Positions 1-64,000 of a stretch of DNA of 64,000 nucleotides are shown one piece after another. Position 1 is the stretch's first letter. Each line of letters opens with the position of its first letter. Where the stretch lies: the NCBI RefSeq assembly GCF_000969905.1, contig NZ_CP009520.1, forward strand, positions 434,001-498,000, given 5' to 3'. The notes beneath the pieces are model-generated. The model worked only from the letters and a program-made list of their open reading frames with translations, did no database searches and was not told where the DNA came from. Made by a program: the position numbers and the translations under genes. Source of the DNA: Methanosarcina vacuolata Z-761. GTDB lineage: Archaea > Halobacteriota > Methanosarcinia > Methanosarcinales > Methanosarcinaceae.

Positions 1-1
1 G

Positions 2-301
2 CTGGCAATTGCAACCTCGATTGACGGAGTTTATTCCGCAGACCCTAACTGTGACCCTTCGGCCGTAAAGTACGATAAAATCTCTCCTGAGAAGCTCATA
101 AACATAGTCATGGCAATCGAGATGAAAGCAGGTTCCAAGTCCCCTGTTGACCCTGTAGCCGCAAAAATTATAGAACGCTGCAAGCTCGATGCACTTGTCA
201 TGGATGCCCGGAATCCTGCCATGCTCGGAGAAGTTCTCGATGGGGAAGCCGTCAAAAAATCTCCAATATCCTGCGGGACCTGGATTACGACAAAGATGTG
301 A
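2..301 (+). CDS. pyrH: UMP kinase, archaeal type (3' end only)
   Basis: Only the last 99 codons are in the window; the reading frame is open from base 2. UMP kinase phosphorylates UMP to UDP with ATP in pyrimidine nucleotide synthesis and is cytoplasmic. The visible part has the C-terminal signatures of the archaeal amino-acid-kinase-fold UMP kinase: a TSIDGVYSADP segment, the AGSKSPVDPVAAKIIER helix region, and a terminal CGTWI. Full-length archaeal enzymes are about 230 residues, so roughly 130 residues lie upstream. The stop is TGA at 299-301. Nothing suggests that the gene is damaged. Confidence 0.88.
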   Translation: MAIATSIDGVYSADPNCDPSAVKYDKISPEKLINIVMAIEMKAGSKSPVDPVAAKIIERCKLDALVMDARNPAMLGEVLDGEAVKKSPISCGTWITTKM

Positions 302-308
302 GGCTCAA

Positions 309-376
309 AACTCAAACCAATCAAGACTTAAAGTTCAAACCAATTAAGACTTAAAGTTCAAACCAATTAAGGCTCA
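309..376. repeat. short tandem repeat after pyrH (about 23 bp unit, 3 copies)
   Basis: Three imperfect copies of a unit containing CAAACCAATTAAGACTTAAAG follow the pyrH stop. The rest of the gap up to 595 holds no gene that I can support, only the SD of the next gene (GGGAGGAGGAG at about 580-589). Confidence 0.7.
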
Positions 377-595
377 GACCAGTATTAACAGCCAGACAAG
401 ATAGAGTTCGAAAAATAAAAGCTGGCTTCAAAATCTTTATTTTTACAGAAAATGAAAACTTAAACATAGAGGTTCCGACATATATCCCAATAACAGAAAA
501 CAGACGGAAGTGTCGGTTTAGAGTTTAGAACTCCTACAAAGCCAGTTTCCTGAAGTTTCTGTCCTGATATTTCTTAAAGGGAGGAGGAGTCGGGT

Positions 596-1774
596 TTGAG
601 CTTGCCTGAAAGAAAGAGTTCTTTTAGACAGAGAGGGTTTATTTTCCACTTTTTTTTCATTCTTCTATTCCTGATAATCTTCTGCGCTGATCTCATTCCT
701 GCTTTCGCTGCAGTAGATGGGACAGCCTTTGAAAAGGAAAGGCAGAGAGATGCCGTTATCATGGATTTTTTCTCGGACAATGTGCTCGCGGATACTACAG
801 TACGGTTTGAGCAGCCTCTTGAAAATGTTTCTCTTGTTTTTACTTTGAATTCGGAGACGAAACTGCTGAAATCGGAAACTTTTCTTCTAGGGCCTGTTAA
901 GAAAGGGCAGGAAGTTACAAAAGTACTTTTCTGGGGAATTGAGAATGATTTTGGAAAAGATACGGACTCTTATACAGCGCAGGTTTATGTTAAAAACGGG
1001 AATGAAAGCCTTGCTTTCAGAAAACTTTCATTTTCCGACCGCAATCCCATCCTTTCAAAACTTAAACTTGTTGACTTCTCCGCAGATTCCGAGAAAGCTT
1101 CAGTTTTAATGAGTCTTACAAGCCCTGCTAACCTCAGGAGTATACAGGCGCCTGAACCCGGCGTGATCGACCTTGACCTTAAACTTCTCTCAGGAACGGA
1201 AATCGTGTATTCTGAAAAGCATAAGAATATCCCTGTTACCAGCACTTATTACAATGTAAGCTACTGGCCTTTCCTGCTTGAGAAAAATAAAAACTACACT
1301 GCCCTTTTGAAGGTCCATTCCCACTCTCCTGATGTCACTGCAGCCTACATATCGAACTTCAAGTCCGAAGAAAAAGTGGAAATTGTTGACCGGGATATTG
1401 ATGTGGATGAATACGGAGCAAGTGTTACTGTCATCGGAAGATCCCAGGTGCCCTTTGACGGATTTGTAAGGGTTGTGCTGACTCCTAAAGATGGGAAGGT
1501 ACAGGTTTTTGAGGAAACCGCAGATATCCTGACCTCGAGAAAAGAAGATACGGTAGGAATAATTTGGCAGGGAGTCCCGAAGGGAGATTATAATGTAAAG
1601 ATCTATGTGCTTAATTCCGAAGGAGAAATTCTGGACAGCCATGAAACGGTTTTGAGGGTTTTTGAGCCGGTTGCTGAAGCAACCCCCGTCGAAGAATCTC
1701 CGTCTATTTGCTTCTTCACAGTTCTGGGGATTTTTCTCTGCGCTGGAATCTTGTCTGGAAGGAAAAGGAAATAA
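596..1774 (+). CDS. membrane-anchored exported protein, unknown function
   Basis: I do not recognise the family firmly. The 392-residue protein starts at a TTG preceded by a strong GGGAGGAGGAG ribosome site. It has one hydrophobic segment near residues 14-36 (signal or anchor) and a second at about 370-387 followed by a basic RKRK tail, so the bulk lies outside the cell. The middle is beta-rich and looks like two or three Ig-like or S-layer-associated beta-sandwich modules. The gene lies just upstream of, and in the same direction as, an ABC permease/ATPase pair, a common arrangement for an exported partner of FtsX/MacB-type transporters. That link is inferred from position only. Confidence 0.7.
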   Translation: MSLPERKSSFRQRGFIFHFFFILLFLIIFCADLIPAFAAVDGTAFEKERQRDAVIMDFFSDNVLADTTVRFEQPLENVSLVFTLNSETKLLKSETFLLGPVKKGQEVTKVLFWGIENDFGKDTDSYTAQVYVKNGNESLAFRKLSFSDRNPILSKLKLVDFSADSEKASVLMSLTSPANLRSIQAPEPGVIDLDLKLLSGTEIVYSEKHKNIPVTSTYYNVSYWPFLLEKNKNYTALLKVHSHSPDVTAAYISNFKSEEKVEIVDRDIDVDEYGASVTVIGRSQVPFDGFVRVVLTPKDGKVQVFEETADILTSRKEDTVGIIWQGVPKGDYNVKIYVLNSEGEILDSHETVLRVFEPVAEATPVEESPSICFFTVLGIFLCAGILSGRKRK

Positions 1775-1802
1775 AGAGTTCTGAAAAAGGAAAATAAAAA
1801 GT

Positions 1803-1874
1803 CCTGAAAGCTTTGAAAATCTTGAAAGCTTTGGAAACTTTGAAAATCTTGAAAGCTTTGAAAGCCTTGAAAGC
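1803..1874. repeat. tandem repeat of about 9/18 bp between two genes
   Basis: Repeated units of the form TTGAAAGCTTTGAAAATC occupy almost the whole gap between the exported protein and the permease. The repeat is open in the permease frame and encodes a low-complexity lysine/leucine stretch, which artificially lengthens the longest open frame upstream of the true permease start. Confidence 0.8.
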
Positions 1875-1908
1875 CCAAAATAGTATAAAACTCGAACGCA
1901 GGATCATT

Positions 1909-3024
1909 ATGTTTGACCTCATCATCCGAAATATAATGAACAGGAAGGTCAGGAGTGCACTAACAATCTGCGGGATTGCCCTCGGGATCTTTGCAGTTAT
2001 AGTTATGGGTGCGATGTCCGAAAATTTCCACCAGACCTTTGAGCGTTCCATGAGTGTGACCAGCGACAAAATTCGGGTTTTTGCCGAAAGTGGAGTCTTT
2101 GGAGGGGGGCTTACGGACGATAAGGTGAGTGACGTACTCCGGGTGGCAGGGGTGAAAGATGCATATGGGCTTTTAATGACTACTTTTGATGAGGACAAAA
2201 TGGGAATGACCGGGAAGCAAATTCTGGGAGTCCCACCGGAGAAATCCAGCGTTGCCCTTTATCCCGTAGAGCTGAAAGCAGGCCGTTTCCTCAATCCAGG
2301 GGATTCATATAATGTTGTTGTCGGAAGCAACATACAGAGGGAATATAAACTCCAGATCGGGAGTAAGTTTGAGATCCATGACAAGTATTTTACAGTTGTA
2401 GGAATTCTGGATTATACCGGCTCGATTTTCGATAACGCGGTAATCATACCTCTTGAAACTGCTCAGGACCTCTACGACGTTGGTAATTCGATTTCCTATA
2501 TCTTTGCGGTGCCTGACGAGCGAGTGGATGCCGAAATACTCTCCAAACGCATAGAATTGAGCGTTAAAGGCACAAGCACACTTTCTCCTGGAGAGCTTGA
2601 GGTGCAGGCAAGGCAGTCCTTTATGATTTTTAGCGTAATCACTATCAGCTCAGGGCTTCTTGCAGCAATCATAGGCGGCCTGTGCGTGATGAATACCATG
2701 CTCATGTCCGTTGCCGAGAGAACAAGGGAATTTGGAATTTTAAAAGCCATTGGGGCCGAAACAAAGGATATTTTGCTCCTGACACTCGGAGAAGCTTCAT
2801 TTATGGGCCTTTTCGGCGGAATCCTCGGAATTCTGGTAGGTTCCGTGGCTGTCTATATTATGAATGCATGGCTCGCAAACACAAGGATAGTGCTTTTCCT
2901 GATAACGACCAGGCTACTTGTAATTGCCATGCTTTTTGCCTTGCTGATAGGTGCTCTTTCAGGGCTTTATCCTGCGTACAGGGCCTCGAAAATGAGCCCT
3001 ATGGAGGCTTTGAAGCATGCATGA
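1909..3024 (+). CDS. ABC transporter permease, FtsX/MacB family
   Basis: A 371-residue inner-membrane permease of the FtsX/MacB type. It has an N-terminal membrane helix (MFDLIIRNIMNRKVRS then ALTICGIALGIFAVIV), a large extracytoplasmic MacB-like periplasmic-core domain (about residues 45-230), and three C-terminal helices (about 250-275, 300-330, 340-360) ending in the family signature YPAYRASKMSPMEAL. I chose ATG 1909 because it matches the family N-terminus; the frame extends upstream to 1813 only through the tandem repeat. The stop overlaps the ATPase start by 8 bases, so the two are translated together. The likely role is export or release of a lipoprotein, peptide or surface component; the substrate is unknown. 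Confidence 0.9.
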   Translation: MFDLIIRNIMNRKVRSALTICGIALGIFAVIVMGAMSENFHQTFERSMSVTSDKIRVFAESGVFGGGLTDDKVSDVLRVAGVKDAYGLLMTTFDEDKMGMTGKQILGVPPEKSSVALYPVELKAGRFLNPGDSYNVVVGSNIQREYKLQIGSKFEIHDKYFTVVGILDYTGSIFDNAVIIPLETAQDLYDVGNSISYIFAVPDERVDAEILSKRIELSVKGTSTLSPGELEVQARQSFMIFSVITISSGLLAAIIGGLCVMNTMLMSVAERTREFGILKAIGAETKDILLLTLGEASFMGLFGGILGILVGSVAVYIMNAWLANTRIVLFLITTRLLVIAMLFALLIGALSGLYPAYRASKMSPMEALKHA

Positions 3025-3778
3025 GATCGAGATTGTGGGGGAAGGGCTTGAGGTCTCGAATAAGCCGGAAAAAGAAGATAATAAGCTTAATTGGGGTAAC
3101 GAAGACCAGAAAATCATACTTCAGGTTGAAAACCTTTCCAAAACCTATTTCCAGGGCAAAATCCCTGTCCATGCCCTCCGCTGCGCCTGCATAACTGTAA
3201 GAAAAGGGGAACTTCTTGCGATAATGGGGCCCTCAGGTTCCGGAAAATCTACTCTCCTCGCTCTTATAGGCACACTTGAAAAAGCAACTGACGGTAAAAT
3301 AATTCTTGATGGGACAGACCTTACATCTGTGCCTGAAAAACTGCTTCCCCGCGTGAGAAGAGAAAAAATAGGCTTTATTTTCCAGCACTATAACCTTATC
3401 CCTACACTTTCTGCACTTGAAAACGTTGAGCTTTCCATGCGCTTTTCCAGAGTGCCCAAAAAAGAAAGAGGAGGCAGGGCCAGAAAGCTGCTCGAAGAAC
3501 TTGGCCTTGGAGACCGACTTTCCCATAAGCCTTCGGAATTATCAGGAGGAGAACAACAGAGAGTTTCTATTGCCAGGGCACTTGCGAATAAGCCGGCGGT
3601 TATTCTGGCTGATGAACCTACAGGTGAGGTGGATAGCAAGACAAGGGATTCAATTGTGCGGGTCTTCAAAGAATTGAGCGAAAAAGGGCAGACGATTCTT
3701 GTTGTAACGCACGACCCTGAGGTTGCAAAGGAGTGCTCGAGGGTGCTCAGGATTACGGACGGGGTCATTAAAGATTAA
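3017..3778 (+). CDS. ABC transporter ATP-binding protein, LolD/MacB type
   Basis: The cytoplasmic ATPase partner of the overlapping permease. Walker A (GPSGSGKST), Q-loop (FIFQHYNLIPTLSALENV), ABC signature (LSGGEQQRVSIARAL), Walker B (VILADEPTGEVDS) and the H-loop (VVTHDPE) are all intact, so it should be active. The 253-residue length is slightly longer than the family norm because of about 30 extra N-terminal residues before the conserved ILQVENLSKTY. A start inside that extension is possible, but the 8-base overlap with the permease supports translational coupling at 3017. Confidence 0.93.
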   Translation: MHEIEIVGEGLEVSNKPEKEDNKLNWGNEDQKIILQVENLSKTYFQGKIPVHALRCACITVRKGELLAIMGPSGSGKSTLLALIGTLEKATDGKIILDGTDLTSVPEKLLPRVRREKIGFIFQHYNLIPTLSALENVELSMRFSRVPKKERGGRARKLLEELGLGDRLSHKPSELSGGEQQRVSIARALANKPAVILADEPTGEVDSKTRDSIVRVFKELSEKGQTILVVTHDPEVAKECSRVLRITDGVIKD

Positions 3779-3822
3779 CCATCATACAAATCAGGCTTTA
3801 AAATACGGTTTTTTCTTCAGAA

Positions 3823-4240
3823 TTATAACCTTAACTCTGCCACAAATAGGGAATAACTTTTTCAATAACAGTGCTCTTGAGCATGTTCCACTCTGAATCA
3901 TTAAAACACAGTCTAGGATTTTTCAGTTATTCCTTGCGGAGAGAAAGATAACAAATTGATGTTTAAGCCTATAGATCTCGAATTTAAAAATAAGCAAAAA
4001 TGCAAAAATTACTCATACTTATATCCTATAGGGAATAAATTTTCTCCATATTTTTCAGTTTATTTCAGACAAAATTTTCGATATCTAAAGAATTAATAGA
4101 CATTAAATACCTAACAAATTTCTGGTAAAATTAAAAGCAATAGAGAAAGGAAAAGTGTAAAAACCCTTTAAAAAACAACATCAAAAGACACAATACTTGA
4201 ATAGGTTTATTCCCTACGCGATGCAGAGTTAAGGTTATAA
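3823..4240. mobile_element. 418 bp MITE-like element with long terminal inverted repeats
   Basis: The 18 bases at 3823-3840 (TTATAACCTTAACTCTGC) recur exactly as the reverse complement at 4223-4240. The match continues inward with variation, including a shared TAGGGAATAA on both arms. The interior carries another TAGGGAATAA near 4029 but no reading frame of note. This is the structure of a non-autonomous transposon. The outer bases match 13 of 18 positions at an end of the IS1634-type element at 41889-43645, which suggests mobilisation by that family. A target duplication is not clear. Confidence 0.72.
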
Positions 4241-4861
4241 ATCTGTGTAGTGTGATGTTACACTTACTTTTATCACTATATTTTGGAACTGAATCCCCGT
4301 AGAGAACAGTCTATAGAGAGTCTGGTTTCCTATTTTGGTCAATGAGAAATTCCAAATTTGGCTGTTTTATTGTTATGATTTCTATCTTTTTGAGCGCACT
4401 CTTTAACTCTTGGGTTAATTTTTTATAACAGTATAAATTTTTTATATATGCTATTAGTTTCAAAATTTATACAGTTTCCTGCTGAAAAACGCTGTTCTTC
4501 TACGTTATAATTACAGCTAGCCTGTCAGGACAATAAACCGGATAAGAGTCAGAATAAAAAAGATTGTTTTGAGTGTTTGGTTTCTTTCGTCTTTTTTATG
4601 TGACCTCAAAGTCTGGAGTTATGGGGACTATGAGCGATTCCATACTATTCAGTCAAATTACCTGGCCGATAAACCAGTCAAAGCGGTTTAACCGATAAAC
4701 CAGTCAAAACGGTTCAACCGATCTTACCGATCTAATTGATTTAATCTCAATTTCCTCGGTTATGAAACATCCTGTAATACCTCACATAAATTTTCCGTAT
4801 CTAGCTATTAACTGCAATAGTTGCTGTAAAAGAGGAATCTCACAACTTATGAAATTTTAAT
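4241..4861. other. AT-rich intergenic region upstream of the beta-helix protein
   Basis: No gene is supported here. A short duplicated stretch near 4675-4720 (two copies around AACCGATAAACCAGTCAAA) is the only structure. A promoter for the following gene probably lies in the last 100 bases, but I cannot fix its boxes. Confidence 0.4.
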
Positions 4862-7477
4862 ATGGGGCGTATTATGATGTATGTAAAAGGAATCTTGAAA
4901 ATTATTTGTTTAATAATTCTCGCACTTCACCTGATGACTGCAGGAAGTGCAGCAGCTAATGTGATTTCTGTAAGTAACAACACTGGTCAGCCTGCAGATT
5001 TTACTACCATCCAGGCGGCTGTAGCTGCTGCAAATCCAGGAGATGAAATAGTTGTCAAACCCGGTATTTATGAGGAGAATATTGTAATTAATAAGAACAT
5101 ATCTATTGTTTCCGAGTCTGGAAATTTCTCCGATACTGTAGTCCGGGCAGCCGACGTTTCTCAAGATGTCTTCAGTATCTGGGCAAACGACGTAAGCATT
5201 AAAGGTTTTGGCATAAGTGGGTCCAATTCCGCAGGTATTCATGTTTTTGAATTTATTGAATGTCACATTGAAAACAATGAATTGTTCAATAACAGCTGCG
5301 GTATCGATCTATATATACTGAGCTCAAGCAATACGCTTGAGAATAATGAAATTTCAAACTGTCTGACCGGGATTAGTATTGGCGGCGGCATGTACAATAA
5401 TTTGAGCAATAATTCAATCTCAAATTGCAGTAATGGAATTTCACTTTTTGACTCCTCTATCAATGTCCTGGAGAATAATACAATTTCTAAAAACATAGAA
5501 GGTATTTATCTTACAGGCGAATCAAACGGCAACACTCTGGCAGGTAATACTGTAACCCTCAATACGAAATCAGGACTGAATATTTACGGAACTTCAAACA
5601 ATCTGATTTATAATAACTGTTTCAATAATACGGTAAACGTAGAGTTTGAAGAAGTTTCGGGAACAAATACCTGGAACACAACTAAAACCGAGGGTACCAA
5701 CATAGCTGGCGGCCCTTACCTGGGAGGCAATTTCTGGGCAAAACCTGATGGGACTACATATCCTGAAAAAGCCAGGGACATTGACCTTGACGGAATATTT
5801 GATTCCCAGTATAATATCGAAGGCACCCAGTTCATAGATTATCTTCCCCTTAAAGGATTAGAGCCGGTAGTGATTACTGTAAATAATAGTACAGGACCGG
5901 TTGCGGATTTTACGTCTATCCAGGCGGCAATAGACAACGCACTCCCTGGTGACACAATCCTTATTTTCCCGGGAGTCTATGAAGAAAATGTCGACGTCTA
6001 CGTAACGAATTTGACTCTGACCTCCCAATCTTCCAGTTATGGGGACACCAGTGGGGACACTATTGTCAAGGCAGCCAGCAGTCTGGATGATGTTTTCTAT
6101 ATTATTGCGGATGGAGTGACAATTCGCGGGTTGAATATAATCGGGCCTGTAGACTACCCCAGTTCAGGCATCCATCTTAATGGAGTTAAGTACTGTAATA
6201 TCGAAAGCAACCAGCTCTCTAACAATTACATAGATCCTACTTCAAACCTTTTCAGTGGGAACAATTCCTCTATTAGCAATAACTCAGGGTCGGATACAGG
6301 GTCCGGGATCCGTCTTGATTCTGCCAGCAACAATCTCCTGAACAATAATACAGTCTCAGGGAGCGGAATTTCGGTTCTCCTGCGTGATTCCGCGGAAAAT
6401 ACGCTTCTCAATAATTCGGTATCCGGTAGTAACTACGGTATCTGGGTGGATTCTTCTAACAATAATACACTGGAAGGAAATATTCTGTCAAACAATAAAA
6501 TCGGGGCCTATCTGAAAGTTTCCAGCGGAAACGTACTTAACAACAGTAAGGTATCAGGCAGCATAAACTCTGGTATCAATCTGTGGGATTCTGTGGAAAA
6601 TACATTAAGCAATTCCACAGCCTCGAATAACAGTGTTTCTATCGTTCTGAGAAATTCCAGCGCAAACCTGCTCAGTAATAACACGGTGTCGGATAGCAAT
6701 TATGGTTTATGGCTGTACTCTTCGAGTAATGATAATAAGCTGAACGACAACAGGGCATTAAATAACCAGATCGGTATCTATGTAAAGACATCAAGTGGAA
6801 ATGTTCTTACAGGCAATACTGCGTTAGACAGCACCGTGTCCGGAATCAGTGTCTGGGAAGCGACCAAAAACGCGTTAATTAATAATGAAGCCTCGAACAA
6901 TTATGTCTCCATTTATCTGCAGAATTCCAGCGAAAATGCGTTTTCCAACAACTCGGCCTCAGACAGCAATTACGGGATGTGGATTGCCTATTCCAGTAAC
7001 AACAACCTGAGTGAGAATGACGTATCGAATAACAAATTCGGTTTCTATTTGAAAAATTCCAGCGATAACAGGTTGTCAGGTAACCAGGCAAATTCAAACT
7101 CCAGGCATGGGATCTATCTGGGTTCTTCCAGGAGTAATATCCTGGACAGTAACAGGGTTACTTCAAACTCGGAGTATGGGCTTTTCCTTCTTGATTCGGG
7201 AAGCAACTCGATTTATAATAACTATTTCAGCAACGTAAACAATATTTATCTGCAAGGTTCTAACGCAGGTACGAGATTGAATACAACCCTGACACCGGCA
7301 AAGAATATTGTTGGTGGAACTTACCTTGGTGGGAATTTCTGGGGTACTCCAAAAGGAGACGGCTTCAGCCAGACCCATGCAGATAAGAACGGAGATGGTA
7401 TCTGTGATGCAGCTTATACCGTGAATACAGAGGGTATTGATTATCTGCCTCTTGCAGATTCTCGTGTCACAATCTAA
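4862..7477 (+). CDS. secreted NosD/CASH-type parallel beta-helix surface protein
   Basis: An 871-residue exported protein with a signal peptide at residues 1-32 (hydrophobic core around ILKIICLIILALHL, cleavage probably after a GSAAA site). It consists of two homologous halves. Each starts with a DFTTIQAAVAAANPGDEI-like element, runs through many 22-24 residue Asn/Ser-rich right-handed beta-helix rungs (NNTL.NN.IS motifs), and closes with a GGxYLGGNFWxxPxG module containing an Asp-rich DxDGIxD loop and IDYLPL. The second half (from about residue 340) has far more rungs, an internal expansion. The fold is typical of polysaccharide-binding or -cleaving surface proteins; the substrate cannot be read from sequence. 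An ATG at 4874, with GGGG just before it, is an alternative start. There is no C-terminal anchor, so the protein may be released or bound to the S-layer. Confidence 0.85.
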   Translation: MGRIMMYVKGILKIICLIILALHLMTAGSAAANVISVSNNTGQPADFTTIQAAVAAANPGDEIVVKPGIYEENIVINKNISIVSESGNFSDTVVRAADVSQDVFSIWANDVSIKGFGISGSNSAGIHVFEFIECHIENNELFNNSCGIDLYILSSSNTLENNEISNCLTGISIGGGMYNNLSNNSISNCSNGISLFDSSINVLENNTISKNIEGIYLTGESNGNTLAGNTVTLNTKSGLNIYGTSNNLIYNNCFNNTVNVEFEEVSGTNTWNTTKTEGTNIAGGPYLGGNFWAKPDGTTYPEKARDIDLDGIFDSQYNIEGTQFIDYLPLKGLEPVVITVNNSTGPVADFTSIQAAIDNALPGDTILIFPGVYEENVDVYVTNLTLTSQSSSYGDTSGDTIVKAASSLDDVFYIIADGVTIRGLNIIGPVDYPSSGIHLNGVKYCNIESNQLSNNYIDPTSNLFSGNNSSISNNSGSDTGSGIRLDSASNNLLNNNTVSGSGISVLLRDSAENTLLNNSVSGSNYGIWVDSSNNNTLEGNILSNNKIGAYLKVSSGNVLNNSKVSGSINSGINLWDSVENTLSNSTASNNSVSIVLRNSSANLLSNNTVSDSNYGLWLYSSSNDNKLNDNRALNNQIGIYVKTSSGNVLTGNTALDSTVSGISVWEATKNALINNEASNNYVSIYLQNSSENAFSNNSASDSNYGMWIAYSSNNNLSENDVSNNKFGFYLKNSSDNRLSGNQANSNSRHGIYLGSSRSNILDSNRVTSNSEYGLFLLDSGSNSIYNNYFSNVNNIYLQGSNAGTRLNTTLTPAKNIVGGTYLGGNFWGTPKGDGFSQTHADKNGDGICDAAYTVNTEGIDYLPLADSRVTI

Positions 7478-7880
7478 TCTGGAGTGCTGAAAAAGAAAAT
7501 CTCCTGAAAAAATGTCCTGACTGTCAGGTATATGGGCAGCAGGAAATTAGTGGCACACTGAAAACAAGGCTGTACAGTTTCTCAGGAAATAGGAGGCTGT
7601 ACAGCTTCTCAGAAGGGTTAAAGCGGCTCTTAATCATTCCCTCTGGATAAGATGGTTTTCAATTAAGACCGCATTGGTTTTTATGAGAATATTATGAGGA
7701 TATCCACACAAAACAAGAAGAGCCATATTATGAGGATATCCACACAAAACAACGAAAAGCCATAAAAATAAACCATATATTATATTGGATGGAACCTTTG
7801 TGACTCTGATGCTTCTCCAACTTTGTATTATTCAATAACATTTATATATTTTTAATAATAAAAAAAGATCTGAACTTCAA
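7478..7880. other. intergenic gap between convergent genes, with a 36 bp direct repeat
   Basis: A unit beginning ATATTATGAGGATATCC is repeated at 7689-7716 and 7725-7752, a 36 bp period. A second short repeat (AGGCTGTACAG..TCTCAG) lies at about 7567-7612. No reading frame is supported. The genes on either side converge here, so the region probably holds both transcription ends. Confidence 0.55.
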
Positions 7881-8414
7881 TCAGTCTTCTTCCAGGAACT
7901 TCTGAAACCACACAATATCAAAATACTTTCCGAACTTTGTTCCTGCATCTTTAAACCTGCCGCATTCTGCAAACCCATGTTTAAGGTGGAAGTTCAGGCT
8001 GGCCTGGTTTTTCGAGGAGACGTTTGCAAGGAGGCTTTTCATATTCTTCTTTTTAGCTTCCTGACACAGGAAATCCAGCAGCTTTGTTCCCTGGCCCTTT
8101 CTTGTGTATTCTGGCAGGATAAAATATGAGAGTACTCCGGTGTGCTGGAAGTTTGGGAAGGGGAGATAAGGCCTCAGGGCTCCGAGACCGATCACTCTGT
8201 TGTCTTCTTCCGTTACATAAAAGGGGTAAGGTTCACTTTTATTCGGTTCTCCCTCATCGTGTGAAGTCTTGAAAAATTCCGGCCCAACAGGGGTTTCGAG
8301 GTAGGCTGCAAAACTATTATCTATATAGTAATTAAAGATTTCAAGCATTTCCTGAGTATCTTGCGGCGTAGTCTCTCTTATTACAAGGGATTTGAGCTGA
8401 TCTCTTTCCTGCAT
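7881..8414 (-). CDS. GNAT N-acetyltransferase, phosphinothricin acetyltransferase-like
   Basis: A 177-residue acetyl-CoA-dependent N-acetyltransferase of the PAT/Bar subgroup. The early IRETTPQDTQEMLEIFNYY is the usual N-terminus of this subgroup. Motif A is the LPEYTRKGQGTKLLDFL segment (acetyl-CoA pyrophosphate loop). It is followed by NQASLNFHLKHGFAECGRF, the conserved Asn and the GF strand of motif B. The substrate is not predictable; many relatives acylate methionine derivatives or xenobiotic amines. The gene stands alone, with convergent DNA on its 3' side. Confidence 0.85.
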   Translation of the reverse strand: MQERDQLKSLVIRETTPQDTQEMLEIFNYYIDNSFAAYLETPVGPEFFKTSHDEGEPNKSEPYPFYVTEEDNRVIGLGALRPYLPFPNFQHTGVLSYFILPEYTRKGQGTKLLDFLCQEAKKKNMKSLLANVSSKNQASLNFHLKHGFAECGRFKDAGTKFGKYFDIVWFQKFLEED

Positions 8415-8757
8415 ATGCTATAATCGGAATGTAAATATTTAAGCTCTTTTAGTCAGTTGCAGTACGAATCCTGTTAAATCCTCTTTTATCTGGACTCCTT
8501 ATTTGTCATGATTTATATTTATAATTTATTATCAGTACGATTATATTTATATACTTATGCTATTGTAGTATTCCATGCATTAGTACCCAAATCTACCCTA
8601 TATTTCAGGTGGACTTTGATGTTAAAATAGGGGTCTAGAAGTCCAAAATTCTTGAGTCGTCATACAATTTGTATGATTCCTTCAGGAATTTCTTCCTGAA
8701 AATAAAAAGCACAAGAGAACACATTTCTCAATGTACTTTTACAGAAGTGAAAAATAG
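8415..8757. other. AT-rich divergent intergenic region
   Basis: This lies between two divergently transcribed genes. Several TATA-like stretches (8510-8560) could serve promoters on both sides. No gene, and specifically no methyltransferase fragment, was found upstream of the DNA-recognition-domain protein. Confidence 0.4.
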
Positions 8758-9834
8758 ATGTTTGTTAAACAAAACAAAATTGTAGAACAGATATGTGAAA
8801 TCCCGGTAACACTTGGAGATATCTCCGAGAGCATCTTTGGGGGTATTAACACACAAAACGGTCTACTTCACAGGCTTGCCCTTCCTGAGGAAGGCGGTTC
8901 CGACTCATATTATCTTTGCGAAGGCCTCTGCAGTCCGGTATTCATAGAACCCGAAATTATTTACCCGTATGTATCAGGAGCCTTTTCCGAAAAATTTGCA
9001 TTTCGCCCTTCACCTTATCGTTTCATGCTGCCTTATGAATTGTCCACAGCGGGAAAAAAGAAAGAATACAATGTAATTCCTCCCGAAGAACTCAAGACAA
9101 AATTCCCTATGGCTTACGGGAGAATTCTGGAATTCAAAAGAAAGTTCCTCCACGATACCACTCCCCTTGTATCTGCAGACTATAGCATAAAAGGCAGAAA
9201 ATTTCTGGAATACTTTAATACTCCTAAGATTATTGCTACTGAAGGCTATCATCTGCAGGCTGCATATGATGCTGAAGGAAACCATGTATTTGAGAACGGA
9301 TGCGGCATTGTCCTCAAAGATCCAGGCAGGTATGCCTATATTACTGCAGTGCTTAACAGTCCGATTGCCAGACTCTTTCCTTCAATCTGTAAGTCTAAAA
9401 TGGCATATTCGAGCTACACAGCTCCTGCAATGATAAAACGTTTTCCAATCGTGTTTCCTGATAACAGGCTAACCGAAGATCTCATAGATACTATATCCAG
9501 TTACCTTGCGTTCCTGAACAGGGAAAAGTATGCGAGAGATTACGGAGTTCCAGACTGGCTTCGGGAACTTACATCATTCTACGAGCAGATCTCGAGTCTT
9601 CTGGTTCTGGATACTTACTTCGTAAACGACCTTGATCCAGGGCTTCTGAATGCCCTTGAAGAAAATATCCATCCCTATGCCGGAGACATGAATTCTGAAG
9701 ACAGCGATAGTATTCTGAATGCACTGTACTATATAAAGCAGCAGATTCTTGAGGCTTCAAGTTCTGAAAAATGTAAATTTAATCTGGGACTTCCTGAAAT
9801 TCTCAATTTACCTTCGAGCAGTGAAGAATTCTAA
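8758..9834 (+). CDS. orphan TaqI-like/Eco57I-type target-recognition domain protein
   Basis: The 358-residue protein resembles the C-terminal specificity half of Type IIG/Eco57I-type restriction-modification enzymes (TaqI-like C-terminal domain). It has an opening LGDISESIFGGINTQNG element, an EPEIIYPYVSGA segment, RFMLPYE followed by IPPEELKTKFPMAYGRILEFKRKFL, then a PKIIATEG.HLQAAYD region and AYITAVLNSPIARLF leading to a RFPIVFP element. These correspond in order to the family's DNA-reading domain. The catalytic methyltransferase (NPPY) and nuclease motifs are absent, and no partner gene lies within the flanks. The last 100 residues are helical and unfamiliar. It may be a solitary DNA-binding protein or the surviving half of a lost system. 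The assignment comes from pattern, not a search. Confidence 0.6.
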   Translation: MFVKQNKIVEQICEIPVTLGDISESIFGGINTQNGLLHRLALPEEGGSDSYYLCEGLCSPVFIEPEIIYPYVSGAFSEKFAFRPSPYRFMLPYELSTAGKKKEYNVIPPEELKTKFPMAYGRILEFKRKFLHDTTPLVSADYSIKGRKFLEYFNTPKIIATEGYHLQAAYDAEGNHVFENGCGIVLKDPGRYAYITAVLNSPIARLFPSICKSKMAYSSYTAPAMIKRFPIVFPDNRLTEDLIDTISSYLAFLNREKYARDYGVPDWLRELTSFYEQISSLLVLDTYFVNDLDPGLLNALEENIHPYAGDMNSEDSDSILNALYYIKQQILEASSSEKCKFNLGLPEILNLPSSSEEF

Positions 9835-10497
9835 GAATCCCTTTTTAAATTTTTTATCTTAGAAAATGACAAATTTACTTTTACTAAAATTCTGAAACTT
9901 TTTTATTTTTCATCATTTACATTTAATTTTTTTATCAATAAGTTTGTGCACTTTAACTCCCCCTGAACCATAGAGTAAAAGTGCTCCCAGAGCAAAAAGT
10001 TAGTTTTCCAGCAGAAGGTTGAGACAGTGAAAGACACCTTTGCTGCTTCAATGAGTGAATTCTAGCTCCATGCTACGGAGTCCTGTAAGCTAACCAAGCA
10101 GGTTATTCCCTCATTAATGCTCGAAAATTTTGAAATGATTTCCCCTGAGAGAATTTTAACCTTGATTGAGCGGAAATTAAGATGCTCTGAATTTATAACT
10201 GCATTTCGAATTTTCAGGATTTCTCTGTTTCAGGCAACGTTTATCGTTCTAATTTTTATTATTCTTTCTCGTCGTTCTGACTCGTTGTCTTTCATTTCCT
10301 TTAAAACGTAATGTTTTAGTAATATCAGTTTGTGGACTTTCTCACTTAATACATAAATTTATATATTTGGGCTTTGTGTAATTATTAGAACATTTAATTT
10401 TTTTTTAACTTCGTTCTCCCAATTCTCCGCCTGATATTGATTAATAAAGGAAGGTATTCTTATCAGTCTGCTAATCCCTGCCGCTGCGTTTCCCTAT
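9835..10497. other. intergenic region upstream of the histidine kinase
   Basis: AT-rich. An open frame at 10117-10311 has no SD and no recognisable content, and I do not count it as a gene. A good SD-like AAAGGAAGG lies at 10446-10454, too far upstream for the first ATG of the next gene and probably marking an earlier non-standard start. Confidence 0.45.
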
Positions 10498-12195
10498 ATG
10501 GGAGCATTAATTTTTTCAGGAGTTATGTCGACTTTGCTTGCAATCAAAGCCTACAACGCATTCAAGTACCGCAGGATGTATTTCTCAAAATATTTCATAC
10601 TTATTATGCTAAGCATGTCTCTCTGGTCCATTAATTATGCCTTTGAGGTTGGATTCATGGACATTGAGCTAAAGTATCTCTTTGCTCGCCTCGAATATAT
10701 TGGGATGGCCTTTGCTCCGGTAGCGTGGTTTTTATTTGCATCGGAATACTCAGGGGTATGTAAAGAATTCGTAAGGGAACATCAAAAAGCATTTTTCATA
10801 ATGCCTTTGCTCATAATCCTTCTGATGCTTACAAATAGCTTTCATGGGATGTATTTTTTAGGTTATTACCTGGACGGCTCAAGGGGTTTTCCTCTTCTTG
10901 TGCTTATACACGGGCCTTTTTTCTGGGTGTTTTATATATATTCTTTTACTCTAATTTTTCTTGGAGTTTTCTTCTTCTTCAATCAGTTTGTCCATCTAAC
11001 TGTACCCTACAGGGCTCAGGCAGCAATTGCTCTAACTGCAGCATGTATTCCAGTCCTGGGGAATATTCTCCATATCGCAGATGTAGGTCCTTTTGCATTC
11101 CTCGACCCGACTCCTTTTGCATTTACAATTACAGGTTTGATTCTCTTCTGGGGTATCATGCAGCATGAATTTCTTAACATTATTCCGATTGCAAGAGAAA
11201 ATGTAATCGAATCCATGAATGACGGATATATCGTAATAAACCTTGCAGATTCCATAGTAGATATCAATAAGGCTGCTCTTGAACTGGCAGGGAAAACAAA
11301 AAAGGAGGTTCTCGGGAAAAACTTAAATGAGCTTTTTGGGAATGAAGTACAAATGCCTCAGAGTGAAGCTCATGAGGGCAATTTCAACAAAGAAATTTTC
11401 TTGAAGAGCGGACTTGAAACAAAACTTTTTACTCTTAGTGTCAGCTCCCTCCTAACAAAAGATAATGAAGAAGGCAGGCTACTGATGATGCATGACACTA
11501 CTGAAACTTATAGGTATCAAGAGGCTCTAAAACAGGCTAACAAGAAGATAAACCTCATGAGCAACATTACCAGACATGATATTCTTAACCAGGTGAATGT
11601 ACTTTCCGGGTACACCGAACTAATTTCTGAAACTCTTCCTGAAAATGTCAAGAATGATCCCCGAATAGTGAAGTATCTGAAAAATCTCAATAAAGGTATC
11701 GAAACAATCCACAGCCAGATTGTTTTCACCAAAGACTACCAGGAACTCGGAGTAGTTTCTCCGATCTGGCAATCCGTAAGTAATACAGCAAAAGAAGCAG
11801 CCTTTCCCTTCTCCGGTCAGAACTTGAAGTTTTCTATCGAGGAAAGTCGAGCTGAGATCTACGCTGATCCACTGCTGAAAAAAGCCTTTTACAATCTGTT
11901 TGACAATGCAAGGTCACATGGAGAACATGTAACTGAAATCAGTGTTAGTTCATGCAGGGTTGATGACAATCTTGTAATTGAAGTAAAAGATGATGGTATC
12001 GGAGTTTCTTCTGAAATGAAAGAGCTGATTTTTCAAAAATCCATCGGGAAAAATACAGGGCTTGGGCTTTTCCTTGTAAAAGGCATTCTTTCCATTACAG
12101 GCCTGGAGATTAAAGAAACCGGAAATGAAGGGACAGGTGCGAGATTTGAAATTATAGTACCACCCGGGAACTGGCGAGAAAAAGCTTCTCAATAA
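10498..12195 (+). CDS. 7TM-receptor histidine kinase with PAS domain
   Basis: A membrane sensor kinase. Residues 1-225 hold about seven membrane helices of the archaeal/bacterial 7TM histidine-kinase N-terminal type, followed by a PAS domain (about 235-345), a dimerisation segment with the phospho-acceptor His360 in NITRHDILNQ, and a HATPase domain. N-box (KKAFYNLFDNARSHG), G1 (VKDDGIGV) and G2 (GKNTGLGLFLV) are intact. No response regulator is adjacent, as is common for Methanosarcina kinases. The ATG at 10498 falls inside the first membrane helix. The open frame extends upstream to the SD AAAGGAAGG (10446-10454), so the real start may be an in-frame ATC (10462) or ATT (10456); ATG 10525 is another, shorter option. 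Confidence 0.88.
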   Translation: MGALIFSGVMSTLLAIKAYNAFKYRRMYFSKYFILIMLSMSLWSINYAFEVGFMDIELKYLFARLEYIGMAFAPVAWFLFASEYSGVCKEFVREHQKAFFIMPLLIILLMLTNSFHGMYFLGYYLDGSRGFPLLVLIHGPFFWVFYIYSFTLIFLGVFFFFNQFVHLTVPYRAQAAIALTAACIPVLGNILHIADVGPFAFLDPTPFAFTITGLILFWGIMQHEFLNIIPIARENVIESMNDGYIVINLADSIVDINKAALELAGKTKKEVLGKNLNELFGNEVQMPQSEAHEGNFNKEIFLKSGLETKLFTLSVSSLLTKDNEEGRLLMMHDTTETYRYQEALKQANKKINLMSNITRHDILNQVNVLSGYTELISETLPENVKNDPRIVKYLKNLNKGIETIHSQIVFTKDYQELGVVSPIWQSVSNTAKEAAFPFSGQNLKFSIEESRAEIYADPLLKKAFYNLFDNARSHGEHVTEISVSSCRVDDNLVIEVKDDGIGVSSEMKELIFQKSIGKNTGLGLFLVKGILSITGLEIKETGNEGTGARFEIIVPPGNWREKASQ

Positions 12196-12602
12196 GCGTA
12201 TCAATAAGCTTCTCAATAAGACTCTCAATAAACTAATTTTAAGTGTTTATATTAAGTCGAAACTCAATTTTTCGCATCATGTCAACATCAATCCAATTTT
12301 TTACATCATATTCGGCATCATTCAAACTTTTTGCATTATATCTAACATTACTCATATTTTCAGATTATATTCACATTATTACAATTTCCAGATCGCACCA
12401 ACATTATTTAAATTCCAATACTGTTTTTCACTGGAACCGATCTTTACTTCCTACCATTTTTGACTCAATACATTATTTTTATTGTCTCGGTGAGTTCTTT
12501 TCATTCATATATTTTTATATCTTTGTTTCAATACATTGTTTCTCTGAATAGATTCTCTCAAAAGCATATTCTTTAGCCGATAATTACATTCTGGTGATAA
12601 AA
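12184..12602. repeat. short tandem repeats in an AT-rich gap
   Basis: Units of the form TCTCAATAAGC are repeated four to five times across the kinase stop codon (12184-12234). Downstream, degenerate 25-30 bp copies around TTTTTGCATCAT..AACATCA fill about 12255-12360. No gene is supported. The SD GGTG of the next gene is at 12593-12596. Confidence 0.55.
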
Positions 12603-13628
12603 ATGAGCAAATTTACCCTGAGAGAGAGGTTTGAAAAGGCACTCAAAGGAGAAGCTGTAGACATTATCCCTGTCTGTTCCGTAACTCAGACAGGCACTGT
12701 AGAACTAATGGAAATGACTGGAGCATACTGGCCCCAGGCAAATTTCAATGCCGATAAGATGGCTGCGCTTGCACTTGCAGGGTATGAGATTGCAGGATTT
12801 GAGAATGTGCGCTGCCCTTTCGACATTACCGTACTTGCAGAGACCCTTGGCTGCACAGTAGACGAAGGAAGTATAGATATGCAGCCTTACATCACGGATT
12901 TCCCCTGCAAAAACAAGAAAGATGTGAAGGATATAACGGTTCCTGATTTGCTTCTTGAGAGCAAGAGGACCTCGGTAGTCCTGGAAGCAGTTGAAATTCT
13001 GAATGAAAAAGTAGGAGAGACGGTGCCTGTTGTTGCAGGGGTTGTGGGTCCTGCTGGACTTGCCTTCATGCTTGCCGGAATACAAAATTATATTACATGG
13101 TTTGTGAAGGATACTGAAGTTGTTGAGGAATTAATGGGAGTTCTTAACGATGCCTGCATAGAATATGCCAATGGCCTGCTTGAAAGAGGCGCACATGCCA
13201 TAACCCTTATAGATTCCGAAGCCGGACCTGATATTATTTCCCCCAACATGTTCGAAGAATCGGTCTTTCCCCTTTACAAAAAATTTTGCAGGAAAGTAAA
13301 AGGCTTGAAAGTCCTTCACATGTGTGGCGATGCCACAGCCGTTCTCAATTCTCTCGGAGATGCAGGTTTTGATGGAATAAGTATTGAAGAAAAAGTAAGT
13401 GTAAGTTGCGCAAAAGCGACTATAGGCGGTCGGACAAGGCTTATAGGAAATGTTTCTCCTTCTGATACCCTGCTCGCAAAAGGGCCTGAAGCAGTTCTCA
13501 TTGAAGCTACTGCCTGCCTTGAAGATGGAATTGATATCCTTGCACCAGGCTGCGGGCTTGCCCCATATACCCCACTTGAAAATATAAAGGCACTTGTCAG
13601 GGCAAGAGATGATTACTTTTCACAGTAA
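12603..13628 (+). CDS. methylcobamide:coenzyme M methyltransferase, MtaA/MtbA family
   Basis: A 341-residue uroporphyrinogen-decarboxylase-fold enzyme. This family moves a methyl group from a corrinoid protein to coenzyme M in methylotrophic methanogenesis. The N-terminus MSKFTLRERFEKALKGEAVD and the IPVCSVTQTGTVELME segment are typical. The zinc ligands are visible as His-x-Cys in LHMCGD and a distal Cys in LAPGCGLAP. I chose ATG 12603 because GGTG sits six bases upstream and the sequence matches family N-termini; an in-frame GTG at 12594 is less likely. The closest known types are MtaA (methanol) and MtbA (methylamines), and I cannot separate them by eye. No corrinoid protein is adjacent. 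Confidence 0.85.
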   Translation: MSKFTLRERFEKALKGEAVDIIPVCSVTQTGTVELMEMTGAYWPQANFNADKMAALALAGYEIAGFENVRCPFDITVLAETLGCTVDEGSIDMQPYITDFPCKNKKDVKDITVPDLLLESKRTSVVLEAVEILNEKVGETVPVVAGVVGPAGLAFMLAGIQNYITWFVKDTEVVEELMGVLNDACIEYANGLLERGAHAITLIDSEAGPDIISPNMFEESVFPLYKKFCRKVKGLKVLHMCGDATAVLNSLGDAGFDGISIEEKVSVSCAKATIGGRTRLIGNVSPSDTLLAKGPEAVLIEATACLEDGIDILAPGCGLAPYTPLENIKALVRARDDYFSQ

Positions 13629-13723
13629 ATCTTCTTCTTACACTAAACTTCCGTTGTTTTCATTTGAATTTCAATCGCTAATCGGCTAATCTTAAACAAA
13701 AGTTCCTGTAACCGGGCAAAATT

Positions 13724-14434
13724 ATGACCGAAAATAATTCAAAAGCAGTTCGGGATCTTATGCCTGAAATTCTCAGACTTTCAGGCAGGGAATGCATAAT
13801 CCGTGAGCTTTCAGACTCCAGTTTTCTTCCTGAGCTTGAAAATAAGCTTGAGGAAGAACTGAAGGAGTACCTCGAAAGCAAAGAGCTTGAAGAGCTTGCA
13901 GACCTGCTTGAGGTAATTTATAGAATAGCAGAACTGAGAGGCTCTTCAAAAGCGGAACTTGAGACAATAAGGCAGCGAAAAAAACACGAAAAAGGTGGAT
14001 TTGAGAAAAATCTTCTCCTTGTTAGTCCTCTCGAAGAAAGCTCTCATCCGGAGTTATGCTCTGCTGGCCCTACCGAGTCCAGACGTGTGGTTTTCAAGCC
14101 TGAGGATGCGGCAGTAATTGAGAAAAAAGGAGTGAATATGAGAATCTACATCACTAAAGCCGAATCCGAAAATGCCGGTGTACTCTATCAGGAAACGCAG
14201 AAAGGGCACACAGAGGAGTTCCTGCATGAAAAAAGCGATTTTATATATTATATCCTTGAAGGCAGTGGGGTCTGGATAGTTGAGGACAGAGAATTTGAGG
14301 CCCAAGCTGGAGATGTAGTTGTCGTGCCTGCAGGAAAAAGGTTCTGGTTCCGTGGAAATCTCAAGCAGGTCTGCATAACTGCTCCGGCCTGGGAAGAACA
14401 ATACGAGCGCCACATAAGAGATCTTGAATTGTAA
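13724..14434 (+). CDS. MazG-like (COG4997-type) pyrophosphohydrolase fused to a cupin
   Basis: Residues 1-100 match the small phosphoribosyl-ATP-pyrophosphohydrolase-like family: VRDLMPEILRLSGREC, a Glu-rich EEELKEYLESKELEELADLLEVIY metal-binding helix pair, and GGFEKNLLLV, where stand-alone members normally end. After a roughly 38-residue linker, residues 139-236 form a single cupin (EEFLHEKSDFIYYILEGSGVW.., PAGKRFWFRG). Inside the gene, AAAAAAGGAG at 14123-14132 lies five bases before the in-frame ATG 14138, so the cupin could also be translated alone. The likely roles are NTP house-cleaning for the N-part and small-molecule binding for the cupin; the substrates are unknown. Confidence 0.8.
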   Translation: MTENNSKAVRDLMPEILRLSGRECIIRELSDSSFLPELENKLEEELKEYLESKELEELADLLEVIYRIAELRGSSKAELETIRQRKKHEKGGFEKNLLLVSPLEESSHPELCSAGPTESRRVVFKPEDAAVIEKKGVNMRIYITKAESENAGVLYQETQKGHTEEFLHEKSDFIYYILEGSGVWIVEDREFEAQAGDVVVVPAGKRFWFRGNLKQVCITAPAWEEQYERHIRDLEL

Positions 14435-14608
14435 GGGTGTAAATTCTCAGCGTTACAGTTACATCAAGATAATGCCGCAAGAAGGGGGGTCGATGCTGCA
14501 GAAAAATATTAAGAGCTGACTTCTCTACGGTTTTGACTTTTTTTCTCTTCGGCCTCAGTTTTTTTATTTTCGGGGCGTCCGGCAAGAGTGCAAAATTGAT
14601 TGATGAAG

Positions 14609-15211
14609 TTAAAACCTTTCAAGTGCTAACTTATTTTTTGTCTGATCTATTATTTTTTTAATGAATTCATCTTCAAGATCCCCTCTTACAAGGAGGATGA
14701 GTTCCACGGCATCCGAGTACTTTTCTTCCTGGATTACTGAGTATTTCTCTATCAGGTTTCTTACTTTCTGACTTTCTGCATACCCCAGGCGTATTCTTAA
14801 TCTGACCTGCTCGAAAACTTCAATAACTTCTGCTTCTTCAATAGCAGAGAGTGCCGTATCTCGGTATGCTCTTGAAAGTCCTCCAAAACCCAGTTTTATT
14901 CCCCCAAAGTACCGGGTCACGACTACAGCCGCGTTCTGGATTTCTTTTGATTCGAGTATTTTAAAAACAGGTTTTCCTGAGCTGCCCGCAGGCTCCCCGT
15001 TGTCATCGTATTTGAGGGCAAAAGAGCTTTTTTCTTTTATAAAATAAGCCGAAACATTATGGTTTGCATCGCGGTGCAATTCCTTTATACCTTTTATGAA
15101 AGCTTTTGCCTCAGCTTCACTTTCCACAGGTCTGGCATAACCTATGAACAGGGAATTTTTGAATTCCTTCTGAGCCTTACCACAGCGTTTAAGAGTTTTG
15201 TAATTTTTCAG
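14609..15211 (-). CDS. YigZ/IMPACT family protein, probable CTG start
   Basis: YigZ-family proteins are two-domain proteins of uncertain cellular role related to the translation regulator IMPACT. The core signatures are DDNGEPAGSSGKPVFKIL and VTRYFGGIKLGFGGLSRAYRD, followed by a C-terminal ferredoxin-like domain. The first usual start, GTG at 15127, would cut off the conserved NSLFIGYARP strand that precedes VESEAEAKAFI. The frame stays open upstream, with no ATG, GTG or TTG, to a TAA. Within that stretch CTG (15209-15211) lies seven bases after GAGG and restores a 200-residue protein of normal length. If CTG is wrong, the protein begins at 15127 with 172 residues. Confidence 0.78.
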   Translation of the reverse strand: MKNYKTLKRCGKAQKEFKNSLFIGYARPVESEAEAKAFIKGIKELHRDANHNVSAYFIKEKSSFALKYDDNGEPAGSSGKPVFKILESKEIQNAAVVVTRYFGGIKLGFGGLSRAYRDTALSAIEEAEVIEVFEQVRLRIRLGYAESQKVRNLIEKYSVIQEEKYSDAVELILLVRGDLEDEFIKKIIDQTKNKLALERF

Positions 15212-15609
15212 ATTTTATCCTCAGAATGCTTTCAGATCTTGTCCAAACCGGGTGTTAACGGGTTTGAGTTTTCTCAACTGAGGAATATTACATCAAATTA
15301 AAATACTTTTCTCCCACCAGGCGGTTCTTTTATAATAACGTTCTATCGATTTATTCTCTTTCTAGGGTTTATTTCAAAAAAAATTAATATCAATTATCTA
15401 AATAGTTTATACTAACTTAAAAAATTCTGAATTTGCTCATTTTGGTGTATATATCTTAACTAAAGAGCCCATTTTGCAGTATTATTCTTTTATCAAATCG
15501 AAAAGTTTTAATGTTATTGACTGGTCATGCATAAATATCTCATATGAAAAATCCCATAATTTTATATGAGCTGGGTGTAAAAAGGAAGAGAACTTTAGAG
15601 GTATTATTA
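15212..15609. other. divergent intergenic region
   Basis: Leaders of the minus-strand YigZ gene and the plus-strand lipoprotein gene. The DNA is AT-rich, with TATA-like stretches near 15400-15420 and 15510-15530. No gene is supported. Confidence 0.4.
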
Positions 15610-15969
15610 ATGAAAAAAATGTTAAAGATTATGGCAATGCTCCTTGTTATTAGTGCTGTTGTCTTTGCAGCTGGCTGCTCTGATAAGACGGCTGACACAA
15701 CAGCAGAAAATGGATCTCAAGAAGAAGTGACTGACCAGACTCCAGTAGCAGACAATGGAACTCCATCCGACAATGTAGCTGCAGAAGTTCCACCAGCCGA
15801 GAACGGTACATTTGGAAACGACTCTGACAACATGTCTGTCGACAACATGTCTGTCGACAACATGTCTGATGACAACATGTCTGATGACAACATGTCTGAT
15901 GACAACATGTCTGATGACAACATGTCTGATGACAATGACTCTATAATTGGCAATAATTCTAGTCTTTAA
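15610..15969 (+). CDS. small repeat-bearing lipoprotein
   Basis: A 119-residue exported lipoprotein. It has a short basic N-terminus, a hydrophobic segment (MLLVISAVVFAAG) and a lipobox AAGC that would place a lipidated Cys at about residue 22. The mature part is acidic and low-complexity, with a run of eight DNMS-type pentapeptides (SDDNM/SVDNM) encoded by a 15 bp tandem repeat at about 15826-15935. I chose ATG 15610 because AGAGG lies about nine bases upstream and the lipobox then has correct spacing; the frame is open further upstream to 15544. No function is known. Repeat number should vary between strains. Confidence 0.75.
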   Translation: MKKMLKIMAMLLVISAVVFAAGCSDKTADTTAENGSQEEVTDQTPVADNGTPSDNVAAEVPPAENGTFGNDSDNMSVDNMSVDNMSDDNMSDDNMSDDNMSDDNMSDDNDSIIGNNSSL

Positions 15970-16230
15970 TTTGACAGAATAAAAAAGGAATTATCCAAGT
16001 AGCCTTTCTAATAGGCTACAATTTTAGTTTTTTTAAAACGACTTGATATAAATTGACTCTGATTTTATATCTCTTCACATCGAAAATTTCCTAGAAAATT
16101 TTCTCAATACAGTAATCTGCAATTTTTTTACTGCTGCTATCAGAGACTACGTTAACATATATTTAACAATCTTATCTTATAACAATAGCTTCGAGCTCAA
16201 TGAAGTTAATCTGAAGATCCTTTCGTTTCT

Positions 16231-16365
16231 TGTTTTATCCTGATTTGTTTTATCCTGATTTGTTTTATCCTGATTTGTTTTATCCTGATTTGTTTTATCC
16301 TGATTTGTTTTATCCTGATTTGTTTTATCCTGATTTGTTTTATCCTGATTTGTTTTATCCTGATT
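16231..16365. repeat. 15 bp tandem repeat, nine perfect copies
   Basis: The unit TGTTTTATCCTGATT is repeated nine times without a mismatch. Open frames through it are artefacts of the repeat. It lies in a 575 bp gap between convergent genes, where nothing else was recognised. Confidence 0.95.
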
Positions 16366-16544
16366 TGGTGTCCTCTTCAAATTGTATGGGTAAAAGTAAA
16401 TTTCATGTATTTTCTGAAAATTTATGAATTCTATCAAGTATGATAAACAACATCAAGCGATGCATCCAACTTTCTAACTAGATGATAAAATTGTGGCATA
16501 TTTATTGAGTTGGAAAATTCTCCATTGAATTAGAAGAGGACACA

Positions 16545-17522
16545 TTAATTCTTAATTTTCCTTCTGCAAAGCCTCAGAGTATGGCAGCGCAGGCTCCCTC
16601 CTCCTGCAAGCAAGGCATCCGGGTGAAAAGAAATAATCTCAATACCTTCATTTTCAAGGTCTTTCCTGGTTTTCTGATCAAGTGCGGTATCGTAGTGAAA
16701 AATAGTTCCGCTCTCTAGAGGAACAAAAGAACAGGCCAGGCGGCTTTGCTCGGAATCCGAAACAGAAATGATTTCCATCCCCTTCTCACGCATGAAAGCT
16801 TTAAAATCGATTTTTTCTCCTGAATCTTCCGTAAACAGACAGCTTTCTTCAAATGCAGGTAGATAAGCAAGAGCAAGATCTTCCCTTATCCTGTTGAAGA
16901 CAGTATCAGGGTGCATGTACCTCCTGGCTTTCGGAACCCGGACGTAAATAACTTCACTGAACTCTTTGAGAATGTTTGAAACAAATTCTCTTATAAATGG
17001 GTAAGTGTGCCTTTCCGTATCAGCTACAAAGACTGTTTCTTTTGAGAGCAGGAGACAGCCTTCGAAAAACCCTTCATCTCCATTGAATTCGCTGAGAATG
17101 GGAATTCCCAGATTATTCAGGGCTTCCTTTACAACAACTTCTTCCTTCTCTCTTGCAGGTGGACGCATTCTTGAGAGAATAGCCCCTTTTCCGGAGATAA
17201 CTGCGGTATCATGCAAGAAAGTTAAATTTGGCATCTTCTTAATTAGGCCAGTGTTTTCGTCCACATAATCTTCAAGTTCATAGACCCTGACCCCGTTTGA
17301 TTCAAGTAGCTCCTGATAATTTCTATGCTCTTTAATATACCCGGAAATCTCAGGAACCTTATCGTATAGCCAGTGTTTATAGTTCAATTCGTTGAGTAGA
17401 GAAAGTTCTTCCCCAGGCGTATGCATCAATACGCTTTTCAGCCTCCCAAGTTCCTCGCACCCATAATCGATACCTGATCTCGTTTTCCTGGCTCTACCCA
17501 GTCCATTTATCTCGCAACCCAT
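16545..17522 (-). CDS. arginine-deiminase-superfamily enzyme (deiminase/amidinotransferase-like)
   Basis: The 325-residue protein has the guanidino-group-modifying fold. Family landmarks occur in order: VLMHTPGEELSLL, MPNLTFLHDTAVI (Asp105, as in the deiminase NLxFxRD motif), GFFEG (Glu154), MHPDTVF (His204 and Asp206, as in MHLDTVF) and a C-terminal GGGSLRCH with nucleophile Cys313. All four catalytic positions are present, so it should be active on an arginine- or guanidino-like group. It is shorter than arginine deiminase (about 410) and lacks that family's extra helical insertion, and its Cys motif differs. It lies 32 bases downstream of an EgtD-like methyltransferase and in the same direction as a radical SAM enzyme, which suggests a biosynthetic role, not arginine catabolism. 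Confidence 0.78.
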   Translation of the reverse strand: MGCEINGLGRARKTRSGIDYGCEELGRLKSVLMHTPGEELSLLNELNYKHWLYDKVPEISGYIKEHRNYQELLESNGVRVYELEDYVDENTGLIKKMPNLTFLHDTAVISGKGAILSRMRPPAREKEEVVVKEALNNLGIPILSEFNGDEGFFEGCLLLSKETVFVADTERHTYPFIREFVSNILKEFSEVIYVRVPKARRYMHPDTVFNRIREDLALAYLPAFEESCLFTEDSGEKIDFKAFMREKGMEIISVSDSEQSRLACSFVPLESGTIFHYDTALDQKTRKDLENEGIEIISFHPDALLAGGGSLRCHTLRLCRRKIKN

Positions 17523-17554
17523 ACCCTGAACCTACCTTTTGATCCGTTTCATCC

Positions 17555-18580
17555 TCATATACATTTTTTTGCAAGGATTATGGCATTTGCCTGGTCTTCA
17601 CTCCGGAAAGCCTTGAGGATTTCAAACCCGCAAATTTCCAGGAAAGCTGTAATCTGGTCATATGTATATTTATAAGTAAAACCCATACGGATGATGTCTC
17701 CTTCCCTTAAGCCTATGGTTTCTGTCCCGATTTTGAGTTCGGTATCCTTCAGGATATACAAACTCTTCCTTGTCCTGTATACTCCCCCTATCTTTGAGTT
17801 TACATGCGCAAGCAAGAGTTCAAAATCAAAATCCTCAGGAGCCATTCCGTACTCAAGCAGGGGATACATATTGAAGAGGGCATTCTCTCTTGAGGCATAT
17901 GTGCCCAGTACGGACCTCCTTACCGATTGTCCCTCTGTGCCTTCAGTAGGTAGCAGGTTGGCATCAAAGAAAAAAAGGTCTCCCTGCTCAAGGTTTTCAT
18001 GGACAAGCTGAAGAATAAACTCTGGCTCGTAATTGCAAAAGGTATTTCCTAAAACGCAGAACAGAATCGGAAGGCGCCAATTTTCTTTAAGAATGGCTAT
18101 GTCCTCTATGAAACCAACTATTCCCTTCTTTTCAACAGGCAGGTTATCTACCTTTTCAAGAGCGATGTCTACAAATTCACTGTTTATATCGATGGGGTAA
18201 TAGCGCATCGACACTTTTCCTGAGGAAGGGTTTTCAGCCAGATTCTTTCTCACTAGCGCCTCGAGAAAAATTCTTTCCTTCTCCCCGTTTCCCACTCCCA
18301 CACTTACGAGACTCATACCTGTCGGAATAAATCTTACGATTGAGTCCAGATTTTTTTCCAGAAGGACTTTGAGTTGCCTGGCTACAGGAAATGTCTTTGC
18401 CTCATCAAGTTTCAGCCAGTTTTTTGTTCCTCCAGTGCCCATATATAGAAGGTAATCAGGCAGTTCATGGTTTTTCAGGCATTGACAGAGTCTTTTTTCG
18501 ATGTCCTCCTTACTGGTCATTACTATCTTTTCATTATTTTCCGAAACCTGTCCAAACTCCACTCTTCCTGTACTGTTCAA
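17555..18580 (-). CDS. EgtD-like SAM-dependent methyltransferase
   Basis: The 341-residue protein resembles the histidine N-alpha-methyltransferase (EgtD) family. It shows an N-terminal helical cap, PTGMSLVSVGVGNGEKE as the SAM glycine loop, YYPIDINSEFVDIAL as the acidic SAM-ribose strand, LPILFCVLGNTFCNYEPEFIL, and a GMAPEDFDFELLLAHVNSKIGGV region like EgtD's substrate-binding beta module. EgtD makes trimethylhistidine for ergothioneine in bacteria and fungi; the other ergothioneine genes are absent here and the substrate is unknown. The start is TTG 18580 behind GGTGAG; the first ATG is 20 codons later. It is flanked by the deiminase-like and radical SAM genes on the same strand. Confidence 0.75.
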   Translation of the reverse strand: MNSTGRVEFGQVSENNEKIVMTSKEDIEKRLCQCLKNHELPDYLLYMGTGGTKNWLKLDEAKTFPVARQLKVLLEKNLDSIVRFIPTGMSLVSVGVGNGEKERIFLEALVRKNLAENPSSGKVSMRYYPIDINSEFVDIALEKVDNLPVEKKGIVGFIEDIAILKENWRLPILFCVLGNTFCNYEPEFILQLVHENLEQGDLFFFDANLLPTEGTEGQSVRRSVLGTYASRENALFNMYPLLEYGMAPEDFDFELLLAHVNSKIGGVYRTRKSLYILKDTELKIGTETIGLREGDIIRMGFTYKYTYDQITAFLEICGFEILKAFRSEDQANAIILAKKCI

Positions 18581-18661
18581 TTTCTCACCATCTCCTCAAA
18601 TTATTCAACAGTACATTTCTTTATTTATTTCTTTTAACTTATTTATTGCCTGAGGTTTGTT

Positions 18662-18811
18662 TTTACCGTTCTTCTACCGTTTTTCTACCGTTCTTCTACC
18701 GTTCTTCTACCGTTCTTCTACCGTTCTTCTACCGTTCTTCTACCGTTCTTCTACCGTTCTTCTACCGTTCTTCTACCGTTCTTTTATCATTCTTTTACCA
18801 TTCAATTACCA
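18662..18811. repeat. 11 bp tandem repeat, about 11 copies
   Basis: The unit TTCTTCTACCG is nearly perfect over about 120 bp and then degenerates. It lies between the radical SAM gene and the EgtD-like gene on the minus strand. The unit length is not a multiple of three, so the open frames across it are meaningless. Confidence 0.95.
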
Positions 18812-18820
18812 ATCTGTCAT

Positions 18821-19963
18821 TTATTTGAAACACTGCTGGCACTCCATCCTGAGGGCTTTAAGAGGGTCGATGCCATGTTTGATTCCTACGCTGTAAGCAT
18901 ATCCCCTGCAGCCTATGCACTCTTCATTATGTTCACAGTTCCTGCACCTTCCCTCGAGCATTTTATCGATGTTTCGGACGTATGTGAAAAGATCGGAATT
19001 ATATATCTCCCGAAGGCTCATTTTATTTACATTATAGGGATATTCCCCACCAACTCTGAGCGCAGGATGTTCGTCCAGTTTTGTAGGTGCACAGGGCCGG
19101 ACATTTCCTTCGATATTGATATACAGGCTGTATAAGTGTTGAAGGCAGCCGCTTGCGGTAATTGGTGTGTAGGGCAGCCAGTCATACCCGTAATATTTCT
19201 GGTCAATTTCCAGCAGTTTTAATTTATATTCCTTAATCTCGTCAGCCGTGAGTAGCTTATCCTCAAGTTCGTCATTTGCCCTGCCCGTAGGCGTTAGAAT
19301 TTCCATATTGGGAAAAATATTGTTTTGCCTGCAGAAATGCCAGATCTCCTCAATTTCTTCCAGATTCATTTTGTTACTGACGAAAGAAACTCCCAGACGG
19401 AGTTTTCCAGGCCCTGCCGGTTTTGAAAATCCTGCTTTGAGAAGACTTCGAAGCCCCTTTCTGATATCTTCGGAGGCTCCTGCTCTTCCTGCGAGGTAGT
19501 CCTGAACCTCAGGCTTAAGGGAATCTAACTTTCCCATTACTGAGGCATTGTGTTTGTACAGGAACCCTGCGAGTTCTTCTGTCATCAAAACCGTATTCGA
19601 AAAAATCACCGGGATTATTTCCAGGGAATCAATATAGGCTATTAAATCCCTGAAACTCGGGTACAGGGTCGGTTCTCCTCCCCCAATTACGACCACAGAC
19701 CTGATCCCGAGTTCTTTTGCCTCCTGAATAATACGCTTGAGATTATTAAAATCGGCTATTTTTGCCGAGTCCTCACCACTCTGTGCATAGCAGTAGCGGC
19801 AGCGGAGATTGCAGGATTTGTTCGTTTCAAGACGTATGGCTAAAAGCTTGTTTGAGTTCCGTGCCTGATGGGCTTCCTGTGCTCCGTACATGTACCCTTT
19901 CAACATCGGAGGAGGTGAAAACAAGCTTAACGTATCCAGGTTCTTCGGTTTTTCCTCCCACAT
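18821..19963 (-). CDS. radical SAM/SPASM domain enzyme
   Basis: The 380-residue protein has the radical SAM cluster motif CNLRCRYC (Cys51, 55, 58) and the GGGEPTLYP SAM-binding strand. Its C-terminal SPASM-type region is Cys-rich: a Cys before YINIEGNVRPC (Gx4C), then CRNCEHNEECIGC and a final CQQC. That arrangement would hold two auxiliary [4Fe-4S] clusters, as in enzymes that modify peptides or small molecules. No precursor peptide was recognised nearby. It is first in a minus-strand set with the EgtD-like and deiminase-like enzymes, though a 240 bp repeat-filled gap separates it from them. No SD precedes ATG 19963; a TATA-like stretch close upstream would suit a short-leader transcript. 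Confidence 0.85.
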   Translation of the reverse strand: MWEEKPKNLDTLSLFSPPPMLKGYMYGAQEAHQARNSNKLLAIRLETNKSCNLRCRYCYAQSGEDSAKIADFNNLKRIIQEAKELGIRSVVVIGGGEPTLYPSFRDLIAYIDSLEIIPVIFSNTVLMTEELAGFLYKHNASVMGKLDSLKPEVQDYLAGRAGASEDIRKGLRSLLKAGFSKPAGPGKLRLGVSFVSNKMNLEEIEEIWHFCRQNNIFPNMEILTPTGRANDELEDKLLTADEIKEYKLKLLEIDQKYYGYDWLPYTPITASGCLQHLYSLYINIEGNVRPCAPTKLDEHPALRVGGEYPYNVNKMSLREIYNSDLFTYVRNIDKMLEGRCRNCEHNEECIGCRGYAYSVGIKHGIDPLKALRMECQQCFK

Positions 19964-20220
19964 GTTAAAATATATATTTAACGTTCCTTATCAAATTACA
20001 AGAAACTAAGTGTTTTTTTGAGTCCAATCTTCTAATTTATAAAAAGTAATTTGTTGCCAGTAAATAGTGTATTCCGGTTACTTCGGTTCTTTTTGTAGTT
20101 AATTCATACAGTGCGACAAATGCGTAACAAATCCAGGATTATTCTTCTTGTTAAATTTAGCAAGGTTTAACTATCTCTCTCACATATTTGTTTTCAATCT
20201 TTAGGGGAGAATGACTGACA

Positions 20221-21051
20221 ATGAACAGAAAGGTAACAATTTTTGGAGGGATTGTATTATTTATTCTTCTTTTGCTTGTGCTGGGTTCAATCTATCTGGA
20301 GAATCAAAACGAGGAAATGTATAATGATAGTCTTATGAGTAATTATGAATACAATATAATTATAGAAAGCAACAGCACGCTGCAAAATGTAACTTTATAT
20401 TTGCCGGTTCCTGTTTTTGAGAATGAATCCGAGGTAGGACTGGAAATGGTGAATGGTGATTATTACAATAAGCCTTCAAATTGGAATCTTAGCCTTACAG
20501 ATACTGAGCATGGACCAATGTTCAAAATAGAAGCTGCCGAGATTAAACCGGTTTATCATTCCCTTCCTGTAGCCGTACCCGAGCCTGAACCTGGGTCCGA
20601 GAATATTGAAGATGAAGTTCAGGAAGAAGAACAGATAGTTGAGTCCAATGAATATTCAGAAGAAACCCCAGTTTTGACATCTTTTGATTTCGGGACTAAC
20701 GTAAGGGCTGACCATATGATTAATACCAGATTCCCTGTTGGTAATGAGTCCGTGCTCCTGCCCAAAAATAATCTCCGAGAATCCGAAGAAGGTTCGGAAA
20801 TTCCTCTACCTGAGCATATCAACCCCGAATATTTTGATTATGAGAGCCTGGTATATGCACACTATGATGCGTCTCCTGATACCGAGGTTCAGATTTTTGT
20901 TCAGATGGATGGCCGAAACGAATGGTGGATTTACGGCTGGCAATCTAATGGTTACAGTGATAGGATTTCTATCCGACTTTCAGGCCCTCAGGAAGGATGG
21001 GTAAAGGCTGAAGGAAAACTTATTACAGGAGATGGAGTTTACAAAGAATAA
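20221..21051 (+). CDS. membrane-anchored extracytoplasmic protein, unknown
   Basis: Not recognised. The 276-residue protein has a single hydrophobic segment at residues 7-28 that serves as signal anchor, then an acidic extracytoplasmic domain with beta-strand character and a Glu-rich linker near residues 120-145. The C-terminal half has an aromatic-rich core (NEWWIYGWQSNGYSD). A GGGGAG ribosome site precedes the ATG by about ten bases. It diverges from the radical SAM gene and is followed by a repeat. Its sequence does not suggest a link to the biosynthetic cluster. Confidence 0.72.
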   Translation: MNRKVTIFGGIVLFILLLLVLGSIYLENQNEEMYNDSLMSNYEYNIIIESNSTLQNVTLYLPVPVFENESEVGLEMVNGDYYNKPSNWNLSLTDTEHGPMFKIEAAEIKPVYHSLPVAVPEPEPGSENIEDEVQEEEQIVESNEYSEETPVLTSFDFGTNVRADHMINTRFPVGNESVLLPKNNLRESEEGSEIPLPEHINPEYFDYESLVYAHYDASPDTEVQIFVQMDGRNEWWIYGWQSNGYSDRISIRLSGPQEGWVKAEGKLITGDGVYKE

Positions 21052-21160
21052 TCCAGAGACTAATTCCAGAGACTAATTCTAGGGAATAATTCCAGAGACT
21101 AATTCCAGAGAATAACTCTAGAGACTAATTCCAAAGAATAACTCTAGAGAATAACTACTG
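21048..21160. repeat. imperfect tandem repeat of about 16 bp
   Basis: Units of the form ATTCCAGAGACTAATTC and AATAACTCTAGAG alternate about seven times directly after the preceding stop codon. Confidence 0.85.
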
Positions 21161-21271
21161 AGAGTAATATTCTCTTTTTCTACTTTTTGGAAATTTCTTT
21201 CCTGCTACAAAGTTCTTTTAGGTTTTCTGTTCTTAAGTTTATTATAGTTCTCAACCCTATCTTATTTTGGG

Positions 21272-22252
21272 ATGTTCGAAGAAATCAAGGTTAAAAAAGC
21301 TCTGAATCGGATAAATAAATCCAGCAGGATTAATCTACCATTTCATTGGGATTTGAATATTTACAGGGGCTGTGAACACGGTTGTAATTACTGTTATGCA
21401 ATGTATTCTCATAGCTATCTGGAAGAAAAGAAGAAGTCTGCTTGTGCAGAGCCAGGATTCGGGAGAGAAAGCTGTTCTTCCGCAGTGGATAAAAAATGTG
21501 CTTTTTTTCAAAAAATTTACGTAAAAACGAATGTTGCAGAAGCTCTTGAAAAGCAGCTTGCAGCACGAAGCTGGAAAAAGGAAGTAATTAATATAGGCGG
21601 AGTCTGCGATAGTTATCAGCCTGTAGAAGCAAAGTACGGATTGATGCGCGAGGTTCTGGCGCTGATGATTAAATACCGAAATCCTGTCACTATATCTACA
21701 AAATCGGATCTTATCCTCAGGGACTATGACCTTCTTTCAGAACTTGCTGAACTAACATCTGTAAATATTGCAGTTACGGTTACAACGGTGGATAAAAAAT
21801 TAAGTGCTCTACTGGAACCCTTGGCTTCGTCACCTGATAAACGGTTTTCAGTCCTGCGGGCTTTTAAAAACACATCTGCTGTTACTGGAATCCATATGAT
21901 GCCAATTCTTCCTTTTCTTACTGACAACCCTCAGAATCTCGAACAAATTATGTCTCTTGCAACCGAATGTGGTGTGGATTACGCTCTGCCTGGAGTTCTG
22001 AACCTCAGGGGCGAAACCAGAAAGCATTTCTTCGGTTTTCTTGAACTTAACTTTCCCGAACTTGTGGATCCTTACCGCAAATTGTATGCAAAAGGAGGAG
22101 CTGATATGGCCTATAAGGCCAAACTTTATGAAATGTTCAGCTCTCTTATGGAAAGATATCATTTGTCTGGAGACTACATGAAACCCATGCAGGCAAAACT
22201 TTCCCGTTCGAAGCAGCTCACGTTAACGGATTTCTCAGAAAATGATTCTTGA
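21272..22252 (+). CDS. radical SAM protein, SplB/COG1533 (Rv2578c-like) family
   Basis: The 326-residue protein has the COG1533 signatures: [16 protein letters not shown] with Cys34, 38 and 41 binding the radical SAM cluster, [31 protein letters not shown] and [13 protein letters not shown]. It is related to spore photoproduct lyase, but most archaeal members have no known substrate. It carries a Cys-containing insertion (about residues 52-80) between the cluster motif and the [12 protein letters not shown] strand. It is monocistronic and ends in a repeat shared with the convergent gene's 3' side. Confidence 0.85.
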
Positions 22253-22368
22253 TTTTAGTAAGTACTACAAGTGCAGGTACTACATTTCTGATTTTTTAGT
22301 AAGCACTACAAGTGCAGGTACTACATTTCTGATTTTATTAAGTACTACAAGCGCAAGTACCACAAGTA
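22250..22368. repeat. about 41 bp tandem repeat, three copies
   Basis: Each copy contains AGTACTACAAGTGCAGGTAC and TACATTTCTGATTTT; the third is diverged. It fills the gap between two convergent genes. Confidence 0.9.
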
Positions 22369-23838
22369 TCAGTCATACCTTCCTATGTTTATCTTGTTTT
22401 CATTCTCATCTAGCTCTTTTGATGAATTTGATGGCACGTATCCCGCACCAATACAAGGGGAGTTTGATTTCAGATGATAATCATGCTTATTATGGTTTAC
22501 AAAGAGAGGATTTACATATATGTCAGTGGTTGAACTTGCATTTTTATAATTTCCACCTGTATTATTGTACAGACAGTTGTTTTCCAGCACAAAGGAATGC
22601 GTTTCAGGCAGATAATTAATCACTGCATATCCTGTCCCATCAGGGTCTTTTTTACGCTTCTGGGTATCAATGATTATGTTATTACGGACAATCGTTTTGT
22701 ACCCTGTACCCTGAGGTGAAAGATCAACTGAATTGTCTGTGTCTTCGGAAGAAGGAGGATACATCTGGACAATGGCTGCATGATATACTCCGTCAAACAC
22801 ATTCCTCTCAATCAGGGTGTCATAAAACCCGCTGGTTACAACCCCTCCTACCCAGTCAATACTTGGATTAGTACCTGTGTTATAGAGGGTATTCTTATAA
22901 ATGTGGACATTCTGCGCCTCTTCCTCGGGATAAGTTTCTCCATAACCTATCAGCCAGATTCCGGGACCATAGGTATTATTGATAGTATTATTATATACCT
23001 CAACATCGTTGACGATACCTGTTGTTTTCTCAATCTGAATTCCAGAGCCACCTGCACTCCAGTGGTAAAAGGAATCTATTACGTTATCATGGAATTTTAC
23101 ATGGTTTGAGTTCCAGACTCTAAGGCCGCTGTTGGTCCTGCAAGTGATTCTATTGTTCCAGGCTTCTACATTCAGGCAATCGATGGCAAAAAGACCATCA
23201 TGTCCCAATTTATACACTCTATTATTATAATACGTGATATTAGCGCCTCTCTCTACTCTTAACCCGTCTCCATGCCCGTCGTGCATATACATATCATTAA
23301 CGTCTACGTTTTTAGCGTCAAGGAACTTGATCATGTTGTAATATCCTTGTCCTCTTTGCCTATCTTCATTCTTGTCATGATTTCCATCTATTTCAAATCC
23401 TTTTATAGTGACTCCATAGACTCCATGGCTGCCCATCTGTGTTATCATGGGATTACCCACTGGCCAGTTTGCGTTATCTTGGAGTTTTACTACAGCCGTG
23501 TCGTCTCCTTCTAAGATTGTATTATTTCCAATTAGAATACTGTCAGAGATGACGTATGTATTTGGGCCTTTCAAATGAACGGTTGAGAACTGTGAATTTT
23601 TTGCAACATATTCAAGAGCTTGATTTATCTCTACCTGATCGTCAATTCCATCGCAGGTAAAGTTTCCACTTCCGTCGCCAGCTACGTACACAGTATTGTT
23701 TGACGACTTAGGAGGAATGTTGGACTCCATAGTAGAGAAAATGAATATTCCCAATGCGACCAGGAATATAAAAATTACAATGGAGAGTCCTATTTTTTTC
23801 CGGTTTTGCTTTAAGTACGTCAGATATTTTTCGTCCAT
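22369..23838 (-). CDS. membrane-anchored parallel beta-helix protein, possibly disaggregatase-related
   Basis: The 489-residue protein has a signal anchor at residues 15-37 and then an extracytoplasmic right-handed beta-helix. It starts at NTVYVAGDGSGNFTCDGIDDQVEINQAL (a pectate-lyase-3-like opening), followed by rungs rich in NN and DG turns (MHDGHGDGLRV, NNTINNTYGPGIWL). The later GGVVTSGFYDTLIERNVFDGVYHAAIVQ region resembles the domain shared by Methanosarcina disaggregatase-related proteins, which loosen the cell-aggregating polysaccharide. That link is from memory and unproven. GGAATAAA precedes the ATG. Confidence 0.78.
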   Translation of the reverse strand: MDEKYLTYLKQNRKKIGLSIVIFIFLVALGIFIFSTMESNIPPKSSNNTVYVAGDGSGNFTCDGIDDQVEINQALEYVAKNSQFSTVHLKGPNTYVISDSILIGNNTILEGDDTAVVKLQDNANWPVGNPMITQMGSHGVYGVTIKGFEIDGNHDKNEDRQRGQGYYNMIKFLDAKNVDVNDMYMHDGHGDGLRVERGANITYYNNRVYKLGHDGLFAIDCLNVEAWNNRITCRTNSGLRVWNSNHVKFHDNVIDSFYHWSAGGSGIQIEKTTGIVNDVEVYNNTINNTYGPGIWLIGYGETYPEEEAQNVHIYKNTLYNTGTNPSIDWVGGVVTSGFYDTLIERNVFDGVYHAAIVQMYPPSSEDTDNSVDLSPQGTGYKTIVRNNIIIDTQKRKKDPDGTGYAVINYLPETHSFVLENNCLYNNTGGNYKNASSTTDIYVNPLFVNHNKHDYHLKSNSPCIGAGYVPSNSSKELDENENKINIGRYD

Positions 23839-23943
23839 TTTATTCCTTACTCTTAATTATAAACCTCAGTCTTGAAAAATTCTTAAAAGCGAATTCTTGG
23901 ACCGGGTTTGAAAAATAAACTTGAAAAAGTTGTTATTGCAATC

Positions 23944-24276
23944 TTACTTCTCATCTCCTGCGCAACTGCAGGAAATATTACCTTTCAGGATTTCTTTCCA
24001 GTCCCCAAGTACATCATGGGTCCAGCAGTCATCGGCACCTGCGGCTTCTCGCATGACCAGGGCAAAGATATATGAAAGTTCCTTGACTGTAGCTCCTGCT
24101 TCGAGGGCGCCTTTAAAATGCTTCAGAACGCAGGGTTTTGACCTGGCTTTGATGGAGAGAGCAAAGCAAATGAACTGATAGGTCTTTTCGTCAATCATCC
24201 TTTTTTCGGCGTAAAGCTGATCAATTTCGTCCAGTTTCTGGGTAAACTCCGGGAAAAATTCTTCAAGCATTCTCAT
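23944..24276 (-). CDS. carboxymuconolactone decarboxylase/AhpD-like protein
   Basis: The 110-residue all-helical protein belongs to the CMD family. It has an ALSIKARSKPCVLKHFKGALEAGATVKELSYIFALVMREAAGADD core with a single Cys before the His (PCVLKH), where peroxidase-type members have CxxC. The loss of one Cys argues against AhpD-type disulfide chemistry. The C-terminus carries CSC. A GGAG site lies seven bases upstream of the ATG. It diverges from nothing recognisable and stands alone. Confidence 0.82.
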   Translation of the reverse strand: MRMLEEFFPEFTQKLDEIDQLYAEKRMIDEKTYQFICFALSIKARSKPCVLKHFKGALEAGATVKELSYIFALVMREAAGADDCWTHDVLGDWKEILKGNISCSCAGDEK

Positions 24277-24605
24277 TTCTATGTCTCCTTTTTATCAATG
24301 TGGCTTTGATTTCAAGCTGCTAAGGTAATTTGTAATATGATAATTTTATATTTATGGATTGGTTCAAATCATTTTGAACTAATCGGCAAGGTGCCAATTA
24401 TTCTGTAAAACCACAAATCTCCAAAAGTTACAAAGTAAAAAATTCCATAGCGGAAGATCAATTTTCTCCATCGTACGCAAAAACTTGACTTCAAATTTAC
24501 AGCAAATTTGAGACACTGCATATGTCAGATACAAGTACATTGACAAAAACAAATTCTATGTAAACATGAGACAGTTAATCCCTGAAAGTAGTCAAAAAGG
24601 AATAG
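24277..24605. other. intergenic region without a recognisable gene
   Basis: AT-rich leader of the CMD-family gene running into the tandem repeat at 24606. No coding signal was seen. Confidence 0.4.
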
Positions 24606-24829
24606 ATAAACCAAATAACCATTAAACCAAGTAACTATTAAACAAAATAGCCATTAAACAAAATAGCCATTAAACAAAATAGCCATTAAACAAAATAGCC
24701 ATTAAACAAAATAGCCATTAAACAAAATAGCCATTAAACAAAATAGCCATTAAACAAAATAGCCATTAAACAAAATAGCCATTAAACAAAATAGCCATTA
24801 AACAAAATGACCATTTAACCAAATAACCA
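24606..24829. repeat. 16 bp tandem repeat, about 13 copies
   Basis: The unit CAAAATAGCCATTAAA is perfect in the centre and decays at both edges. It ends exactly at the stop codon of the adjacent acetyltransferase, with the last partial units touching its 3' end. Confidence 0.95.
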
Positions 24830-25399
24830 TTAAACAAGACTCAATTCCATTTCATAACATCTTTCGTTCTCACCACAAATATTTGTTGTTTCCCTTATTA
24901 TTCGAAAGCCCACTTTTTCATATAATTTTATAGCAGAAGCATTATTTACACTTACATACAATAATACCGAAGCTATTTTGTTTAACCTCATTTCCTGGAT
25001 ACTCTCTTCTAATAATTTCTCGCCAAACCCCTGTTTTCTGAAGTTTCTGTCAATTGAAATCGAACAAACTACTGATTTTTTCTTGAAGCCTTTAAAGGTA
25101 GGTATTAGTATTATGTAGTATACTGAGTATCCTACTACTTGGTTCTGACTCTTTATTACATAAAATATTTTCTTGAGTTTTGTTGAATATCTTATAAGCA
25201 TATCCTGTCTTTGATTTTCAAACCCTTCTCCTTGAATTCTAAGGACTTCAGGAAGCATAACGCCCTCTATAGGCATAATGTTTTCCTTTTCCATCTGTTT
25301 CCAGTCCCTTATAAGAAGAGCTCCGATAGTATCACGTATGAGTCTCTTAAAACTCGTTAAATATGCAATGGGTTTAGTGTAGATTTTAGAGAGGCTCAT
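24830..25399 (-). CDS. GNAT N-acetyltransferase, RimI-like
   Basis: The 189-residue acetyltransferase has the acetyl-CoA loop SIDRNFRKQGFGEKLLEESI, then LYVSVNNASAIKLYEKVGFRI, which is typical of the RimI/peptide N-acetyltransferase branch. An N-terminal extension of about 40 residues precedes the catalytic fold (starting near LPEVLRIQGEGFENQ), so the true start could be a later Met such as that in MPIEGVMLPEVL. The substrate is unknown. It lies immediately next to the 16 bp minisatellite. Confidence 0.82.
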   Translation of the reverse strand: MSLSKIYTKPIAYLTSFKRLIRDTIGALLIRDWKQMEKENIMPIEGVMLPEVLRIQGEGFENQRQDMLIRYSTKLKKIFYVIKSQNQVVGYSVYYIILIPTFKGFKKKSVVCSISIDRNFRKQGFGEKLLEESIQEMRLNKIASVLLYVSVNNASAIKLYEKVGFRIIRETTNICGENERCYEMELSLV

Positions 25400-25742
25400 G
25401 AAATCACTTATATTGTGAATAATGCTGTTGGTGAAATTCTCAAAGATAATTATAATTGTTTCTGAATTGTGATAAATCTATCTTAAATTATACTTCAATT
25501 TTTATCTAAATTTAGTTGAATTTCAATTTTTATCTAAATTTAGTTGAATTAGTCATAATAAGAAATAATAAAAATATAACTTCAAATTTGCAGTTCAGGA
25601 ATTGATCCTAATTTCATTATCACGATAATGATTCTTGGCAATAAATATCTTGATATCCTTGATATTATACTTGAATCATTTCTAAGCATTACAGAGAAAT
25701 AAAGTTTAGATCACAAAAATATCTATGTAGAACACCATTCAA
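25400..25742. other. AT-rich intergenic region with a short direct repeat
   Basis: A 24-27 bp stretch around TCAATTTTTATCTAAATTTAG is duplicated at about 25495-25548. No gene is supported. Confidence 0.45.
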
Positions 25743-27536
25743 TCACTGTTCATCGCTGTTCAAGTATACAATATAGTTATGGTTGTTTTCAACCCAGAAA
25801 GTAATTGAATTATCCTGTTTTATGTCATAATCAAGAAATTCTCCGGATGTGTTGTCGTAAACCTGAGAATCTCTTCCAGCGTTTATGTTTACATTTATAA
25901 GGGCAATGCCGCCATTTGTGTGTACATTAAACACGACAGAGTTTTCAGTATATTGCAGATTATCAAATGTGGCATCATATGTATTTCGACTTATTTGGCT
26001 GTACTCGTGAAAAGACACTATAGACATATTGTTTGACTCATAATTCTCTACCCAGTTATGAAATTTTGAGCGGCTAATTGAGTATTTTATGGCTGGGTCC
26101 TTATCAAGTTCATGGGTAAAAACCGGGTGTACCATACCTGCTTTAGATGCTGTTTCCCACCATTCCCAGGTATCATCTTCCAGACTTCCAATATATTTCT
26201 CCGTATGGATCCCCGAGTCTCCATTTCTCCAGATCATCCCTAAGGTTTCGTATGCATAAAGAGCGTGCATAATATTATCTCTGTTTCTCATGGAGCACCA
26301 GCTTGTCGGTTTTCGCCCTATTTTTTCATACACATACAGATGTCCTTCATCCATTATCCTATACGCCTGTTCCAGTGGGAAGCTGTTTAATTCTTTTGAG
26401 TAATGTACACCTACGTCCCATGAGTTATTGATGACCAGCCCACGCAAGTATTCAATATCCTCTTCATTGTACTGCTCAAGGAGCTCTATATCAAACCATA
26501 TTGTTCCTCTATTTTTTTTGCTGTTAAGGTAGCGTATTCCCTGCTCTGTTGTGTTTCTGACATGCGGGCCATCAATTCCGAAAGCCAGCATTCTGTTACT
26601 TCCAATCGCAGTTATGAGTTTTCTTTCTGAGGTCTGGCTTATACTGTATATATCTAAATCAAGGTGCGTTCCTTTTCCAAGTACAAAAGAAGTGAACTTA
26701 ATGTACCCATTTGAAACATCCACATAAGGTAATCTCTGCCTATCGGTGTTATAAAATGGAGTCACGATACAGTTGCCATCTTTTACAAGAATAGTGTTTG
26801 TTTTGTTATATCCATCAAAAATAATCTCAAAATCAGATTTTTCTGCCGCATTCCCGATAGATATGGATTCACATCTGATATTCTCTGAAGAATCTTTAAA
26901 ATAGCTTTCTAATATAATATTATTATTATTTACTTTTTGGAGAATCAACTTTGAACCCGGGGTATTAAGCTCAACAAAGCTTTGAGGGCCATCCATCTCT
27001 AAATCTATTGAGATCTGGTAAGTGCATTTAACCATCGGTATAAGCCTGCAGATGTAAAGTGATCCAATCTGCCTTGGCTGCTCCATATAGTGAATTAGTG
27101 GGATGGAAGCGACTTCACAGAACCGATAAGTTTCTGAAGATTTAACTAAATCTGCCGTATATCCATTTATTCCGGATTCTAAAACAGTGTCTGCAACTGG
27201 AAACAAACTGTACGGACATGAACAGGAGCCTCTTCTTACTTTATACTGCAATACTTTTGAGGTCTTGAAAGAAATCTCTGACTTAAGCATCCCGTAAATT
27301 GCAGAATATAATTTATCATAGATCTTATTACCCTGAAGTTTTGCAATAAAAACATTTTTCGGAACGCTGTTAGATTTGGAGTAGTTTTGCGAAAATAAGG
27401 TAAGAATGCCTTGATCAATATTCTCACGAGTTTTTGTAGTCTCCTTACAGGGAAAAGTTTCAGCTCCTCCAATAAATAAACTACCCATTACAAACGGTAT
27501 TAGAAAAAACATTTTTAGGCGATTACGGCTGTTCAC
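25743..27536 (-). CDS. exported protein with NodB-like (polysaccharide deacetylase) C-terminal domain
   Basis: The 597-residue protein has a signal peptide (MFFLIPFVMGSLFIGG) with a Cys shortly after it. A beta-rich N-terminal half (to about residue 310) has several Cys residues (RRGSCSCPYS). The C-terminal part resembles a divergent NodB fold: MLAFGIDGPHVRNTTEQGIRYL corresponds to the metal-binding first strand and NSWDVGVHYSKE to the second motif. The usual HxxxH is not obvious, so catalysis is uncertain. The start is GTG 27536 with a weak ribosome site. With the SAM methyltransferase upstream on the same strand (about 80 bp away), it may belong to a surface-glycan locus. Confidence 0.6.
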   Translation of the reverse strand: MNSRNRLKMFFLIPFVMGSLFIGGAETFPCKETTKTRENIDQGILTLFSQNYSKSNSVPKNVFIAKLQGNKIYDKLYSAIYGMLKSEISFKTSKVLQYKVRRGSCSCPYSLFPVADTVLESGINGYTADLVKSSETYRFCEVASIPLIHYMEQPRQIGSLYICRLIPMVKCTYQISIDLEMDGPQSFVELNTPGSKLILQKVNNNNIILESYFKDSSENIRCESISIGNAAEKSDFEIIFDGYNKTNTILVKDGNCIVTPFYNTDRQRLPYVDVSNGYIKFTSFVLGKGTHLDLDIYSISQTSERKLITAIGSNRMLAFGIDGPHVRNTTEQGIRYLNSKKNRGTIWFDIELLEQYNEEDIEYLRGLVINNSWDVGVHYSKELNSFPLEQAYRIMDEGHLYVYEKIGRKPTSWCSMRNRDNIMHALYAYETLGMIWRNGDSGIHTEKYIGSLEDDTWEWWETASKAGMVHPVFTHELDKDPAIKYSISRSKFHNWVENYESNNMSIVSFHEYSQISRNTYDATFDNLQYTENSVVFNVHTNGGIALINVNINAGRDSQVYDNTSGEFLDYDIKQDNSITFWVENNHNYIVYLNSDEQ

Positions 27537-27614
27537 TAAACCACCACATAAATTTTATATTCTATTTTTTATCCGACTTGCTTCTTCTAATTCAATAATC
27601 ATCTGAACAGCCTT

Positions 27615-28319
27615 TCAAGTCCGAAACATTATTGTATGATATTTGTACTCGTAATACATTGAACGTACACAAATCATTTTAAAACCATGCTTATTTGCAA
27701 TTTTTTCGATTGTGTAGGGGTTGTGGGCAAATCCAAGGATATCTTTTGGACTATTTTTCAGGCGTGCCGATACTGCAGTCCGAAACTCGAAGCCTGTTTT
27801 GCATAAAATTCTCAAGCCGTTCGTGTTTTGTGAGAATAGGCCTATCTTCCATAGTGGATATAGGCGGGAGTCCAGGATGTCAAAAAGTACTATTTTGCCA
27901 TCTTTATTTAGATGCTTTGACGCATCAGAGATGAATTTATCAATTTCCTGAAATGTCAGGTACTGAATTACACCAGCTGCAGTTATTCTATCGAAGTTGA
28001 AATGCAGGTTATCCCAGAGTGTTTCATGGTCAGCAAGAAGCAGATCTATGTTTTGACACTTTTTTTTCTCAATCCTTTTACTTGCTTCTTTTAACATAGA
28101 TTCGGAAAAATCCACCCCTAAAAGCTGTTCATACTCTGGAGCATAGTACGTCAAAAGTTCTGCGGCACCGCATCCAAAATCAAGAAGTGTTCTGCCCCCT
28201 TCAAGGTGGAACAGTTTTTCCCTGGCTTCCATAGAAAGAAACTCCTCAGATGAGTATCTGTGCCCTCCATGTTTCTTATCTTTGAAAAAATCTTTCCAGA
28301 CATTTTTTGATTTTGACAT
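27615..28319 (-). CDS. class I SAM-dependent methyltransferase
   Basis: The 234-residue protein has LLDFGCGAAELL as SAM motif I, LLGVDFSESMLKEA as the acidic loop, and DRITAAGVIQYL then LNKDGKIVLFDILDSRLYPLW as motifs post-I to III. The C-terminal PYTIEKIANKHGFKMICVRS is common in small-molecule and glycan O-methyltransferases. GGAG lies nine bases upstream of the ATG. It is likely co-transcribed with the exported NodB-like protein downstream. The substrate is unknown. Confidence 0.85.
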   Translation of the reverse strand: MSKSKNVWKDFFKDKKHGGHRYSSEEFLSMEAREKLFHLEGGRTLLDFGCGAAELLTYYAPEYEQLLGVDFSESMLKEASKRIEKKKCQNIDLLLADHETLWDNLHFNFDRITAAGVIQYLTFQEIDKFISDASKHLNKDGKIVLFDILDSRLYPLWKIGLFSQNTNGLRILCKTGFEFRTAVSARLKNSPKDILGFAHNPYTIEKIANKHGFKMICVRSMYYEYKYHTIMFRT

Positions 28320-29310
28320 GCTTTTCGGACTCCAATATCTTGCTCTTTTCGATATCTTTTTCCAGGCAATCTGTAACTTCCAGATTACCGTTTTTTAACT
28401 ATTTATTGACTGATTCGAGCTATAAAAAAAATTAATAATTTTTCTGATTTTACACATATGCGCATAATTATATATACTTTTCTAATCAAATTTCAAGGTC
28501 TGTATCACGAGTTGTCAAGATAACTAAAGTATTATCTTTACCCATAATAAATTTGAAATTCGTCCCCTCTGCTCCTGAAGTGCATATTTATTAACATTAA
28601 TTTAAAGGCTTTTAATATGCTATATAATTCAAGTTTAATATATATTTGAAATAAATATTAAAAAATTTCAGTTAATTTTAAATTTAAATATTATACATAA
28701 TCTATTTGTCCATTTTATATTAAAGACTGCCTATTGCTAAAATCAGTTATTTGCTGAAAATCAGTTATTTGCTTATAATCAGTTATTTGCCTAAAATAAG
28801 TTAGATATTCTCCCAAAACAACTAATTTGTATAAATTATAAATTTGACATTATGTCTTCATTACATCGGTGATGTTTTATGGGAATCCATAGAACATTAT
28901 CACCTGCCGCAAAACCAAATACAAAAGACCTTATGCAGACTTATGAATATTAATAAACGGAATCTTATATGCAGTTACACAAGGTTGTAAGTGGAAAGAT
29001 ATTTCTCCACACCTAAGAAAAGAAGATAGCCAATAAAAGTGGACTGGGTCAATTTCAAAAAGAAAATCACAATAAAAAAGTTCTTTAGCTGGATAAGATT
29101 ATTCAAAATCTCTTGCAAAGATATGAAATCAAAGAATCGCATACCTTATGTTCTAATCTTATCAGCGATAACGAAGGTAAATTTTGGTAGCCCACAATCT
29201 AATTAAGATTCTTTTACCACTACCCCTGTAAATGCAGAGTTTATAGGCTGTAAATACAAAGTTGATTGGCTGTAAAGCAAACTGCAAGGTTTCTTTGCCA
29301 TTTCCAAGTC
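28320..29310. other. about 1 kb non-coding region with repeats and an IS remnant
   Basis: A threefold direct repeat of AATCAGTTATTTGC with 18 bp period lies at 28741-28791. A transposase scar lies at 28956-29036 (separate entry). The rest is AT-rich and shows no supported gene; a TATA-like cluster near 28460-28480 probably serves the methyltransferase gene. Confidence 0.5.
28956..29036 (+). pseudogene. IS5-type transposase fragment
   Basis: One frame reads NGILYAVTQGCKWKDISPHLRK before a stop. This is the conserved N-terminal block of IS5-family transposases, usually NG.LY...TGC.WRDIP. The frame is closed upstream by TGA, and no DDE region follows, so this is a scar of a lost insertion. Confidence 0.55.
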
Positions 29311-29390
29311 ATTTAGCATGAAAGTTTTTTCAAGTACTTTCGTTTCTTTGTGCCTGTGATTAGAAGAATTTCATATGCGTTTTTTTGTAA
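29311..29390 (-). repeat. 80 bp block shared with the SemiSWEET 3' end
   Basis: Read on the minus strand, this block spans the acr3 stop codon and matches 63589-63668 at about 89% identity. It includes ACGCAYATGAAATTC, TCTAATCACAGGCACAAAG and GAAAGTAC. Both copies straddle a gene's stop codon. Confidence 0.85.
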
Positions 29391-30435
29391 AGTATTTTCT
29401 TCTCCAGTGGAGTGCAACATTGACAAGTCCGATCATTACGGGCACTTCAATTAAAGGGCCCACTACCGCTGCAAACGCCTGACCTGAATTGATACCAAAA
29501 ACCGCCACTGCTACGGCAATTGCAAGTTCAAAGTTGTTACTTGCTGCCGTAAAGGCGAGGGAAGTTGTCTGTTCGTAACTAATCCCCATTTGTTTACATA
29601 TAAGGAAAGAGACCCCAAACATAGTTACAAAATATATTAAGAGGGGTATTGCAATCCTTACAACGTCCATTGGCAGTGCAACAATGTATTCGCCTTTTAA
29701 CGAGAACATAACAATAATCGTGAACAATAGAGCATAAAGTGAAATCGGGCCTATTGTTGGAATGAGTTTGTTATCATACCATTCGGCTCCTTTTGAGGGG
29801 CGCAGGAAATAACGGGTTAAAAAACCAGCAATGAAAGGAATTCCCAGATAGATCGCAACACTTTGAGCAACCTCTCCCATGGATACATATATTTCCATGC
29901 CACTAAGTCCCAGCCATTCAGGCAGTATGGTTATAAAGAAATAAGCAAAGACGGAGTAGAAGACCAGCTGAAAGACTGAATTGAAAGCAACAAGTGCAGC
30001 CGCATATTCATTGTCCCCATCTGCCAGACTGTTCCAAACAATCACCATGGCAATGCACCTGGCCAGACCTATTAGAATAACACCTACCATATATTCTGGA
30101 TATTCTCTGAGAAATACAATTGCCAGGATAAACATCAAAATGGGGCCGATGATCCAGTTCTGGAGTAAGGATAAACCCAATACCTTATGATTTCTAAAGA
30201 CCTTGCCTAGCTCTTCATATTTGACCCGCGCCAGTGGCGGATACATCATAACTATTAACCCGATAGCGATGGGAATGGACGTGGTGCCAATAGACAAACT
30301 CTGTAATAAGTCTGCAAAGCCCGGGAAGACAAAACCCAGAGCCACGCCGATAAACATAGCCAGAAAGATCCACAGGGTTAAATAACGATTTAAAAACGAT
30401 AATTTTGATACAGCAGTTTCTTCCAGAACGAACAC
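29371..30435 (-). CDS. acr3: arsenite efflux permease, Acr3 family
   Basis: The 354-residue membrane protein has about ten helices. Acr3 exports arsenite from the cytoplasm using the membrane potential. Family features are [42 protein letters not shown] with the functionally important Cys, and [22 protein letters not shown]. The start is taken as GTG 30435, with AGAGG immediately before it; spacing is tight and no better start exists. arsR lies upstream on the same strand, separated by a 200 bp inverted-repeat element. Regulation is probably through the arsR operator at 31042-31065. The C-terminal codons lie inside the 80 bp shared block. Confidence 0.93.
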
Positions 30436-30465
30436 CCTCTATTTTTCAATAAATATTTTATAAAA

Positions 30466-30665
30466 ATGTAACTATTCAGCCTATAAAAACATGTCTATTG
30501 ATATTGATTCTAGTGAAAGTAATAAATCAAAGAAATAACCTATAGAAGAGGACGAAACGCAGTCAGTTGCCAACAGTTCCATAAAATCAATTTGCAGAAA
30601 TTTGTCTATTTAATTTTAACAAAGATGGCTATTGATTCTGTTTTATATAGACTGAATAGTTACAT
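30466..30665. mobile_element. 200 bp inverted-repeat element between arsR and acr3
   Basis: The left end, ATGTAACTATTCAGCCTATA, recurs inverted at 30646-30665 with one mismatch, and weaker pairing continues inward. The ends flank about 160 bp without coding content. The structure is that of a small MITE lying inside an ars operon. A long-range RNA stem would look the same. Confidence 0.6.
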
Positions 30666-30684
30666 AAAAATAACTATTTTTTGA

Positions 30685-31023
30685 TCACTCGCAACATCTA
30701 TCACTTGCTTTAAGCTTTTCTAATAAAACTAAATCGTCTTTACAAACGTTTATTTTCTCAACTTCATAACCAATAATAATTGAGAGGAAGGGAAATTTTT
30801 GAAAAGTAGAATCGTTGAGTTGATAATAGACCCACTGGGATTTTTTTACAGAAACAATAATTCCTGCCACTTTCAGTTTATTCAGATGTCTGGAAGTGTT
30901 AGATTGCTTAATGCCTAAAACTGCTTCAATATCACAGACACATAGTTCTCGGTTTTTTAAAAGATTTAGTATCCTTATCCTGTTTTCATCAGCCAACGCC
31001 TTAAGTATGTAAACAATATCCAT
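30685..31023 (-). CDS. arsR: ArsR-family arsenic-responsive repressor
   Basis: The 112-residue winged-helix regulator has the metalloid-binding motif ELCVCDIEAVLG in the recognition-helix region, the DNA-reading helix QSNTSRHLNKLKVAGII, and a terminal RCCE that may add arsenite ligands. It should dissociate from DNA on binding As(III). I chose ATG 31023 because GGTGGTG precedes it and because an upstream in-frame ATG (31065) falls inside the operator palindrome. It is the first gene of the arsR-acr3 unit. A decayed copy of this gene and its operator lies at 32727-32934. Confidence 0.9.
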   Translation of the reverse strand: MDIVYILKALADENRIRILNLLKNRELCVCDIEAVLGIKQSNTSRHLNKLKVAGIIVSVKKSQWVYYQLNDSTFQKFPFLSIIIGYEVEKINVCKDDLVLLEKLKASDRCCE

Positions 31024-31041
31024 GGGCACCACCAACTCTAA

Positions 31042-31065
31042 ATGAGTATATGCAATTATACTCAT
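31042..31065. promoter_or_regulatory. arsR operator palindrome
   Basis: ATGAGTATA, six bases, then TATACTCAT: a perfect 9+9 inverted repeat just upstream of arsR. The same palindrome with a different spacer survives at 32911-32934 next to a decayed arsR copy, which supports it as the binding site. Confidence 0.75.
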
Positions 31066-31145
31066 ATAATATTTAAAAGTACGGTCTTATTTTTAATTGT
31101 GAATTCTACTTAAAATTCTATCAGTAACATTATATAATCAACTGT

Positions 31146-32624
31146 TTAAGCCTCAATTATTTTGGTGAGGTTACTTCTGATTCTAAATAAATGTTTTTTT
31201 ATTAAAGAAAGCTCGTGATCGTTGAAACCTCCCAACAGAAACATCACAGATAGATAAACAAGAACGCCTATTCCTGCAGCCACGAGAAGCTTATAGGTGG
31301 TCAATATCTCAAAACGGGAAACAAAGAAGTACATAGCCGTTGAGGATAAAATACATTTTATGATATCATAAAAATAAAAGTTATGTTTGAAATGTTTTAG
31401 AGACATGTGTGTGCAAAGAATAGCCATAAAAAAGTATGAGAATAAGGTTGATAGAGCAGCCCCGACAATGCCTACCCAGGGTATTAGAAGAAGGTTAAGT
31501 AACACGTTCAAAACCGCCACAGCAAAATTAATATAAGTTGGTACTTTCGTTTTTTTGACAATTAATAGTGTATTGATAAAAATTTGAGCGATTCCTGCTA
31601 GAAGGCCAGAAGAAGCTATAACTGGGATCACAAACCAACCTGAAACAAAGTTCTCTGTTGTAAATATTCCAAGCAAAGGTTTTGCAAAAGCTGAAAGCCC
31701 AAAGACTGCAGGAATAGAAATAATAAGGAAATATCGCAAGGAATAAGACATATAAACTGTTAATTCATCAATTTTATTTTCATCAAACAGTTTTGAGAGC
31801 TCTGGGAAAAGAATAATCTGAAGAGGGTTTATAAGAAATTGTATAAGGTTCCCGAAGGAGCAGGCTGCCGAATATATGCCTACACTATTGAGACCGAGAA
31901 AATAAGTAACTAAATATCTGTCACTTGATTCTGTAATCCATCTTACAAGAGTATTTGGGGTTAAAGGTAAAGAGAATCGCAGGTACTCCCTTAAATAAGT
32001 AAATCGAGGGATAACAAGTCCTATCTGTTTAATAATGATCAGAATAGCGATTAAAGTAATGACGCCCTGTACCAGTAATGTGGCTACTATTACACCAAGT
32101 AGCCCATATCCAATTTTGAGAAGAAAGAGAATAAAAAGTAATTTTCCAAGTGCTTCAAAAAGAGTAAAGTAAGAAAATTCCTTAATCTGCCTGAACACTC
32201 TGAAATAATAAAGAGACACAGGCTCGATTACATTCACGAGAATCAAAAGGGAGCCTGCCTTGATGAAATAGGCCGCATCTGGATCCTTGAAACCGAACGT
32301 TGCTAGAGGTTCGGCAAGCATATACAGTGAAAGGGAGGCCAGAAGGCCAGAAATAGTCACGAAAAAAAGAATGGAATAGACAGCCTCCTTTATCACTTCC
32401 TTCTCTGTTTCAGAAGATAAAAATCTGACAAGACCCATTGAAAGGCCCATAAGTGCAAGAGGAGAGATTAAGGATACTGAAATGTTTATCTGCGCCCAGA
32501 GCCCGTAATCATACGTCCCAAGGCTTTTTGTGATTATTGGGATTAGAAGGAAGGTACTTAAGTTTGTAAGTACCTGAACCATTCCGATAAGGCCGACTTC
32601 TCTTGCAAATTTTTGATATGACAC
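31146..32624 (-). CDS. polysaccharide/lipid-linked oligosaccharide flippase, Wzx-like (MOP superfamily)
   Basis: The 492-residue protein has about 14 membrane helices and the family start GLIGMVQVLTNLSTFLLIPIITKSLGTYDYGLWAQI. The charged LRYFLIISIPAVFGLSAFAKPLL and GAALSTLFSYF segments are typical of the PST/Wzx branch, which moves lipid-linked glycans across the membrane. No glycosyltransferase is adjacent. It sits between the arsR unit and pseudogenes and so looks like a separate passenger of the accessory region. Confidence 0.85.
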   Translation of the reverse strand: MSYQKFAREVGLIGMVQVLTNLSTFLLIPIITKSLGTYDYGLWAQINISVSLISPLALMGLSMGLVRFLSSETEKEVIKEAVYSILFFVTISGLLASLSLYMLAEPLATFGFKDPDAAYFIKAGSLLILVNVIEPVSLYYFRVFRQIKEFSYFTLFEALGKLLFILFLLKIGYGLLGVIVATLLVQGVITLIAILIIIKQIGLVIPRFTYLREYLRFSLPLTPNTLVRWITESSDRYLVTYFLGLNSVGIYSAACSFGNLIQFLINPLQIILFPELSKLFDENKIDELTVYMSYSLRYFLIISIPAVFGLSAFAKPLLGIFTTENFVSGWFVIPVIASSGLLAGIAQIFINTLLIVKKTKVPTYINFAVAVLNVLLNLLLIPWVGIVGAALSTLFSYFFMAILCTHMSLKHFKHNFYFYDIIKCILSSTAMYFFVSRFEILTTYKLLVAAGIGVLVYLSVMFLLGGFNDHELSLIKKHLFRIRSNLTKIIEA

Positions 32625-32726
32625 TATAACACCTAAAACTTAGTCTTGTTTAACTCTCGGACTGGAGACTAATAGAAGTAATTTTGAGATGAATTGCTCT
32701 AAAAATACAATCGCCAAAACGGTTTG

Positions 32727-32900
32727 TTGTCCTGCTACCTTCAGCCTAATTAAATATATAGAAGTGTTAGATTGCTTAATGCCTAAAACCGCCTTATATC
32801 GCAGACACACAATCCCTCATTTTTTAAAAAAATCCCATCTCCTTATCCTGTTCTCATCAGCCAGAGCCTTAAATATGGAAAACAATATCTGCGGGGATCA
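32727..32900 (-). pseudogene. decayed arsR copy
   Basis: About 170 bases align with the 5' part of the arsR gene at 30861-31023, for example the shared GTGTTAGATTGCTTAATGCC and CCTTATCCTGTT.TCATCAGCCA. The copy lacks the start codon and has small deletions, so it is dead. Its upstream operator palindrome is intact. Confidence 0.8.
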
Positions 32901-32910
32901 TCACTTATAT

Positions 32911-32934
32911 ATGAGTATATGAACTTATACTCAT
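32911..32934. promoter_or_regulatory. second arsR-type operator palindrome
   Basis: ATGAGTATA-N6-TATACTCAT with spacer TGAACT, against TGCAAT at the functional copy. Both half-sites are preserved although the adjacent gene copy has decayed. Confidence 0.7.
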
Positions 32935-33025
32935 ATGTTACTTATATATATTGATTTATATTCCGTTACTAATTATAATTCTTCTGGTTAATGCTGAGGT
33001 AATCTTATTTAGGATTCGTCAAATC

Positions 33026-33514
33026 ATGCCGAGAATAATTGGAAAAATAAAGGTTGTGTATTGACCGTTATTGCAGTAAATTCTACTATTTGTGGCTTTG
33101 TTCACAAAGTCCATGGAAGCAGAAAAGGAAACAAAATTGTTGTTGACATCGAAACTCCATATGAAAAGATAAAGAAGTTTTCTCACATGGAAATCCCCAT
33201 GAAATAAATTATGGACATCAAAGATAACTACGTGATTGATAAAGCACAGGAAGTTAAATGCTGCTCAAACTGCTTAGAGCCTATCCGAAAAGTGGTTGCC
33301 TGCTATAACTTTTACAATATGCAATATGCAAAATCAGAACGGACGCCCGGATATTTAGACCTATTGTAACTTTTCGATATGCATTACTGAATTTTCGGAT
33401 AGGCTCTTAGTACCCTGTGCAGTACTCGACCTCTGTAGACTTGATAGTGGACTCATTGCAAAATATCTGGCAAAAAAGGCGAGCAGTATCAGTGTTGAAT
33501 TTAAGGATGTTTAA
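33026..33514 (+). pseudogene. broken copy of the Cys-rich gene at 39571-39915
   Basis: It is closely similar to the intact gene (CGFVHKxxGSxKGNKIxVDIETP, then KIKKFSHME.PM). It has an early frameshift, a nonsense TAA where the intact gene has GAA, and a 130 bp element inserted at 33277-33406. Downstream of the insertion the C-terminal part (VPCAVLDLCRLDSG..) continues to a stop at 33512-33514. Confidence 0.9.
33277..33406. mobile_element. 130 bp MITE with 15 bp perfect ends and TTA target duplication
   Basis: The ends are GAGCCTATCCGAAAA and its exact reverse complement. TTA is present on both sides (33274-33276 and 33407-33409), while the intact homologue at 39571 shows the uninterrupted sequence. 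This proves a transposition event. A three-base duplication and GA-rich ends suit mobilisation by an IS5-superfamily transposase. Confidence 0.92.
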
Positions 33515-33616
33515 CTGTCTTCCCTGCTTCGTAGGTCTTAAAGTTTATCAAAATTAATAACTATAGTCACAAAAAGATAATTAATAGCCAACAGCTATCA
33601 AGAATTAGTCCAGAGA

Positions 33617-33697
33617 ACTTCGATAAACCTCTGATCCCAACAAATTACTTAAATACCCTTTATAAGCAGGTAGCTAAAAATTAGGGTTTATCGAAGT
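33617..33697. repeat. small inverted-repeat element upstream of the universal stress protein
   Basis: ACTTCGATAAACC at 33617-33629 recurs inverted at 33685-33697 (GGTTTATCGAAGT), enclosing about 55 bases. It may be a very small MITE or an RNA stem. The surrounding gap 33515-33879 holds no gene. Confidence 0.6.
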
Positions 33698-33879
33698 ACT
33701 CTTCATATAAATTTTTTCTATTGAATCTAATAAGATAACGGTTGATCTTGCTTTGTCCAGGCTGAATATTCACGCATATCTTTATTTGCTTTTATCATAA
33801 ATAGTACTATAATACTTTTGTTTGCATTTAGCTGAGGCATCAAAGCAACTCAATACTATTCTGGAACGGGGGGAGGAAA

Positions 33880-34353
33880 ATAAATCTTAAAGATACTTTT
33901 CGAAGAATACTGATTGCAACAGACGGGTCTAAATATAGTCAAACTGCCGTACTGCAAGGAATGGAACTTGCAAAAATTATGGGTGCGAAGGTCTATGCTC
34001 TCTATGTGCTTAATAAAGACGCATATGTACCGTCTGTACTGGAAACACCGATTCATCTGGGTTCTAGCTGGAACGTCATGGAGGAAATGTTGCGTCAAGA
34101 AGGAAATGATGCTATCCAGTATGCTAAGAAGGTTGCAAAGGATAAGGGAATAGACTATGAAGGTGTGGTTGTAGAAGGCGATCCTGCGAGTGCAATTCTG
34201 GAGTTTGCAGAGCAGAACAAAGCAGATATTATAATAATGGGAACCCTTGGTAAAGGAGGATTAGAAAGATTTTTGCTTGGAAGTGTAACATATAAGGTTG
34301 TAAGGCATTCAAAGGTTCCAGTTCTTGTTGTTAAGAAACAAAAACCGAATTAA
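33880..34353 (+). CDS. universal stress protein, UspA family; probable ATA start
   Basis: The 157-residue cytoplasmic nucleotide-binding fold has a first strand RRILIATDGSKYSQTAV, VEGDPASAILEFAEQNKADIIIMGTLGKGG (ATP-binding loop GTxGxxG region) and a final SVTYKVVRHSKVPVLVV. The first ATG (33961) would remove the whole first strand and its conserved Asp. The frame is open upstream to GGGGGGAGG at 33868-33876, with no ATG, GTG or TTG. ATA at 33880 directly follows (three bases) and gives the normal family length; AAT or CTT slightly downstream are worse codons. Confidence 0.85.
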   Translation: MNLKDTFRRILIATDGSKYSQTAVLQGMELAKIMGAKVYALYVLNKDAYVPSVLETPIHLGSSWNVMEEMLRQEGNDAIQYAKKVAKDKGIDYEGVVVEGDPASAILEFAEQNKADIIIMGTLGKGGLERFLLGSVTYKVVRHSKVPVLVVKKQKPN

Positions 34354-34628
34354 GGTTTAAAAGGTCCATTATTGGAATACTTAATGTCACCTGTATATAG
34401 CTTACGCAGTTGCTTACTTTGCAGACAACTTTTGAGGTTCCATTATTTTCGTGCTAAGCCTGCTTTTGATAGGTTAACGTAAAAATTCATTTTATTACAT
34501 GGGAAGAACAGAAGATTAAGAATCCTCTGTCTTTTAGGTTGTAGTGAAGTGAATCTTCGTCTTTTTTTTGTTTCATTCAAACCACATACATTTCTTCTTT
34601 GCAAAATGGGAGTTCTTGGTACTATAGG
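34354..34628. other. intergenic region between convergent genes
   Basis: A T-rich run at 34560-34570 on the plus strand may end the stress-protein transcript. Nothing else was seen. Confidence 0.35.
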
Positions 34629-35264
34629 TCAGAAATGGTTTCGATAAACCATATAAAAGCCGACTCCCATAATTACAAAGCCTGCAACTTTTTTTAAAGG
34701 GAAACCATATTTTGAAACTTTCTTAAGCTTTGAGGACGAAAAGCTTGCAGAATAAGCAACAAGAAGCATTGGAATGGAAAAGCCGAGGGAATATATGAAA
34801 AGCATCAACGCTCCATAACCAATCTTACCTGAAACCGCAACCATGGTGAGGATTGAACCAAGTACTGAGCCGACACACGGAAGCCAGACAATCCCGAGAG
34901 AGAAACCAAGTAAAAGCCCTCCTAAAAGGCCTTCTCGTTTGGAGTTCGCAAGGGATGAAAAGTTTCCAAAAACATTGAAAATATTGAGATCAAAAATCAG
35001 AGCAACGCCCATAGTTATAAGAAGAATTTCGGCGAAGATGTTAAGGTAACCGAGATAAGCCGTGAACGTAGCCCCTAAAATGGAAGTAATGATCCCCATG
35101 CAGGTGAAGGAAAGGGACAAACCTAACACAATCGCAAGCGGTCTGAACTTTCCTTTCTCAGTTGAGTAAGCAAAAACTGCCGGGATTACGGGCAAGATAC
35201 ACGGAGAAAGTACACTGACTACCCCTGCAAAAAAAGCTGCAATTGGAAAAAAATCGGAAAACAT
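34629..35264 (-). CDS. ccdA: CcdA-type thiol:disulfide electron carrier
   Basis: The 211-residue, six-helix membrane protein of the CcdA/DsbD-beta family carries electrons from cytoplasmic thioredoxin to extracytoplasmic thiol proteins. Its two redox Cys are visible in VVSVLSPCILPVIPA (helix 1) and GIVWLPCVGSVLGS (helix 4). GAGGAATAAACT precedes the ATG. Its start lies three bases after the stop of the thioredoxin-like lipoprotein, its likely electron acceptor, so the two form one operon controlled from the palindrome at 35913-35930. Confidence 0.92.
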   Translation of the reverse strand: MFSDFFPIAAFFAGVVSVLSPCILPVIPAVFAYSTEKGKFRPLAIVLGLSLSFTCMGIITSILGATFTAYLGYLNIFAEILLITMGVALIFDLNIFNVFGNFSSLANSKREGLLGGLLLGFSLGIVWLPCVGSVLGSILTMVAVSGKIGYGALMLFIYSLGFSIPMLLVAYSASFSSSKLKKVSKYGFPLKKVAGFVIMGVGFYMVYRNHF

Positions 35265-35267
35265 AGT

Positions 35268-35849
35268 TTATTCCTCTGTTTTCCTGGATTCAATAGCTTT
35301 CTCAAGAGTCTCTGAAAGGATTTCTTTGTCGGTAACACCTAGGAACCTTGCGCTTGTTCTTTCTTGGCTTTTGCTGCCGTCCTGCCGCATATACATGTAT
35401 TTTCCGTTTTCGATATCCATAATAATACAGGTATCCGGAATAACTCTTACTCCAAATTCTGTTGCAAACTCGGGATTCTGCTTGATATCAATAAGCATGA
35501 ATGAGGCAGAATCCTGATATTTTGGAAGTAGCTCTGAGAATATTTCTTCCTGTTCTCCACAGGGAATACAACCCTTTGAGCCAAGTTTCAGTACAACAGG
35601 ACCTTTTTTGAGGGCTTCATCAATCTGGCTCAAGTTCGTAACTTCAATCAATTCCATTCCAGTGCCTGAGTCACTAACGTTCTCCGTAATTTCAGCAAGG
35701 TCTGTTTCATTATCGGAGCTGTCAGAATCTGTGCAACCAGAGCTGAAGATCAGGAAACAAAAAATCGCTAAAGTTGAGAGCGATTTTATTAAAGTAGGTA
35801 ATGAAAAATGAATTCGTTTCTTACCTTGTATTCTATGCAATCGCTTCAT
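35268..35849 (-). CDS. thioredoxin-fold lipoprotein
   Basis: The 193-residue extracytoplasmic lipoprotein has a hydrophobic segment and lipobox FSSGC, an acidic linker, then a thioredoxin domain with active site CIPC in LGSKGCIPCGEQEEIFSELLPKY and the cis-Pro strand GVRVIPDTCIIMD. It is a probable partner of the adjacent CcdA in keeping surface thiols reduced. I chose ATG 35849 because GGAGAA lies seven bases upstream and the signal peptide then has normal length; the frame runs on to 35918 into the operator. The extra Cys after the cis-Pro is unusual. Confidence 0.87.
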   Translation of the reverse strand: MKRLHRIQGKKRIHFSLPTLIKSLSTLAIFCFLIFSSGCTDSDSSDNETDLAEITENVSDSGTGMELIEVTNLSQIDEALKKGPVVLKLGSKGCIPCGEQEEIFSELLPKYQDSASFMLIDIKQNPEFATEFGVRVIPDTCIIMDIENGKYMYMRQDGSKSQERTSARFLGVTDKEILSETLEKAIESRKTEE

Positions 35850-35912
35850 TATAGTTCTCCAAAAATTTTCATATTCTATTTTATCGTCAAGAAGTAGAAA
35901 CTTATTATAAAA

Positions 35913-35930
35913 TATCAAGATATGTTGATA
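35913..35930. promoter_or_regulatory. TATCAA-N6-TTGATA palindrome upstream of the thioredoxin-lipoprotein/ccdA operon
   Basis: TATCAA, GATATG, TTGATA. The site lies 64 bases upstream of the lipoprotein start. Perfect half-sites. Confidence 0.7.
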
Positions 35931-36083
35931 TACTCAAATGTAACAAATATTATAAGTATTTTGTCAAATTACTTGTGAGTATCAAAAATATGAGGAAGAT
36001 CCTTGTAGTGATTAACTCGATTGACAAGAGGAAATATTCTGTAATTGATCAGTCCAGTGAGAAATCAATCTATTTTCCCTTGT

Positions 36084-36275
36084 TTACCTCTTCTCTGCTT
36101 GTTTTTGATTCAGTGCTCGCCGAGAATATTCATCTACACAGAACTGGCACGTTATACGGGCAGAAGGTACAACAGCAACTACCTCTTTGATTTTAAGATC
36201 AAATGCCTTCTCCATAAAGATAGTGCGGCATATATTTACAAAGATTTCAGGAACTTTTGGTAATACTTTATTCAA
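36084..36275 (-). pseudogene. truncated AhpD/CMD-family gene
   Basis: The frame encodes LPKVPEIFVNICRTIF.., then LKIKEVVAVV and the active-site region ITCQFCVDEYSRRAL, and breaks off. The intact homologue at 43808-44167 has CQFCVDTHSQRAIAAGATKEEI at this place. The C-terminal half is missing, so the fragment cannot fold normally. Confidence 0.75.
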
Positions 36276-36339
36276 AAAGGGCAGCTTAATCCTTCAAATT
36301 GATTTAGAAATCCTAAGTTATAAAAAACCGCGATGTATA

Positions 36340-36357
36340 TATCAAAAAATGTTGATA
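36340..36357. promoter_or_regulatory. TATCAA-N6-TTGATA palindrome
   Basis: TATCAA, AAAATG, TTGATA. It lies between the truncated ahpD copy and the arsR-type gene at 36476. Perfect half-sites. Confidence 0.65.
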
Positions 36358-36419
36358 TATTGTAATTTAAGATTTTTAAAGTCCCAAAAAATATTGAGTA
36401 TAAATAATAATATGTTAGA

Positions 36420-36437
36420 TATCTAAAATAATTGATA
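36420..36437. promoter_or_regulatory. near-palindrome TATCTA-N6-TTGATA at the arsR-type gene
   Basis: One mismatch in the left half-site. It is 39 bases upstream of ATG 36476, a position suited to promoter occlusion. Confidence 0.55.
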
Positions 36438-36475
36438 TGAAAACCCTTATTTAGAAGGCTTAACTTCTTTTATTT

Positions 36476-36835
36476 ATGAGCTATTGTTGTCCTGCTGACC
36501 CTGAGAAAAAGAAGGAATGGGAAGGGAAAATGCTCCAGGAAATCGATTTTCTGGACAATGACATAAAAAAAGCCAGTGAGATCTTCAGTGCTCTCGGACA
36601 TCCTATAAGACTGAAAATTGCTTATTTTCTCTCTCAACGAGATCACTGCGTTTGTGAATTGATATTTAAATTGAACGAAAGGCAGAACCTTGTTTCTCAT
36701 CACCTTGCAATCATGAAAAACTGCGGGATCGTCGAAGCCTACAGCAGTTCAAAATGGCATTTTTACAGGTTGAATCCTGAATTTGAAGATATTTTTGATA
36801 TTATTAAGCAGTTACAAAACAAAAAATCCGAATAA
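36476..36835 (+). CDS. ArsR-family winged-helix regulator
   Basis: The 119-residue protein has an N-terminal CC pair (MSYCCPADPEKKKE), then a helical lead-in, ASEIFSALGHPIRLKIAYFL, a DHCVCELIFKLNERQNLVSHHLAIMKNCGIV helix-turn-helix with the CVCEL metalloid motif, and a wing region SSSKWHFYRLN. The N-terminal CC plus CVC could form a three-Cys arsenite site. It differs clearly from the other ArsR copies in the window. The ligand is inferred from family and island context. Confidence 0.88.
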   Translation: MSYCCPADPEKKKEWEGKMLQEIDFLDNDIKKASEIFSALGHPIRLKIAYFLSQRDHCVCELIFKLNERQNLVSHHLAIMKNCGIVEAYSSSKWHFYRLNPEFEDIFDIIKQLQNKKSE

Positions 36836-36920
36836 ACCTGAAAGAAAATATGAATGAACCTGAATGAAAATCAGAACAGGGCTTAATTAAATCTGGAATG
36901 AAAAAGATTTAAAAATGAAT

Positions 36921-37062
36921 ATGACTGGGGTTTTCGTCCTTAAAGCAGCAACAACAGTCTTCTTCTCATCTATTTGTATTTTCTTCTGTCTATGTATCTT
37001 TTGTATTTTTTTTCTGTCTATGTATCTTTTGTATTTTTTCTGTCCATGTATCTTTTGTTTTT
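36921..37062. repeat. AhpD C-terminal remnant followed by a roughly 26 bp tandem repeat
   Basis: On the minus strand, 36928-36967 still encodes an EDCCCC.KD tail like that ending the gene at 43808. Units around TCTGTCTATGTATCTTTTG follow three times at 36981-37062. No functional gene is present in the 36836-37207 gap. Confidence 0.6.
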
Positions 37063-37207
37063 CCATTAGAATATGAAATCTACTTTATTTCGTTAGCCTG
37101 GAAACTATGTGAGTTAAAAATAGCCTTTACTCCAAATTTACAAACAATATGTCTAATTTCCAATTTCGAAAAATATATATAATTCTACATATTCAATAAT
37201 TGTTGAT

Positions 37208-37507
37208 ATGATTAATGAAGAAAATATACAGCTTTTCAAGGCTCTAAGTGAAGACACCAGGTATAGAATTATTAAGGCTTTAATCGAATCTGAAAATAAA
37301 TGCAGAGAAAATAAATACGGTAACAGAGGAGAGCTATGTGCCTGTGAGATCCCGGAAATAATCGGGAGGACTCAGTCCAATACCTCAATGCACCTTGCAA
37401 AATTACAGGACTGGGGGATAATTAAGGTAAGAAAAGAGGGGAAAAAGAGGTTATATTCTATCCAAAACGAAAAAATCAGGAAAATTCTGGAGGTACTTGA
37501 GGAATAA
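37208..37507 (+). CDS. ArsR-family regulator (paralogue of 52483-52782)
   Basis: The 99-residue winged-helix protein has LFKALSEDTRYRIIKALIES, ELCACEIPEIIGRTQSNTSMHLAKLQDWGIIKVRKEGKKRLYSI. The CAC in the ELCACE motif, plus a Cys in the insert ENKCRENKYGNRGE, could bind a soft metalloid. A second copy in the window is nearly identical. The start ATG overlaps a TTGATA half-site (37203-37208), suggesting autoregulation. Its downstream genes (permease, mini-thioredoxin, DGC protein) probably form its target operon. Confidence 0.9.
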   Translation: MINEENIQLFKALSEDTRYRIIKALIESENKCRENKYGNRGELCACEIPEIIGRTQSNTSMHLAKLQDWGIIKVRKEGKKRLYSIQNEKIRKILEVLEE

Positions 37508-37688
37508 GATTTTGTACTATTATAAAAACTCAAAAGAAGTTGGTTCCTCGTTGTTTTGTGTGTATATCCTCAATATTCTCATAAAACCAATTCGGTCTTG
37601 AATTGAAAATCATCTTAAGTAAAAGTATATGGGGTTCAAAATGAATTAAATATTCTGAGCTTCAGGGAAATATTTAAATAATATTAAG

Positions 37689-37706
37689 TATCATCATATA
37701 TTGATA
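37689..37706. promoter_or_regulatory. TATCAT-N6-TTGATA palindrome upstream of the permease operon
   Basis: TATCAT, CATATA, TTGATA, with one mismatch. It lies 52 bases upstream of ATG 37758. Confidence 0.6.
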
Positions 37707-37757
37707 TATTTGTAAATTGAAATATCGTTCAAGAAGTAACATAATGGAGGATCCAAA

Positions 37758-38729
37758 ATGGTTGATATATTCTATCCTCTTCAATGGATTGCTGATAAAC
37801 TGACATATGAGGTGTTTAAAATTGCACCTGACACACACCTTGCAGCCAGTGTTAACTTTATCATTTATGATGTGCTGAAAATTTTCTTGCTGCTTGCCGT
37901 GATGATTTTTGTTGTTTCCTACATCAGGACCTATGTAACTCCAGAAAAAACCCGAAAAATCCTTGGAGGCAGAACAGGATTGCAATATCATCTATTAGCC
38001 TCCATGCTAGGAGTGGTAACGCCTTTCTGTTCCTGTTCATCAGTACCTCTTTTTATTGGTTTTGTTGAATCTGGAATCCCACTCGGAGTGACTTTCTCAT
38101 TTCTTATTACCTCCCCCCTGGTAAATGAGGCTGCAGTTGCTGCACTGTGGGCCACCATTGGCCTTAAGGTAACCCTGATCTATATAGTATCAGGTGTTGT
38201 ACTCGGAGTTTTTGGTGGGTACTTAATAGGCCTTCTGAAAATGGAAAAATATGTGGCGGATTTTGTTTACAATATAAAGGTAGGGGATCAAAATAGAGGT
38301 CAGGAATCTCTGAAAATAAATGAAAGAGCTGCGATTGCCTATGATAATGTTAAAGAAATCGTGGAAAAGGTCTGGATATACATAATTATTGGAGTTACTT
38401 TGGGAGGAATCTTCCACGGATATGCTCCCGAAGGCATCCTTGCACAATATGCAGGGAAAGACAATTTGCTTGCTGTTCCAATTGCAGTCGTTATAGGGGT
38501 TCCTCTATACTCAAACGTTATGGGTATGATCCCTATAGTGGAAAGCCTTATTGGAAAAGGGCTTCCTGTCGGCACTGCTCTAGCCTTCCTTATGGCAGTT
38601 ACTGCACTTTCGCTCCCTGAAATGATTATCCTGAAGAAAGTACTTAAAAAAGAGTTGATTGGAGCTTTTGTTTTAATTGTTACGGTATCGATCATATTTA
38701 CTGGATATCTATTTAACATTATTCTATGA
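37758..38729 (+). CDS. UPF0718/ArsP-type permease
   Basis: The 323-residue membrane protein has about eight to nine helices. It shows the duplicated signature of the family: a GVVTPFCSCSSVPLFIGF motif with CxC in the first half and IGVPLYSNVMGMIPIVESLIGKGLPVGTALAF in the second. Relatives include the ArsP exporters of organic arsenicals and predicted thiol or metal permeases. GGAGG lies eight bases before the ATG. It heads an operon with a redox protein, a DGC zinc-binding protein and a Cys-rich protein. Arsenic transport is inferred from the neighbourhood. Confidence 0.87.
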   Translation: MVDIFYPLQWIADKLTYEVFKIAPDTHLAASVNFIIYDVLKIFLLLAVMIFVVSYIRTYVTPEKTRKILGGRTGLQYHLLASMLGVVTPFCSCSSVPLFIGFVESGIPLGVTFSFLITSPLVNEAAVAALWATIGLKVTLIYIVSGVVLGVFGGYLIGLLKMEKYVADFVYNIKVGDQNRGQESLKINERAAIAYDNVKEIVEKVWIYIIIGVTLGGIFHGYAPEGILAQYAGKDNLLAVPIAVVIGVPLYSNVMGMIPIVESLIGKGLPVGTALAFLMAVTALSLPEMIILKKVLKKELIGAFVLIVTVSIIFTGYLFNIIL

Positions 38730-38823
38730 GATTAATGTATCTACAACTCGAAAAGACAGTAAAATGTTCAAATAATGACAGTAAAATGTTCAAAATGATA
38801 AAACAAAACACGAGGTTAAAAAG

Positions 38824-39057
38824 ATGAAGATCGAAATTCTCGGAACTGGTTGTCCAAAGTGCAAAAAGACAAAAGAAACGATTGAAAAAGTACTGAAGCA
38901 GACTGGCGTAGATGCTGAAGTAATTAAAGTTGAGGATATTGAAAAAATACTGAACTACGGCGTTATGGTCACTCCTGCAGTTGTTATTGATGGAGAAGTA
39001 AAAGTTGCAGGTAAGGTTCCAGACGAAAAAGATATTCGAAAATGGGTTACTCAATAA
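38824..39057 (+). CDS. thioredoxin-like small redox-active disulfide protein
   Basis: The 77-residue mini-thioredoxin of the redox-active disulfide protein 2 family has active site GCPKCKKTKETIEKVL, a GVMVTPAVVIDGEVKVAGKVP cis-Pro strand, and no extra domains. Such proteins often accompany UPF0718 permeases. The SD is GAGGT. It lies third in the ArsR-controlled run, about 95 bases after the permease. Confidence 0.93.
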   Translation: MKIEILGTGCPKCKKTKETIEKVLKQTGVDAEVIKVEDIEKILNYGVMVTPAVVIDGEVKVAGKVPDEKDIRKWVTQ

Positions 39058-39124
39058 AAAAGGAATCGTTTACTATTCAATTAATTAATATAAGAAAAAA
39101 CAAGCTCATGAGGAGGATAAAATT

Positions 39125-39508
39125 ATGGCAGAAGAGACAAAATGCGCATGTGGTTCGTCAAATGTGGCAATTTTCCCATGTACTGGGGCTTCAAATGTGG
39201 GACAACTTTCAAATAAGACCGCGATAGAACTCGAAAGACAAAACTTTGGAAACCTGATGTGTACCGTAGGAATTGGGGCTAGGGCTCCCGGACTCATGAA
39301 ATCCGCCGAGGCTTCAGAAAGGATAATTGCAATTGATGGCTGCCCGGTGAACTGTGCAAGTAAAACTCTCGAACTTGCAGGTTTTAAAGTGGATCAACAT
39401 ATTGTAATTTCGGAGTTCGGAATTAAAAAGAATAAAGACAAGGATCTCAAAGACAGTGAAATCTCAGAAGCTCTAGAAAAAACCCTTGAAATACTGCAGT
39501 CTGAATGA
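39125..39508 (+). CDS. DGC-domain putative zinc-binding protein
   Basis: The 127-residue cytoplasmic protein has CACGSSNVAIFPCTGASNVGQLSN at the N-terminus, MCTVGIGARAPG, and the diagnostic IDGCPVNCASKTLELAG. Six conserved Cys suggest metal or metalloid binding. The family's role is not established. The strong ribosome site GAGGAGGA precedes the ATG. It is co-oriented with the permease and mini-thioredoxin. Confidence 0.9.
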   Translation: MAEETKCACGSSNVAIFPCTGASNVGQLSNKTAIELERQNFGNLMCTVGIGARAPGLMKSAEASERIIAIDGCPVNCASKTLELAGFKVDQHIVISEFGIKKNKDKDLKDSEISEALEKTLEILQSE

Positions 39509-39570
39509 TTTCGGTTTCAATTAACATTATGCATTGCTAAGACCATATATCTTAATAATCAGAAACTTAA

Positions 39571-39915
39571 ATGACCAAAATTAAAGGTGGCAAGTTGACT
39601 GAATTTACTGTAAATTCTACTATATGTGGTTTTGTTCACAAGATACGTGGAAGCAAAAAAGGAAATAAAATTATTGTTGACATTGAAACTCCATGTGAAA
39701 AGATAAAGAAGTTCTCTCACATGGAAGTTCCCATGATGGAAATTATGGATATCAAAAACAACTATGTGATTGATAGAGCACAGGAAGCACAGTGCTCCTC
39801 AAATTGTCTTGTGCCCTGTGCAGTGCTCAATCTCTGCAGACTGGAAAGTGGTTTCCTTGCAAAATCTCTAGTAAAAAAGGCAGGTAGCATTAGCATCGAG
39901 TTCAATGAAGTTTAA
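39571..39915 (+). CDS. conserved Cys-rich protein of unknown function
   Basis: The 114-residue protein has an initial beta-rich half (FTVNSTICGFVHKIRGSKKGNKIIVDIETPC) and a Cys cluster QCSSNCLVPCAVLNLC. The Cys spacing suggests binding of a metal or Fe-S cluster. It is the last gene of the ArsR-permease run. A broken paralogue with a MITE insertion lies at 33026-33514. The ribosome site is weak; TTG 39595 is a possible alternative. Confidence 0.8.
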   Translation: MTKIKGGKLTEFTVNSTICGFVHKIRGSKKGNKIIVDIETPCEKIKKFSHMEVPMMEIMDIKNNYVIDRAQEAQCSSNCLVPCAVLNLCRLESGFLAKSLVKKAGSISIEFNEV

Positions 39916-40021
39916 AAAAGGAAAAATTTACCTCCTTTTCAATTTCCAATTTAATACTCAAGAGGCAAATTCCTTTAAAGGAAAGAATTTCTTTATGGTT
40001 AAGTGAAAAACCTGTTAAAAA

Positions 40022-40148
40022 GAGCTTATCCTAAAACTTCGAATTATATTGCCAGATATTGAATAAGGAAATTAATTAATTTCCTTATTCTGAAACTTGT
40101 TTGGAACCATTATTGATCTCAAAACGAAATTGGTTTCGGGATAGGCTC
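40022..40148. mobile_element. 127 bp MITE-like element with GAGCYTATCC ends
   Basis: The ends are GAGCTTATCCTAAAAC and, inverted, GAGCCTATCCCGAAAC, the same family as the 130 bp element at 33277-33406. Its core is a perfect palindrome at 40062-40089 built on AATAAGGAAATTAA, able to form a strong hairpin. No target duplication is apparent, so this is an older copy. It sits between convergent operons. Confidence 0.75.
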
Positions 40149-40198
40149 ATGAAATTATTATTTAGATCTTTTTAATTAGAAGCTGAAAACTTTGAATC

Positions 40199-40747
40199 TT
40201 ATCCTCTTTTAATTTTGGACATTACATTCTTCTTTACCTGAGATTCATATTTCTTCCAGCTATTTTCATCAATTTCGGGCATGATAAGCTCCGGAGCTTC
40301 GCTTCTTTCTTTTCTACTACAGGAATCTATTGCCTGCTGGATGACCAAAGGGTCGGTTATCCCTACGAGGTCAATGACTTCAATTTCCCTAAGAAAACGA
40401 GAGATTGCAGTCGCTGGAATTTCGTTAAGGTAAGGAATTACTCCTTCAGACCCGACAATCTTTTTTGACCCTCCGAAAGTCGAAACTCCATTTTCGGCAA
40501 GTGACAGCAGGGACTGCCCGGCAAAATGTTCACTTTCCTTCCCGCAGACAATCAGGCAGCTGATGTGAGGATTTGAAAGTACATTAACTATTATCTTCTC
40601 AATTCCAAAATTTTCCGTAAAACAGGTCCCGCAGATGGCGTAGTTTTTTAAATTCAAGTCTCGATAGTCAGAAGCAAGGGTTACTACTGCCACAGGAGAT
40701 TTTGGGTCTCCTACTACATAATCGCCAGAAGTTATAGGCCATGCCAT
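40199..40747 (-). CDS. soluble MtrA paralogue (corrinoid-binding methyltransferase subunit A-like)
   Basis: The 182-residue protein aligns with subunit A of tetrahydromethanopterin S-methyltransferase: WPITSGDYVVGDPKSPVAVVTLAS, a CGTCFTENFGIEKIIVNVLSNPHISCLIVCG block, ESEHFAGQSLLSLAENGV with His74 at the place of MtrA's cobalt-ligand histidine, GVIPYLNEIPATAISRF and IEVIDLVGITD. The C-terminal membrane helix of true MtrA is missing, so it is cytoplasmic and is not part of the Na+-pumping complex. It follows arsM by 84 bases on the same strand, suggesting that a methyl-corrinoid carrier works with an arsenic methyltransferase. Confidence 0.87.
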   Translation of the reverse strand: MAWPITSGDYVVGDPKSPVAVVTLASDYRDLNLKNYAICGTCFTENFGIEKIIVNVLSNPHISCLIVCGKESEHFAGQSLLSLAENGVSTFGGSKKIVGSEGVIPYLNEIPATAISRFLREIEVIDLVGITDPLVIQQAIDSCSRKERSEAPELIMPEIDENSWKKYESQVKKNVMSKIKRG

Positions 40748-40831
40748 GTAAAAGCTCCTTCTCTTAGTAATTCATGTTAAATGGTTTTCTCCAAAGTTAC
40801 AAGTTATAAAGTGAAAAAAGTAGAAATCTTT

Positions 40832-41578
40832 TTATTTCCAGGCTTTAAGTTTTAAGCTCTCTGCAGGCAACTCATTATATTGTCTTTTGCTTATATCCAG
40901 GTCTTCATTCAAAACTTCAACTACAAATCCGGCTCTCTTTAAAAGCCCAAGATACTCTTCCTTAAGCAAGGCACCTGCAAGGCAGCCTGTGAGCAGGTCT
41001 TTGTCATTCTTCAGGTTTTCGGGAAGCTCGGCCAGAAGAACCATGTCAGAAATATACATTGCGCCTTCTGGTTTCAAAACTCTAAAGGCTTCTTTAAAAA
41101 CTTTTTCTTTATCTGGAGCAAGATTGATCACGCAATTACTGATAATAACATCCACTGACCCGCTCTCAACCGGAAGAGCTTCTATATCTCCAAGACGAAA
41201 TTCGACATTGGTATAACCGTATTTTTGGGAGTTTGCCTGTGCCTTTTCGACCATAGCCTGAGTCATATCAACTCCAATAACCTTTCCTGATTTCCCTACC
41301 TTCTGTGCAGCAAGGAAACAGTCAAATCCTGCACCTGAACCGAGATCTAGTACAACATCACTTGGTTTTAATTCTGCAAAAGCGGTTGGGTTTCCACAAC
41401 CAAGACCCAGATTTGCGTCTGGAACAGCATTGATATCATTTTCAGAATAGCCAATGGATTTTGACAGATCTATCGCACTCGAATCACCACAACATCCACT
41501 CGAACAACAGGACCCGCCTAACATTGCTATTTTTCCGTATTTCTCTTTAATTACTTGCTTTTTTTCACTTGCATCCAC
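40832..41578 (-). CDS. arsM: arsenite S-adenosylmethionine methyltransferase
   Basis: The 248-residue class I SAM methyltransferase converts As(III) to methylated arsenicals. Diagnostic features are a Cys-rich N-terminus ([12 protein letters not shown]), [39 protein letters not shown] as SAM motif [28 protein letters not shown] and [10 protein letters not shown]. The Cys in SNC and TGC are the arsenite ligands known for the family. A perfect palindrome TATCAA-N6-TTGATA lies about 87 bases upstream. The MtrA-like gene follows in the same transcript. Confidence 0.94.
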
Positions 41579-41664
41579 AGGTATCGCCTTCTCTCTTACT
41601 CGAGTTATTTATGCCCTTAATATAGTTCCAGGTCTCTCTTTGTGTATATAAAAAAGGATTCAAT

Positions 41665-41682
41665 TATCAAAATATATTGATA
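41665..41682. promoter_or_regulatory. TATCAA-N6-TTGATA palindrome upstream of arsM
   Basis: TATCAA, AATATA, TTGATA. Perfect half-sites 87-104 bases upstream of the arsM start. Confidence 0.72.
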
Positions 41683-41888
41683 TATTCAAGTATAGTCTCT
41701 GATATAAATATTTTACTCGATCACGCAAATGAAGCAAAATAACGAAAGTATGAACCGGAATTAATGGATGGATCTGACTAAAAAATTGAGTTGTTATCAG
41801 GCAAATTCAAGTTTATTTCGTTCAATAAACACTTATTGAGCCTATTCCAAAAGCTATTTTTACAAAGTGAACCTCGAATTTATAAACA

Positions 41889-43645
41889 GTTTTAACCTGA
41901 CTTCCGCTTTTTTTAAGCGCATAAATTCAATTTTTCCATAATTTCTTTTTGCTTTCTTGTGAGTTCTGTAACTATTACCTCTCCATTTTGCAGTTCTACT
42001 TTTCTGATCTTCTCAAGCTCTAAAAGTAAACTCTCTACTGTATAATCCTCAATAATTTTTGTTTCCTTCATCATACTCAGTAGCTTCATTCTAATAATTA
42101 GTCCGATAAAGCAGACAAAAATGAATCCCTTTGTTGTTGAATCTTTGTTTGTGTTTAGTGGAAGCGACTGAATATCATTTTTCATTACTTTGAATCCTTT
42201 CTCAACAATATCTCTTTCTCTGTAGTAAGTGAGACATTCTACCCAATCACGTTCTCCATAATAAAAAAGGAAAAACTTCCCCATTCTGTTTATTCTCTGC
42301 GATACTGCATTTTTCTTGATATTGATTTTGAAATGGTCATCTATCTTTTTCCACGAATAGAAACTTGCCATTTCCCTTGCTCTCTCTTTGAACACCTCTG
42401 CCGCATTTCTCCATCCTGGTATTGCTGTTTCTTCCAGTTTTTCCTTCATATCATAAAGACGGGAGTAAAATGTGCTTTTTTCGTCCATTTCTCTCTTTGG
42501 ATCATAGAAACAGTATCCATTGATCTTGAATTCCTTTTCCTCAAGAGTCACTGGCTTTACAAATATTGGTTTTTTGTGAAACTTATGAAGATATTCCGGA
42601 CTTTCGATGTCTTTTTGTACTGAACTCATAAGCTCTTGACAACTTTAAGTGCCATGTAGCTGCATAATAAAAAGAATCTTTCCCTTACTAATTCTCAATG
42701 TTTCCCTTGCTGAAAAATCCTCTATCCCATTACCAGTGTATAGTTTTCCATTCCATGAGCTTCTATCTTTTTTAGAGTATTTTTAAGAGTTGTAACGTCT
42801 ACAATACTTCCAGGATAGATGTCATACATCACCGGAATTCCTTTTTCCTTATCCACAATCATGGAGAGATTTATTTGAGGAAGATCGCAATTGTCTCTAT
42901 TGTATCCGTATTCAAGAAGATTAATTAGTTGTGAGTAGCTCGATAAACTGGTAAGATCGTACATTAATGTGCGTTTTGTCCCAAGATTTCTAAACATTTT
43001 ACCCATAAACATGGATGGAATGTCGCTATTACCTACTTTTGCAAGTAGATTACTGATGTTTTGACTTTTCAAGGGTAACTCAGGCCACTGGAGAGAAAGA
43101 ACAGAATTCTCATACCAGGTTTTAAGGTTATACATAGCTGTAGGACGAATTACACGATTAAGTGCCATTGAAAGTATCATGTTTCTGTCTTTCTCATTGA
43201 ACAGATCACCAAGATACTCTTCAATTTTGAGTTCTTCTACGATTTTTTGCAATGGAAGGAACTCACCATAGTTATAAGCATTTATAGGTTTGCTGGAAAC
43301 GAAAGAAGTCTCATCTTGCACGATTTCATCGGAAGAGTTTAATGCGTCACGAACTCTAACAGGTTTACCGTTTATGTTTCTGCCAACATATTTGGATTTA
43401 TGGCGAATTTGTTTCTTTTCCTTATCGTAATAAGGAATATCTTCGTACCAGTACTCAATTCCATTTATTTTCTTGATGCGGAGTGTGGACTTCATGTGCT
43501 TATTATATAAGCACATAAGAGTATATAAAAGTTTTGAATTGTTGTTTGGAAATGAATAAGTTCGCATGCATCTGCACACGAATTAATTGAGCAAAATAGG
43601 GATACAAGAATTATGCGCTTAAAATTTGGGAATTAAGGTTTTAAC
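41889..43645. mobile_element. IS1634-type insertion sequence with damaged transposase
   Basis: The outer ends GTTTTAACC..TTTTAAGCGCATAA and, inverted, GTTAAAACC..TTTTAAGCGCATAA form imperfect terminal repeats of about 38 bp around a minus-strand DDE transposase. A target duplication is not clear. Just outside the left end, at 41838, lies a lone GAGCCTATTCCAAAAG end of the MITE family seen at 33277. Confidence 0.8.
41913..43495 (-). pseudogene. IS1634/IS4-type transposase, frameshifted
   Basis: The N-terminal part (from 43495, IKKINGIEYWYEDIPYYDKEKK..) runs through MYDLTSLSSYS (first Asp) to NYTLVMG, then leaves frame. One base removed restores VMDRGFFSKGNIEN (second Asp), and at least one more shift is needed before the downstream frame that holds RERDIVEKGFKVMKND (Glu). 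The two halves read 43579-42722 and 42629-41913. Without correction it is inactive; programmed frameshifting cannot explain two distant breaks. Confidence 0.88.
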
Positions 43646-43693
43646 ATTATCTCGCAACTGCATAATAAAAAATCAAATAAAAAATCTAACAGA

Positions 43694-43790
43694 TACCTGA
43701 ATGAAAAGAAACCTGAAAGAAAAGAAACCTGAAAGAAAAGAAACCTGAAAGAAAAGAAACCTGAAAGAAAAAAAACCTGAAAGAAAAAAA
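43694..43790. repeat. 16 bp tandem repeat, about 6 copies
   Basis: The unit GAAACCTGAAAGAAAA is purine-rich and lies directly downstream of the AhpD-like gene. Confidence 0.92.
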
Positions 43791-43807
43791 ACAAAATGAC
43801 TGGGTTT

Positions 43808-44167
43808 TTAGTCCTTACAGCAGCAACAACAGTCTTCTCCCTTATCCTTCCCTTCTTCTCCCTTATCCTTTTCAAAGATTTTGTCGTATATATTTTCCCT
43901 GTATATGTTTGTCCACCCTATCTGTGTACCTGCAGAAACAAACATAGCGACTGAAATCGTTTCGGCAATTTCCTCCTTTGTAGCTCCTGCAGCAATCGCT
44001 CTTTGCGAATGTGTATCAACACAAAACTGACAACGCATAAGGACAGAGGAGGCAATGGCTATAAGTTCCTTGGTTTTAAGATCCAGATAACCATCTTTGA
44101 ATATTGAACTTCTCATCTGTCCAAAAGCTTCCGCAGTTTCAGGTAACATTTCATCCAAAAATGACAT
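43808..44167 (-). CDS. AhpD/CMD-family protein with CCCCC tail
   Basis: The 119-residue helical protein has the alkylhydroperoxidase-type active site RCQFCVDTHSQRAIAAGATKEEIAETI, with both Cys of CxxC and the following His, so disulfide-based peroxide reduction is plausible. After the fold ends (about residue 100) there is an unusual KDKGEEGKDKGEDCCCCCKD tail, five consecutive Cys that would bind a thiophilic metal or metalloid. Remnants of two further copies lie at 36084-36275 and 36921-36970. A TATCAA-N6-TTGATA site lies upstream at 44650, with a candidate small gene between. Confidence 0.88.
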   Translation of the reverse strand: MSFLDEMLPETAEAFGQMRSSIFKDGYLDLKTKELIAIASSVLMRCQFCVDTHSQRAIAAGATKEEIAETISVAMFVSAGTQIGWTNIYRENIYDKIFEKDKGEEGKDKGEDCCCCCKD

Positions 44168-44393
44168 TGAAATTCTCTCCTACTTAAAAACTATATAAAT
44201 TTGTAATCTGCAGTATAATTTAAAAATTTCAAATAAGGTATATTTTGATTAAATTACTTCAAACTGTAAAGATACAGGTAATTTACATTTACCGGCAATT
44301 TACCTTTACAGGCAATTTGCCTTTATAATCAGCTGTATTTTAAAATTAAGCAGTCTTCGTCTTCTCTTTTTTCCGGCAGTTCATGTCTCAGCC

Positions 44394-44561
44394 TTAATGG
44401 CCAGGTTTTCTGCAAAAAGCGTTATTCCAGTGCATAGTGTTGCCCCGGTCTTCAGCCTTATGTGTGTACAGCAGGTCTTCTTCATCATCTTCTGGATTAT
44501 TTGTAGTTTCTTTTGGCAATGTATCTTTTTCTTTTGGCAATGTATCTTTTTCTTTTTTCAA
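44394..44561 (-). CDS. candidate small protein (55 aa), unknown
   Basis: This is an open frame starting at TTG with AAGGAG eight bases upstream (44570-44575). It encodes a charged N-terminus with a twofold KEKDTLP heptad, an acidic PEDDEED centre and one Cys near the end. It lies between a perfect palindrome (44650-44667) and the AhpD-like gene, in the same direction. Small size and repeat content make this tentative. Confidence 0.35.
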   Translation of the reverse strand: MKKEKDTLPKEKDTLPKETTNNPEDDEEDLLYTHKAEDRGNTMHWNNAFCRKPGH

Positions 44562-44649
44562 TTCCTTGTCTCCTTACTAATCAATTGTATTCTGTAAAAA
44601 TGATATAATCGACATTAGAGATTCAGATTTTAAAAACATGCATGATGAG

Positions 44650-44667
44650 TATCAAGAATAATTGATA
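44650..44667. promoter_or_regulatory. TATCAA-N6-TTGATA palindrome
   Basis: TATCAA, GAATAA, TTGATA. Perfect half-sites in a divergent region, upstream of the AhpD-like unit on one side and the HTH-Fe-S gene on the other. Confidence 0.68.
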
Positions 44668-44723
44668 GGTGTATAGTTGATAAATGTTAAAATGTCGGTT
44701 TAAGGAATCTCTCTGAAATCTCA

Positions 44724-44741
44724 TATCAATCTTTTTTGATA
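44724..44741. promoter_or_regulatory. TATCAA-TCTTTT-TTGATA palindrome
   Basis: Identical over all 18 bases, including the spacer, to the site at 46888-46905. It is 175 bases upstream of the first HTH-Fe-S gene, whose paralogue follows the other copy. Confidence 0.7.
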
Positions 44742-44915
44742 TTCAGCTCCCATGTTCTTATGAAGTAAGCTTCATATTGATTAGAAGATTCTATATTAAT
44801 CCGAAGAACTGACTTCATTTTTGAGTAAAAATGTAGTCTTATAGTGGTAGCTCTCTGGAAAAATAATGGTTACATCTTAAGAAATTATATTCTATATAAT
44901 AACAAGGGTGTGGAA

Positions 44916-45713
44916 ATGCCTGGAAATCCGAATGAGATAAAACTTGTAAATAATGCTATGTCTAATGCCACCCGAAGGAAGATTATGAACTTTCTTGTAG
45001 ATGGCGATAGAAGTACCGAAGAAGTCGCAGAAGCTGCAGGAAAGACAATGCTTGACTTCCATCTCAAGCTTCTTCAACAGGCAAGCCTGATTGAATTAAC
45101 AGACGGAACAGTCAGATTAAGTGAATACGGCAGAAATTTTCTGAAGGGCAAGGAAGAAAAAGATACTCAAAAAAATGCCGATCTCTCTCAGGCAAAGCCT
45201 GTGGATATTGCAGAAATCCGGCAGCTTTTACCCTGTATAGCAGACTCCTCAAAATTCAGGGTAATTGCAAATATGACTCCCCCGCTTGGTGGAACCCTCA
45301 AAGTTCTTGAACCTCTCTTTCCCAGAGGCAGATACTCGGAAAAGATCAGCGCCCTGATATTGCAAAAAGGAGAAGTGCTTACAACGGTTTACGGTACTGG
45401 AAAAGTTACCATGACAATGATTAAAAACGAGGCAGAGGCCAGGGAAGCGCTTGAAAGTCTTAGAAGTACCATCAATGAGGCTATTGCAAAGGGTGTTGCT
45501 CCTGCTCCCCGGGAAAAGGTTAGGGTCGAACCCATGGCGCTTTACAAGTACCTGCCCCAGACCAATTGTGGTAAATGCGGCGAACAGAGCTGTTATACTT
45601 TTGCCATAAAACTCATGAGCGGAGAAGCTTCCCTTGATAAGTGTACATCGCTCAAGGAGCCGGAGTACGCAACTAACCAGGAACATTTGCAGGTTCTCAG
45701 TGCGTACATTTGA
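44916..45713 (+). CDS. ArsR-type HTH fused to a [4Fe-4S]-binding domain, copy 1
   Basis: The 265-residue protein has three parts. Residues 5-80 are a winged helix (NAMSNATRRKIMNFLVDGDRSTEEVAEAAGKTMLDFHLKLL). Residues 95-205 are a middle domain beginning QAKPVDIAEIRQLLPCIADSSKFRVIANMTPPLGGTLKVLEPLFPRG. The end is a four-Cys cluster motif, TNCGKCGEQSCYTFAIKLMSG..SLDKC, as in Fe-S domains of CdhE/RnfB-like proteins. It is probably a redox- or ligand-sensing transcription factor. I chose ATG 44916 (AAGGGTG just upstream, matching the paralogue's N-terminus) although the frame is open to 44844. It is 60-70% similar by eye to 47054-47851. Confidence 0.82.
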   Translation: MPGNPNEIKLVNNAMSNATRRKIMNFLVDGDRSTEEVAEAAGKTMLDFHLKLLQQASLIELTDGTVRLSEYGRNFLKGKEEKDTQKNADLSQAKPVDIAEIRQLLPCIADSSKFRVIANMTPPLGGTLKVLEPLFPRGRYSEKISALILQKGEVLTTVYGTGKVTMTMIKNEAEAREALESLRSTINEAIAKGVAPAPREKVRVEPMALYKYLPQTNCGKCGEQSCYTFAIKLMSGEASLDKCTSLKEPEYATNQEHLQVLSAYI

Positions 45714-45867
45714 GCCTAATAATTTGAAGAATATTTCAGAGCCTATCGAAAAGTACGGTTCCCTGGTGTATCATTCCATGCTGAATGAAATACTAGCAAA
45801 GTAATTTCCAGGTTTCTGCAAAGTCTCTATCTACTAAATGGACAAAATTTCTTTGAGTAGGCAACTA

Positions 45868-46035
45868 TAACAATTTTATAACTACAACGACTTTGTAACT
45901 ATCGACTTTATAACTATCGACTTTGTAACTATACCGACTTTGTAATTCTAATGACTTTGTAACTCTAATGACTGTGTAGTTATATGACATTAGTTGTCAA
46001 AGACATTAGTTGCCAAAGACATTAGTTGTCAAAGA
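45868..46035. repeat. compound tandem repeat running into the QueG-like gene
   Basis: Units of about 16-18 bp (CGACTTTGTAACTAT, then GACATTAGTTGTCAAA three times) fill the gap and continue into the last codons of the minus-strand gene ending at 46006. The preceding bases 45738-45755 resemble a GAGCCTATC MITE end. Confidence 0.85.
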
Positions 46036-46797
46036 CTTTACAGAATCCTCCTCTAACTCAGCAGGATCCAGGGTACAGGGGCCAGTGGTGCACTTTCCAC
46101 AGCCATGTTGATTGAGTTCAGGGTAAGCTTTTATGTCTTCTTGAAGCTGCATAAAGCACTTCTCTTTATCAAACCCAGTTGAACTAAGAGCGCCGGATTG
46201 ACATCTATCCACACATATAAGGCATTTTTCTCCTCTTTTGTGCCTGCAGAACTCTTCTTTTGGACGTGGAGTAGGGGGGATTTCGGCAGAAATCAGAAGA
46301 GATCCAATTCGACCTGCGCATCCGGCTTTTGTAATCAACATTTGGTTTACTCCGAAAGTTCCAATTCCGGCAGCATAAGCGGCGCTCTTGTGAGACCATG
46401 AAACATTAAAACCATTATTCTTATAATCGAAAATAATTTTAGGTACAATTGCTGTGATACCCTCTTTTGCCAGTTCAGTTTTAATTCTTTCATTGATTTC
46501 TCCGATAAGGTGAGAAGTATCTACACTAGCCTGAATAGATTCCTTTACCACGCCTGATTTCAAGTTCTGTTTCACAAGCTCTTTGTCAAATGGCAAGAAG
46601 AAAGAGACAACGGTCTTTGCTTCAGGAAAGATTTCTTTTGGATTTAAGTGATGAAAACCTACGATTTGTTTAATTTCCATAAAAATAGGATCGGTAGTAG
46701 AAGCAAAACCTATGATGGGTTCACGATATCTTGTTTTAGTATCTGAATTTGCTACAGTGTTCTTTATTATGGTCTCAATCTTGTTTTTTAGTTCCAT
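46006..46797 (-). CDS. QueG-like Fe-S protein (epoxyqueuosine-reductase/reductive-dehalogenase-related fold)
   Basis: The 263-residue protein has the cobalamin-fold-like half of the family, FNVSWSHKSAAYAAGIGTFGVNQMLITKAGCAGRIGSLL, followed by a ferredoxin region: CRHKRGEKCLICVDRCQSGAL, then a Cys (KCFM) and GCGKCTTGPC, enough for two [4Fe-4S] clusters. Real QueG proteins are longer and have a HEAT-like C-terminus; this shorter type is frequent in anaerobes with unknown function. Its C-terminal SLTTNVFGN is encoded by a tandem repeat, so the end has been rewritten. It is divergent from the second HTH-Fe-S gene and shares the palindrome at 46888. Confidence 0.82.
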   Translation of the reverse strand: MELKNKIETIIKNTVANSDTKTRYREPIIGFASTTDPIFMEIKQIVGFHHLNPKEIFPEAKTVVSFFLPFDKELVKQNLKSGVVKESIQASVDTSHLIGEINERIKTELAKEGITAIVPKIIFDYKNNGFNVSWSHKSAAYAAGIGTFGVNQMLITKAGCAGRIGSLLISAEIPPTPRPKEEFCRHKRGEKCLICVDRCQSGALSSTGFDKEKCFMQLQEDIKAYPELNQHGCGKCTTGPCTLDPAELEEDSVKSLTTNVFGN

Positions 46798-46887
46798 ATT
46801 AGGATCTCCTAAAATATATGAGAGACTTTTGCCTCAACTTAATAGTCGGGCAGATCTTCTTTAATTATAACCGTTTAAATGTTTACG

Positions 46888-46905
46888 TATCAATCTTTTT
46901 TGATA
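46888..46905. promoter_or_regulatory. TATCAA-TCTTTT-TTGATA palindrome in a divergent promoter
   Basis: Same 18 bases as at 44724. It lies 91 bases upstream of the QueG-like gene and about 150 upstream of the second HTH-Fe-S gene. Confidence 0.72.
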
Positions 46906-47053
46906 TTTGGCTTTTGTGTTTTTATTGATATAACGTCATAACTAATTGTAGGAATAGCTTGAAAAAGTTAGGTTTTGCTTTTAGACATCTTTGCTGATAC
47001 TGTTTAATTGATCTAAACGGAATTAAACTCCAATAGTACCTGAGAGGTGTAAA

Positions 47054-47851
47054 ATGTCAGGAGGTTCGAGTGAAACAAAGTTGGTGAATTTTGCTATGGG
47101 CAATAAGACCCGAAGGAAAATAATAAACTTCCTTGCAAACGGCAATAGAAATGTTGAGGAAATTGAAGCTCTAGTCGGGAATAAAACGATTGATTTCCAT
47201 CTGAAGATTTTACAAGATGCGGACCTTATTGAGTTAACAGAAAGAACTGCGAAAATCAGTGAACATGGCAAAAATTTCTTGAAAAGTGACAAAAAAAGCA
47301 ACACTGAAGAACTTAAAGACCTTTCTCAGGCAAAGCCTGTGGAGATTGCGGAAGTTCGACAGCTTTTGCCCTGTATAGCGGATTCCACAAAGTTCAGAGT
47401 AATTGCAAATATGGCTCCTCCGCTGGGTGGGGTCTTAAAAATTCTTGAACCAATCTTTCCCAGAGGGAATTATTCAGATAAAAAAGATAGTCTCATAATT
47501 CAAAAAGGAGAAATCATTACAACTATTTATGGTAGCGGCAAAGTAGTCATGAGAATGGTTAAAAATGAGAATGAAGCTAAAGAAGAGCTCGAAAATCTAA
47601 AAAACACTATTAATGAAACTATCAAAAAAGGAATAGTTCCGCCTCCCAGAGAAAAAGTCAGGGTAGAACTTATGGACATATATAAACACCTGCCCCAGAC
47701 AAACTGTCGAGACTGCGGTGAACAGGGCTGCTACAGCTTTGCCATAAGGCTAATGGCAGGACAGGTAAGTTTAGATCAGTGTACGCAACTTAAAGAGCCA
47801 GGTTATGAACCCAATCTCGAACGGCTACAGTTTCTGGCTGCGTATATTTAA
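47054..47851 (+). CDS. ArsR-type HTH fused to a [4Fe-4S]-binding domain, copy 2
   Basis: The 265-residue paralogue of 44916-45713 has the same three-part order: winged helix (NKTRRKIINFLANGNRNVEEIEALVGNKTIDFHLKIL), central QAKPVEIAEVRQLLPCIADSTKFRVIANMAPPLGG domain, and Fe-S motif TNCRDCGEQGCYSFAIRLMAG..SLDQC. All four cluster Cys are kept. GAGAGGTG precedes the ATG. It is followed by the DsrE/DsrF/DsrH-like trio on the same strand with short gaps, so it probably controls that set and is co-transcribed with it. Confidence 0.83.
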   Translation: MSGGSSETKLVNFAMGNKTRRKIINFLANGNRNVEEIEALVGNKTIDFHLKILQDADLIELTERTAKISEHGKNFLKSDKKSNTEELKDLSQAKPVEIAEVRQLLPCIADSTKFRVIANMAPPLGGVLKILEPIFPRGNYSDKKDSLIIQKGEIITTIYGSGKVVMRMVKNENEAKEELENLKNTINETIKKGIVPPPREKVRVELMDIYKHLPQTNCRDCGEQGCYSFAIRLMAGQVSLDQCTQLKEPGYEPNLERLQFLAAYI

Positions 47852-47889
47852 GTCACAATCATTAACGTATCAATTAGTTGGAGGAAGCT

Positions 47890-48270
47890 TTGAAGACACT
47901 AACAATAGTTCTCACTGATGGTCCTTACATCTCTGAGTACGCTGACATTGCCTACAAACTCGCTGAGACTGCACTTGAAAATCATAAAGTAAACATGTTT
48001 CTGTACCTGGATGCGGTGCATATTCCAAAAAAAGGCCAGGAACCGTCCTTCTTTACCAATGCAGGACAACTGTTTTCCGGACTTGTGGAAAAAGGGGTCG
48101 TTATTCGAGCCTGTGCGCGATGTGCCGGTGCAAGAGGCTACATTCCAGAAGAAGAAATTATACAGGGAAGTAACTGCAGAGATTATCTCCCTGGAATAAG
48201 AATTACTAGCCTTTATGAACTGTCGGAAATGCTGGGTAAGAGTGATAGAGTAATTTCATTGTCAAGATAA
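47890..48270 (+). CDS. DsrE/TusD-like sulfur-relay protein
   Basis: The 126-residue protein has the DsrE fold: LTIVLTDGPYISEYADIAYKLAETALENHKVNMFLYLDAVHIPKKG, then VIRACARCAGARGYIPEE with the Cys pair where TusD/DsrE carries its persulfide Cys. I chose TTG 47890 because GGAGGA lies five bases upstream; the frame opens four codons earlier at another TTG. It is first of the three-gene sulfur-carrier set 47890-48972. In bacteria such sets pass persulfide sulfur for tRNA thiolation or sulfur oxidation. Confidence 0.85.
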   Translation: MKTLTIVLTDGPYISEYADIAYKLAETALENHKVNMFLYLDAVHIPKKGQEPSFFTNAGQLFSGLVEKGVVIRACARCAGARGYIPEEEIIQGSNCRDYLPGIRITSLYELSEMLGKSDRVISLSR

Positions 48271-48294
48271 GTTAGCAGAAACGAGGTCTAAACG

Positions 48295-48639
48295 ATGAAA
48301 TCAGTTTTCTATCTGCTGGATACAGCTCCATATGGCAGTGAAAAAGCATTTGGAGCGTTGAATGCAGCCGCAGTAAGCCTTAGCGAGATGGATGTGACTC
48401 TTGGCCTTTATGGTGATGGAGTTTATCTTGCAGTTGCAGGTCAAGATAGCCGAAAACTTGGATTACCAAACCTTGCAGATATTCTATATGCATACGGGGA
48501 GTTGAGAGTGCTTGTGCACGAGCCTTCGCTTGTAGAAAGAGGGCTTTTCGGGGAAACCTTCATCGAAACTCTGGAACTGACCGACGAAGAAGAATTTTTT
48601 GAAGCAATGGAAAGCTCGGACTGCGTTCTCTCATTTTAA
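48295..48639 (+). CDS. DsrF/TusC-like sulfur-relay protein
   Basis: The 114-residue protein has KSVFYLLDTAPYGSEKAFGALNAAAVSLSEMDVTLGLYGDGVYLAVAGQ, the typical TusC/DsrF N-terminal alpha/beta layout, and LRVLVHEPSLVERGL. It has one Cys at the C-terminus (SSDCVLSF). GAGGT precedes the ATG, and the gap to the upstream gene is 24 bases. Confidence 0.83.
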   Translation: MKSVFYLLDTAPYGSEKAFGALNAAAVSLSEMDVTLGLYGDGVYLAVAGQDSRKLGLPNLADILYAYGELRVLVHEPSLVERGLFGETFIETLELTDEEEFFEAMESSDCVLSF

Positions 48640-48672
48640 TACTGGTTGCTGATTAAGGATTTGGATGATAAT

Positions 48673-48972
48673 ATGAAAAAAGAACAATTGGATGTGTTTC
48701 TGCTGACAAAGCCTCCTTTCAGCCCGAGATCGGAGTTATGCCTCAAACTGGCTGCACGTTCCGGGAAGGTCAGAATCTACCTTGCAGGAGACGGAGTCTA
48801 TCACCTGCTTACCAGGATAGAGGAACAGCCAGAGTTTAAAATTTATGCATGTAAAGAAGACCTCGAAGCCAGAGCCGTCAGGGCAGGAGACAAAGTGACA
48901 GTCCCGGATGACTTTTACCTGGATTTTATAGAGGATATAATGGAGCACTGCAGGCATGAGTATGCATTTTAA
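48673..48972 (+). CDS. DsrH/TusB-like sulfur-relay protein
   Basis: The 99-residue protein has LDVFLLTKPPFSPRSELCLKLAARSGKVRIYLAGDGVYHLL, followed by a FKIYACKEDLEARAV strand with the Cys expected in TusB/DsrH. I chose ATG 48673 because the residues before it have no counterpart in the family; the frame opens at 48646. It is third of the trio, completing a probable heterohexameric complex. Confidence 0.82.
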   Translation: MKKEQLDVFLLTKPPFSPRSELCLKLAARSGKVRIYLAGDGVYHLLTRIEEQPEFKIYACKEDLEARAVRAGDKVTVPDDFYLDFIEDIMEHCRHEYAF

Positions 48973-49119
48973 AATACTGGCCTTAAAAATGAGATTATAC
49001 TTTTTGATTTACAGTTAAATGTTCCAGATTTTACTCTCTCATATTTTATTTTCCCAGATTTTGCTCTGCCGAATTTTACTTTTATACTTTCAATTGCTTC
49101 TTAAAATTACTGAAAATAA

Positions 49120-49434
49120 ATGCTAACCGGGTTGAGTCCTATGGTCGAGAATATCCCGAGAGAAATAATAAAAGATCTGCAATCGGTATGCCAGTTGCAT
49201 GAGGAGGCTGTCTGTAACCATGACAAATGTAGGGAGTTCAGCGAAAACTTGTCCGCACTTTTGATCCGGCTTGAAGATCTTAAGTTCTACCGGATGGCCG
49301 ACAGACTGATGAGCATTCTCCTTAACTGCAAACCAAAAGAGGCTTCTCACTGTGAAAAAGCAAACCTTGTAGGGGAGATGATGAAAGAAATAACAAAAGA
49401 GGCAAAGAATGCAGGTGACAGCTCCCGCCAATGA
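49120..49434 (+). CDS. small hypothetical protein with three to four Cys
   Basis: Not recognised. The 104-residue, mainly helical, charged protein has SVCQLHEEAVCNHDKCREF near the middle and LLNCKPKEASHCEKANLV later, spacings that could bind a metal ion. It follows the DsrEFH-like trio after about 150 bases in the same direction. The ribosome site is poor; ATG 49141 is an alternative start. I regard it as probably real because of its Cys/His pattern. Confidence 0.5.
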   Translation: MLTGLSPMVENIPREIIKDLQSVCQLHEEAVCNHDKCREFSENLSALLIRLEDLKFYRMADRLMSILLNCKPKEASHCEKANLVGEMMKEITKEAKNAGDSSRQ

Positions 49435-50080
49435 ATTGACGGGCACCTACGGAATTTCAACCTATGCCATACTGCCCCAGGGCAATTGTTATTCCGGTTC
49501 TCGCCATCAACGTTCAAACTTTTACCTGCAGAACTACTCTGTAGAACCTTATAGTTTAAGTCCAGTAGCAAAGTTAAGCGGCTCTTGTATCATTTCCAGC
49601 TTCCAAGACAAAACTTAATAATATATATAAAACTTAATAAAATATATAAAACTTAATAATATTAATCTGTTATTTGAGTTAAAAACGTGATGTTGAGACA
49701 GATTATGCATTCATCCCACGTTTGAATACGCGGGGATTCTACTTCGATGTTCTAAAGTGGCCTGCCCTATTTGCAGTACTAATTTACAGCTTCCGACCAG
49801 ATCTCCCAGAGCAAGAGAAGCAATCCACAAAACTTTGAGGGTTCTGCTTCGGCTGTGGGATCAGATGAAGGGAAGCTCAAAATCTTCCGGCAGGTCAGAG
49901 ATGAGATAAAAGACTGAATCTCTAGTGTTGAGTCAACAACAAAATGTCGTATTAAATCGATTGCAGTTATTCGGAATTATTGAATCCTTTATAATTGACT
50001 CGACACCAGGACATTTGGTAAATATGCCAGGTTTTTGATTTGTCTGCACGGCATCATTCTGGTTCTTTCTTTGATTGCTT
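49435..50080. other. intergenic region with arsC remnant and a 20 bp repeat
   Basis: Three copies of an AAAACTTAATAATATATAT-like unit lie at 49613-49662. The arsC scar (49818-49917) is listed separately. No intact gene is present. Confidence 0.5.
49818..49917 (+). pseudogene. C-terminal remnant of a low-molecular-weight phosphatase-type arsenate reductase
   Basis: One frame reads NFEGSASAVGSDEGKLKIFRQVRDEIKD before TGA. This resembles the C-terminal end of ArsC proteins (DPA..GSxEExLxxFRxVRDEI). No N-terminal catalytic CxxxxxR segment is left upstream. Confidence 0.55.
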
Positions 50081-50980
50081 TCACAATGCCAGCAGATTGG
50101 CAAGATATCCTGCAGTTACAGCTATGGTAAAGATGGTCACTACGAAGGCTGACAATAATCTTTTCTTGAATATGGCTGAAAGAAGGGTCAGTTCTGGTAT
50201 GCTAGCTCCTGCTCCGCCAATTATCAGTGCAAGTACTGCTCCCACACTCATCCCTTTTCCAATTAGCGCCAGTCCTATAGGGATCATAGTCTCAGCCCGG
50301 ATATAGAGAGGGATGCCAACAATTACAGCCACAGGAACTGCCAGAGGATTGCTCGGCCCTGCGAGGCGGGAGACAATGTCCGTTGGTACGAATCCGTGAA
50401 TGAATGCACCAATGCCTGCTCCTAAGAGGAGATAGGGCATGAGCTGACGGAATAGGCTGAACGCGAATCCTGCAGATCTCTGTATTCTGGATTTTGCGTC
50501 CGTTGATTGCTGACAGTCACAGCTGTTTCGTACAACAGCGGCTGGCTTAACATATCTTGAGAAGCCCAGTCCATCAAGCAAAAGGCCGATGACAACTGCA
50601 GCTATGAAGACTACAACAAAGTAAAGAGCAGCCACCTTCCAGCCCAGTAAAATGACAAATAGAGATATTATCACCGGGTTTAGCAAAGGCGATGAGAACA
50701 GGAATGCCATTGCTGCAGCAAAAGGGGCACCAGCCTTGAGCATTCCAAGTAGAAGTGGTATGGTTGAACAGGAGCAGAAAGGAGTTAGAGCACCAAATCC
50801 TGCCCCAAGGATGCTTCCTATTATCTTGTTCCTCCCACCAAGTGCCTTTTTTATGGTCTCGTCTGGCACATACTCCTGAATCAGCCCCACGAGAAAGGTT
50901 ATTCCTATAAATAAAACAGCAAGTTCGACTGCTATTTCAACGAAGTAATTAACCGCCACAGTTAAATTATTCCAGAACAT
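50081..50980 (-). CDS. UPF0718/ArsP-type permease, second copy
   Basis: The 299-residue membrane protein belongs to the same superfamily as 37758-38729 but to a different branch. GALTPFCSCSTIPLLLGML carries the CxC motif, then SSPLLNPVIISLFVILLG and, in the second half, GIPLYIRAETMIPIGLALIGKGMSVGAVLALIIGGAGASIPELTLL. A soluble loop has a SCDCQQS Cys cluster that may bind a metalloid. It lies downstream of, and in the same direction as, the ArsR gene at 51155 (about 175 bases), which likely controls it. The substrate is unproven. Confidence 0.87.
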   Translation of the reverse strand: MFWNNLTVAVNYFVEIAVELAVLFIGITFLVGLIQEYVPDETIKKALGGRNKIIGSILGAGFGALTPFCSCSTIPLLLGMLKAGAPFAAAMAFLFSSPLLNPVIISLFVILLGWKVAALYFVVVFIAAVVIGLLLDGLGFSRYVKPAAVVRNSCDCQQSTDAKSRIQRSAGFAFSLFRQLMPYLLLGAGIGAFIHGFVPTDIVSRLAGPSNPLAVPVAVIVGIPLYIRAETMIPIGLALIGKGMSVGAVLALIIGGAGASIPELTLLSAIFKKRLLSAFVVTIFTIAVTAGYLANLLAL

Positions 50981-51154
50981 TTCGATCTTCCTTCAAAATT
51001 TACTTTTTATTCAACCGTCGAAAGCTACAGCTATTGGAAATTTGAATACACAGTATTCTCTCCAGAACCCAACATTTTCGAAGCTTAAACCGTTTTTGAA
51101 GGGTCCAAATTTGTCCCTATATCCTACTTTCAAAAAGAGAACTTTACTGGAAGC

Positions 51155-51568
51155 TCACTTGTCATGAAGCAGCTTTGCCTGGTTAAGTATTTCAATAACC
51201 GCTCCATCCGAGAGACGAAAGTAAGACCATTTACCTTCTTTCCGTTCTTTGATAAGGCCCGCATTTTTCAATACTGAAAGATGATGAGAAACAGTCGATT
51301 GAGAATTGGAAAGGGCAATCGTTAGTTCGCAGGCACAGAGTTCTCCTTCCTTCAATAGTTTTAATATTTTCAGACGATTCGTATCGGCAAGAGCCTTAAA
51401 AACCCTTGTTTCCGAATTTAGTACTTCTTCGTCCAGCATATTTACCAGAGAACTGAGCTTTTGAGTTCTTACTTCTAACTGATCCCGATCAAAAATAAAA
51501 CGCTTCAACCTTTCGATTTCCACTTCACTCTTTCTTTTATTCGTATCTGATTTCTTTTCGGTTCCCAT
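51155..51568 (-). CDS. ArsR-family regulator with N-terminal extension
   Basis: The 137-residue protein has about 50 charged N-terminal residues with coiled-coil character, then a winged helix: VFKALADTNRLKILKLLKEGELCACELTIALSNSQSTVSHHLSVLKNAGLIKERKEGKWSYFRL. The ELCACEL motif supplies the two metalloid-binding Cys. It starts three bases after the stop of a 53-residue Cys-rich protein, so the two are translationally linked. It is the third gene of an operon running from 52107. Confidence 0.9.
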   Translation of the reverse strand: MGTEKKSDTNKRKSEVEIERLKRFIFDRDQLEVRTQKLSSLVNMLDEEVLNSETRVFKALADTNRLKILKLLKEGELCACELTIALSNSQSTVSHHLSVLKNAGLIKERKEGKWSYFRLSDGAVIEILNQAKLLHDK

Positions 51569-51571
51569 GAA

Positions 51572-51733
51572 TTACCTGCAGCAGCTACCTCCACCTTCTA
51601 AAGGGAGCAGCTTGTTTTTACTCTGTTCTTTTGACCAGCATTTTACACATAGTTTTATAGTTCCTAAGTCCACGTGATTGGCTCGGAGTAACGAATCTTC
51701 TTCTTTTCCGCAAATCGAGCACTTAAAATTCAT
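51572..51733 (-). CDS. 53-residue Cys-rich protein, probable zinc or metalloid binder
   Basis: The sequence begins MNFKCSICGKEED, continues with a LCVKC pair, and ends GGGSCCR. Two CxxC pairs form a zinc-ribbon-like knuckle, and the terminal CC adds thiophilic ligands. The ATG has only a short GGA upstream, but the stop is three bases before the ArsR start, and the gene fills the gap between two co-oriented genes. The coding pattern of paired Cys argues that it is real. Confidence 0.65.
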   Translation of the reverse strand: MNFKCSICGKEEDSLLRANHVDLGTIKLCVKCWSKEQSKNKLLPLEGGGSCCR

Positions 51734-51801
51734 TTCCAGGGCCTCATAACAAAATTCTCCTCATGATTGGCAATGTTTCATATTCATATGTATAAATATG
51801 A

Positions 51802-52107
51802 TTATATTTTTTTCTTCTGCCAGTATGTTTCATATTCTTTCAACACTGCGACTTTGAATTTCTCCAGTTCTTCTTCAGAAATTTCATTTATCTTTGCAAG
51901 GTTTCGAGTAAGTTCTTCGCAGTCTATATTCTCTGGAGTCTTGCCTATATCATTCTGTTTTTCGAATTCTTCATCCAATCCGGCAATTTCCATTTCTTTA
52001 TTGCCAACTTTTATCTTTCTGACACTTACAATAGAAGGCCCGCAACAGCAGCAACTTTTGTTATTTCCTGTGAGTTTCCCAAGTAAATTTTTTCCGAGTT
52101 TACTCAT
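51802..52107 (-). CDS. small protein with CCCC motif, unknown
   Basis: The 101-residue protein has NKSCCCCGPSIVSVRKIKVGNKEMEIAGLDEEFEK near the N-terminus and a helical, acidic C-terminal half. The centre (KIKVGNKEMEIAGLDE) resembles the small proteins found beside UPF0718 permeases and mini-thioredoxins. Four consecutive Cys suggest soft-metal binding. It is the first gene of the operon with the 53-residue protein and ArsR. A perfect TATCAA-N6-TTGATA site lies 33-50 bases upstream. Confidence 0.78.
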   Translation of the reverse strand: MSKLGKNLLGKLTGNNKSCCCCGPSIVSVRKIKVGNKEMEIAGLDEEFEKQNDIGKTPENIDCEELTRNLAKINEISEEELEKFKVAVLKEYETYWQKKKI

Positions 52108-52139
52108 CTAAAAATGTCTCCTTTTATAATCCGCATATA

Positions 52140-52157
52140 TATCAAAGAATATTGATA
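52140..52157. promoter_or_regulatory. TATCAA-N6-TTGATA palindrome upstream of the CCCC-protein operon
   Basis: TATCAA, AGAATA, TTGATA. Perfect half-sites close to the start at 52107, where a bound repressor would block transcription. Confidence 0.72.
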
Positions 52158-52482
52158 TCTAGATTTGTCGATATGATATATAAGGGTGGCGACCATAATA
52201 TACCGTGCCTCAAAATAACCATCGAAAGCGCCCGACAAAACGTGTACCCGAAAGATGTAACTGGCAGGTTTCAAGGTTGATCGCCAGATTGTAATTTCCA
52301 AATTAGGAATCAAAAAGAGCAAGAAAAGAAATGTCAAGGATTCAAAAGTGTAACTGAAATTTTCAGAAAGGCTATCAGATCATTCAATTCAAGTGTCTTC
52401 CTTTCTTCAGATCAGAAACAGTAGGTTCAACTTCTAGCCTTAGATAAATATATATAGTTTCACGGATTCAATGAATATTGAT

Positions 52483-52782
52483 ATGATTAATGAAGAAAAT
52501 CTACAACTTTTCAAAGCCCTCAGTGAAGACACAAGGTATAGAATTATCAAGGCTCTAATCGAATCTGAGTGTGACTGCGGAGAACATAAGTACGGTAATA
52601 ACGGAGAAATATGCGCCTGTGAAATTCCAGAAATCATTGGCAAAACGCAGTCCAATACCTCAATGCACCTTGCAAAATTACAGGATTGGGGGATAATAAA
52701 AGTAAGAAAAGAAGGGAAAAAGAGGCTGTATTCTATACAAAACGAAAAAATTAGGAAAATATTAGAAGTCCTTGAAGAATAA
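52483..52782 (+). CDS. ArsR-family regulator (paralogue of 37208-37507)
   Basis: The 99-residue protein is nearly identical to the other copy; differences cluster in the insert ESECDCGEHKYGNNGE, which here has CDC. The metal motif EICACEIPEIIGKTQSNTSMHLAKLQDWGII is kept. I chose ATG 52483 to match the paralogue; an upstream in-frame ATG at 52471 lies just before an ATTGATA half-site. Being outside the permease operon it may act in trans on the shared palindromes. Confidence 0.9.
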   Translation: MINEENLQLFKALSEDTRYRIIKALIESECDCGEHKYGNNGEICACEIPEIIGKTQSNTSMHLAKLQDWGIIKVRKEGKKRLYSIQNEKIRKILEVLEE

Positions 52783-52856
52783 TTTGTGCCATTACCTCAG
52801 TTAAAACTGCAAACCTATCCAGTACGAATAACCATAATATTTACTCTTTAAGGCAG

Positions 52857-53573
52857 TTACTTATCTTTTTCAAGATTCGCTCTTTCTTGAAAGGTTAAAA
52901 AACCGTAGTGTTGATCTTTTAGAGCACAGATCAGGGTTTTAAGGTTGTTAAGGGCGTTTTCTCCAGTATTGAACTTGCAGTCCAGGCGTATAGATGTGTT
53001 TGACATGTCCACAAATTCCCAGGGGTGGACAAAAATAACAGGAGATTCCCAGCGCTTGAGTAGCGGGATAAAAACTCCCGGAGGCAGCCTTATAAATGAA
53101 GAAGTAATCGTCGCAGGAATTCTTATTATTTTGCCTTCAACTCTGCTCCGGGGAAACGGAGGCTTATACGCTGCAATGGATGAATCATATCTGAAACCCT
53201 CATCTTCCAGAAGTCCAAGATAATTTTTCGGGAACTGCAGGTTTGGGGCCCTGAAAGAAACCAGTTTCCTTTCAAACTGCCTCAGAACTTTTCCAGCCTG
53301 TTTAAGAGCAGTTCTGGCTTCTTCTTTATCCATCCGGTCAAAACGCGTATGGGTATATCCATGGCATCCAAGTTCATGTCCTTCTTTCGGAATTCTGGAT
53401 ATAACGTCAGGATATTGCTCAGCCATCATCCCGGTAACAAAAAAGGTTGCTTTTATCCTTTCTTTTTTGAAAAGGTTCAGTAACTCAGGCAGTCCTTCTT
53501 CCATGCCTCTCGTACTTGTAAGCATAGGGGGACAGTCTTCTTCCACATCAACGGTTATTGTGATATTTTTCAT
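52857..53573 (-). CDS. polysaccharide deacetylase (NodB family)
   Basis: The 238-residue protein has all main NodB motifs: ITVDVEED (catalytic Asp and metal Asp), HELGCHGYTHTRFD (HxxxH metal ligands), SFRAPNLQFP and FVHPWEF. Such enzymes remove N-acetyl groups from glycans or from glycolipid precursors. I chose ATG 53573 because the protein then begins MKNITITVDVEEDCPP, as in the family. It overlaps the glycosyltransferase gene by 26 bases. With the GT4 and UPF0104 genes it forms a probable operon for making a GlcNAc-GlcN-type lipid or glycan; this is inference from a PIG-A/PIG-L-like pairing. Confidence 0.87.
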   Translation of the reverse strand: MKNITITVDVEEDCPPMLTSTRGMEEGLPELLNLFKKERIKATFFVTGMMAEQYPDVISRIPKEGHELGCHGYTHTRFDRMDKEEARTALKQAGKVLRQFERKLVSFRAPNLQFPKNYLGLLEDEGFRYDSSIAAYKPPFPRSRVEGKIIRIPATITSSFIRLPPGVFIPLLKRWESPVIFVHPWEFVDMSNTSIRLDCKFNTGENALNNLKTLICALKDQHYGFLTFQERANLEKDK

Positions 53574-54678
53574 AAATGACACTTGTATATACCTTGCTTG
53601 TCTGTTTACAGATCCGGTTCCAGTCATAATTTGAAAGACCTCTTAAAGCCTCCCTGGCAAAGGAAGTTCTCAGGGCCGGTTTTTCTATAAGGTCCTCGAG
53701 ATAGTATGAAAATTCGGTAAGGCTGTCTGCAAGATAACCATTTACCCCGTTCCTGACAATATCCGAAACCCCACTATTATTCATTGCTACGACAGGAACT
53801 TCTTTTGACATTGCCTCCAGAATCGAAATTCCAAAAGCCTCATTACTCGAAGGAAGGGCAAAGATATCTGCCTGTTCCAGATATCCCAGCACTTTTTCTC
53901 TGGACACTTCCCCTGTAAAGTAGAAATTTCCGGATAAACCTGCCTCCTCCACTGTGTTTTCAAGCTTTTCCCTTAGCGGGCCGTCTCCTATCATTACAAA
54001 CAGCAAATTTTCATGCTTTTCCAGAAGTGAAGGAGCTAGATCTACAATGTTTTGAACACCCTTTTTCTTTGTCATGCGTGCAACGGTGGCAATTATGAGT
54101 TTTCCTTCAGTATTTACAGGAAAAGGGACTGTGATGATTCTATCCTCAGAATCTACCCCATTGAAAATCCGGTAAATTGGTTTTTTTGTCATCAGCTTTG
54201 AGTCTTTTTCAACTGCCGAACTAACTGCAATTACAGCGTCGGCATTCTTTAAAAGCAATTTTCCTGCAAGATATAAAAGCGAACTATATGGCGTATCTCC
54301 TACCAGGGAGTGATTGGTGACTACTACGGGAATGCCGAGTTTTCTGGAAACAATAAGAGCAACCATACCTATGGGAGAATCCAGCCCATGGCAATTGACA
54401 ATCTGATAATTCCCGTTTTTCAAAAGGCTGAATAGTTCTTTATATGCACCGGGCATGAGAAATCGACTCTGTCCGGGTAAAGGTTTACCTTTGACCCTTA
54501 TTACTGATACTCCATCCCTTTTACTGTACTCGGGAACACCCGGGTAGCTCCTTGTAATAACGCTTACCTCATATCCATGCCTGCTCAGGGTTTTAGCAAG
54601 GGTGTGCATTGAATACTCGATTCCTCCTACCTTTGGAAAATACCAATCACTGATCATTGCAATTTTATATTTTTCCAT
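53548..54678 (-). CDS. GT4-family glycosyltransferase
   Basis: The 376-residue GT-B fold enzyme has the N-terminal SDWYFPKVGGIEYSMHTLAKTLSRHGYEVSVIT and VNCHGLDSPIGMVALIV acceptor domain. Its donor domain has GKLIIATVARMTKKKGVQNIVD, LFVMIGDGPLREKLE and the nucleotide-sugar EX7E-like FALPSSNEAFGISILEAMSKEVPVVAMNNSGV. The pattern resembles the PIG-A/GPI-GlcNAc transferase group, but other retaining GT4 enzymes look alike. It is overlapped at both ends by its operon neighbours. Confidence 0.9.
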   Translation of the reverse strand: MEKYKIAMISDWYFPKVGGIEYSMHTLAKTLSRHGYEVSVITRSYPGVPEYSKRDGVSVIRVKGKPLPGQSRFLMPGAYKELFSLLKNGNYQIVNCHGLDSPIGMVALIVSRKLGIPVVVTNHSLVGDTPYSSLLYLAGKLLLKNADAVIAVSSAVEKDSKLMTKKPIYRIFNGVDSEDRIITVPFPVNTEGKLIIATVARMTKKKGVQNIVDLAPSLLEKHENLLFVMIGDGPLREKLENTVEEAGLSGNFYFTGEVSREKVLGYLEQADIFALPSSNEAFGISILEAMSKEVPVVAMNNSGVSDIVRNGVNGYLADSLTEFSYYLEDLIEKPALRTSFAREALRGLSNYDWNRICKQTSKVYTSVIYEKYHNNR

Positions 54679-55616
54679 ATCTCAGATCCTCCGTAATAAA
54701 ACAGGTATAGGAATCCTATCAGGCTGCTCAGTCCGAAAGAGATAAAACGTTCCAGAAAAACAAAACTTCCTGAAGAAGCAAGCGATAACCCAAAATATAG
54801 AAGCAGGGAGACCAGTCCTCCTTCAACTATTCCAAGCCCTCCTGGAGTTATTGGCAGGAGTCCGAGCAGGAGATACAAGATTGAAACTGATGCGATAATG
54901 TGCAGAGAAAGATTAAGATTTAGAGCCAGGGCGATCAGTTGAAGTCGCACTATGTCAAGAATCCAGACCCCGGAAGATAACAGGAGAACAGGAATAAAAG
55001 ATTTATGAAGTTTTTTCCAGTTTTGCTTTATATCTTTAAGAAGGACGGTAAATCTTTCCCGGAAAATCCATATGAGTATTCCGGTTGCAAGGGAAGCAAA
55101 GAGCAATAGATAAGTTGAATTTAAGGTCAGAATATTTTTCTGAGGCAGGAATTTAATCTCTAAAGAAGGAACGAAATATAGAACATAGAATAAGAGCAGG
55201 ATAATTGGAATCACTTCAACGAGCCTTTCAAAGAGGATCGTTATGAAAGCGTCGGTATAACTTATCCCGAAACGTTTGTTAACCCATAACATCCGCAGGG
55301 GTTCGCCTCCTGTCCTGTTCGCCGGAGTTAGATTATTCACAAAAATTGCTCCGAAAAGAATGGGAAGAAGGTCTGTGGCTTTAAGGTCGTGGCCAATGCT
55401 GGAAAGTACCTGTTGCCAGCGGACTGCAAATAAGTACACACTCAACAGGTAAACTAAGAACGCCAGAATGGCATATCGAATCCGTGTTTTGGTGAGCATT
55501 TTCAAGCTCTCTCCAAGAACAGATACAATCTCCGTCCAGTAGGCATGGACCAGAAATACTCCAACTGTAAGCAGTAAGAGGATCACAATGGCTTTCTTCA
55601 ACATTCCCTGATTCAA
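54654..55616 (-). CDS. UPF0104/AglD-like membrane protein (flippase-like domain)
   Basis: The 320-residue protein has seven to eight membrane helices of the lysylphosphatidylglycerol-synthase TM-region type: RIRYAILAFLVYLLSVYLFAVRWQQVLSSIG, GAIFVNNLTPANRTGGEPLRMLWV (family signature) and LLPITPGGLGIVEGGLVSLL. Family members sit in glycolipid pathways, possibly in translocation. It begins the three-gene operon and overlaps the GT4 gene by 25 bases. Confidence 0.88.
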   Translation of the reverse strand: MNQGMLKKAIVILLLLTVGVFLVHAYWTEIVSVLGESLKMLTKTRIRYAILAFLVYLLSVYLFAVRWQQVLSSIGHDLKATDLLPILFGAIFVNNLTPANRTGGEPLRMLWVNKRFGISYTDAFITILFERLVEVIPIILLLFYVLYFVPSLEIKFLPQKNILTLNSTYLLLFASLATGILIWIFRERFTVLLKDIKQNWKKLHKSFIPVLLLSSGVWILDIVRLQLIALALNLNLSLHIIASVSILYLLLGLLPITPGGLGIVEGGLVSLLLYFGLSLASSGSFVFLERFISFGLSSLIGFLYLFYYGGSEIWKNIKLQ

Positions 55617-56367
55617 AAATACACCTTCATAGGGATTCAGAGTGGAATTTCTTTGTATATTTTTTATAATTAAAATCTGTTCCTATCTGGATTCTCCATT
55701 CATTGAGATTGACCAAACTCTGGATTTTGTACTTTTCCAGATTGAAAAAGACATATTTAAAATATTCTTTTTTACGTATGTTTTATCCCAAAATTATTTT
55801 GCTTTTTAAATATCTTTTATTATATTTGTATATCGTGTACAGGTGACCATTATTTTACTCCAACTTTGAATTTGTTTCATATTACGTAATCATTCCACAA
55901 TACCAGAATGGAATTGGAATTTATTCAACGTTTAACCTTTTGTGTCGCCTGCTGTTGTATTATGAATTAGACTTCCAAACGGGTTTGAGTCCGCTAAATC
56001 ATTTCAGGATACAACATTTTTTACGTATCAAAGACCAAATCTCTACATGCCCGAAGCTATAACTCATTAAAAAGTATTTCTTATCTCCTACCCGGTCCCA
56101 TTCTTATTTTTAGATTCTTTTTATATAATACCTGTCATCATCGTTTTTTCCAGATTCAACTCTATATTTTTAGTTTCAAATTGAAACCTAACATTTCTAA
56201 TATAGTTTTCTATTACTATTTTTTTCCGAATTTATTCTTTTATCAAATTTCTTTTGCTGATTTATATTGTTCGTAGTCTCACAAAGTATCGTCTCCTACT
56301 CTGATGAAAAAGCAGTAAGAATTTCTTTCGGGGTGGATTTTCCTTTTAAAATAAAGGATAAATATAT
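55617..56367. other. long AT-rich region without a supported gene
   Basis: Leader of the minus-strand operon, then about 600 bases with no coding pattern on either strand. TATA-like stretches are too common to assign. Confidence 0.4.
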
Positions 56368-56905
56368 ATGCTATATCGAAAACCTGGTCAAAAAGGCAAA
56401 CAGTGTCTCAGTATTTGGATTCGGCCCCATATTGCTTCCTACTCTTGGGTGACGACTCAAAAATTGATGAAGAAAAAGCTGTATATATGACTCGTTATGC
56501 TATAGATCAGGGCGTCAGTTTTATCGATACTGCCTAGCGCGAAACAGAGATTATGAGCAAAGATTACTGAGCAAAGATTACTGAGCAAAGATTACCGAGC
56601 AGAGATTACCGAGCAGAGATTACTGAGCAGAGATTACTGAGCAGAGATTACTGAGCAGAGATTACTGAGCAGAGATTACTGAGCAGAGATTACTGAGCAG
56701 AGATTACTGAGCAGAGATTTCTAAAAATTTTAAGCCCCGTAACAATGCTGAGATATTTGAGTAAGTAGAAGAAGAGAAGCTTTTATAAAGTGGCCTTAGA
56801 AGCAAGGCTTCAAAATGTACGGAGTGCGGGCAATGTGAAAATAAATGCCCTCAGCAAACCTATAAGGGATATGTTAAAAATATTGTAGATATTTTTGAGA
56901 AATAA
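56368..56905 (+). pseudogene. aldo/keto reductase pseudogene with its middle replaced by a tandem repeat
   Basis: The 5' part reads MLYRKPG, then after a frameshift NSVSVFGFGPILLPTLG, and later KIDEEKAVYMTRYAIDQGVSFIDTA before a stop: the N-terminus of an archaeal ferredoxin-type aldo/keto reductase. The 3' part retains the C-terminal iron-sulfur motif CTECGQCENKCPQQ and ends FEK. About 220 codons in between are gone, and a 14 bp minisatellite (56555-56720) stands in their place. Confidence 0.85.
56555..56720. repeat. 14 bp tandem repeat, about 12 copies
   Basis: The unit GAGCAGAGATTACT has early copies varying at one base (GAGCAAAGATTACT). It is embedded in the aldo/keto reductase pseudogene. 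Confidence 0.95.
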
Positions 56906-57126
56906 TTGTTACTTATCTCTCTAACTATCCCCTTGTTTACTTAATTCTTGCTTATACCGGCTGATTTCACTCATGAACTAAATTAATAAACCCCTACTAC
57001 CGTACATCTTTTTTAAATCTCTTTATATTTGCGTAGGTGACAAATTTTTCGGTGTTTAATTGGTTTTCCTGATGTGGACTTTTTATTTTGAATTTTTCCA
57101 ACTTTTTTTGTTAAAATATATCGTTT

Positions 57127-57879
57127 TTACCTTACTACTACGGTAGTTTTTGCTTCTGGAACTCCTTCCAGGCTGAATGTGTAAGTTCCTGAATTTTCAA
57201 ACGTATATGAAAACGCTTTTCCGTAGTTAATAGTTTGTTTTTCCCACAAACCATCCTCACTTACAAGCACTGAGGATCCTTTTGGCTTTTTGTAGTTTAC
57301 CCACGAAACCGTGCTTCCTTTTTCAATTTCCAGGAGACTTGGAGTAAGCGTCGTTGAATATATTGCTATCTTTTCTTCACGAGTGACGTTTTCTTTATTT
57401 GTGGTCTCTATAACTTTCACAGAGGACTCTGGTTTTGACTGAACCTGTGCTTTTTCTGCGGTGACTGTTGTTCCCACAGATTTTTCTGAATTTTCGTTTT
57501 GTGATTCACCAGCAAGTACGGTTACTGTTCCTTTTATGTCAGGATTATCTTTAAGAGTAAAAGAATAGGTTCCTGGGTTTTCAAAAGTAAAGGAAAAGGC
57601 TTTTCCATAGCCCAATGTTGTCTCTTTCCAAAGCTCGTCAGCGCTTGCAAGCACTACTGGGGCTTTTGGTTTCTTGAAGTTAATCCAGGTAACACTTTCA
57701 CCGGAGTGGATCTCAATTTTCTCGGGTGAAAAGGCACTGAAAATGGCTACCCTGTTAGCAGTGGTATCAGCACTTTTTACAACTATTGTTGACTCTTTTG
57801 CCGCTGCAAAACCTGTCGACGTAATAAGAATCGCTACTATTAGCAGGGCAAAGATTATAGATTTATTACGGTTTTCCAT
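57127..57879 (-). CDS. exported protein with two cupredoxin-like domains lacking copper ligands
   Basis: The 250-residue protein has a signal peptide (FALLIVAILITSTGFAAA) and a duplicated domain, about residues 30-122 and 165-250. Each domain carries SGESVTWINFKKPKAP or KGSTVSWVNYKKPKGS, then GYGKAFSFTFENPGTYSFTL or NYGKAFSYTFENSGTYTFSL, the cupredoxin Greek-key pattern. The His, Cys and Met copper ligands of plastocyanin-type proteins are absent from both, so it is probably structural or adhesive. A charged linker joins the domains. The start is ATG 57879 with an AGGTT upstream. Confidence 0.8.
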   Translation of the reverse strand: MENRNKSIIFALLIVAILITSTGFAAAKESTIVVKSADTTANRVAIFSAFSPEKIEIHSGESVTWINFKKPKAPVVLASADELWKETTLGYGKAFSFTFENPGTYSFTLKDNPDIKGTVTVLAGESQNENSEKSVGTTVTAEKAQVQSKPESSVKVIETTNKENVTREEKIAIYSTTLTPSLLEIEKGSTVSWVNYKKPKGSSVLVSEDGLWEKQTINYGKAFSYTFENSGTYTFSLEGVPEAKTTVVVR

Positions 57880-58309
57880 CTTAAAACCTCCAGTTTTCCA
57901 GCTTTGTATCTAACTCCTTTTTGGAATTGCCACTCTAAACTTTGATATGCATTTCATATAGCCAAAACGGTATGATTTTTATTCGTGTGGTGAGAATAAT
58001 CCAGAAGCTTTTGCCAGACAAACCACTTTGGAATAAGCAAAAAGTCTTGGTTATTCTAACTGGCTATTCTAAACTGGCTATTCTAAACTGGCTATTCTAA
58101 ACTGGTTATTCTAAACTGGCTATTCTAAACTGGTTATTCTAACTGGTTATTCAAACTGAACTGTAAATATTGACACCTTAACATTTTGATTATCTTTTTT
58201 ATCTTAAAGATTATAAGTGAAAAAAGTTAGATTTCTGTTCCTTCTTCTTGAAAATAAGAATTTTTTTTCATTGAATTTATATAGTCCCTTCATGTATTAA
58301 TTAGGTAAA
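57880..58309. other. divergent intergenic region with a 14 bp repeat
   Basis: Leaders of two divergent genes. The unit AAACTGGCTATTCT occurs about seven times at 58048-58158. No gene is present. Confidence 0.6.
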
Positions 58310-59203
58310 ATGAAATCGAAAGCACATACCAGAGTAGAAACCAAATCTTCGCTTCTGGATACTATTTTCCTTTCTGAAAAGAGAAAGAATCTTCTTTTGC
58401 TCCTTAAAGAAGAAGGTTCAAAAAGTAGTGAGGATATCAAAGATGTGCTTGATTTTCCATGGAAATCAATCACCCCCCAAATTAAAAAATTAACTGATTG
58501 GGGCCTTGTTCTCGAAGATCATGGAATATACTCCCTCTCAGATATGGGTGTGGTGATTGCTTCAAATGCAGAGTTTTTCCTGAATACGCTTTCAGTCTAT
58601 GAAGAAAATCTGGACTTCTGGTCTGACCATGATGTAAGCCCTATTCCTCCCCATATTCTTAATAAAATAGGAGAGCTTGGTCACGTTAAAATTATAGAAC
58701 AGGATTTCTCAAACGTTTTCCGGCTTCCAGAAGAGATTATGACAAATTTAATGAGTTCCAGGAGTATAATGTCTTTTATTTCGATAGTTCATCCTTTTTC
58801 TCTTTTACTTCTTTTTGAGTATCTTCAAAAGGACATCGAAGCTACAACAATTGTTACAGGAAAAGTTCTAGAGGCTTTCCAGACTGAATATCATTCCGAT
58901 ATTCCACTTTTAAAAACAAGCAATCCCATCATTAACAAAGCTCTGATCGAATACAAAAAAGAAATAAAAAATGTCTTTCGCAGCAAAGTTTCTGATTTTC
59001 TTGTATACGAAGGTGACTTAAAACCCATATCATTGATTGTAACTGATAAGATCTTTTTCCTCTCTCTACTTGACAAAAAAGGGAGAGTGACTACACGATT
59101 TCTAATTGCCTTTGAGCCTCAGGCTTTAAAATGGGGAGAGGAACTTTTCATGTATTATAAGGAAAGGTCAAAGCCCGTACCTTCATCTTTGTCTACCTTA
59201 TGA
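58310..59203 (+). CDS. winged-helix regulator with FilR1-type effector domain (MreA-like family)
   Basis: The 297-residue methanogen-type regulator has an N-terminal HTH (EKRKNLLLLLKEEGSKSSEDIKDVLDFPWKSITPQIKKLTDWGLV) and a long C-terminal domain of the FilR1/DUF1724 type (PPHILNKIGELGHVKIIEQDFSNVF, then SIMSFISIVHPFSLLLLFEYL). Several Methanosarcina paralogues control methylotrophic versus aceticlastic genes; the target of this one is unknown. ATG 58310 has a weak GGTAAA upstream. It stands alone, divergent from the cupredoxin-like gene. Confidence 0.82.
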   Translation: MKSKAHTRVETKSSLLDTIFLSEKRKNLLLLLKEEGSKSSEDIKDVLDFPWKSITPQIKKLTDWGLVLEDHGIYSLSDMGVVIASNAEFFLNTLSVYEENLDFWSDHDVSPIPPHILNKIGELGHVKIIEQDFSNVFRLPEEIMTNLMSSRSIMSFISIVHPFSLLLLFEYLQKDIEATTIVTGKVLEAFQTEYHSDIPLLKTSNPIINKALIEYKKEIKNVFRSKVSDFLVYEGDLKPISLIVTDKIFFLSLLDKKGRVTTRFLIAFEPQALKWGEELFMYYKERSKPVPSSLSTL

Positions 59204-59434
59204 AATTTATCTATTTTTCAATTTATTCATGGGCAGTTTGGTTTTTGCACTTTCATTGTCATCTTCTTTCGTATCTCAACACAGAATTGACTATCCTGGA
59301 CGAATTCTGAGAATACAAAGCAAGCATTGGAATCAGAAAATAAGAAACCTATTCCATGGACTTATTTGAACTAAAATCATTTGAGAGGAGAAAATACTCT
59401 CCTCCCTTCATATTGAATGGATCCCACCTGAGAG

Positions 59435-60070
59435 TCAGGCCGTAAACACTACATCAACTCTTTCGACATCCCATAAAGACCCCAGTTTTTCCATAACATC
59501 CTCTTTTATTGCTGGAGCAAACTGATGGTTTGCAGGCAGGTCTACAACCACTCTCACCACTCCATCTTCCACGCTCGTTTTCAGGATAAGGTTTGTACGA
59601 ATTATGTCAAGGCCGGTCAGGGGGTTCATAACGTGCTTTAGCCTGCTCCTGACAACCTCTTCTGTGGTAGGCTCTTTCTCGGTTATAAGCCCGTGTTTTT
59701 CTTCATAGTCTTTGATTGCGGCCCGCAGGCCCTCAACTGCAAGTACTGAGCAGTGGGCTTTGATCGGAGGGAGCCCTCCAAGTTCTTCCGAAGCCTGTTT
59801 CCATGTTATTTTCTTTGCCTCATCAAGGGTCTTTCCTCTTGCGATATCTGTAATAACCGAGCCTGTAGCAATGTTTGAGGCGCAGCCATACGATTCGAAT
59901 TTTATATCTTCAATAATCTTGGTATCAGGATTGACCTTAATGTAAACCGCTACCATGTCTCCGCAAGCCGGGCTTCCTTCAAGACCTTTTCCATCAGGGT
60001 TCTCGATCTTTCCCACATTGTGCGGGTTCTTGAAATGCTCCAGTACTTTTTGGCTGTAAGGAAACTTCAT
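59435..60070 (-). CDS. iscU: IscU/NifU-type Fe-S scaffold with C-terminal MIP18/DUF59-like domain
   Basis: The 211-residue protein has a complete IscU domain in residues 1-130, with the three scaffold Cys in GSPACGD, ESYGCASNIATGS and IKAHCSVLAVEGL and the assisting Asp after the first. The extra 75 residues (VRSRLKHVMNPLTGLDIIRTNLI, then VVVDLPANHQFAPAIKEDVMEKL) match the PaaD/MIP18-type domain of Fe-S targeting factors. It follows the IscS-like gene on the same strand, with a repeat-filled gap of about 180 bases. Confidence 0.9.
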   Translation of the reverse strand: MKFPYSQKVLEHFKNPHNVGKIENPDGKGLEGSPACGDMVAVYIKVNPDTKIIEDIKFESYGCASNIATGSVITDIARGKTLDEAKKITWKQASEELGGLPPIKAHCSVLAVEGLRAAIKDYEEKHGLITEKEPTTEEVVRSRLKHVMNPLTGLDIIRTNLILKTSVEDGVVRVVVDLPANHQFAPAIKEDVMEKLGSLWDVERVDVVFTA

Positions 60071-60082
60071 TATCTCACCTTA

Positions 60083-60188
60083 TATTTTCTGACTATGTTT
60101 TCTGACTATGTTTTTCTTACTATATTTTCTGGCTGTGTTTTCTGACTGTATTCTCTGACTTGTATCCTCTGACTTGTATTCTCTGATT
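60083..60188. repeat. imperfect tandem repeat of about 13-14 bp between iscS-like and iscU-like genes
   Basis: Units of the form TATTTTCTGACTATG, drifting to TCTGACTTGTATCC. Confidence 0.85.
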
Positions 60189-60247
60189 TACTTTTGTGGT
60201 CGCCTGGATTCTGCTTCACCTTGCTATTTTTTCTACCTTTTTCCCAT

Positions 60248-61414
60248 TCATTTCCTTGCAAGAGGGCTTATTTCCCGGAGCCTTGCCACTATCTCACTCA
60301 TTGCTTCAATTGCTGCATCAGCATCCTCAATATGATTATAGCGCCCAAAGGTAAAACGCACTGATCCATGCGCTCTCTCATGATCTCCTCCTATACCCCT
60401 GATTACATGGCTGGCTTCAAGGGAGCGGCTAAAACAGGCTGAACCCGTGCTTACTGCAAAACCCCTCATGTCCATATGCAGAGTTACGGATTCGCCTTCT
60501 ACATAATGGAAAGTCAGGTTTGCATTCTGAGGCAGGCGTCTTTCCCGGCTGCCATTGAGTGTAACGTCCGGAATCTCGGAAAGTGCTTTATCAATTACGC
60601 GGTCTCTCATTGCTTTGAGCCTTTGGTTTTCCTCTTCAGTTACGAGCTCTATAGCTTTTGCAAAACCGACGGCTGATGGAATATTTTCTACTCCTGCCCT
60701 CAGGTTAAACTCCTGGAAACCTCCGTCCATGAGTTTGGTTATTGGGGTGTCTTTCCTGATGTAAAGCGCACCTATTCCTCTTGGGCCGTGGATAGTATGG
60801 GCGGACATTGTGATCAGGTCTACAGGCAGTTCCTTTACATTGAGAGGTAGCCGGGTAAAGCTATGAGTAGCATCCGTATGCAGGAGCACATCTTTTTCTT
60901 TGCATATTTCCGAGATAGCTTTCAAATCCTGCACTGTTCCTATTTCCTGGTTCCCCTGTTGGATTGAGACAAGAACCGTTTCCTTTGTAATAGCGTTTTT
61001 AAGCCCTTCGATATCTACAAACCCTTCAGCGTCAACATCCAGAAAAGTCGCATTAAACCCCTGTCTCTCGAGAGCTTTTGCTGTATTCAGCACAGGAAAA
61101 TCTTCTATCTTCGAGACAACAAAATGTTTTCCTTTCTTTTCTTTAAGAGCCAGAGCAACGCCTTTAAGCGCTGTGTTGCTTGACTCAGTGGACCCTGAAG
61201 TAAAGATAACCTCCTCTGAATCTGCACCGAGCTTTGAAGCTATGCTTTCGCGGGACCTTTGGAGTGCTTCTTTTGCGTCAATACCCATGGAATAGCCAAA
61301 TTCTGATGTTGCTACTGCATATATATCAAAAAAATATGGCTTCATTGCTTCAAGTACACGTTCATCCAATCGTGTGCATGCGGCATTGTCAAGGTATATT
61401 ACATTCTCAAATAT
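60248..61414 (-). CDS. IscS/NifS-like protein lacking the PLP lysine; probable ATA start
   Basis: This is an aminotransferase class V fold, like cysteine desulfurase. Most landmarks are present: TSGSTESSNTALKG, HTDATHSF and GSACFSRSLEASHVI with the mobile-loop Cys. At the cofactor site, however, the sequence is SAHTIHGPRG, where active enzymes have SxHKxxGPKG, so the Schiff-base lysine is replaced by Thr. Desulfurase activity is therefore doubtful. Archaeoglobus IscS is reported to have a similar loss and to act with IscU as a cluster-ligand partner. The first usual start (TTG 61369) removes the conserved IYLDNAACTR; ATA at 61414, five bases after GGGGGGGAG, gives 388 residues. Confidence 0.87.
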   Translation of the reverse strand: MFENVIYLDNAACTRLDERVLEAMKPYFFDIYAVATSEFGYSMGIDAKEALQRSRESIASKLGADSEEVIFTSGSTESSNTALKGVALALKEKKGKHFVVSKIEDFPVLNTAKALERQGFNATFLDVDAEGFVDIEGLKNAITKETVLVSIQQGNQEIGTVQDLKAISEICKEKDVLLHTDATHSFTRLPLNVKELPVDLITMSAHTIHGPRGIGALYIRKDTPITKLMDGGFQEFNLRAGVENIPSAVGFAKAIELVTEEENQRLKAMRDRVIDKALSEIPDVTLNGSRERRLPQNANLTFHYVEGESVTLHMDMRGFAVSTGSACFSRSLEASHVIRGIGGDHERAHGSVRFTFGRYNHIEDADAAIEAMSEIVARLREISPLARK

Positions 61415-61424
61415 TTATTCTCCC

Positions 61425-61689
61425 CCCCATTTGAAATAATCAAATTTTAGATTTTACAGTTAAATTTTAGATTTTACAGTTAAATTTCAGATTCTCCAGT
61501 AAGTTCCTGGACTTTTAATCCGATAAATTCCTGAAGCAATAATCTCCTGGATACTAATAGTTGAATATCAAGCATCTAAATCAGGTAAGCATCTAAATCA
61601 GGTAAGTATCTAAATCAGGTCAAATCCGGAAAATCTAAATTATTGTGACATTTTAAGCTCCAGTTCAAATTCTCAGATTTCTCCAGGCC
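61425..61689. repeat. two tandem repeats in the gap upstream of the IscS-like gene
   Basis: A 20 bp unit (TTAGATTTTACAGTTAAATT) is repeated three times at 61441-61500, and a 17 bp unit (GCATCTAAATCAGGTAA) three times at 61571-61620. No gene is present. Confidence 0.85.
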
Positions 61690-62115
61690 TTAGATAAATA
61701 GGGTTACGTTTGCATTCCGTGCTTCTTGAATATATGAGCCTACAGCTCCCCATTCATCTATCCACTCCGTTCGGAGCTCCTCTTTACTCAAGCCCATAAT
61801 TTCCATGGTCATCTCGCAGGCGATTATTTTTCCGCCAAGTTCCTTGAAATCATTCATCAGTCTTTCAAGTGAAGCAACATTGGCTTTGTTCATTCTTTGT
61901 TTAATCATCTGCCTGCCAAGCCCAAGCATATTCATCTTGGAGAGTGGCCCCTTATCAAGCTCTCCTTTCTTCAAGCGCATTAACCCCCAGAAGGTAAAGT
62001 ATATGGATGCTTCCATACCCATTGCCAGAGCTCCGTTCGCAATTATAAGTGCACTGTATACCTTATCCATATCGCCACTATGCAGTATAATGACCGTCTT
62101 TTCCCCCATTTTCAT
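61690..62115 (-). CDS. DsrE-like protein (DsrE/DsrF/DrsH family)
   Basis: The 141-residue protein has VIILHSGDMDKVYSALIIANGALAMGMEASIYFTFWGLMRLKKG, the hallmark of the DsrE2-like family that accompanies TusA. Its KIIACEMTMEIMG carries the single candidate sulfur-carrier Cys, followed by EWGAVGSYIQEARNANVTLFI. It follows the TusA-like gene by 12 bases, so they are one transcript. It presumably exchanges persulfide sulfur with TusA. Confidence 0.88.
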   Translation of the reverse strand: MKMGEKTVIILHSGDMDKVYSALIIANGALAMGMEASIYFTFWGLMRLKKGELDKGPLSKMNMLGLGRQMIKQRMNKANVASLERLMNDFKELGGKIIACEMTMEIMGLSKEELRTEWIDEWGAVGSYIQEARNANVTLFI

Positions 62116-62127
62116 TCCTCTTCCGGC

Positions 62128-62355
62128 TTATCTCTGGATTTTTATCTCCCACTCTTTTCCTCCTTCTTTATCTTCAATCTCCAGCACTTTGAGCCCCATT
62201 GCTTCACAGGCCATAGGAATTTCCTTTTTTGACGCTGGATGTGTCCCTTTCACAATAACAAGATCCCCTGGAGAGGCTTTCTTTAAGGCTTTTCTACACT
62301 CTACCAGCGGAACCGGACAAGTCTGCCCTCTAACATCGATTTCCATTTCTGCCAT
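62128..62355 (-). CDS. tusA: TusA/SirA-family sulfur carrier
   Basis: The 75-residue protein has the family motif DVRGQTCPVPLVECRKALKK with the sulfur-carrying Cys in CPxP, then GDLVIVKGTHPASKKEIPMACEAMG. It is a cytoplasmic persulfide carrier. It heads the run tusA, dsrE-like, IscS-like, IscU-like on the minus strand, although large gaps separate the later genes. Confidence 0.92.
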   Translation of the reverse strand: MAEMEIDVRGQTCPVPLVECRKALKKASPGDLVIVKGTHPASKKEIPMACEAMGLKVLEIEDKEGGKEWEIKIQR

Positions 62356-62486
62356 TATTCTTACCCCCCAAAGTAAGAGAAACGGAAGGATTTTGACAAC
62401 AGTTCTGTTTGTTGTCTTTCCCCAAATCCATTAAATTTAAAAAAATATATTATCGAAAAATATATTATCGTTTCATATTGAAAACT

Positions 62487-62552
62487 CTATCTGGGAATAC
62501 TTCTTTCTGGGAATACTTCTATCTGGGAATACTTCTGTCTGGGAATACTTCT
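62487..62552. repeat. 16 bp tandem repeat, four copies
   Basis: The unit TCTGGGAATACTTCTA lies between the HIT gene and tusA. Confidence 0.92.
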
Positions 62553-62575
62553 CTTGTTGTGAGAAGTCTTTCTTT

Positions 62576-62992
62576 TCAGAGCGCTCTCCTTATCTTTTCC
62601 GCAACTTCTTTTAAATTGGCAGTATCAGGCTCAGTCCATACTACTGATTTTATCCCTCTCCCGCCGTCTCCTTTTCTCCTGGGAATAACGTGTACATGTA
62701 CATGGGGAACCTCCTGTCCGGCGACTTTTCCATCATTGATTCCTATGTTTGAGCCTTCTGCCGAAAATGCCTTCTCAACTGCAGCCGTAATCTTCCTTGC
62801 AGCTTCAAAAAGCAAAGCGACACTTTCCGCATCCATATCCGTAAATCTGCTAAAATGTTTTTTTGGAGCTACTAGAGTATGCCCTTCGCTTGCCGGAAAA
62901 ACATCCAAAAATGCAAAAACGGCAGCGTCTTCATATACCTTCTCCGAAGGAAGTTTTCCTTCTATTATTTTACAAAAAAGGCAATCTTCCAT
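62576..62992 (-). CDS. HIT family hydrolase
   Basis: The 138-residue protein has the zinc-binding start DCLFCKIIEGKLPSEKVYED and the histidine triad HVHVHVIPRR, which provides the nucleophile for hydrolysis of AMP-phosphoramidates or dinucleotides. I chose the ATG that gives MEDCLFCKII, the usual family N-terminus; two more in-frame ATGs lie just upstream, to 63001. It is monocistronic, with a repeat at its 3' side. Confidence 0.93.
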   Translation of the reverse strand: MEDCLFCKIIEGKLPSEKVYEDAAVFAFLDVFPASEGHTLVAPKKHFSRFTDMDAESVALLFEAARKITAAVEKAFSAEGSNIGINDGKVAGQEVPHVHVHVIPRRKGDGGRGIKSVVWTEPDTANLKEVAEKIRRAL

Positions 62993-63146
62993 CATAACCA
63001 TATCCCAGTAGAGTTTTAGGGAATACGCTTATATCAGGGTTATGTTTCTTCCGCAAATTTTATATGTGTATAAAAAATTATTTAAGTACTCATTCCTTAA
63101 TTGATTGATTGATCCGAGAGTCTTAACCCTCTTAAGCTAAGCGAAA

Positions 63147-63187
63147 GGGCCCTGTTATCCCAATACGAAACTAGGGTTACAGAGCCC
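63147..63187. other. strong imperfect hairpin in the SemiSWEET leader
   Basis: GGGCCCTGTTATCC pairs with GGTTACAGAGCCC (12 of 14 positions) around a loop containing AATACGAAACT. It lies about 105 bases upstream of ATG 63292, GC-richer than its surroundings. It may be part of a structured RNA leader or small RNA. Confidence 0.5.
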
Positions 63188-63291
63188 CAACTTTGACGAA
63201 AAGGGTATGGTTCTGTTGCTATTACATCGCAACTCCCAGAAAATTTCCTATTTTCTGTGATCCTTTAACGAAACTCTGGAAGTGAAACCCA

Positions 63292-63609
63292 ATGATTGGT
63301 TATATCGCAGGTGCACTGACAACTGTAGCTTTTGCTCCACAGCTTCTAAGAGCTTTGACTACGAAGTCTACAAAAGATGTATCTCTTATGATGCTAATTT
63401 GCTCTACTTCAGGCATGCTTCTCTGGATGCTTCACGGTATCCTGGTAAATGATTCCGCCCTGATCGCTGCAAATAGTATTTCTTTCATACTTGCTTTCTT
63501 GCTGCTGGGGCTCAAGATTAAGAATGACTATTCGGGTTTTGTTCTTAATTTTTGTAGCAAGTATGGAGGATCTGGAAAGGACGTATTTTTATCTAAAAAA
63601 CGCACATGA
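63292..63609 (+). CDS. SemiSWEET-type transporter
   Basis: The 105-residue, three-helix membrane protein has the SemiSWEET/PQ-loop signature TVAFAPQLLRALTTKSTKDVSLMM and GMLLWMLHGILVNDSALIAANSISFILAFLLLGLKIK. It works as a dimer to move small sugars or related solutes. Members normally end near here, but this one continues for about 27 residues (DYSGFVLNFCSKYGG..SKKRT), and the last codons lie in the 80 bp block also found at the acr3 3' end, suggesting an altered C-terminus. The ribosome site is GGAAGTG upstream. Confidence 0.88.
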   Translation: MIGYIAGALTTVAFAPQLLRALTTKSTKDVSLMMLICSTSGMLLWMLHGILVNDSALIAANSISFILAFLLLGLKIKNDYSGFVLNFCSKYGGSGKDVFLSKKRT

Positions 63610-63668
63610 AATTCTCTAATCACAGGCACAAAGAAATGAAAGTACCTGAAAGAACTTTTATGCCAAAT
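63589..63668 (+). repeat. 80 bp block shared with the acr3 3' end
   Basis: See 29311-29390. The match covers the last codons, the TGA and about 60 bases downstream, with one single-base gap on each side and about eight substitutions. Confidence 0.85.
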
Positions 63669-63762
63669 AATAATGAATGTCCAGCTATATATTTATGAAT
63701 AATTAAACCAATTTTGTTATAATAACCACAATTTGTACTTTCTTTACTGTGGAGGTGAGATA

Positions 63763-64000
63763 ATAGCTAGAGTTTTGGGTGGAGCACTCATAGGCATGGT
63801 CTGTACTTTTGTCTTCTATTTTATTCCATTAGTAAATTCCATAGCTCCTTTTCTTGGAGGTTTTTTAGGTGGCTATTATGCAGATGGAGGTTCTAGAGGA
63901 GGACTTAAAGCCGGAGTTCTGATGACCGTTTTCATGATTATTCCGGGTTTTCTTCTTGGGGGATTTCTTGGATCGATACTCAGAGATATTCCTGTTCTTG
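63763..64000 (+). CDS. DUF5518-like small membrane protein (5' part), probable ATA start
   Basis: The frame is open to the window end: RVLGGALIGMVCTFVFYFIPLVNSIAPFLGGFLGGYYADGG, then GLKAGVLMTVFMIIPGFLLGGFLGSIL. Two or more helices with glycine-rich packing and the PFLGGFLGGYYA turn match archaeal DUF5518-type proteins of unknown role. The full ribosome site GGAGGTGA (63751-63758) is followed at once by in-frame ATA codons (63760 and 63763); there is no ATG or GTG. TTG 63775 is the first usual start but sits 16 bases from the ribosome site. Confidence 0.72.
   Translation, partial: MARVLGGALIGMVCTFVFYFIPLVNSIAPFLGGFLGGYYADGGSRGGLKAGVLMTVFMIIPGFLLGGFLGSILRDIPVL

Follow-up and report, generated by a model that had tools for sequence, protein, structure and literature searches.

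Genome comparisons show that three neighbouring genes, encoding a radical SAM/SPASM enzyme (RSAM), an EgtD-fold SAM-dependent N-methyltransferase (EGTD) and a short arginine-deiminase-like enzyme (DEIM), form one functional unit. Our tentative reading is that this unit makes a small nitrogen-methylated amino-acid metabolite. A single small-molecule product is suggested because the trio stays together, has a private control element and is lost together.

The genes lie consecutively at positions 16545-19963 of the window, the 64,000-nucleotide stretch of DNA analysed here from a Methanosarcina-type genome of 4.56 Mb. All are on the minus strand, and all open frames are intact. RSAM (18821-19963, 380 aa) is identified by its open frame, Pfam and its invariant Cys residues, EGTD (17555-18580, 341 aa, TTG start) by its open frame, Pfam and Foldseek, and DEIM (16545-17522, 325 aa) by its open frame, Pfam and alignments with arginine deiminase (ADI). 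The minus-strand spacer between RSAM and EGTD (18581-18820) is 240 bp long, compared with ~55-160 bp in most relatives, and contains a 12.7-copy, 11-bp tandem repeat (18664-18803); the minus-strand spacer between EGTD and DEIM (17523-17554) is 32 bp. A preliminary description had reported three enzyme genes in a single orientation with their catalytic residues in place, and the open frames, Pfam and orthologue alignments confirm it. Among the matches listed, none of the three proteins reaches an NCBIfam equivalog cut-off. Other short tandem-repeat arrays surround the trio, within and between genes (15825-15935, 16230-16367, 21045-21168 and 22250-22364).

The order and orientation RSAM-EGTD-DEIM were constant wherever the region was complete, in 17 loci and in further genomes of Methanosarcina and a sister genus. 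The proposal of a biosynthetic cluster would have been undermined by separation of the genes in related genomes; they remain neighbours there. Strong support for the proposal comes from conserved gene order, shared occurrence, an empty site from which the trio is cleanly missing, and an upstream element peculiar to the trio. The recommended survey of archaeal genomes bears this out: in a phylum sample of 393 genomes, 19 carry EGTD and 18 carry RSAM, with an overlap of 18 (hypergeometric 4e-30, uncorrected for kinship). Both genes are confined to the same two of 136 genera and absent from the other 134, and no RSAM match at E 1e-35 or better occurs outside these two genera in the phylum sample. 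DEIM is found at high identity only in the same two genera, and scanning contigs with DEIM, a method sensitive only to close relatives, gave matches confined to Methanosarcinaceae. Pairwise distance matrices of the trio genes correlate at 0.90-0.96, species kinship again uncorrected, and all three genes have dN/dS values within 0.08-0.20.

Some genomes lack part or all of the trio. Two genomes (G057 and G147) have no trio gene. In G147 the order CMD, rSAM2, o276, UbiA, ABC transporter (GlnQ-HisM-binding protein) and YigZ is kept with the trio alone missing, and ~220 bp separate o276 and UbiA at the empty site. Loss is a simpler explanation for G147 than a state before gain, because the trio is present in both Methanosarcina and the sister genus. 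In another genome (G115) RSAM is intact, EGTD is broken and DEIM is truncated. In L014 and L015, the loci that diverge most, the trio is still accompanied by o276, whereas most of the other neighbouring genes are different. The pathway would be non-essential, since it has been lost in several species, and repeated loss points to a secondary-metabolite-like or niche role. Separately, G073 (L111) has EGTD alone, next to UbiA and with an open frame, with RSAM and DEIM gone; because EGTD is kept there by itself as an open frame, it may have a function of its own, or this may be early decay.

Only one noncoding stretch upstream of RSAM is strongly conserved: CACTTAGTTTCTT-N5-TTGATAA, at 19988-20012 on the minus strand. 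This 25-base element, CACTTAGTTTCTTNNNNNTTGATAA in the window, lies ~49 or ~125-135 bases ahead of RSAM and hardly varies between the two genera. All trio loci whose upstream DNA was available contain it, with up to two mismatches (two in both L014 and L015). At that same tolerance it occurs exactly once, at the trio, in each of eight RSAM-carrying genomes (8/8), and in none of five genomes lacking RSAM. With up to three mismatches the window contains a single match, where 0.03 would be expected. The element is not a regulon motif; it looks like a putative dedicated promoter or operator, with a leader element as another possible role. An RNA structure is unsupported, since a hairpin spanning the element falls short of significance (z -0.95). 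A 20-residue frame across it (HLVSxNLI) was rejected as a peptide: it has no conserved start, is broken in L008, and its synonymous positions are invariant.

Flanking genes were considered as additional members and rejected. The UbiA-like prenyltransferase gene adjoins DEIM in most relatives, and it, the polar amino-acid ABC transporter and o276 all occur in genomes without the trio. The window genome, conversely, has the trio without UbiA. At window positions 15970-16544 there is no UbiA-like gene or ABC transporter, which many relatives retain, and 15-bp tandem repeats occupy 16230-16367.

RSAM contains the Pfam Radical_SAM and SPASM domains. Its CxxxCxxC motif (C51/C55/C58) is invariant in 22 orthologues, as are the eight Cys of the SPASM region (C273, C291, C340, C343, C349, C352, C375 and C378). 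Column identity in the orthologue alignment averages 88%, and dN/dS against relatives is 0.08-0.12, indicating purifying selection. Solved relatives recovered by profile comparison include SkfB, MoaA and PqqE, and RSAM shares the radical SAM core and SPASM Cys pattern with these enzymes, with NirJ2/AhbD and with the tungsten-oxidoreductase maturase. It nevertheless falls below every equivalog cut-off listed for SPASM enzymes (98.2 bits against 500 for NirJ2), and its NCBIfam matches include several peptide maturases, all under cut-off. A search for defence systems returned generic viperin-like radical SAM matches and nothing more.

EGTD matches Pfam Methyltransf_33 at 80.7 bits (cut-off 23), has a SAM domain and is under purifying selection (dN/dS 0.12-0.20). 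Foldseek ranks EgtD structures first for its predicted structure, which has a pLDDT of 71 (4pip, 4pio and 4uy7), with ~15-17% identity in the structural match. No EGTD relatives were found on viral contigs or on plasmids. Residues were mapped by a profile alignment with M. smegmatis EgtD and seven EanA-like proteins, to which EGTD is 21-24% identical. The alpha-amino-acid ligand N166 of EgtD is retained as N183, and Y39 corresponds to Y46. In EgtD, E282 and S284 hold the imidazole of histidine; in EGTD they are replaced by G300 and T302. N183 and G300 are both invariant in 22 orthologues. Combining E282A with M252V reportedly shifted the substrate of EgtD to tryptophan. Because an invariant Gly replaces the imidazole-binding Glu, EGTD probably N-methylates the alpha-amino group of an amino acid other than histidine. 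Its best NCBIfam match is the EasF family (TIGR03439), at 69.4 bits, far under the cut-off of 205.55, and ergot-type genes are absent nearby. EgtD homologues in archaea in general have been noted in a review of archaeal thiols (PMC7278568).

DEIM matches the Pfam ADI family at 98.2 bits (cut-off 22.8) and is under purifying selection (dN/dS 0.08-0.14). The reading of DEIM rests on alignments, since its structure prediction (pLDDT 45) is too poor for use. Aligned to ADI, residues N99, F102, D105, R124, E154, R171, H204, D206 and C313 are invariant in 21 orthologues. D105, E154, H204, D206 and C313 coincide with the catalytic positions of solved arginine deiminases, the Asp-Glu-His-Asp-Cys set common to the ArcA/DDAH superfamily. 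R124 and R171 are at positions that we take to be those of the two Arg binding the arginine carboxylate in Pseudomonas ADI, the presumed source also for the guanidine-binding roles that we assign to DEIM's ADI residues. DEIM is not an ArcA: it scores 110.8 bits against 489.1, has 325 aa against ~410 with gaps opposite ADI's extra region, and reads EGCL in place of the EGGD motif. Short ADI-like proteins elsewhere have varied gene contexts, so the reaction of DEIM is not readable from homology. DEIM relatives on plasmids are all under 30% identical. Two haloarchaeal ADI-like proteins (L110:6353-7243, minus strand; L174:4965-5843, plus strand) have neither the catalytic Cys nor the trio, and their genes adjoin those for an Lrp regulator, an aminotransferase and either an aldehyde dehydrogenase or a nitrilase. 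They are possibly a non-catalytic or repurposed branch, and they indicate that a full catalytic set, as in DEIM, is not automatic for the fold.

The likeliest substrate of the trio would be a free, arginine-like guanidino amino acid, since ADI's ligands for guanidine and carboxylate are present in DEIM, and the substrate-binding Asn of EgtD in EGTD; the product would be N-methylated and radical-modified. We infer the reactions, their order, the product and its benefit from sequence comparisons. DEIM would attack free L-arginine or another guanidino amino acid at its guanidino group via a covalent amidino intermediate on Cys313, with Asp105, Asp206, His204 and Glu154 taking part in catalysis, and the outcome would be either hydrolysis to a citrulline-type product or amidino transfer to another amine. 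RSAM would perform one radical C-H functionalisation using the 5'-deoxyadenosyl radical, and its SPASM region would hold auxiliary clusters. EGTD would methylate the alpha-amino group, up to a trimethyl betaine. EGTD has no acidic residue where EgtD has E282, which would fit a substrate with a neutral side chain, such as one whose cationic guanidine DEIM had already removed.

Several other explanations compete with a metabolite pathway. The three could be unrelated enzymes, adjacent by shared ancestry. The relatives are close, so much of the synteny is inherited, and rSAM2, o276 and UbiA are also often retained nearby. However, those genes vary independently and the trio is nearly all-or-none, cleanly missing in G147, intact in L014 and L015 despite the different neighbours, and served by a single upstream element. 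We consider mere adjacency very unlikely. The trio might instead supply one modification of a Methanosarcina cofactor, tRNA or protein; the very strong conservation of RSAM suits this idea, and some modifications are as lineage-specific as the trio. Its complete absence from two Methanosarcina genomes and its decay in others, hence its non-essentiality, together with the existence of relatives that have the same core metabolism and no trio, make such a modification quite improbable.

A peptide pathway, in which the trio would modify a ribosomal peptide by radical crosslinking or epimerisation, N-terminal methylation and citrullination, gains some appeal from the frequent role of SPASM radical SAM enzymes in peptide maturation, from SkfB among the nearest solved relatives of RSAM and from the sub-cut-off matches to peptide maturases. 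The preliminary description had advised looking for a conserved short precursor ORF nearby. When the neighbourhood of 23 relatives and the window was searched, none was found within ~1.2 kb upstream, in the gaps or ~1.5 kb downstream; the small-ORF comparison yielded just UbiA-overlapping frames or short, weakly conserved stretches and no candidate precursor. Pfam also finds no recognition domain in RSAM, and DEIM and EGTD retain the ligands of enzymes acting on free amino acids. We therefore think a ribosomal peptide product unlikely. Far less probable is a variant of ergothioneine or hercynine synthesis of the anaerobic Ean type, for which the EgtD fold of EGTD and the occurrence of EanA/EanB-type clusters in sister genera might be cited. 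Tests of 12 genomes from Methanosarcina and the sister genus, 10 of them trio carriers, showed none with the EanB-type rhodanese, the sulfur-transfer partner. EGTD itself scores 50.8 bits against the EgtD equivalog cut-off of 290.9 (TIGR03438) and is distant from EanA-like proteins. The absence of EanB and the loss of E282 argue against ergothioneine or hercynine as the product. Of the suggested histidine- or arginine-derived molecule or peptide, histidine is disfavoured by the invariant Gly and a peptide is disfavoured too, while an arginine-derived molecule is compatible with the data and favoured by the conserved ADI-type ligands.

The earlier statement that no other ergothioneine genes are present is correct for EanB in the window genome and the tested trio carriers. 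It does not extend to relatives in other genera of the same family, where loci L042-L048 (e.g. L042:215-3614) contain a cluster of an EanB-like rhodanese, an EgtD/EanA-like enzyme and a SufS-like protein. This cluster is a probable anaerobic ergothioneine pathway in methanogens. Like the trio, it includes an EgtD-type enzyme and belongs to a family of anaerobic archaea; unlike the trio, it has a rhodanese as its second enzyme and neither RSAM nor DEIM, and it occurs in sister genera.

A bolder version of the metabolite pathway, possible but doubtful, is that the trio, confined to Methanosarcina and a single sister genus, makes a new archaeal natural product, namely an amino acid derived from arginine, N-methylated and modified by radical chemistry, and that the RSAM of several species contains pyrrolysine. 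If this is true, production in the species with a TAG codon in RSAM would depend on the pyrrolysine (methylamine) machinery. To our knowledge, few small-molecule pathways of methanogens have been described apart from those for energy metabolism and cofactors. Genetic manipulation is feasible in Methanosarcina species, and the clean natural absence of the trio in one species should make product discovery straightforward. A full-text search of the open-access literature found no description of the trio or of this combination of enzymes; prior mention elsewhere is possible.

The TAG lies in frame at RSAM codon 80 in five species (L020:228-1367; L021:217-1356; L002:5703-6842, also L023; L009:5581-6720, also L029; and L012:5607-6746); the window has CAG. 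For the part downstream of this codon, pairs of TAG-bearing genes give a dN/dS of 0.07-0.10 (dS reaching 0.77), no different from TAG-free orthologues, and PylS is present in 12/12 genomes tested. Such strong purifying selection after an in-frame TAG suggests a pyrrolysine-containing protein. The simplest reading is that the codon is read through as pyrrolysine, making these orthologues probable pyrrolysine-containing radical SAM enzymes. This fits the dual use of UAG in Methanosarcina (PMC2933860) and points to pyrrolysine beyond the methylamine methyltransferases. An early in-frame TAG also occurs in the EGTD of G128, UBA293 and UBA402, with no start codon between the TAG and the conserved core; the EGTD of G083 has a TAG too, but with a possible ATG downstream.

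Follow-up and report, generated by a model that had tools for sequence, protein, structure and literature searches.

Does the palindrome TATCAA-N6-TTGATA, which recurs before arsenic and redox genes of Methanosarcina vacuolata, form one operator class, and which regulator reads it? A pattern search of the window (the whole stretch of 64,000 nucleotides analysed) finds all seven perfect copies listed in the initial annotation, within 16.2 kb (Table 1), whereas 100 dinucleotide shuffles of the window yield none. The 4.56-Mb genome holds eight exact copies and no exact match to a reversed control pattern; seven lie inside the 16.2-kb stretch and the eighth is inside an ORF away from the island, so the motif is not equally frequent genome-wide. 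The single-mismatch copies described at 36420 and 37689 are also real. Across the genome, however, the motif has 48 matches at one mismatch and the control 28, and single-mismatch copies outside the island are therefore mostly noise. The half-sites described at both ArsR2 starts do exist, but each is better read as a full site whose left arm is degenerate. The six-base spacer stands, since N6 alone among spacers of 0-16 has several matches in the window. No other length is meaningful: the one N14 match in the window lies inside the DUF6951 gene, and nine of the ten N14 matches overall fall in one conserved stretch that corresponds to this gene (the tenth is L104).

Thirty genomes of the genus contain 141 exact copies, versus 18 of the reversed control, counts that are not independent because the genomes are related. 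Conservation upstream of orthologues, on which the initial annotation made its inference depend, is borne out by 106 of 140 genus copies: each precedes a homologue of an island gene, judged at E<=1e-8 against 25 reference ORFs (including two transposase-like pieces) and within upstream limits of 200, 250 or 500 bp. The other 34 lie away from island genes, 23 in ORFs and 11 elsewhere, and speak against the explanation that we favour. At one intergenic pair (L038, L099) a copy lies between TetR-like and methyltransferase-like genes, labels that were assigned by eye. Most genus loci were selected for holding an exact copy; those found by protein search are free of this selection and represent best matches only. 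One genome that is 99% complete (G024) lacks the motif, ArsR1, ArsR2 and the HTH-FeS protein all together. Chance matches in A+T-rich intergenic DNA would fit the near-background frequency of single-mismatch copies, but we give this reading virtually no credence, as a chance origin of the exact island copies is refuted by the shuffles, the clustering in the genome and the placement before island homologues, and the excess over control across the genus and the conservation of target-specific spacers (whose binomial figure applies to a stretch picked after inspection of the data) also oppose it. With nearly all exact copies in the island and their placement kept in relatives, the view of a single operator class, local to this arsenic/redox island, holds.

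Table 1. Operator sites and genes of the island (positions in the window)
Feature	Position	Strand	Remark
ccdA-like DsbD_TM protein (target)	34629..35264	-	
Thioredoxin-like lipoprotein (target)	35268..35849	-	
Operator, exact	35913..35930		~63 bp 5' of thioredoxin-lipoprotein ATG (35849, minus strand)
Operator, exact	36340..36357		118 bp upstream of ArsR1
Operator, one mismatch	36420..36437		~38 bp upstream of ArsR1; commonest position among relatives
ArsR1	36476..36835	+	proposed main reader; C4, C5, C58 and QNL(V/I)S(H/Y)HL conserved
Degenerate operator ATTCAA-N6-TTGATA, 2 mismatches	37191..37208		overlaps ArsR2 start codon, runs into ATG
ArsR2	37208..37507	+	proposed reader of ArsP operator
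Operator, one mismatch	37689..37706		precedes ArsP
ArsP_1 permease (target)	37758..38729	+	then Thioredoxin_3, DGC, DUF6951 genes to 39915
Arsenite methyltransferase ArsM (target)	40832..41578	-	then MtrA-like gene 40199-40747
Operator, exact	41665..41682		precedes arsM-mtrA-like (minus strand)
AhpD-like (CMD) protein (target)	43808..44167	-	
Unlisted small gene, 55 aa	44394..44561	-	conserved C-terminus
Operator, exact	44650..44667		precedes small ORF-AhpD unit (minus strand)
Operator, exact	44724..44741		174 bp before HTH-TBP-FeS gene 1
HTH-TBP-FeS protein 1 (target)	44916..45713	+	
QueG-like protein (target)	46006..46797	-	weak: TIGR00276 26.7 bits vs cut-off 200
Operator, exact	46888..46905		between divergent QueG-like gene and HTH-TBP-FeS gene 2
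HTH-TBP-FeS protein 2 (target)	47054..47851	+	then two DsrE-family genes and DsrH gene to 48972
Second ArsP_1 permease	50081..50980	-	downstream of ArsR3, same strand
ArsR3	51155..51568	-	behind 52140/52156 operators
CCCC protein (target)	51802..52107	-	
Operator, exact	52140..52157		33 bp before CCCC-protein/ArsR3/ArsP_1 gene row (minus strand)
Variant palindrome abutting 52140 site	52156..52173		minus strand TATCGACAAATCTAGATA; candidate ArsR3 site
Degenerate operator ATTCAA-N6-TTGATA, 2 mismatches	52466..52483		start codon of second ArsR2 copy
ArsR2, second copy	52483..52782	+	

Two layouts recur among the operator-bearing promoters. In six genus promoters of the thioredoxin-lipoprotein gene a TATA-like word lies 25-26 bp upstream of the operator; in the HTH-FeS and small ORF-AhpD promoters the operator is upstream of the TATA-like word, an arrangement that would also suit an activator and weighs against the favoured explanation (the words counted were six-base words picked after inspection of the alignments). 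The operator before ArsP is exact in 13 aligned genus promoters, a set selected because each contains an exact copy. The 44650 operator does precede the AhpD-like unit, as annotated, but the first gene of that unit is the 55-residue ORF, for which no Pfam match was found, and not AhpD.

As to the reader, the ArsR at 36476 (ArsR1) had been listed merely as a target, but its distribution makes it the best-supported candidate for main reader of the class. It scores above the ArsR/SmtB cut-offs (75.8 versus 55 for NF033788; 50 versus 22 for PF01022), and its two N-terminal cysteines, C58 and the helix motif given in Table 1 are invariant in 42 aligned rows. Upstream sites with 0-1 mismatch accompany 36 of 45 ArsR1 rows, in which two loci are counted twice. 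Outside Methanosarcina and genus g5, 16 genomes have an ArsR1 at E<=1e-25, and 15 of these carry an upstream site with at most one mismatch (8 exact, 7 with one), which is 34-36 bp upstream in 14 genomes. Homologue searches found ArsR2 in none of the 16. Seven hand-picked genomes without detected ArsR1, five of the genus and two of neighbouring genera, were also compared: six yielded no AhpD, and the AhpD of the seventh has no site. Also in favour of ArsR1, the closest copies at six ArsR1-like proteins from outside the family, whose helix reads (L/I)SYNL, differ at 2-5 positions, so that none is within one mismatch.

Some observations count against ArsR1. Seven of the 45 rows, including all three g5 copies and G001, have 4-mismatch sites only, and the sixteenth other-genus genome (G106) has a QNLVSHHL helix, yet no copy at one mismatch or fewer in 5 kb. 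In G098 the exact copy lies at a second, divergent ArsR1-like gene with 34% identity; for the closer ArsR1 the site is 127 bp away and has 2 mismatches. The 560-contig assembly G028 keeps its HTH-FeS and ArsP sites, though ArsR1 was not found in it. Two ArsR proteins outside the family (L348, L356) have SHHL helices and no site; their N-termini indicate that they are not ArsR1 orthologues. At none of twelve ArsR1-like or ArsR genes selected from outside the family is there a copy with one mismatch or fewer, and the link between ArsR1 and the operator is thus seen only within the family.

The ArsR2 pair (37208, 52483), one of the two readers proposed in the initial annotation, probably reads the ArsP copy. 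Of the seven genomes without detected ArsR1, four keep an intact ArsP operator of the same class, and all four have ArsR2; that is, the operator is intact in every examined genome with ArsR2 and a full-length ArsP in which ArsR1 was not detected. As sole or main reader of the class, however, ArsR2 is unlikely. Its best site falls at the start codon of its own gene in 23 of 31 rows, with 0-4 mismatches, but such sites are mostly imperfect and exact in just two of the 31, a scarcity that also weighs against our favoured explanation. ArsR2 was found in three of 14 genera, with ArsR1 operators occurring in three further genera that lack it, and its presumed recognition helix, QSNTSMHL, is unlike those of ArsR1 and ArsR3. 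That all three ArsRs share one operator pool seems rather doubtful. ArsR3 lies behind the 52140 operator, its helix QSTVSHHL resembles that of ArsR1, and some Methanothrix-type ArsR3-like loci have exact or one-mismatch copies upstream. A TATCGA-type element, however, occupies the place equivalent to 52156 in 11 of 16 CCCC-ArsR3 promoters, six of which have no exact TATCAA copy (all counted by eye).

The other proposed reader, the HTH-Fe-S pair acting as redox-sensing autoregulators, we reject as very improbable on the distribution of protein versus site. The genes adjoin exact copies, the N-terminal part of the proteins is an ArsR-like winged helix, the 18-mer at 44724 is identical in 21 of 26 HTH-TBP-FeS promoters of the genus, and G070 has a one-mismatch copy 3 bp upstream of a broken HTH-FeS gene. 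Yet the protein was not found, beyond an Fe-S domain match, in 11 of the 16 other-genus ArsR1 genomes, and 10 of these 11 still have the site. Outside Methanosarcinaceae, none of 38 HTH-FeS loci has a copy with at most one mismatch within 300 bp (two offer ~100 bp), so the proteins look like targets, and 15 such loci with an ArsR3-like gene directly upstream have no copy in the whole locus. In distant Methanosarcinaceae genera no site lies near the HTH-FeS gene in five of seven genomes (the exceptions are G070 and G087), and neither a CxC nor a CC pattern occurs in the helix domain.

We consider it likely that As(III)-type ArsR repressors use the palindrome as their operator at most island promoters, with ArsR1 as main reader, ArsR2 at ArsP, and release by arsenic. 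ArsR1 would repress its own gene and most other island units, and at ArsP the same operator class would be read by ArsR2. By acting on the conserved cysteines, trivalent arsenic or an oxidant would free the repressor, and release would switch on ArsP efflux and ArsM methylation along with thiol/disulfide proteins, AhpD-like proteins and the two HTH-TBP-FeS regulators. The sites, their conservation and promoter positions, the distribution of regulators and the conserved cysteines are seen in the sequences; from these we infer that the ArsRs bind, which ligand they respond to, that they repress and do not activate, and how they divide the promoters among themselves.

The HTH-TBP-FeS proteins, with a single TBP-like repeat in an apparent specific regulator, are the most unusual part of the island. 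They combine an ArsR-like winged helix, one TBP-like repeat and an Fe-S domain. In a structural model the winged-helix fold is clear (Z 12.4 to CzrA), though protein 1 scores 23.4 against NCBIfam HTH_metalloreg, below the cut-off of 55. Residues 99-190 of the model match one TBP repeat (2z8u; Z 11.9, rmsd 1.8 over 87 residues, 23% identity), and the model has this one repeat rather than two in tandem. Protein 1 scores 20.3-20.5 against PF00352, below the gathering score of 22.9, and 23 of 31 members match this family at E<=0.01 (best 8.3e-6). The Fe-S domain PF04060 is recognised at 51.1 versus 23, with C218, C221, C226 and C243 invariant in 31 rows. Foldseek returned domain matches only, none spanning the whole chain. 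Tentatively, the regulon may have two tiers, in which ArsR1 would derepress the HTH-TBP-FeS protein as a new kind of archaeal transcription factor that senses redox or damage to a [4Fe-4S] cluster and directs basal transcription, either by recruiting TBP or by competing with it, at DsrE/F/H sulfur-relay and detoxification genes.

An ArsR operator class described in bacteria is thus traced here through an archaeal genus and, at ArsR1, through three more genera. The work names target genes for the class, locates the sites within their promoters and assigns a regulator in a form open to test, and it places little-characterised methanogen genes (AhpD-like, DGC, DUF6951, CCCC protein, the 55-residue ORF, HTH-TBP-FeS) in one predicted arsenic/redox response, which bears on how methanogens deal with arsenic in anoxic soils. 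By title and beginning of abstract, in a literature set from which subscription journals are largely absent, nothing was found that describes such an ArsR operator or regulon in archaea or Methanosarcina, or such a TBP/HTH/Fe-S regulator. For MM2441, an ArsR-family regulator of M. mazei, the available part of its source (PMC3510493) reports another role.

The operator class itself is not new, because the island palindrome contains, with its six-base spacer, the ArsR operator core ATCAA-N6-TTGAT given in the available parts of the published accounts (PMC9137774, PMC4585019), and it likewise sits at an arsR promoter and is kept in orthologues. It shares with the operators of Synechocystis and Paracoccus, as those sources present them, the core, the spacer and the place at arsR's own promoter, but the island motif is longer by one matching base at either end and is repeated at about nine promoters, which are archaeal, with TATA-like boxes. 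The available text on ArsR types (PMC11868830) gives Cys15-Cys16-Cys55 for As(III)-responsive CgArsR-type (type 3) proteins and Cys32-Cys34-Cys37 for the R773 type (type 1). ArsR1 may be akin to the former: it has an invariant N-terminal pair, C4-C5, and an invariant C58 at the start of the HTH region, but it also has C60 in Methanosarcina, g5 and two others (L146, L220). ArsR2, with an invariant C-A-C-E, and the window's ArsR3, also C-A-C-E, resemble the R773 type, although ArsR2 has no cysteine three residues further. The TBP-like repeat of the HTH-FeS proteins superposes on one repeat of the TATA-binding protein of M. jannaschii, but here a single repeat is fused to an ArsR-like winged helix and to an Fe-S domain resembling the one in the corrinoid/iron-sulfur protein.

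Sequence comparison argues for a real, conserved ArsR-type regulon in this archaeal genus, marked by the operator TATCAA-N6-TTGATA, and for a corrected assignment of its regulator. All seven exact copies reported for the arsenic/redox island in the initial annotation are present, none appeared in 100 dinucleotide shuffles, and the two one-mismatch copies and the six-base spacer, the sole spacer length enriched, were borne out. The supposed half-sites at the two ArsR2 starts turn out to be full sites whose left arm is degenerate, with 2 mismatches each. The whole genome (4,563,885 bases) holds 8 exact copies, 7 in the island and the eighth within an ORF outside it, versus 0 for the reversed control pattern. 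One-mismatch copies number 48 versus 28 for the control, so beyond the island exact copies alone are informative.

Features of the island in the window
Feature	Position	Strand	Remarks
Exact operators	35913, 36340, 41665, 44650, 44724, 46888, 52140		
One-mismatch operators	36420, 37689		
63-aa ORF	36084-36275	minus	weak CMD (AhpD-type) match
ArsR1	36476-36835		
ArsR2 (two near-identical copies)	37208, 52483		
Two ORFs	41913-43579	minus	between ArsM and AhpD; broken-transposase pieces by eye
55-aa ORF, unlisted	44394-44561	minus	between 44650 operator and AhpD; AAGGAG ahead
HTH-FeS (two copies)	44916-45713, 47054-47851		
ArsR3	51155-51568		
Variant palindrome	52156-52173		adjoins 52140 operator

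At least one exact copy occurs in 29 of 30 Methanosarcina genomes, which together hold 141 versus 18 for the control; 81 genomes from other genera of the family hold 80 versus 39. The expected conservation before orthologues was found: among 140 of the 141 genus copies, 106 lie upstream of island-gene homologues, 23 within open frames of at least 100 codons and 11 elsewhere. The identical 18-mer TATCAATCTTTTTTGATA recurs in 21/26 HTH-FeS promoters and TATCAAACAAAATTGATA in 11/14 near-start ArsR1 sites, and spacers are kept per target; the promoter loci in this spacer comparison were chosen for holding a copy, and protein-searched loci are free of such choice. In two genus genomes, the same exact copy, read on opposite strands (L038 4410 and L099 4077), is flanked by genes labelled by eye as TetR-like and methyltransferase-like.

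The initial annotation treated ArsR1 as a mere target and named the ArsR2 or the HTH-FeS pair as readers. We infer that ArsR1 reads most operators other than that of the ArsP permease. Across 45 protein-searched ArsR1 rows (two loci counted twice), the best site has 0 mismatches in 23, 1 in 13, 2 in 2 and 4 in 7, and the best reversed-control site has 2-5 in all 45. Outside its own genus and genus g5, ArsR1 matches at E<=1e-25 in 16 genomes. Fifteen (genera g11, g12 and g13) carry the palindrome with no more than one mismatch, 14 of them at a distance of 34-36 bp. G098, which is among the fifteen, has its exact copy before a divergent second ArsR1; its closer ArsR1 is preceded only by a 2-mismatch site, 127 bp away. 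G106 is the exception: the N-terminus of its ArsR1 cannot be aligned, and 5 kb of sequence contain no exact or one-mismatch site. ArsR2 was found at E<=1e-10 in none of the 16, and 11 have no HTH-FeS match beyond the Fe-S domain. Against ArsR1 stand the seven rows, from the genus and g5 (among them all three g5 genomes and G001), with 4-mismatch sites only.

HTH-FeS itself looks like a target. Relatives were found at 63 loci, in Methanosarcinaceae and in genomes whose titles mostly read Methanothrix or Methanosaeta. After seven Methanosarcinaceae loci (six by title, L304 by contig) were put aside from the 45 compared, none of the remaining 38, two of which have only ~100 bp of upstream sequence, had an exact or one-mismatch copy in the 300 bp before the gene, which speaks against HTH-FeS as the reader. 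Such a copy lies somewhere in the locus in 10/38; in 15/38 an ArsR3-like gene is immediately upstream of HTH-FeS and the entire locus lacks such a copy. A DsrE/F/H-type gene follows within 2 kb in 33/38, and genes of this type also follow the second HTH-FeS gene in the window. Among seven more distant Methanosarcinaceae, G063, G073, G078, G084 and G098 have no copy near HTH-FeS; in G087 a copy with one mismatch stands 445 bp ahead of the gene, toward a divergent ArsR1, and in G070 such a copy stands 3 bp before a broken HTH-FeS gene.

The proposal that the ArsR2 pair reads the palindrome probably holds for the ArsP operator, with most other sites passing to ArsR1. ArsR2 was detected in three genera only. 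Among seven genomes without detected ArsR1 (G010, G016, G017, G024, G028, G034 and G035), the exact ArsP operator is kept in G010, G028, G034 and G035, all of which have ArsR2; G028 has a second ArsP with a one-mismatch copy, and G017 has an ArsP fragment only. AhpD was not found in six of the seven, and the seventh has no exact site at AhpD. In G034 and G035 (L176, L175), the HTH-FeS site is TTTCAA-N6-TTGAAA, both arms having changed symmetrically. At the ArsR3 promoter, the TATCAA site has a TATCGA-type element directly next to it; TATCGA occurs in 11/16 related promoters (counted by eye) and the exact TATCAA operator in 9/16, pointing to the TATCGA-type element as the putative site of ArsR3.

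Two promoter layouts are apparent. At ArsP (13/13), the thioredoxin-lipoprotein (6/6) and the CCCC protein (6/6), the operator is preceded at 16-31 bp by a TATA-like word, which therefore places the predicted start site in or at the operator, the layout of a presumptive repressor that blocks initiation. At HTH-FeS (21/26) and the small ORF-AhpD unit (16/19), the word lies 12-14 bp downstream, and upstream words are rarer (3/26 and 5/19); with start sites likewise predicted, this fits a repressor over the BRE/TATA edge, or an activator. At ArsM (2) and QueG-like (3) promoters such words flank the operator on either side, and at near-start ArsR1 sites neither layout is clear (3/14 and 1/14).

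The AlphaFold2 model of HTH-FeS (mean pLDDT 79.2, pTM 0.42) combines an ArsR-like winged helix at residues 1-85 (Z 12.4 to CzrA), a middle domain that matches a single repeat of TBP (against 2z8u: Z 11.9, rmsd 1.8 over 87 residues, 23% identity; Foldseek probability 1.00) and, at the C-terminus, an Fe-S domain whose four cysteines are invariant. The sequence evidence agrees: PF00352 matches 23/31 members at E<=0.01 (best 8.3e-6), with the window's copy under the curated cut-off, and phmmer against 2z8u gives 9e-4. Because of the low pTM, the mutual placement of the domains is uncertain.

The 55-aa ORF has a related frame, mostly with an ATG start, in 20/22 distinct upstream stretches. Its product is acidic, without a Pfam match, conserved around EDLLYTHKPE at the C-terminus and ending in the cysteine-containing C(R/K)..G(H/R/Q). 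The 63-aa ORF may be a piece of another AhpD-like gene; loci L050 and L076 have related ORFs at the same place. The first of the two transposase-like ORFs has no Pfam match.

In ArsR1, C4, C5 and C58 and the presumed recognition helix QNL(V/I)S(H/Y)HL are invariant across 42 aligned rows, and on the alignment level the cysteines resemble those of CgArsR-type (type 3) ArsR; among the ArsR2 rows displayed, C-A-C-E is retained. No exact or one-mismatch copy accompanies any of twelve chosen genes outside the family. Six of the twelve encode ArsR1-like proteins whose (L/I)SYNL helix is consistent with an altered site; two other out-of-family ArsR proteins, with SHHL helices, likewise have no such copy. 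The core ATCAA-N6-TTGAT is given as the consensus for ArsR sites in other bacteria (PMC9137774), and PMC4585019 cites it as the repeat footprinted for Synechocystis ArsR. This class of operator is thus already known, and the addition here is the archaeal regulon. No protein of the HTH-TBP-FeS kind was evident from paper listings in a literature search. What is new is the extent of the regulon, its two promoter layouts and its HTH-TBP-FeS target, set on an operator of a kind familiar from bacterial ArsR proteins.
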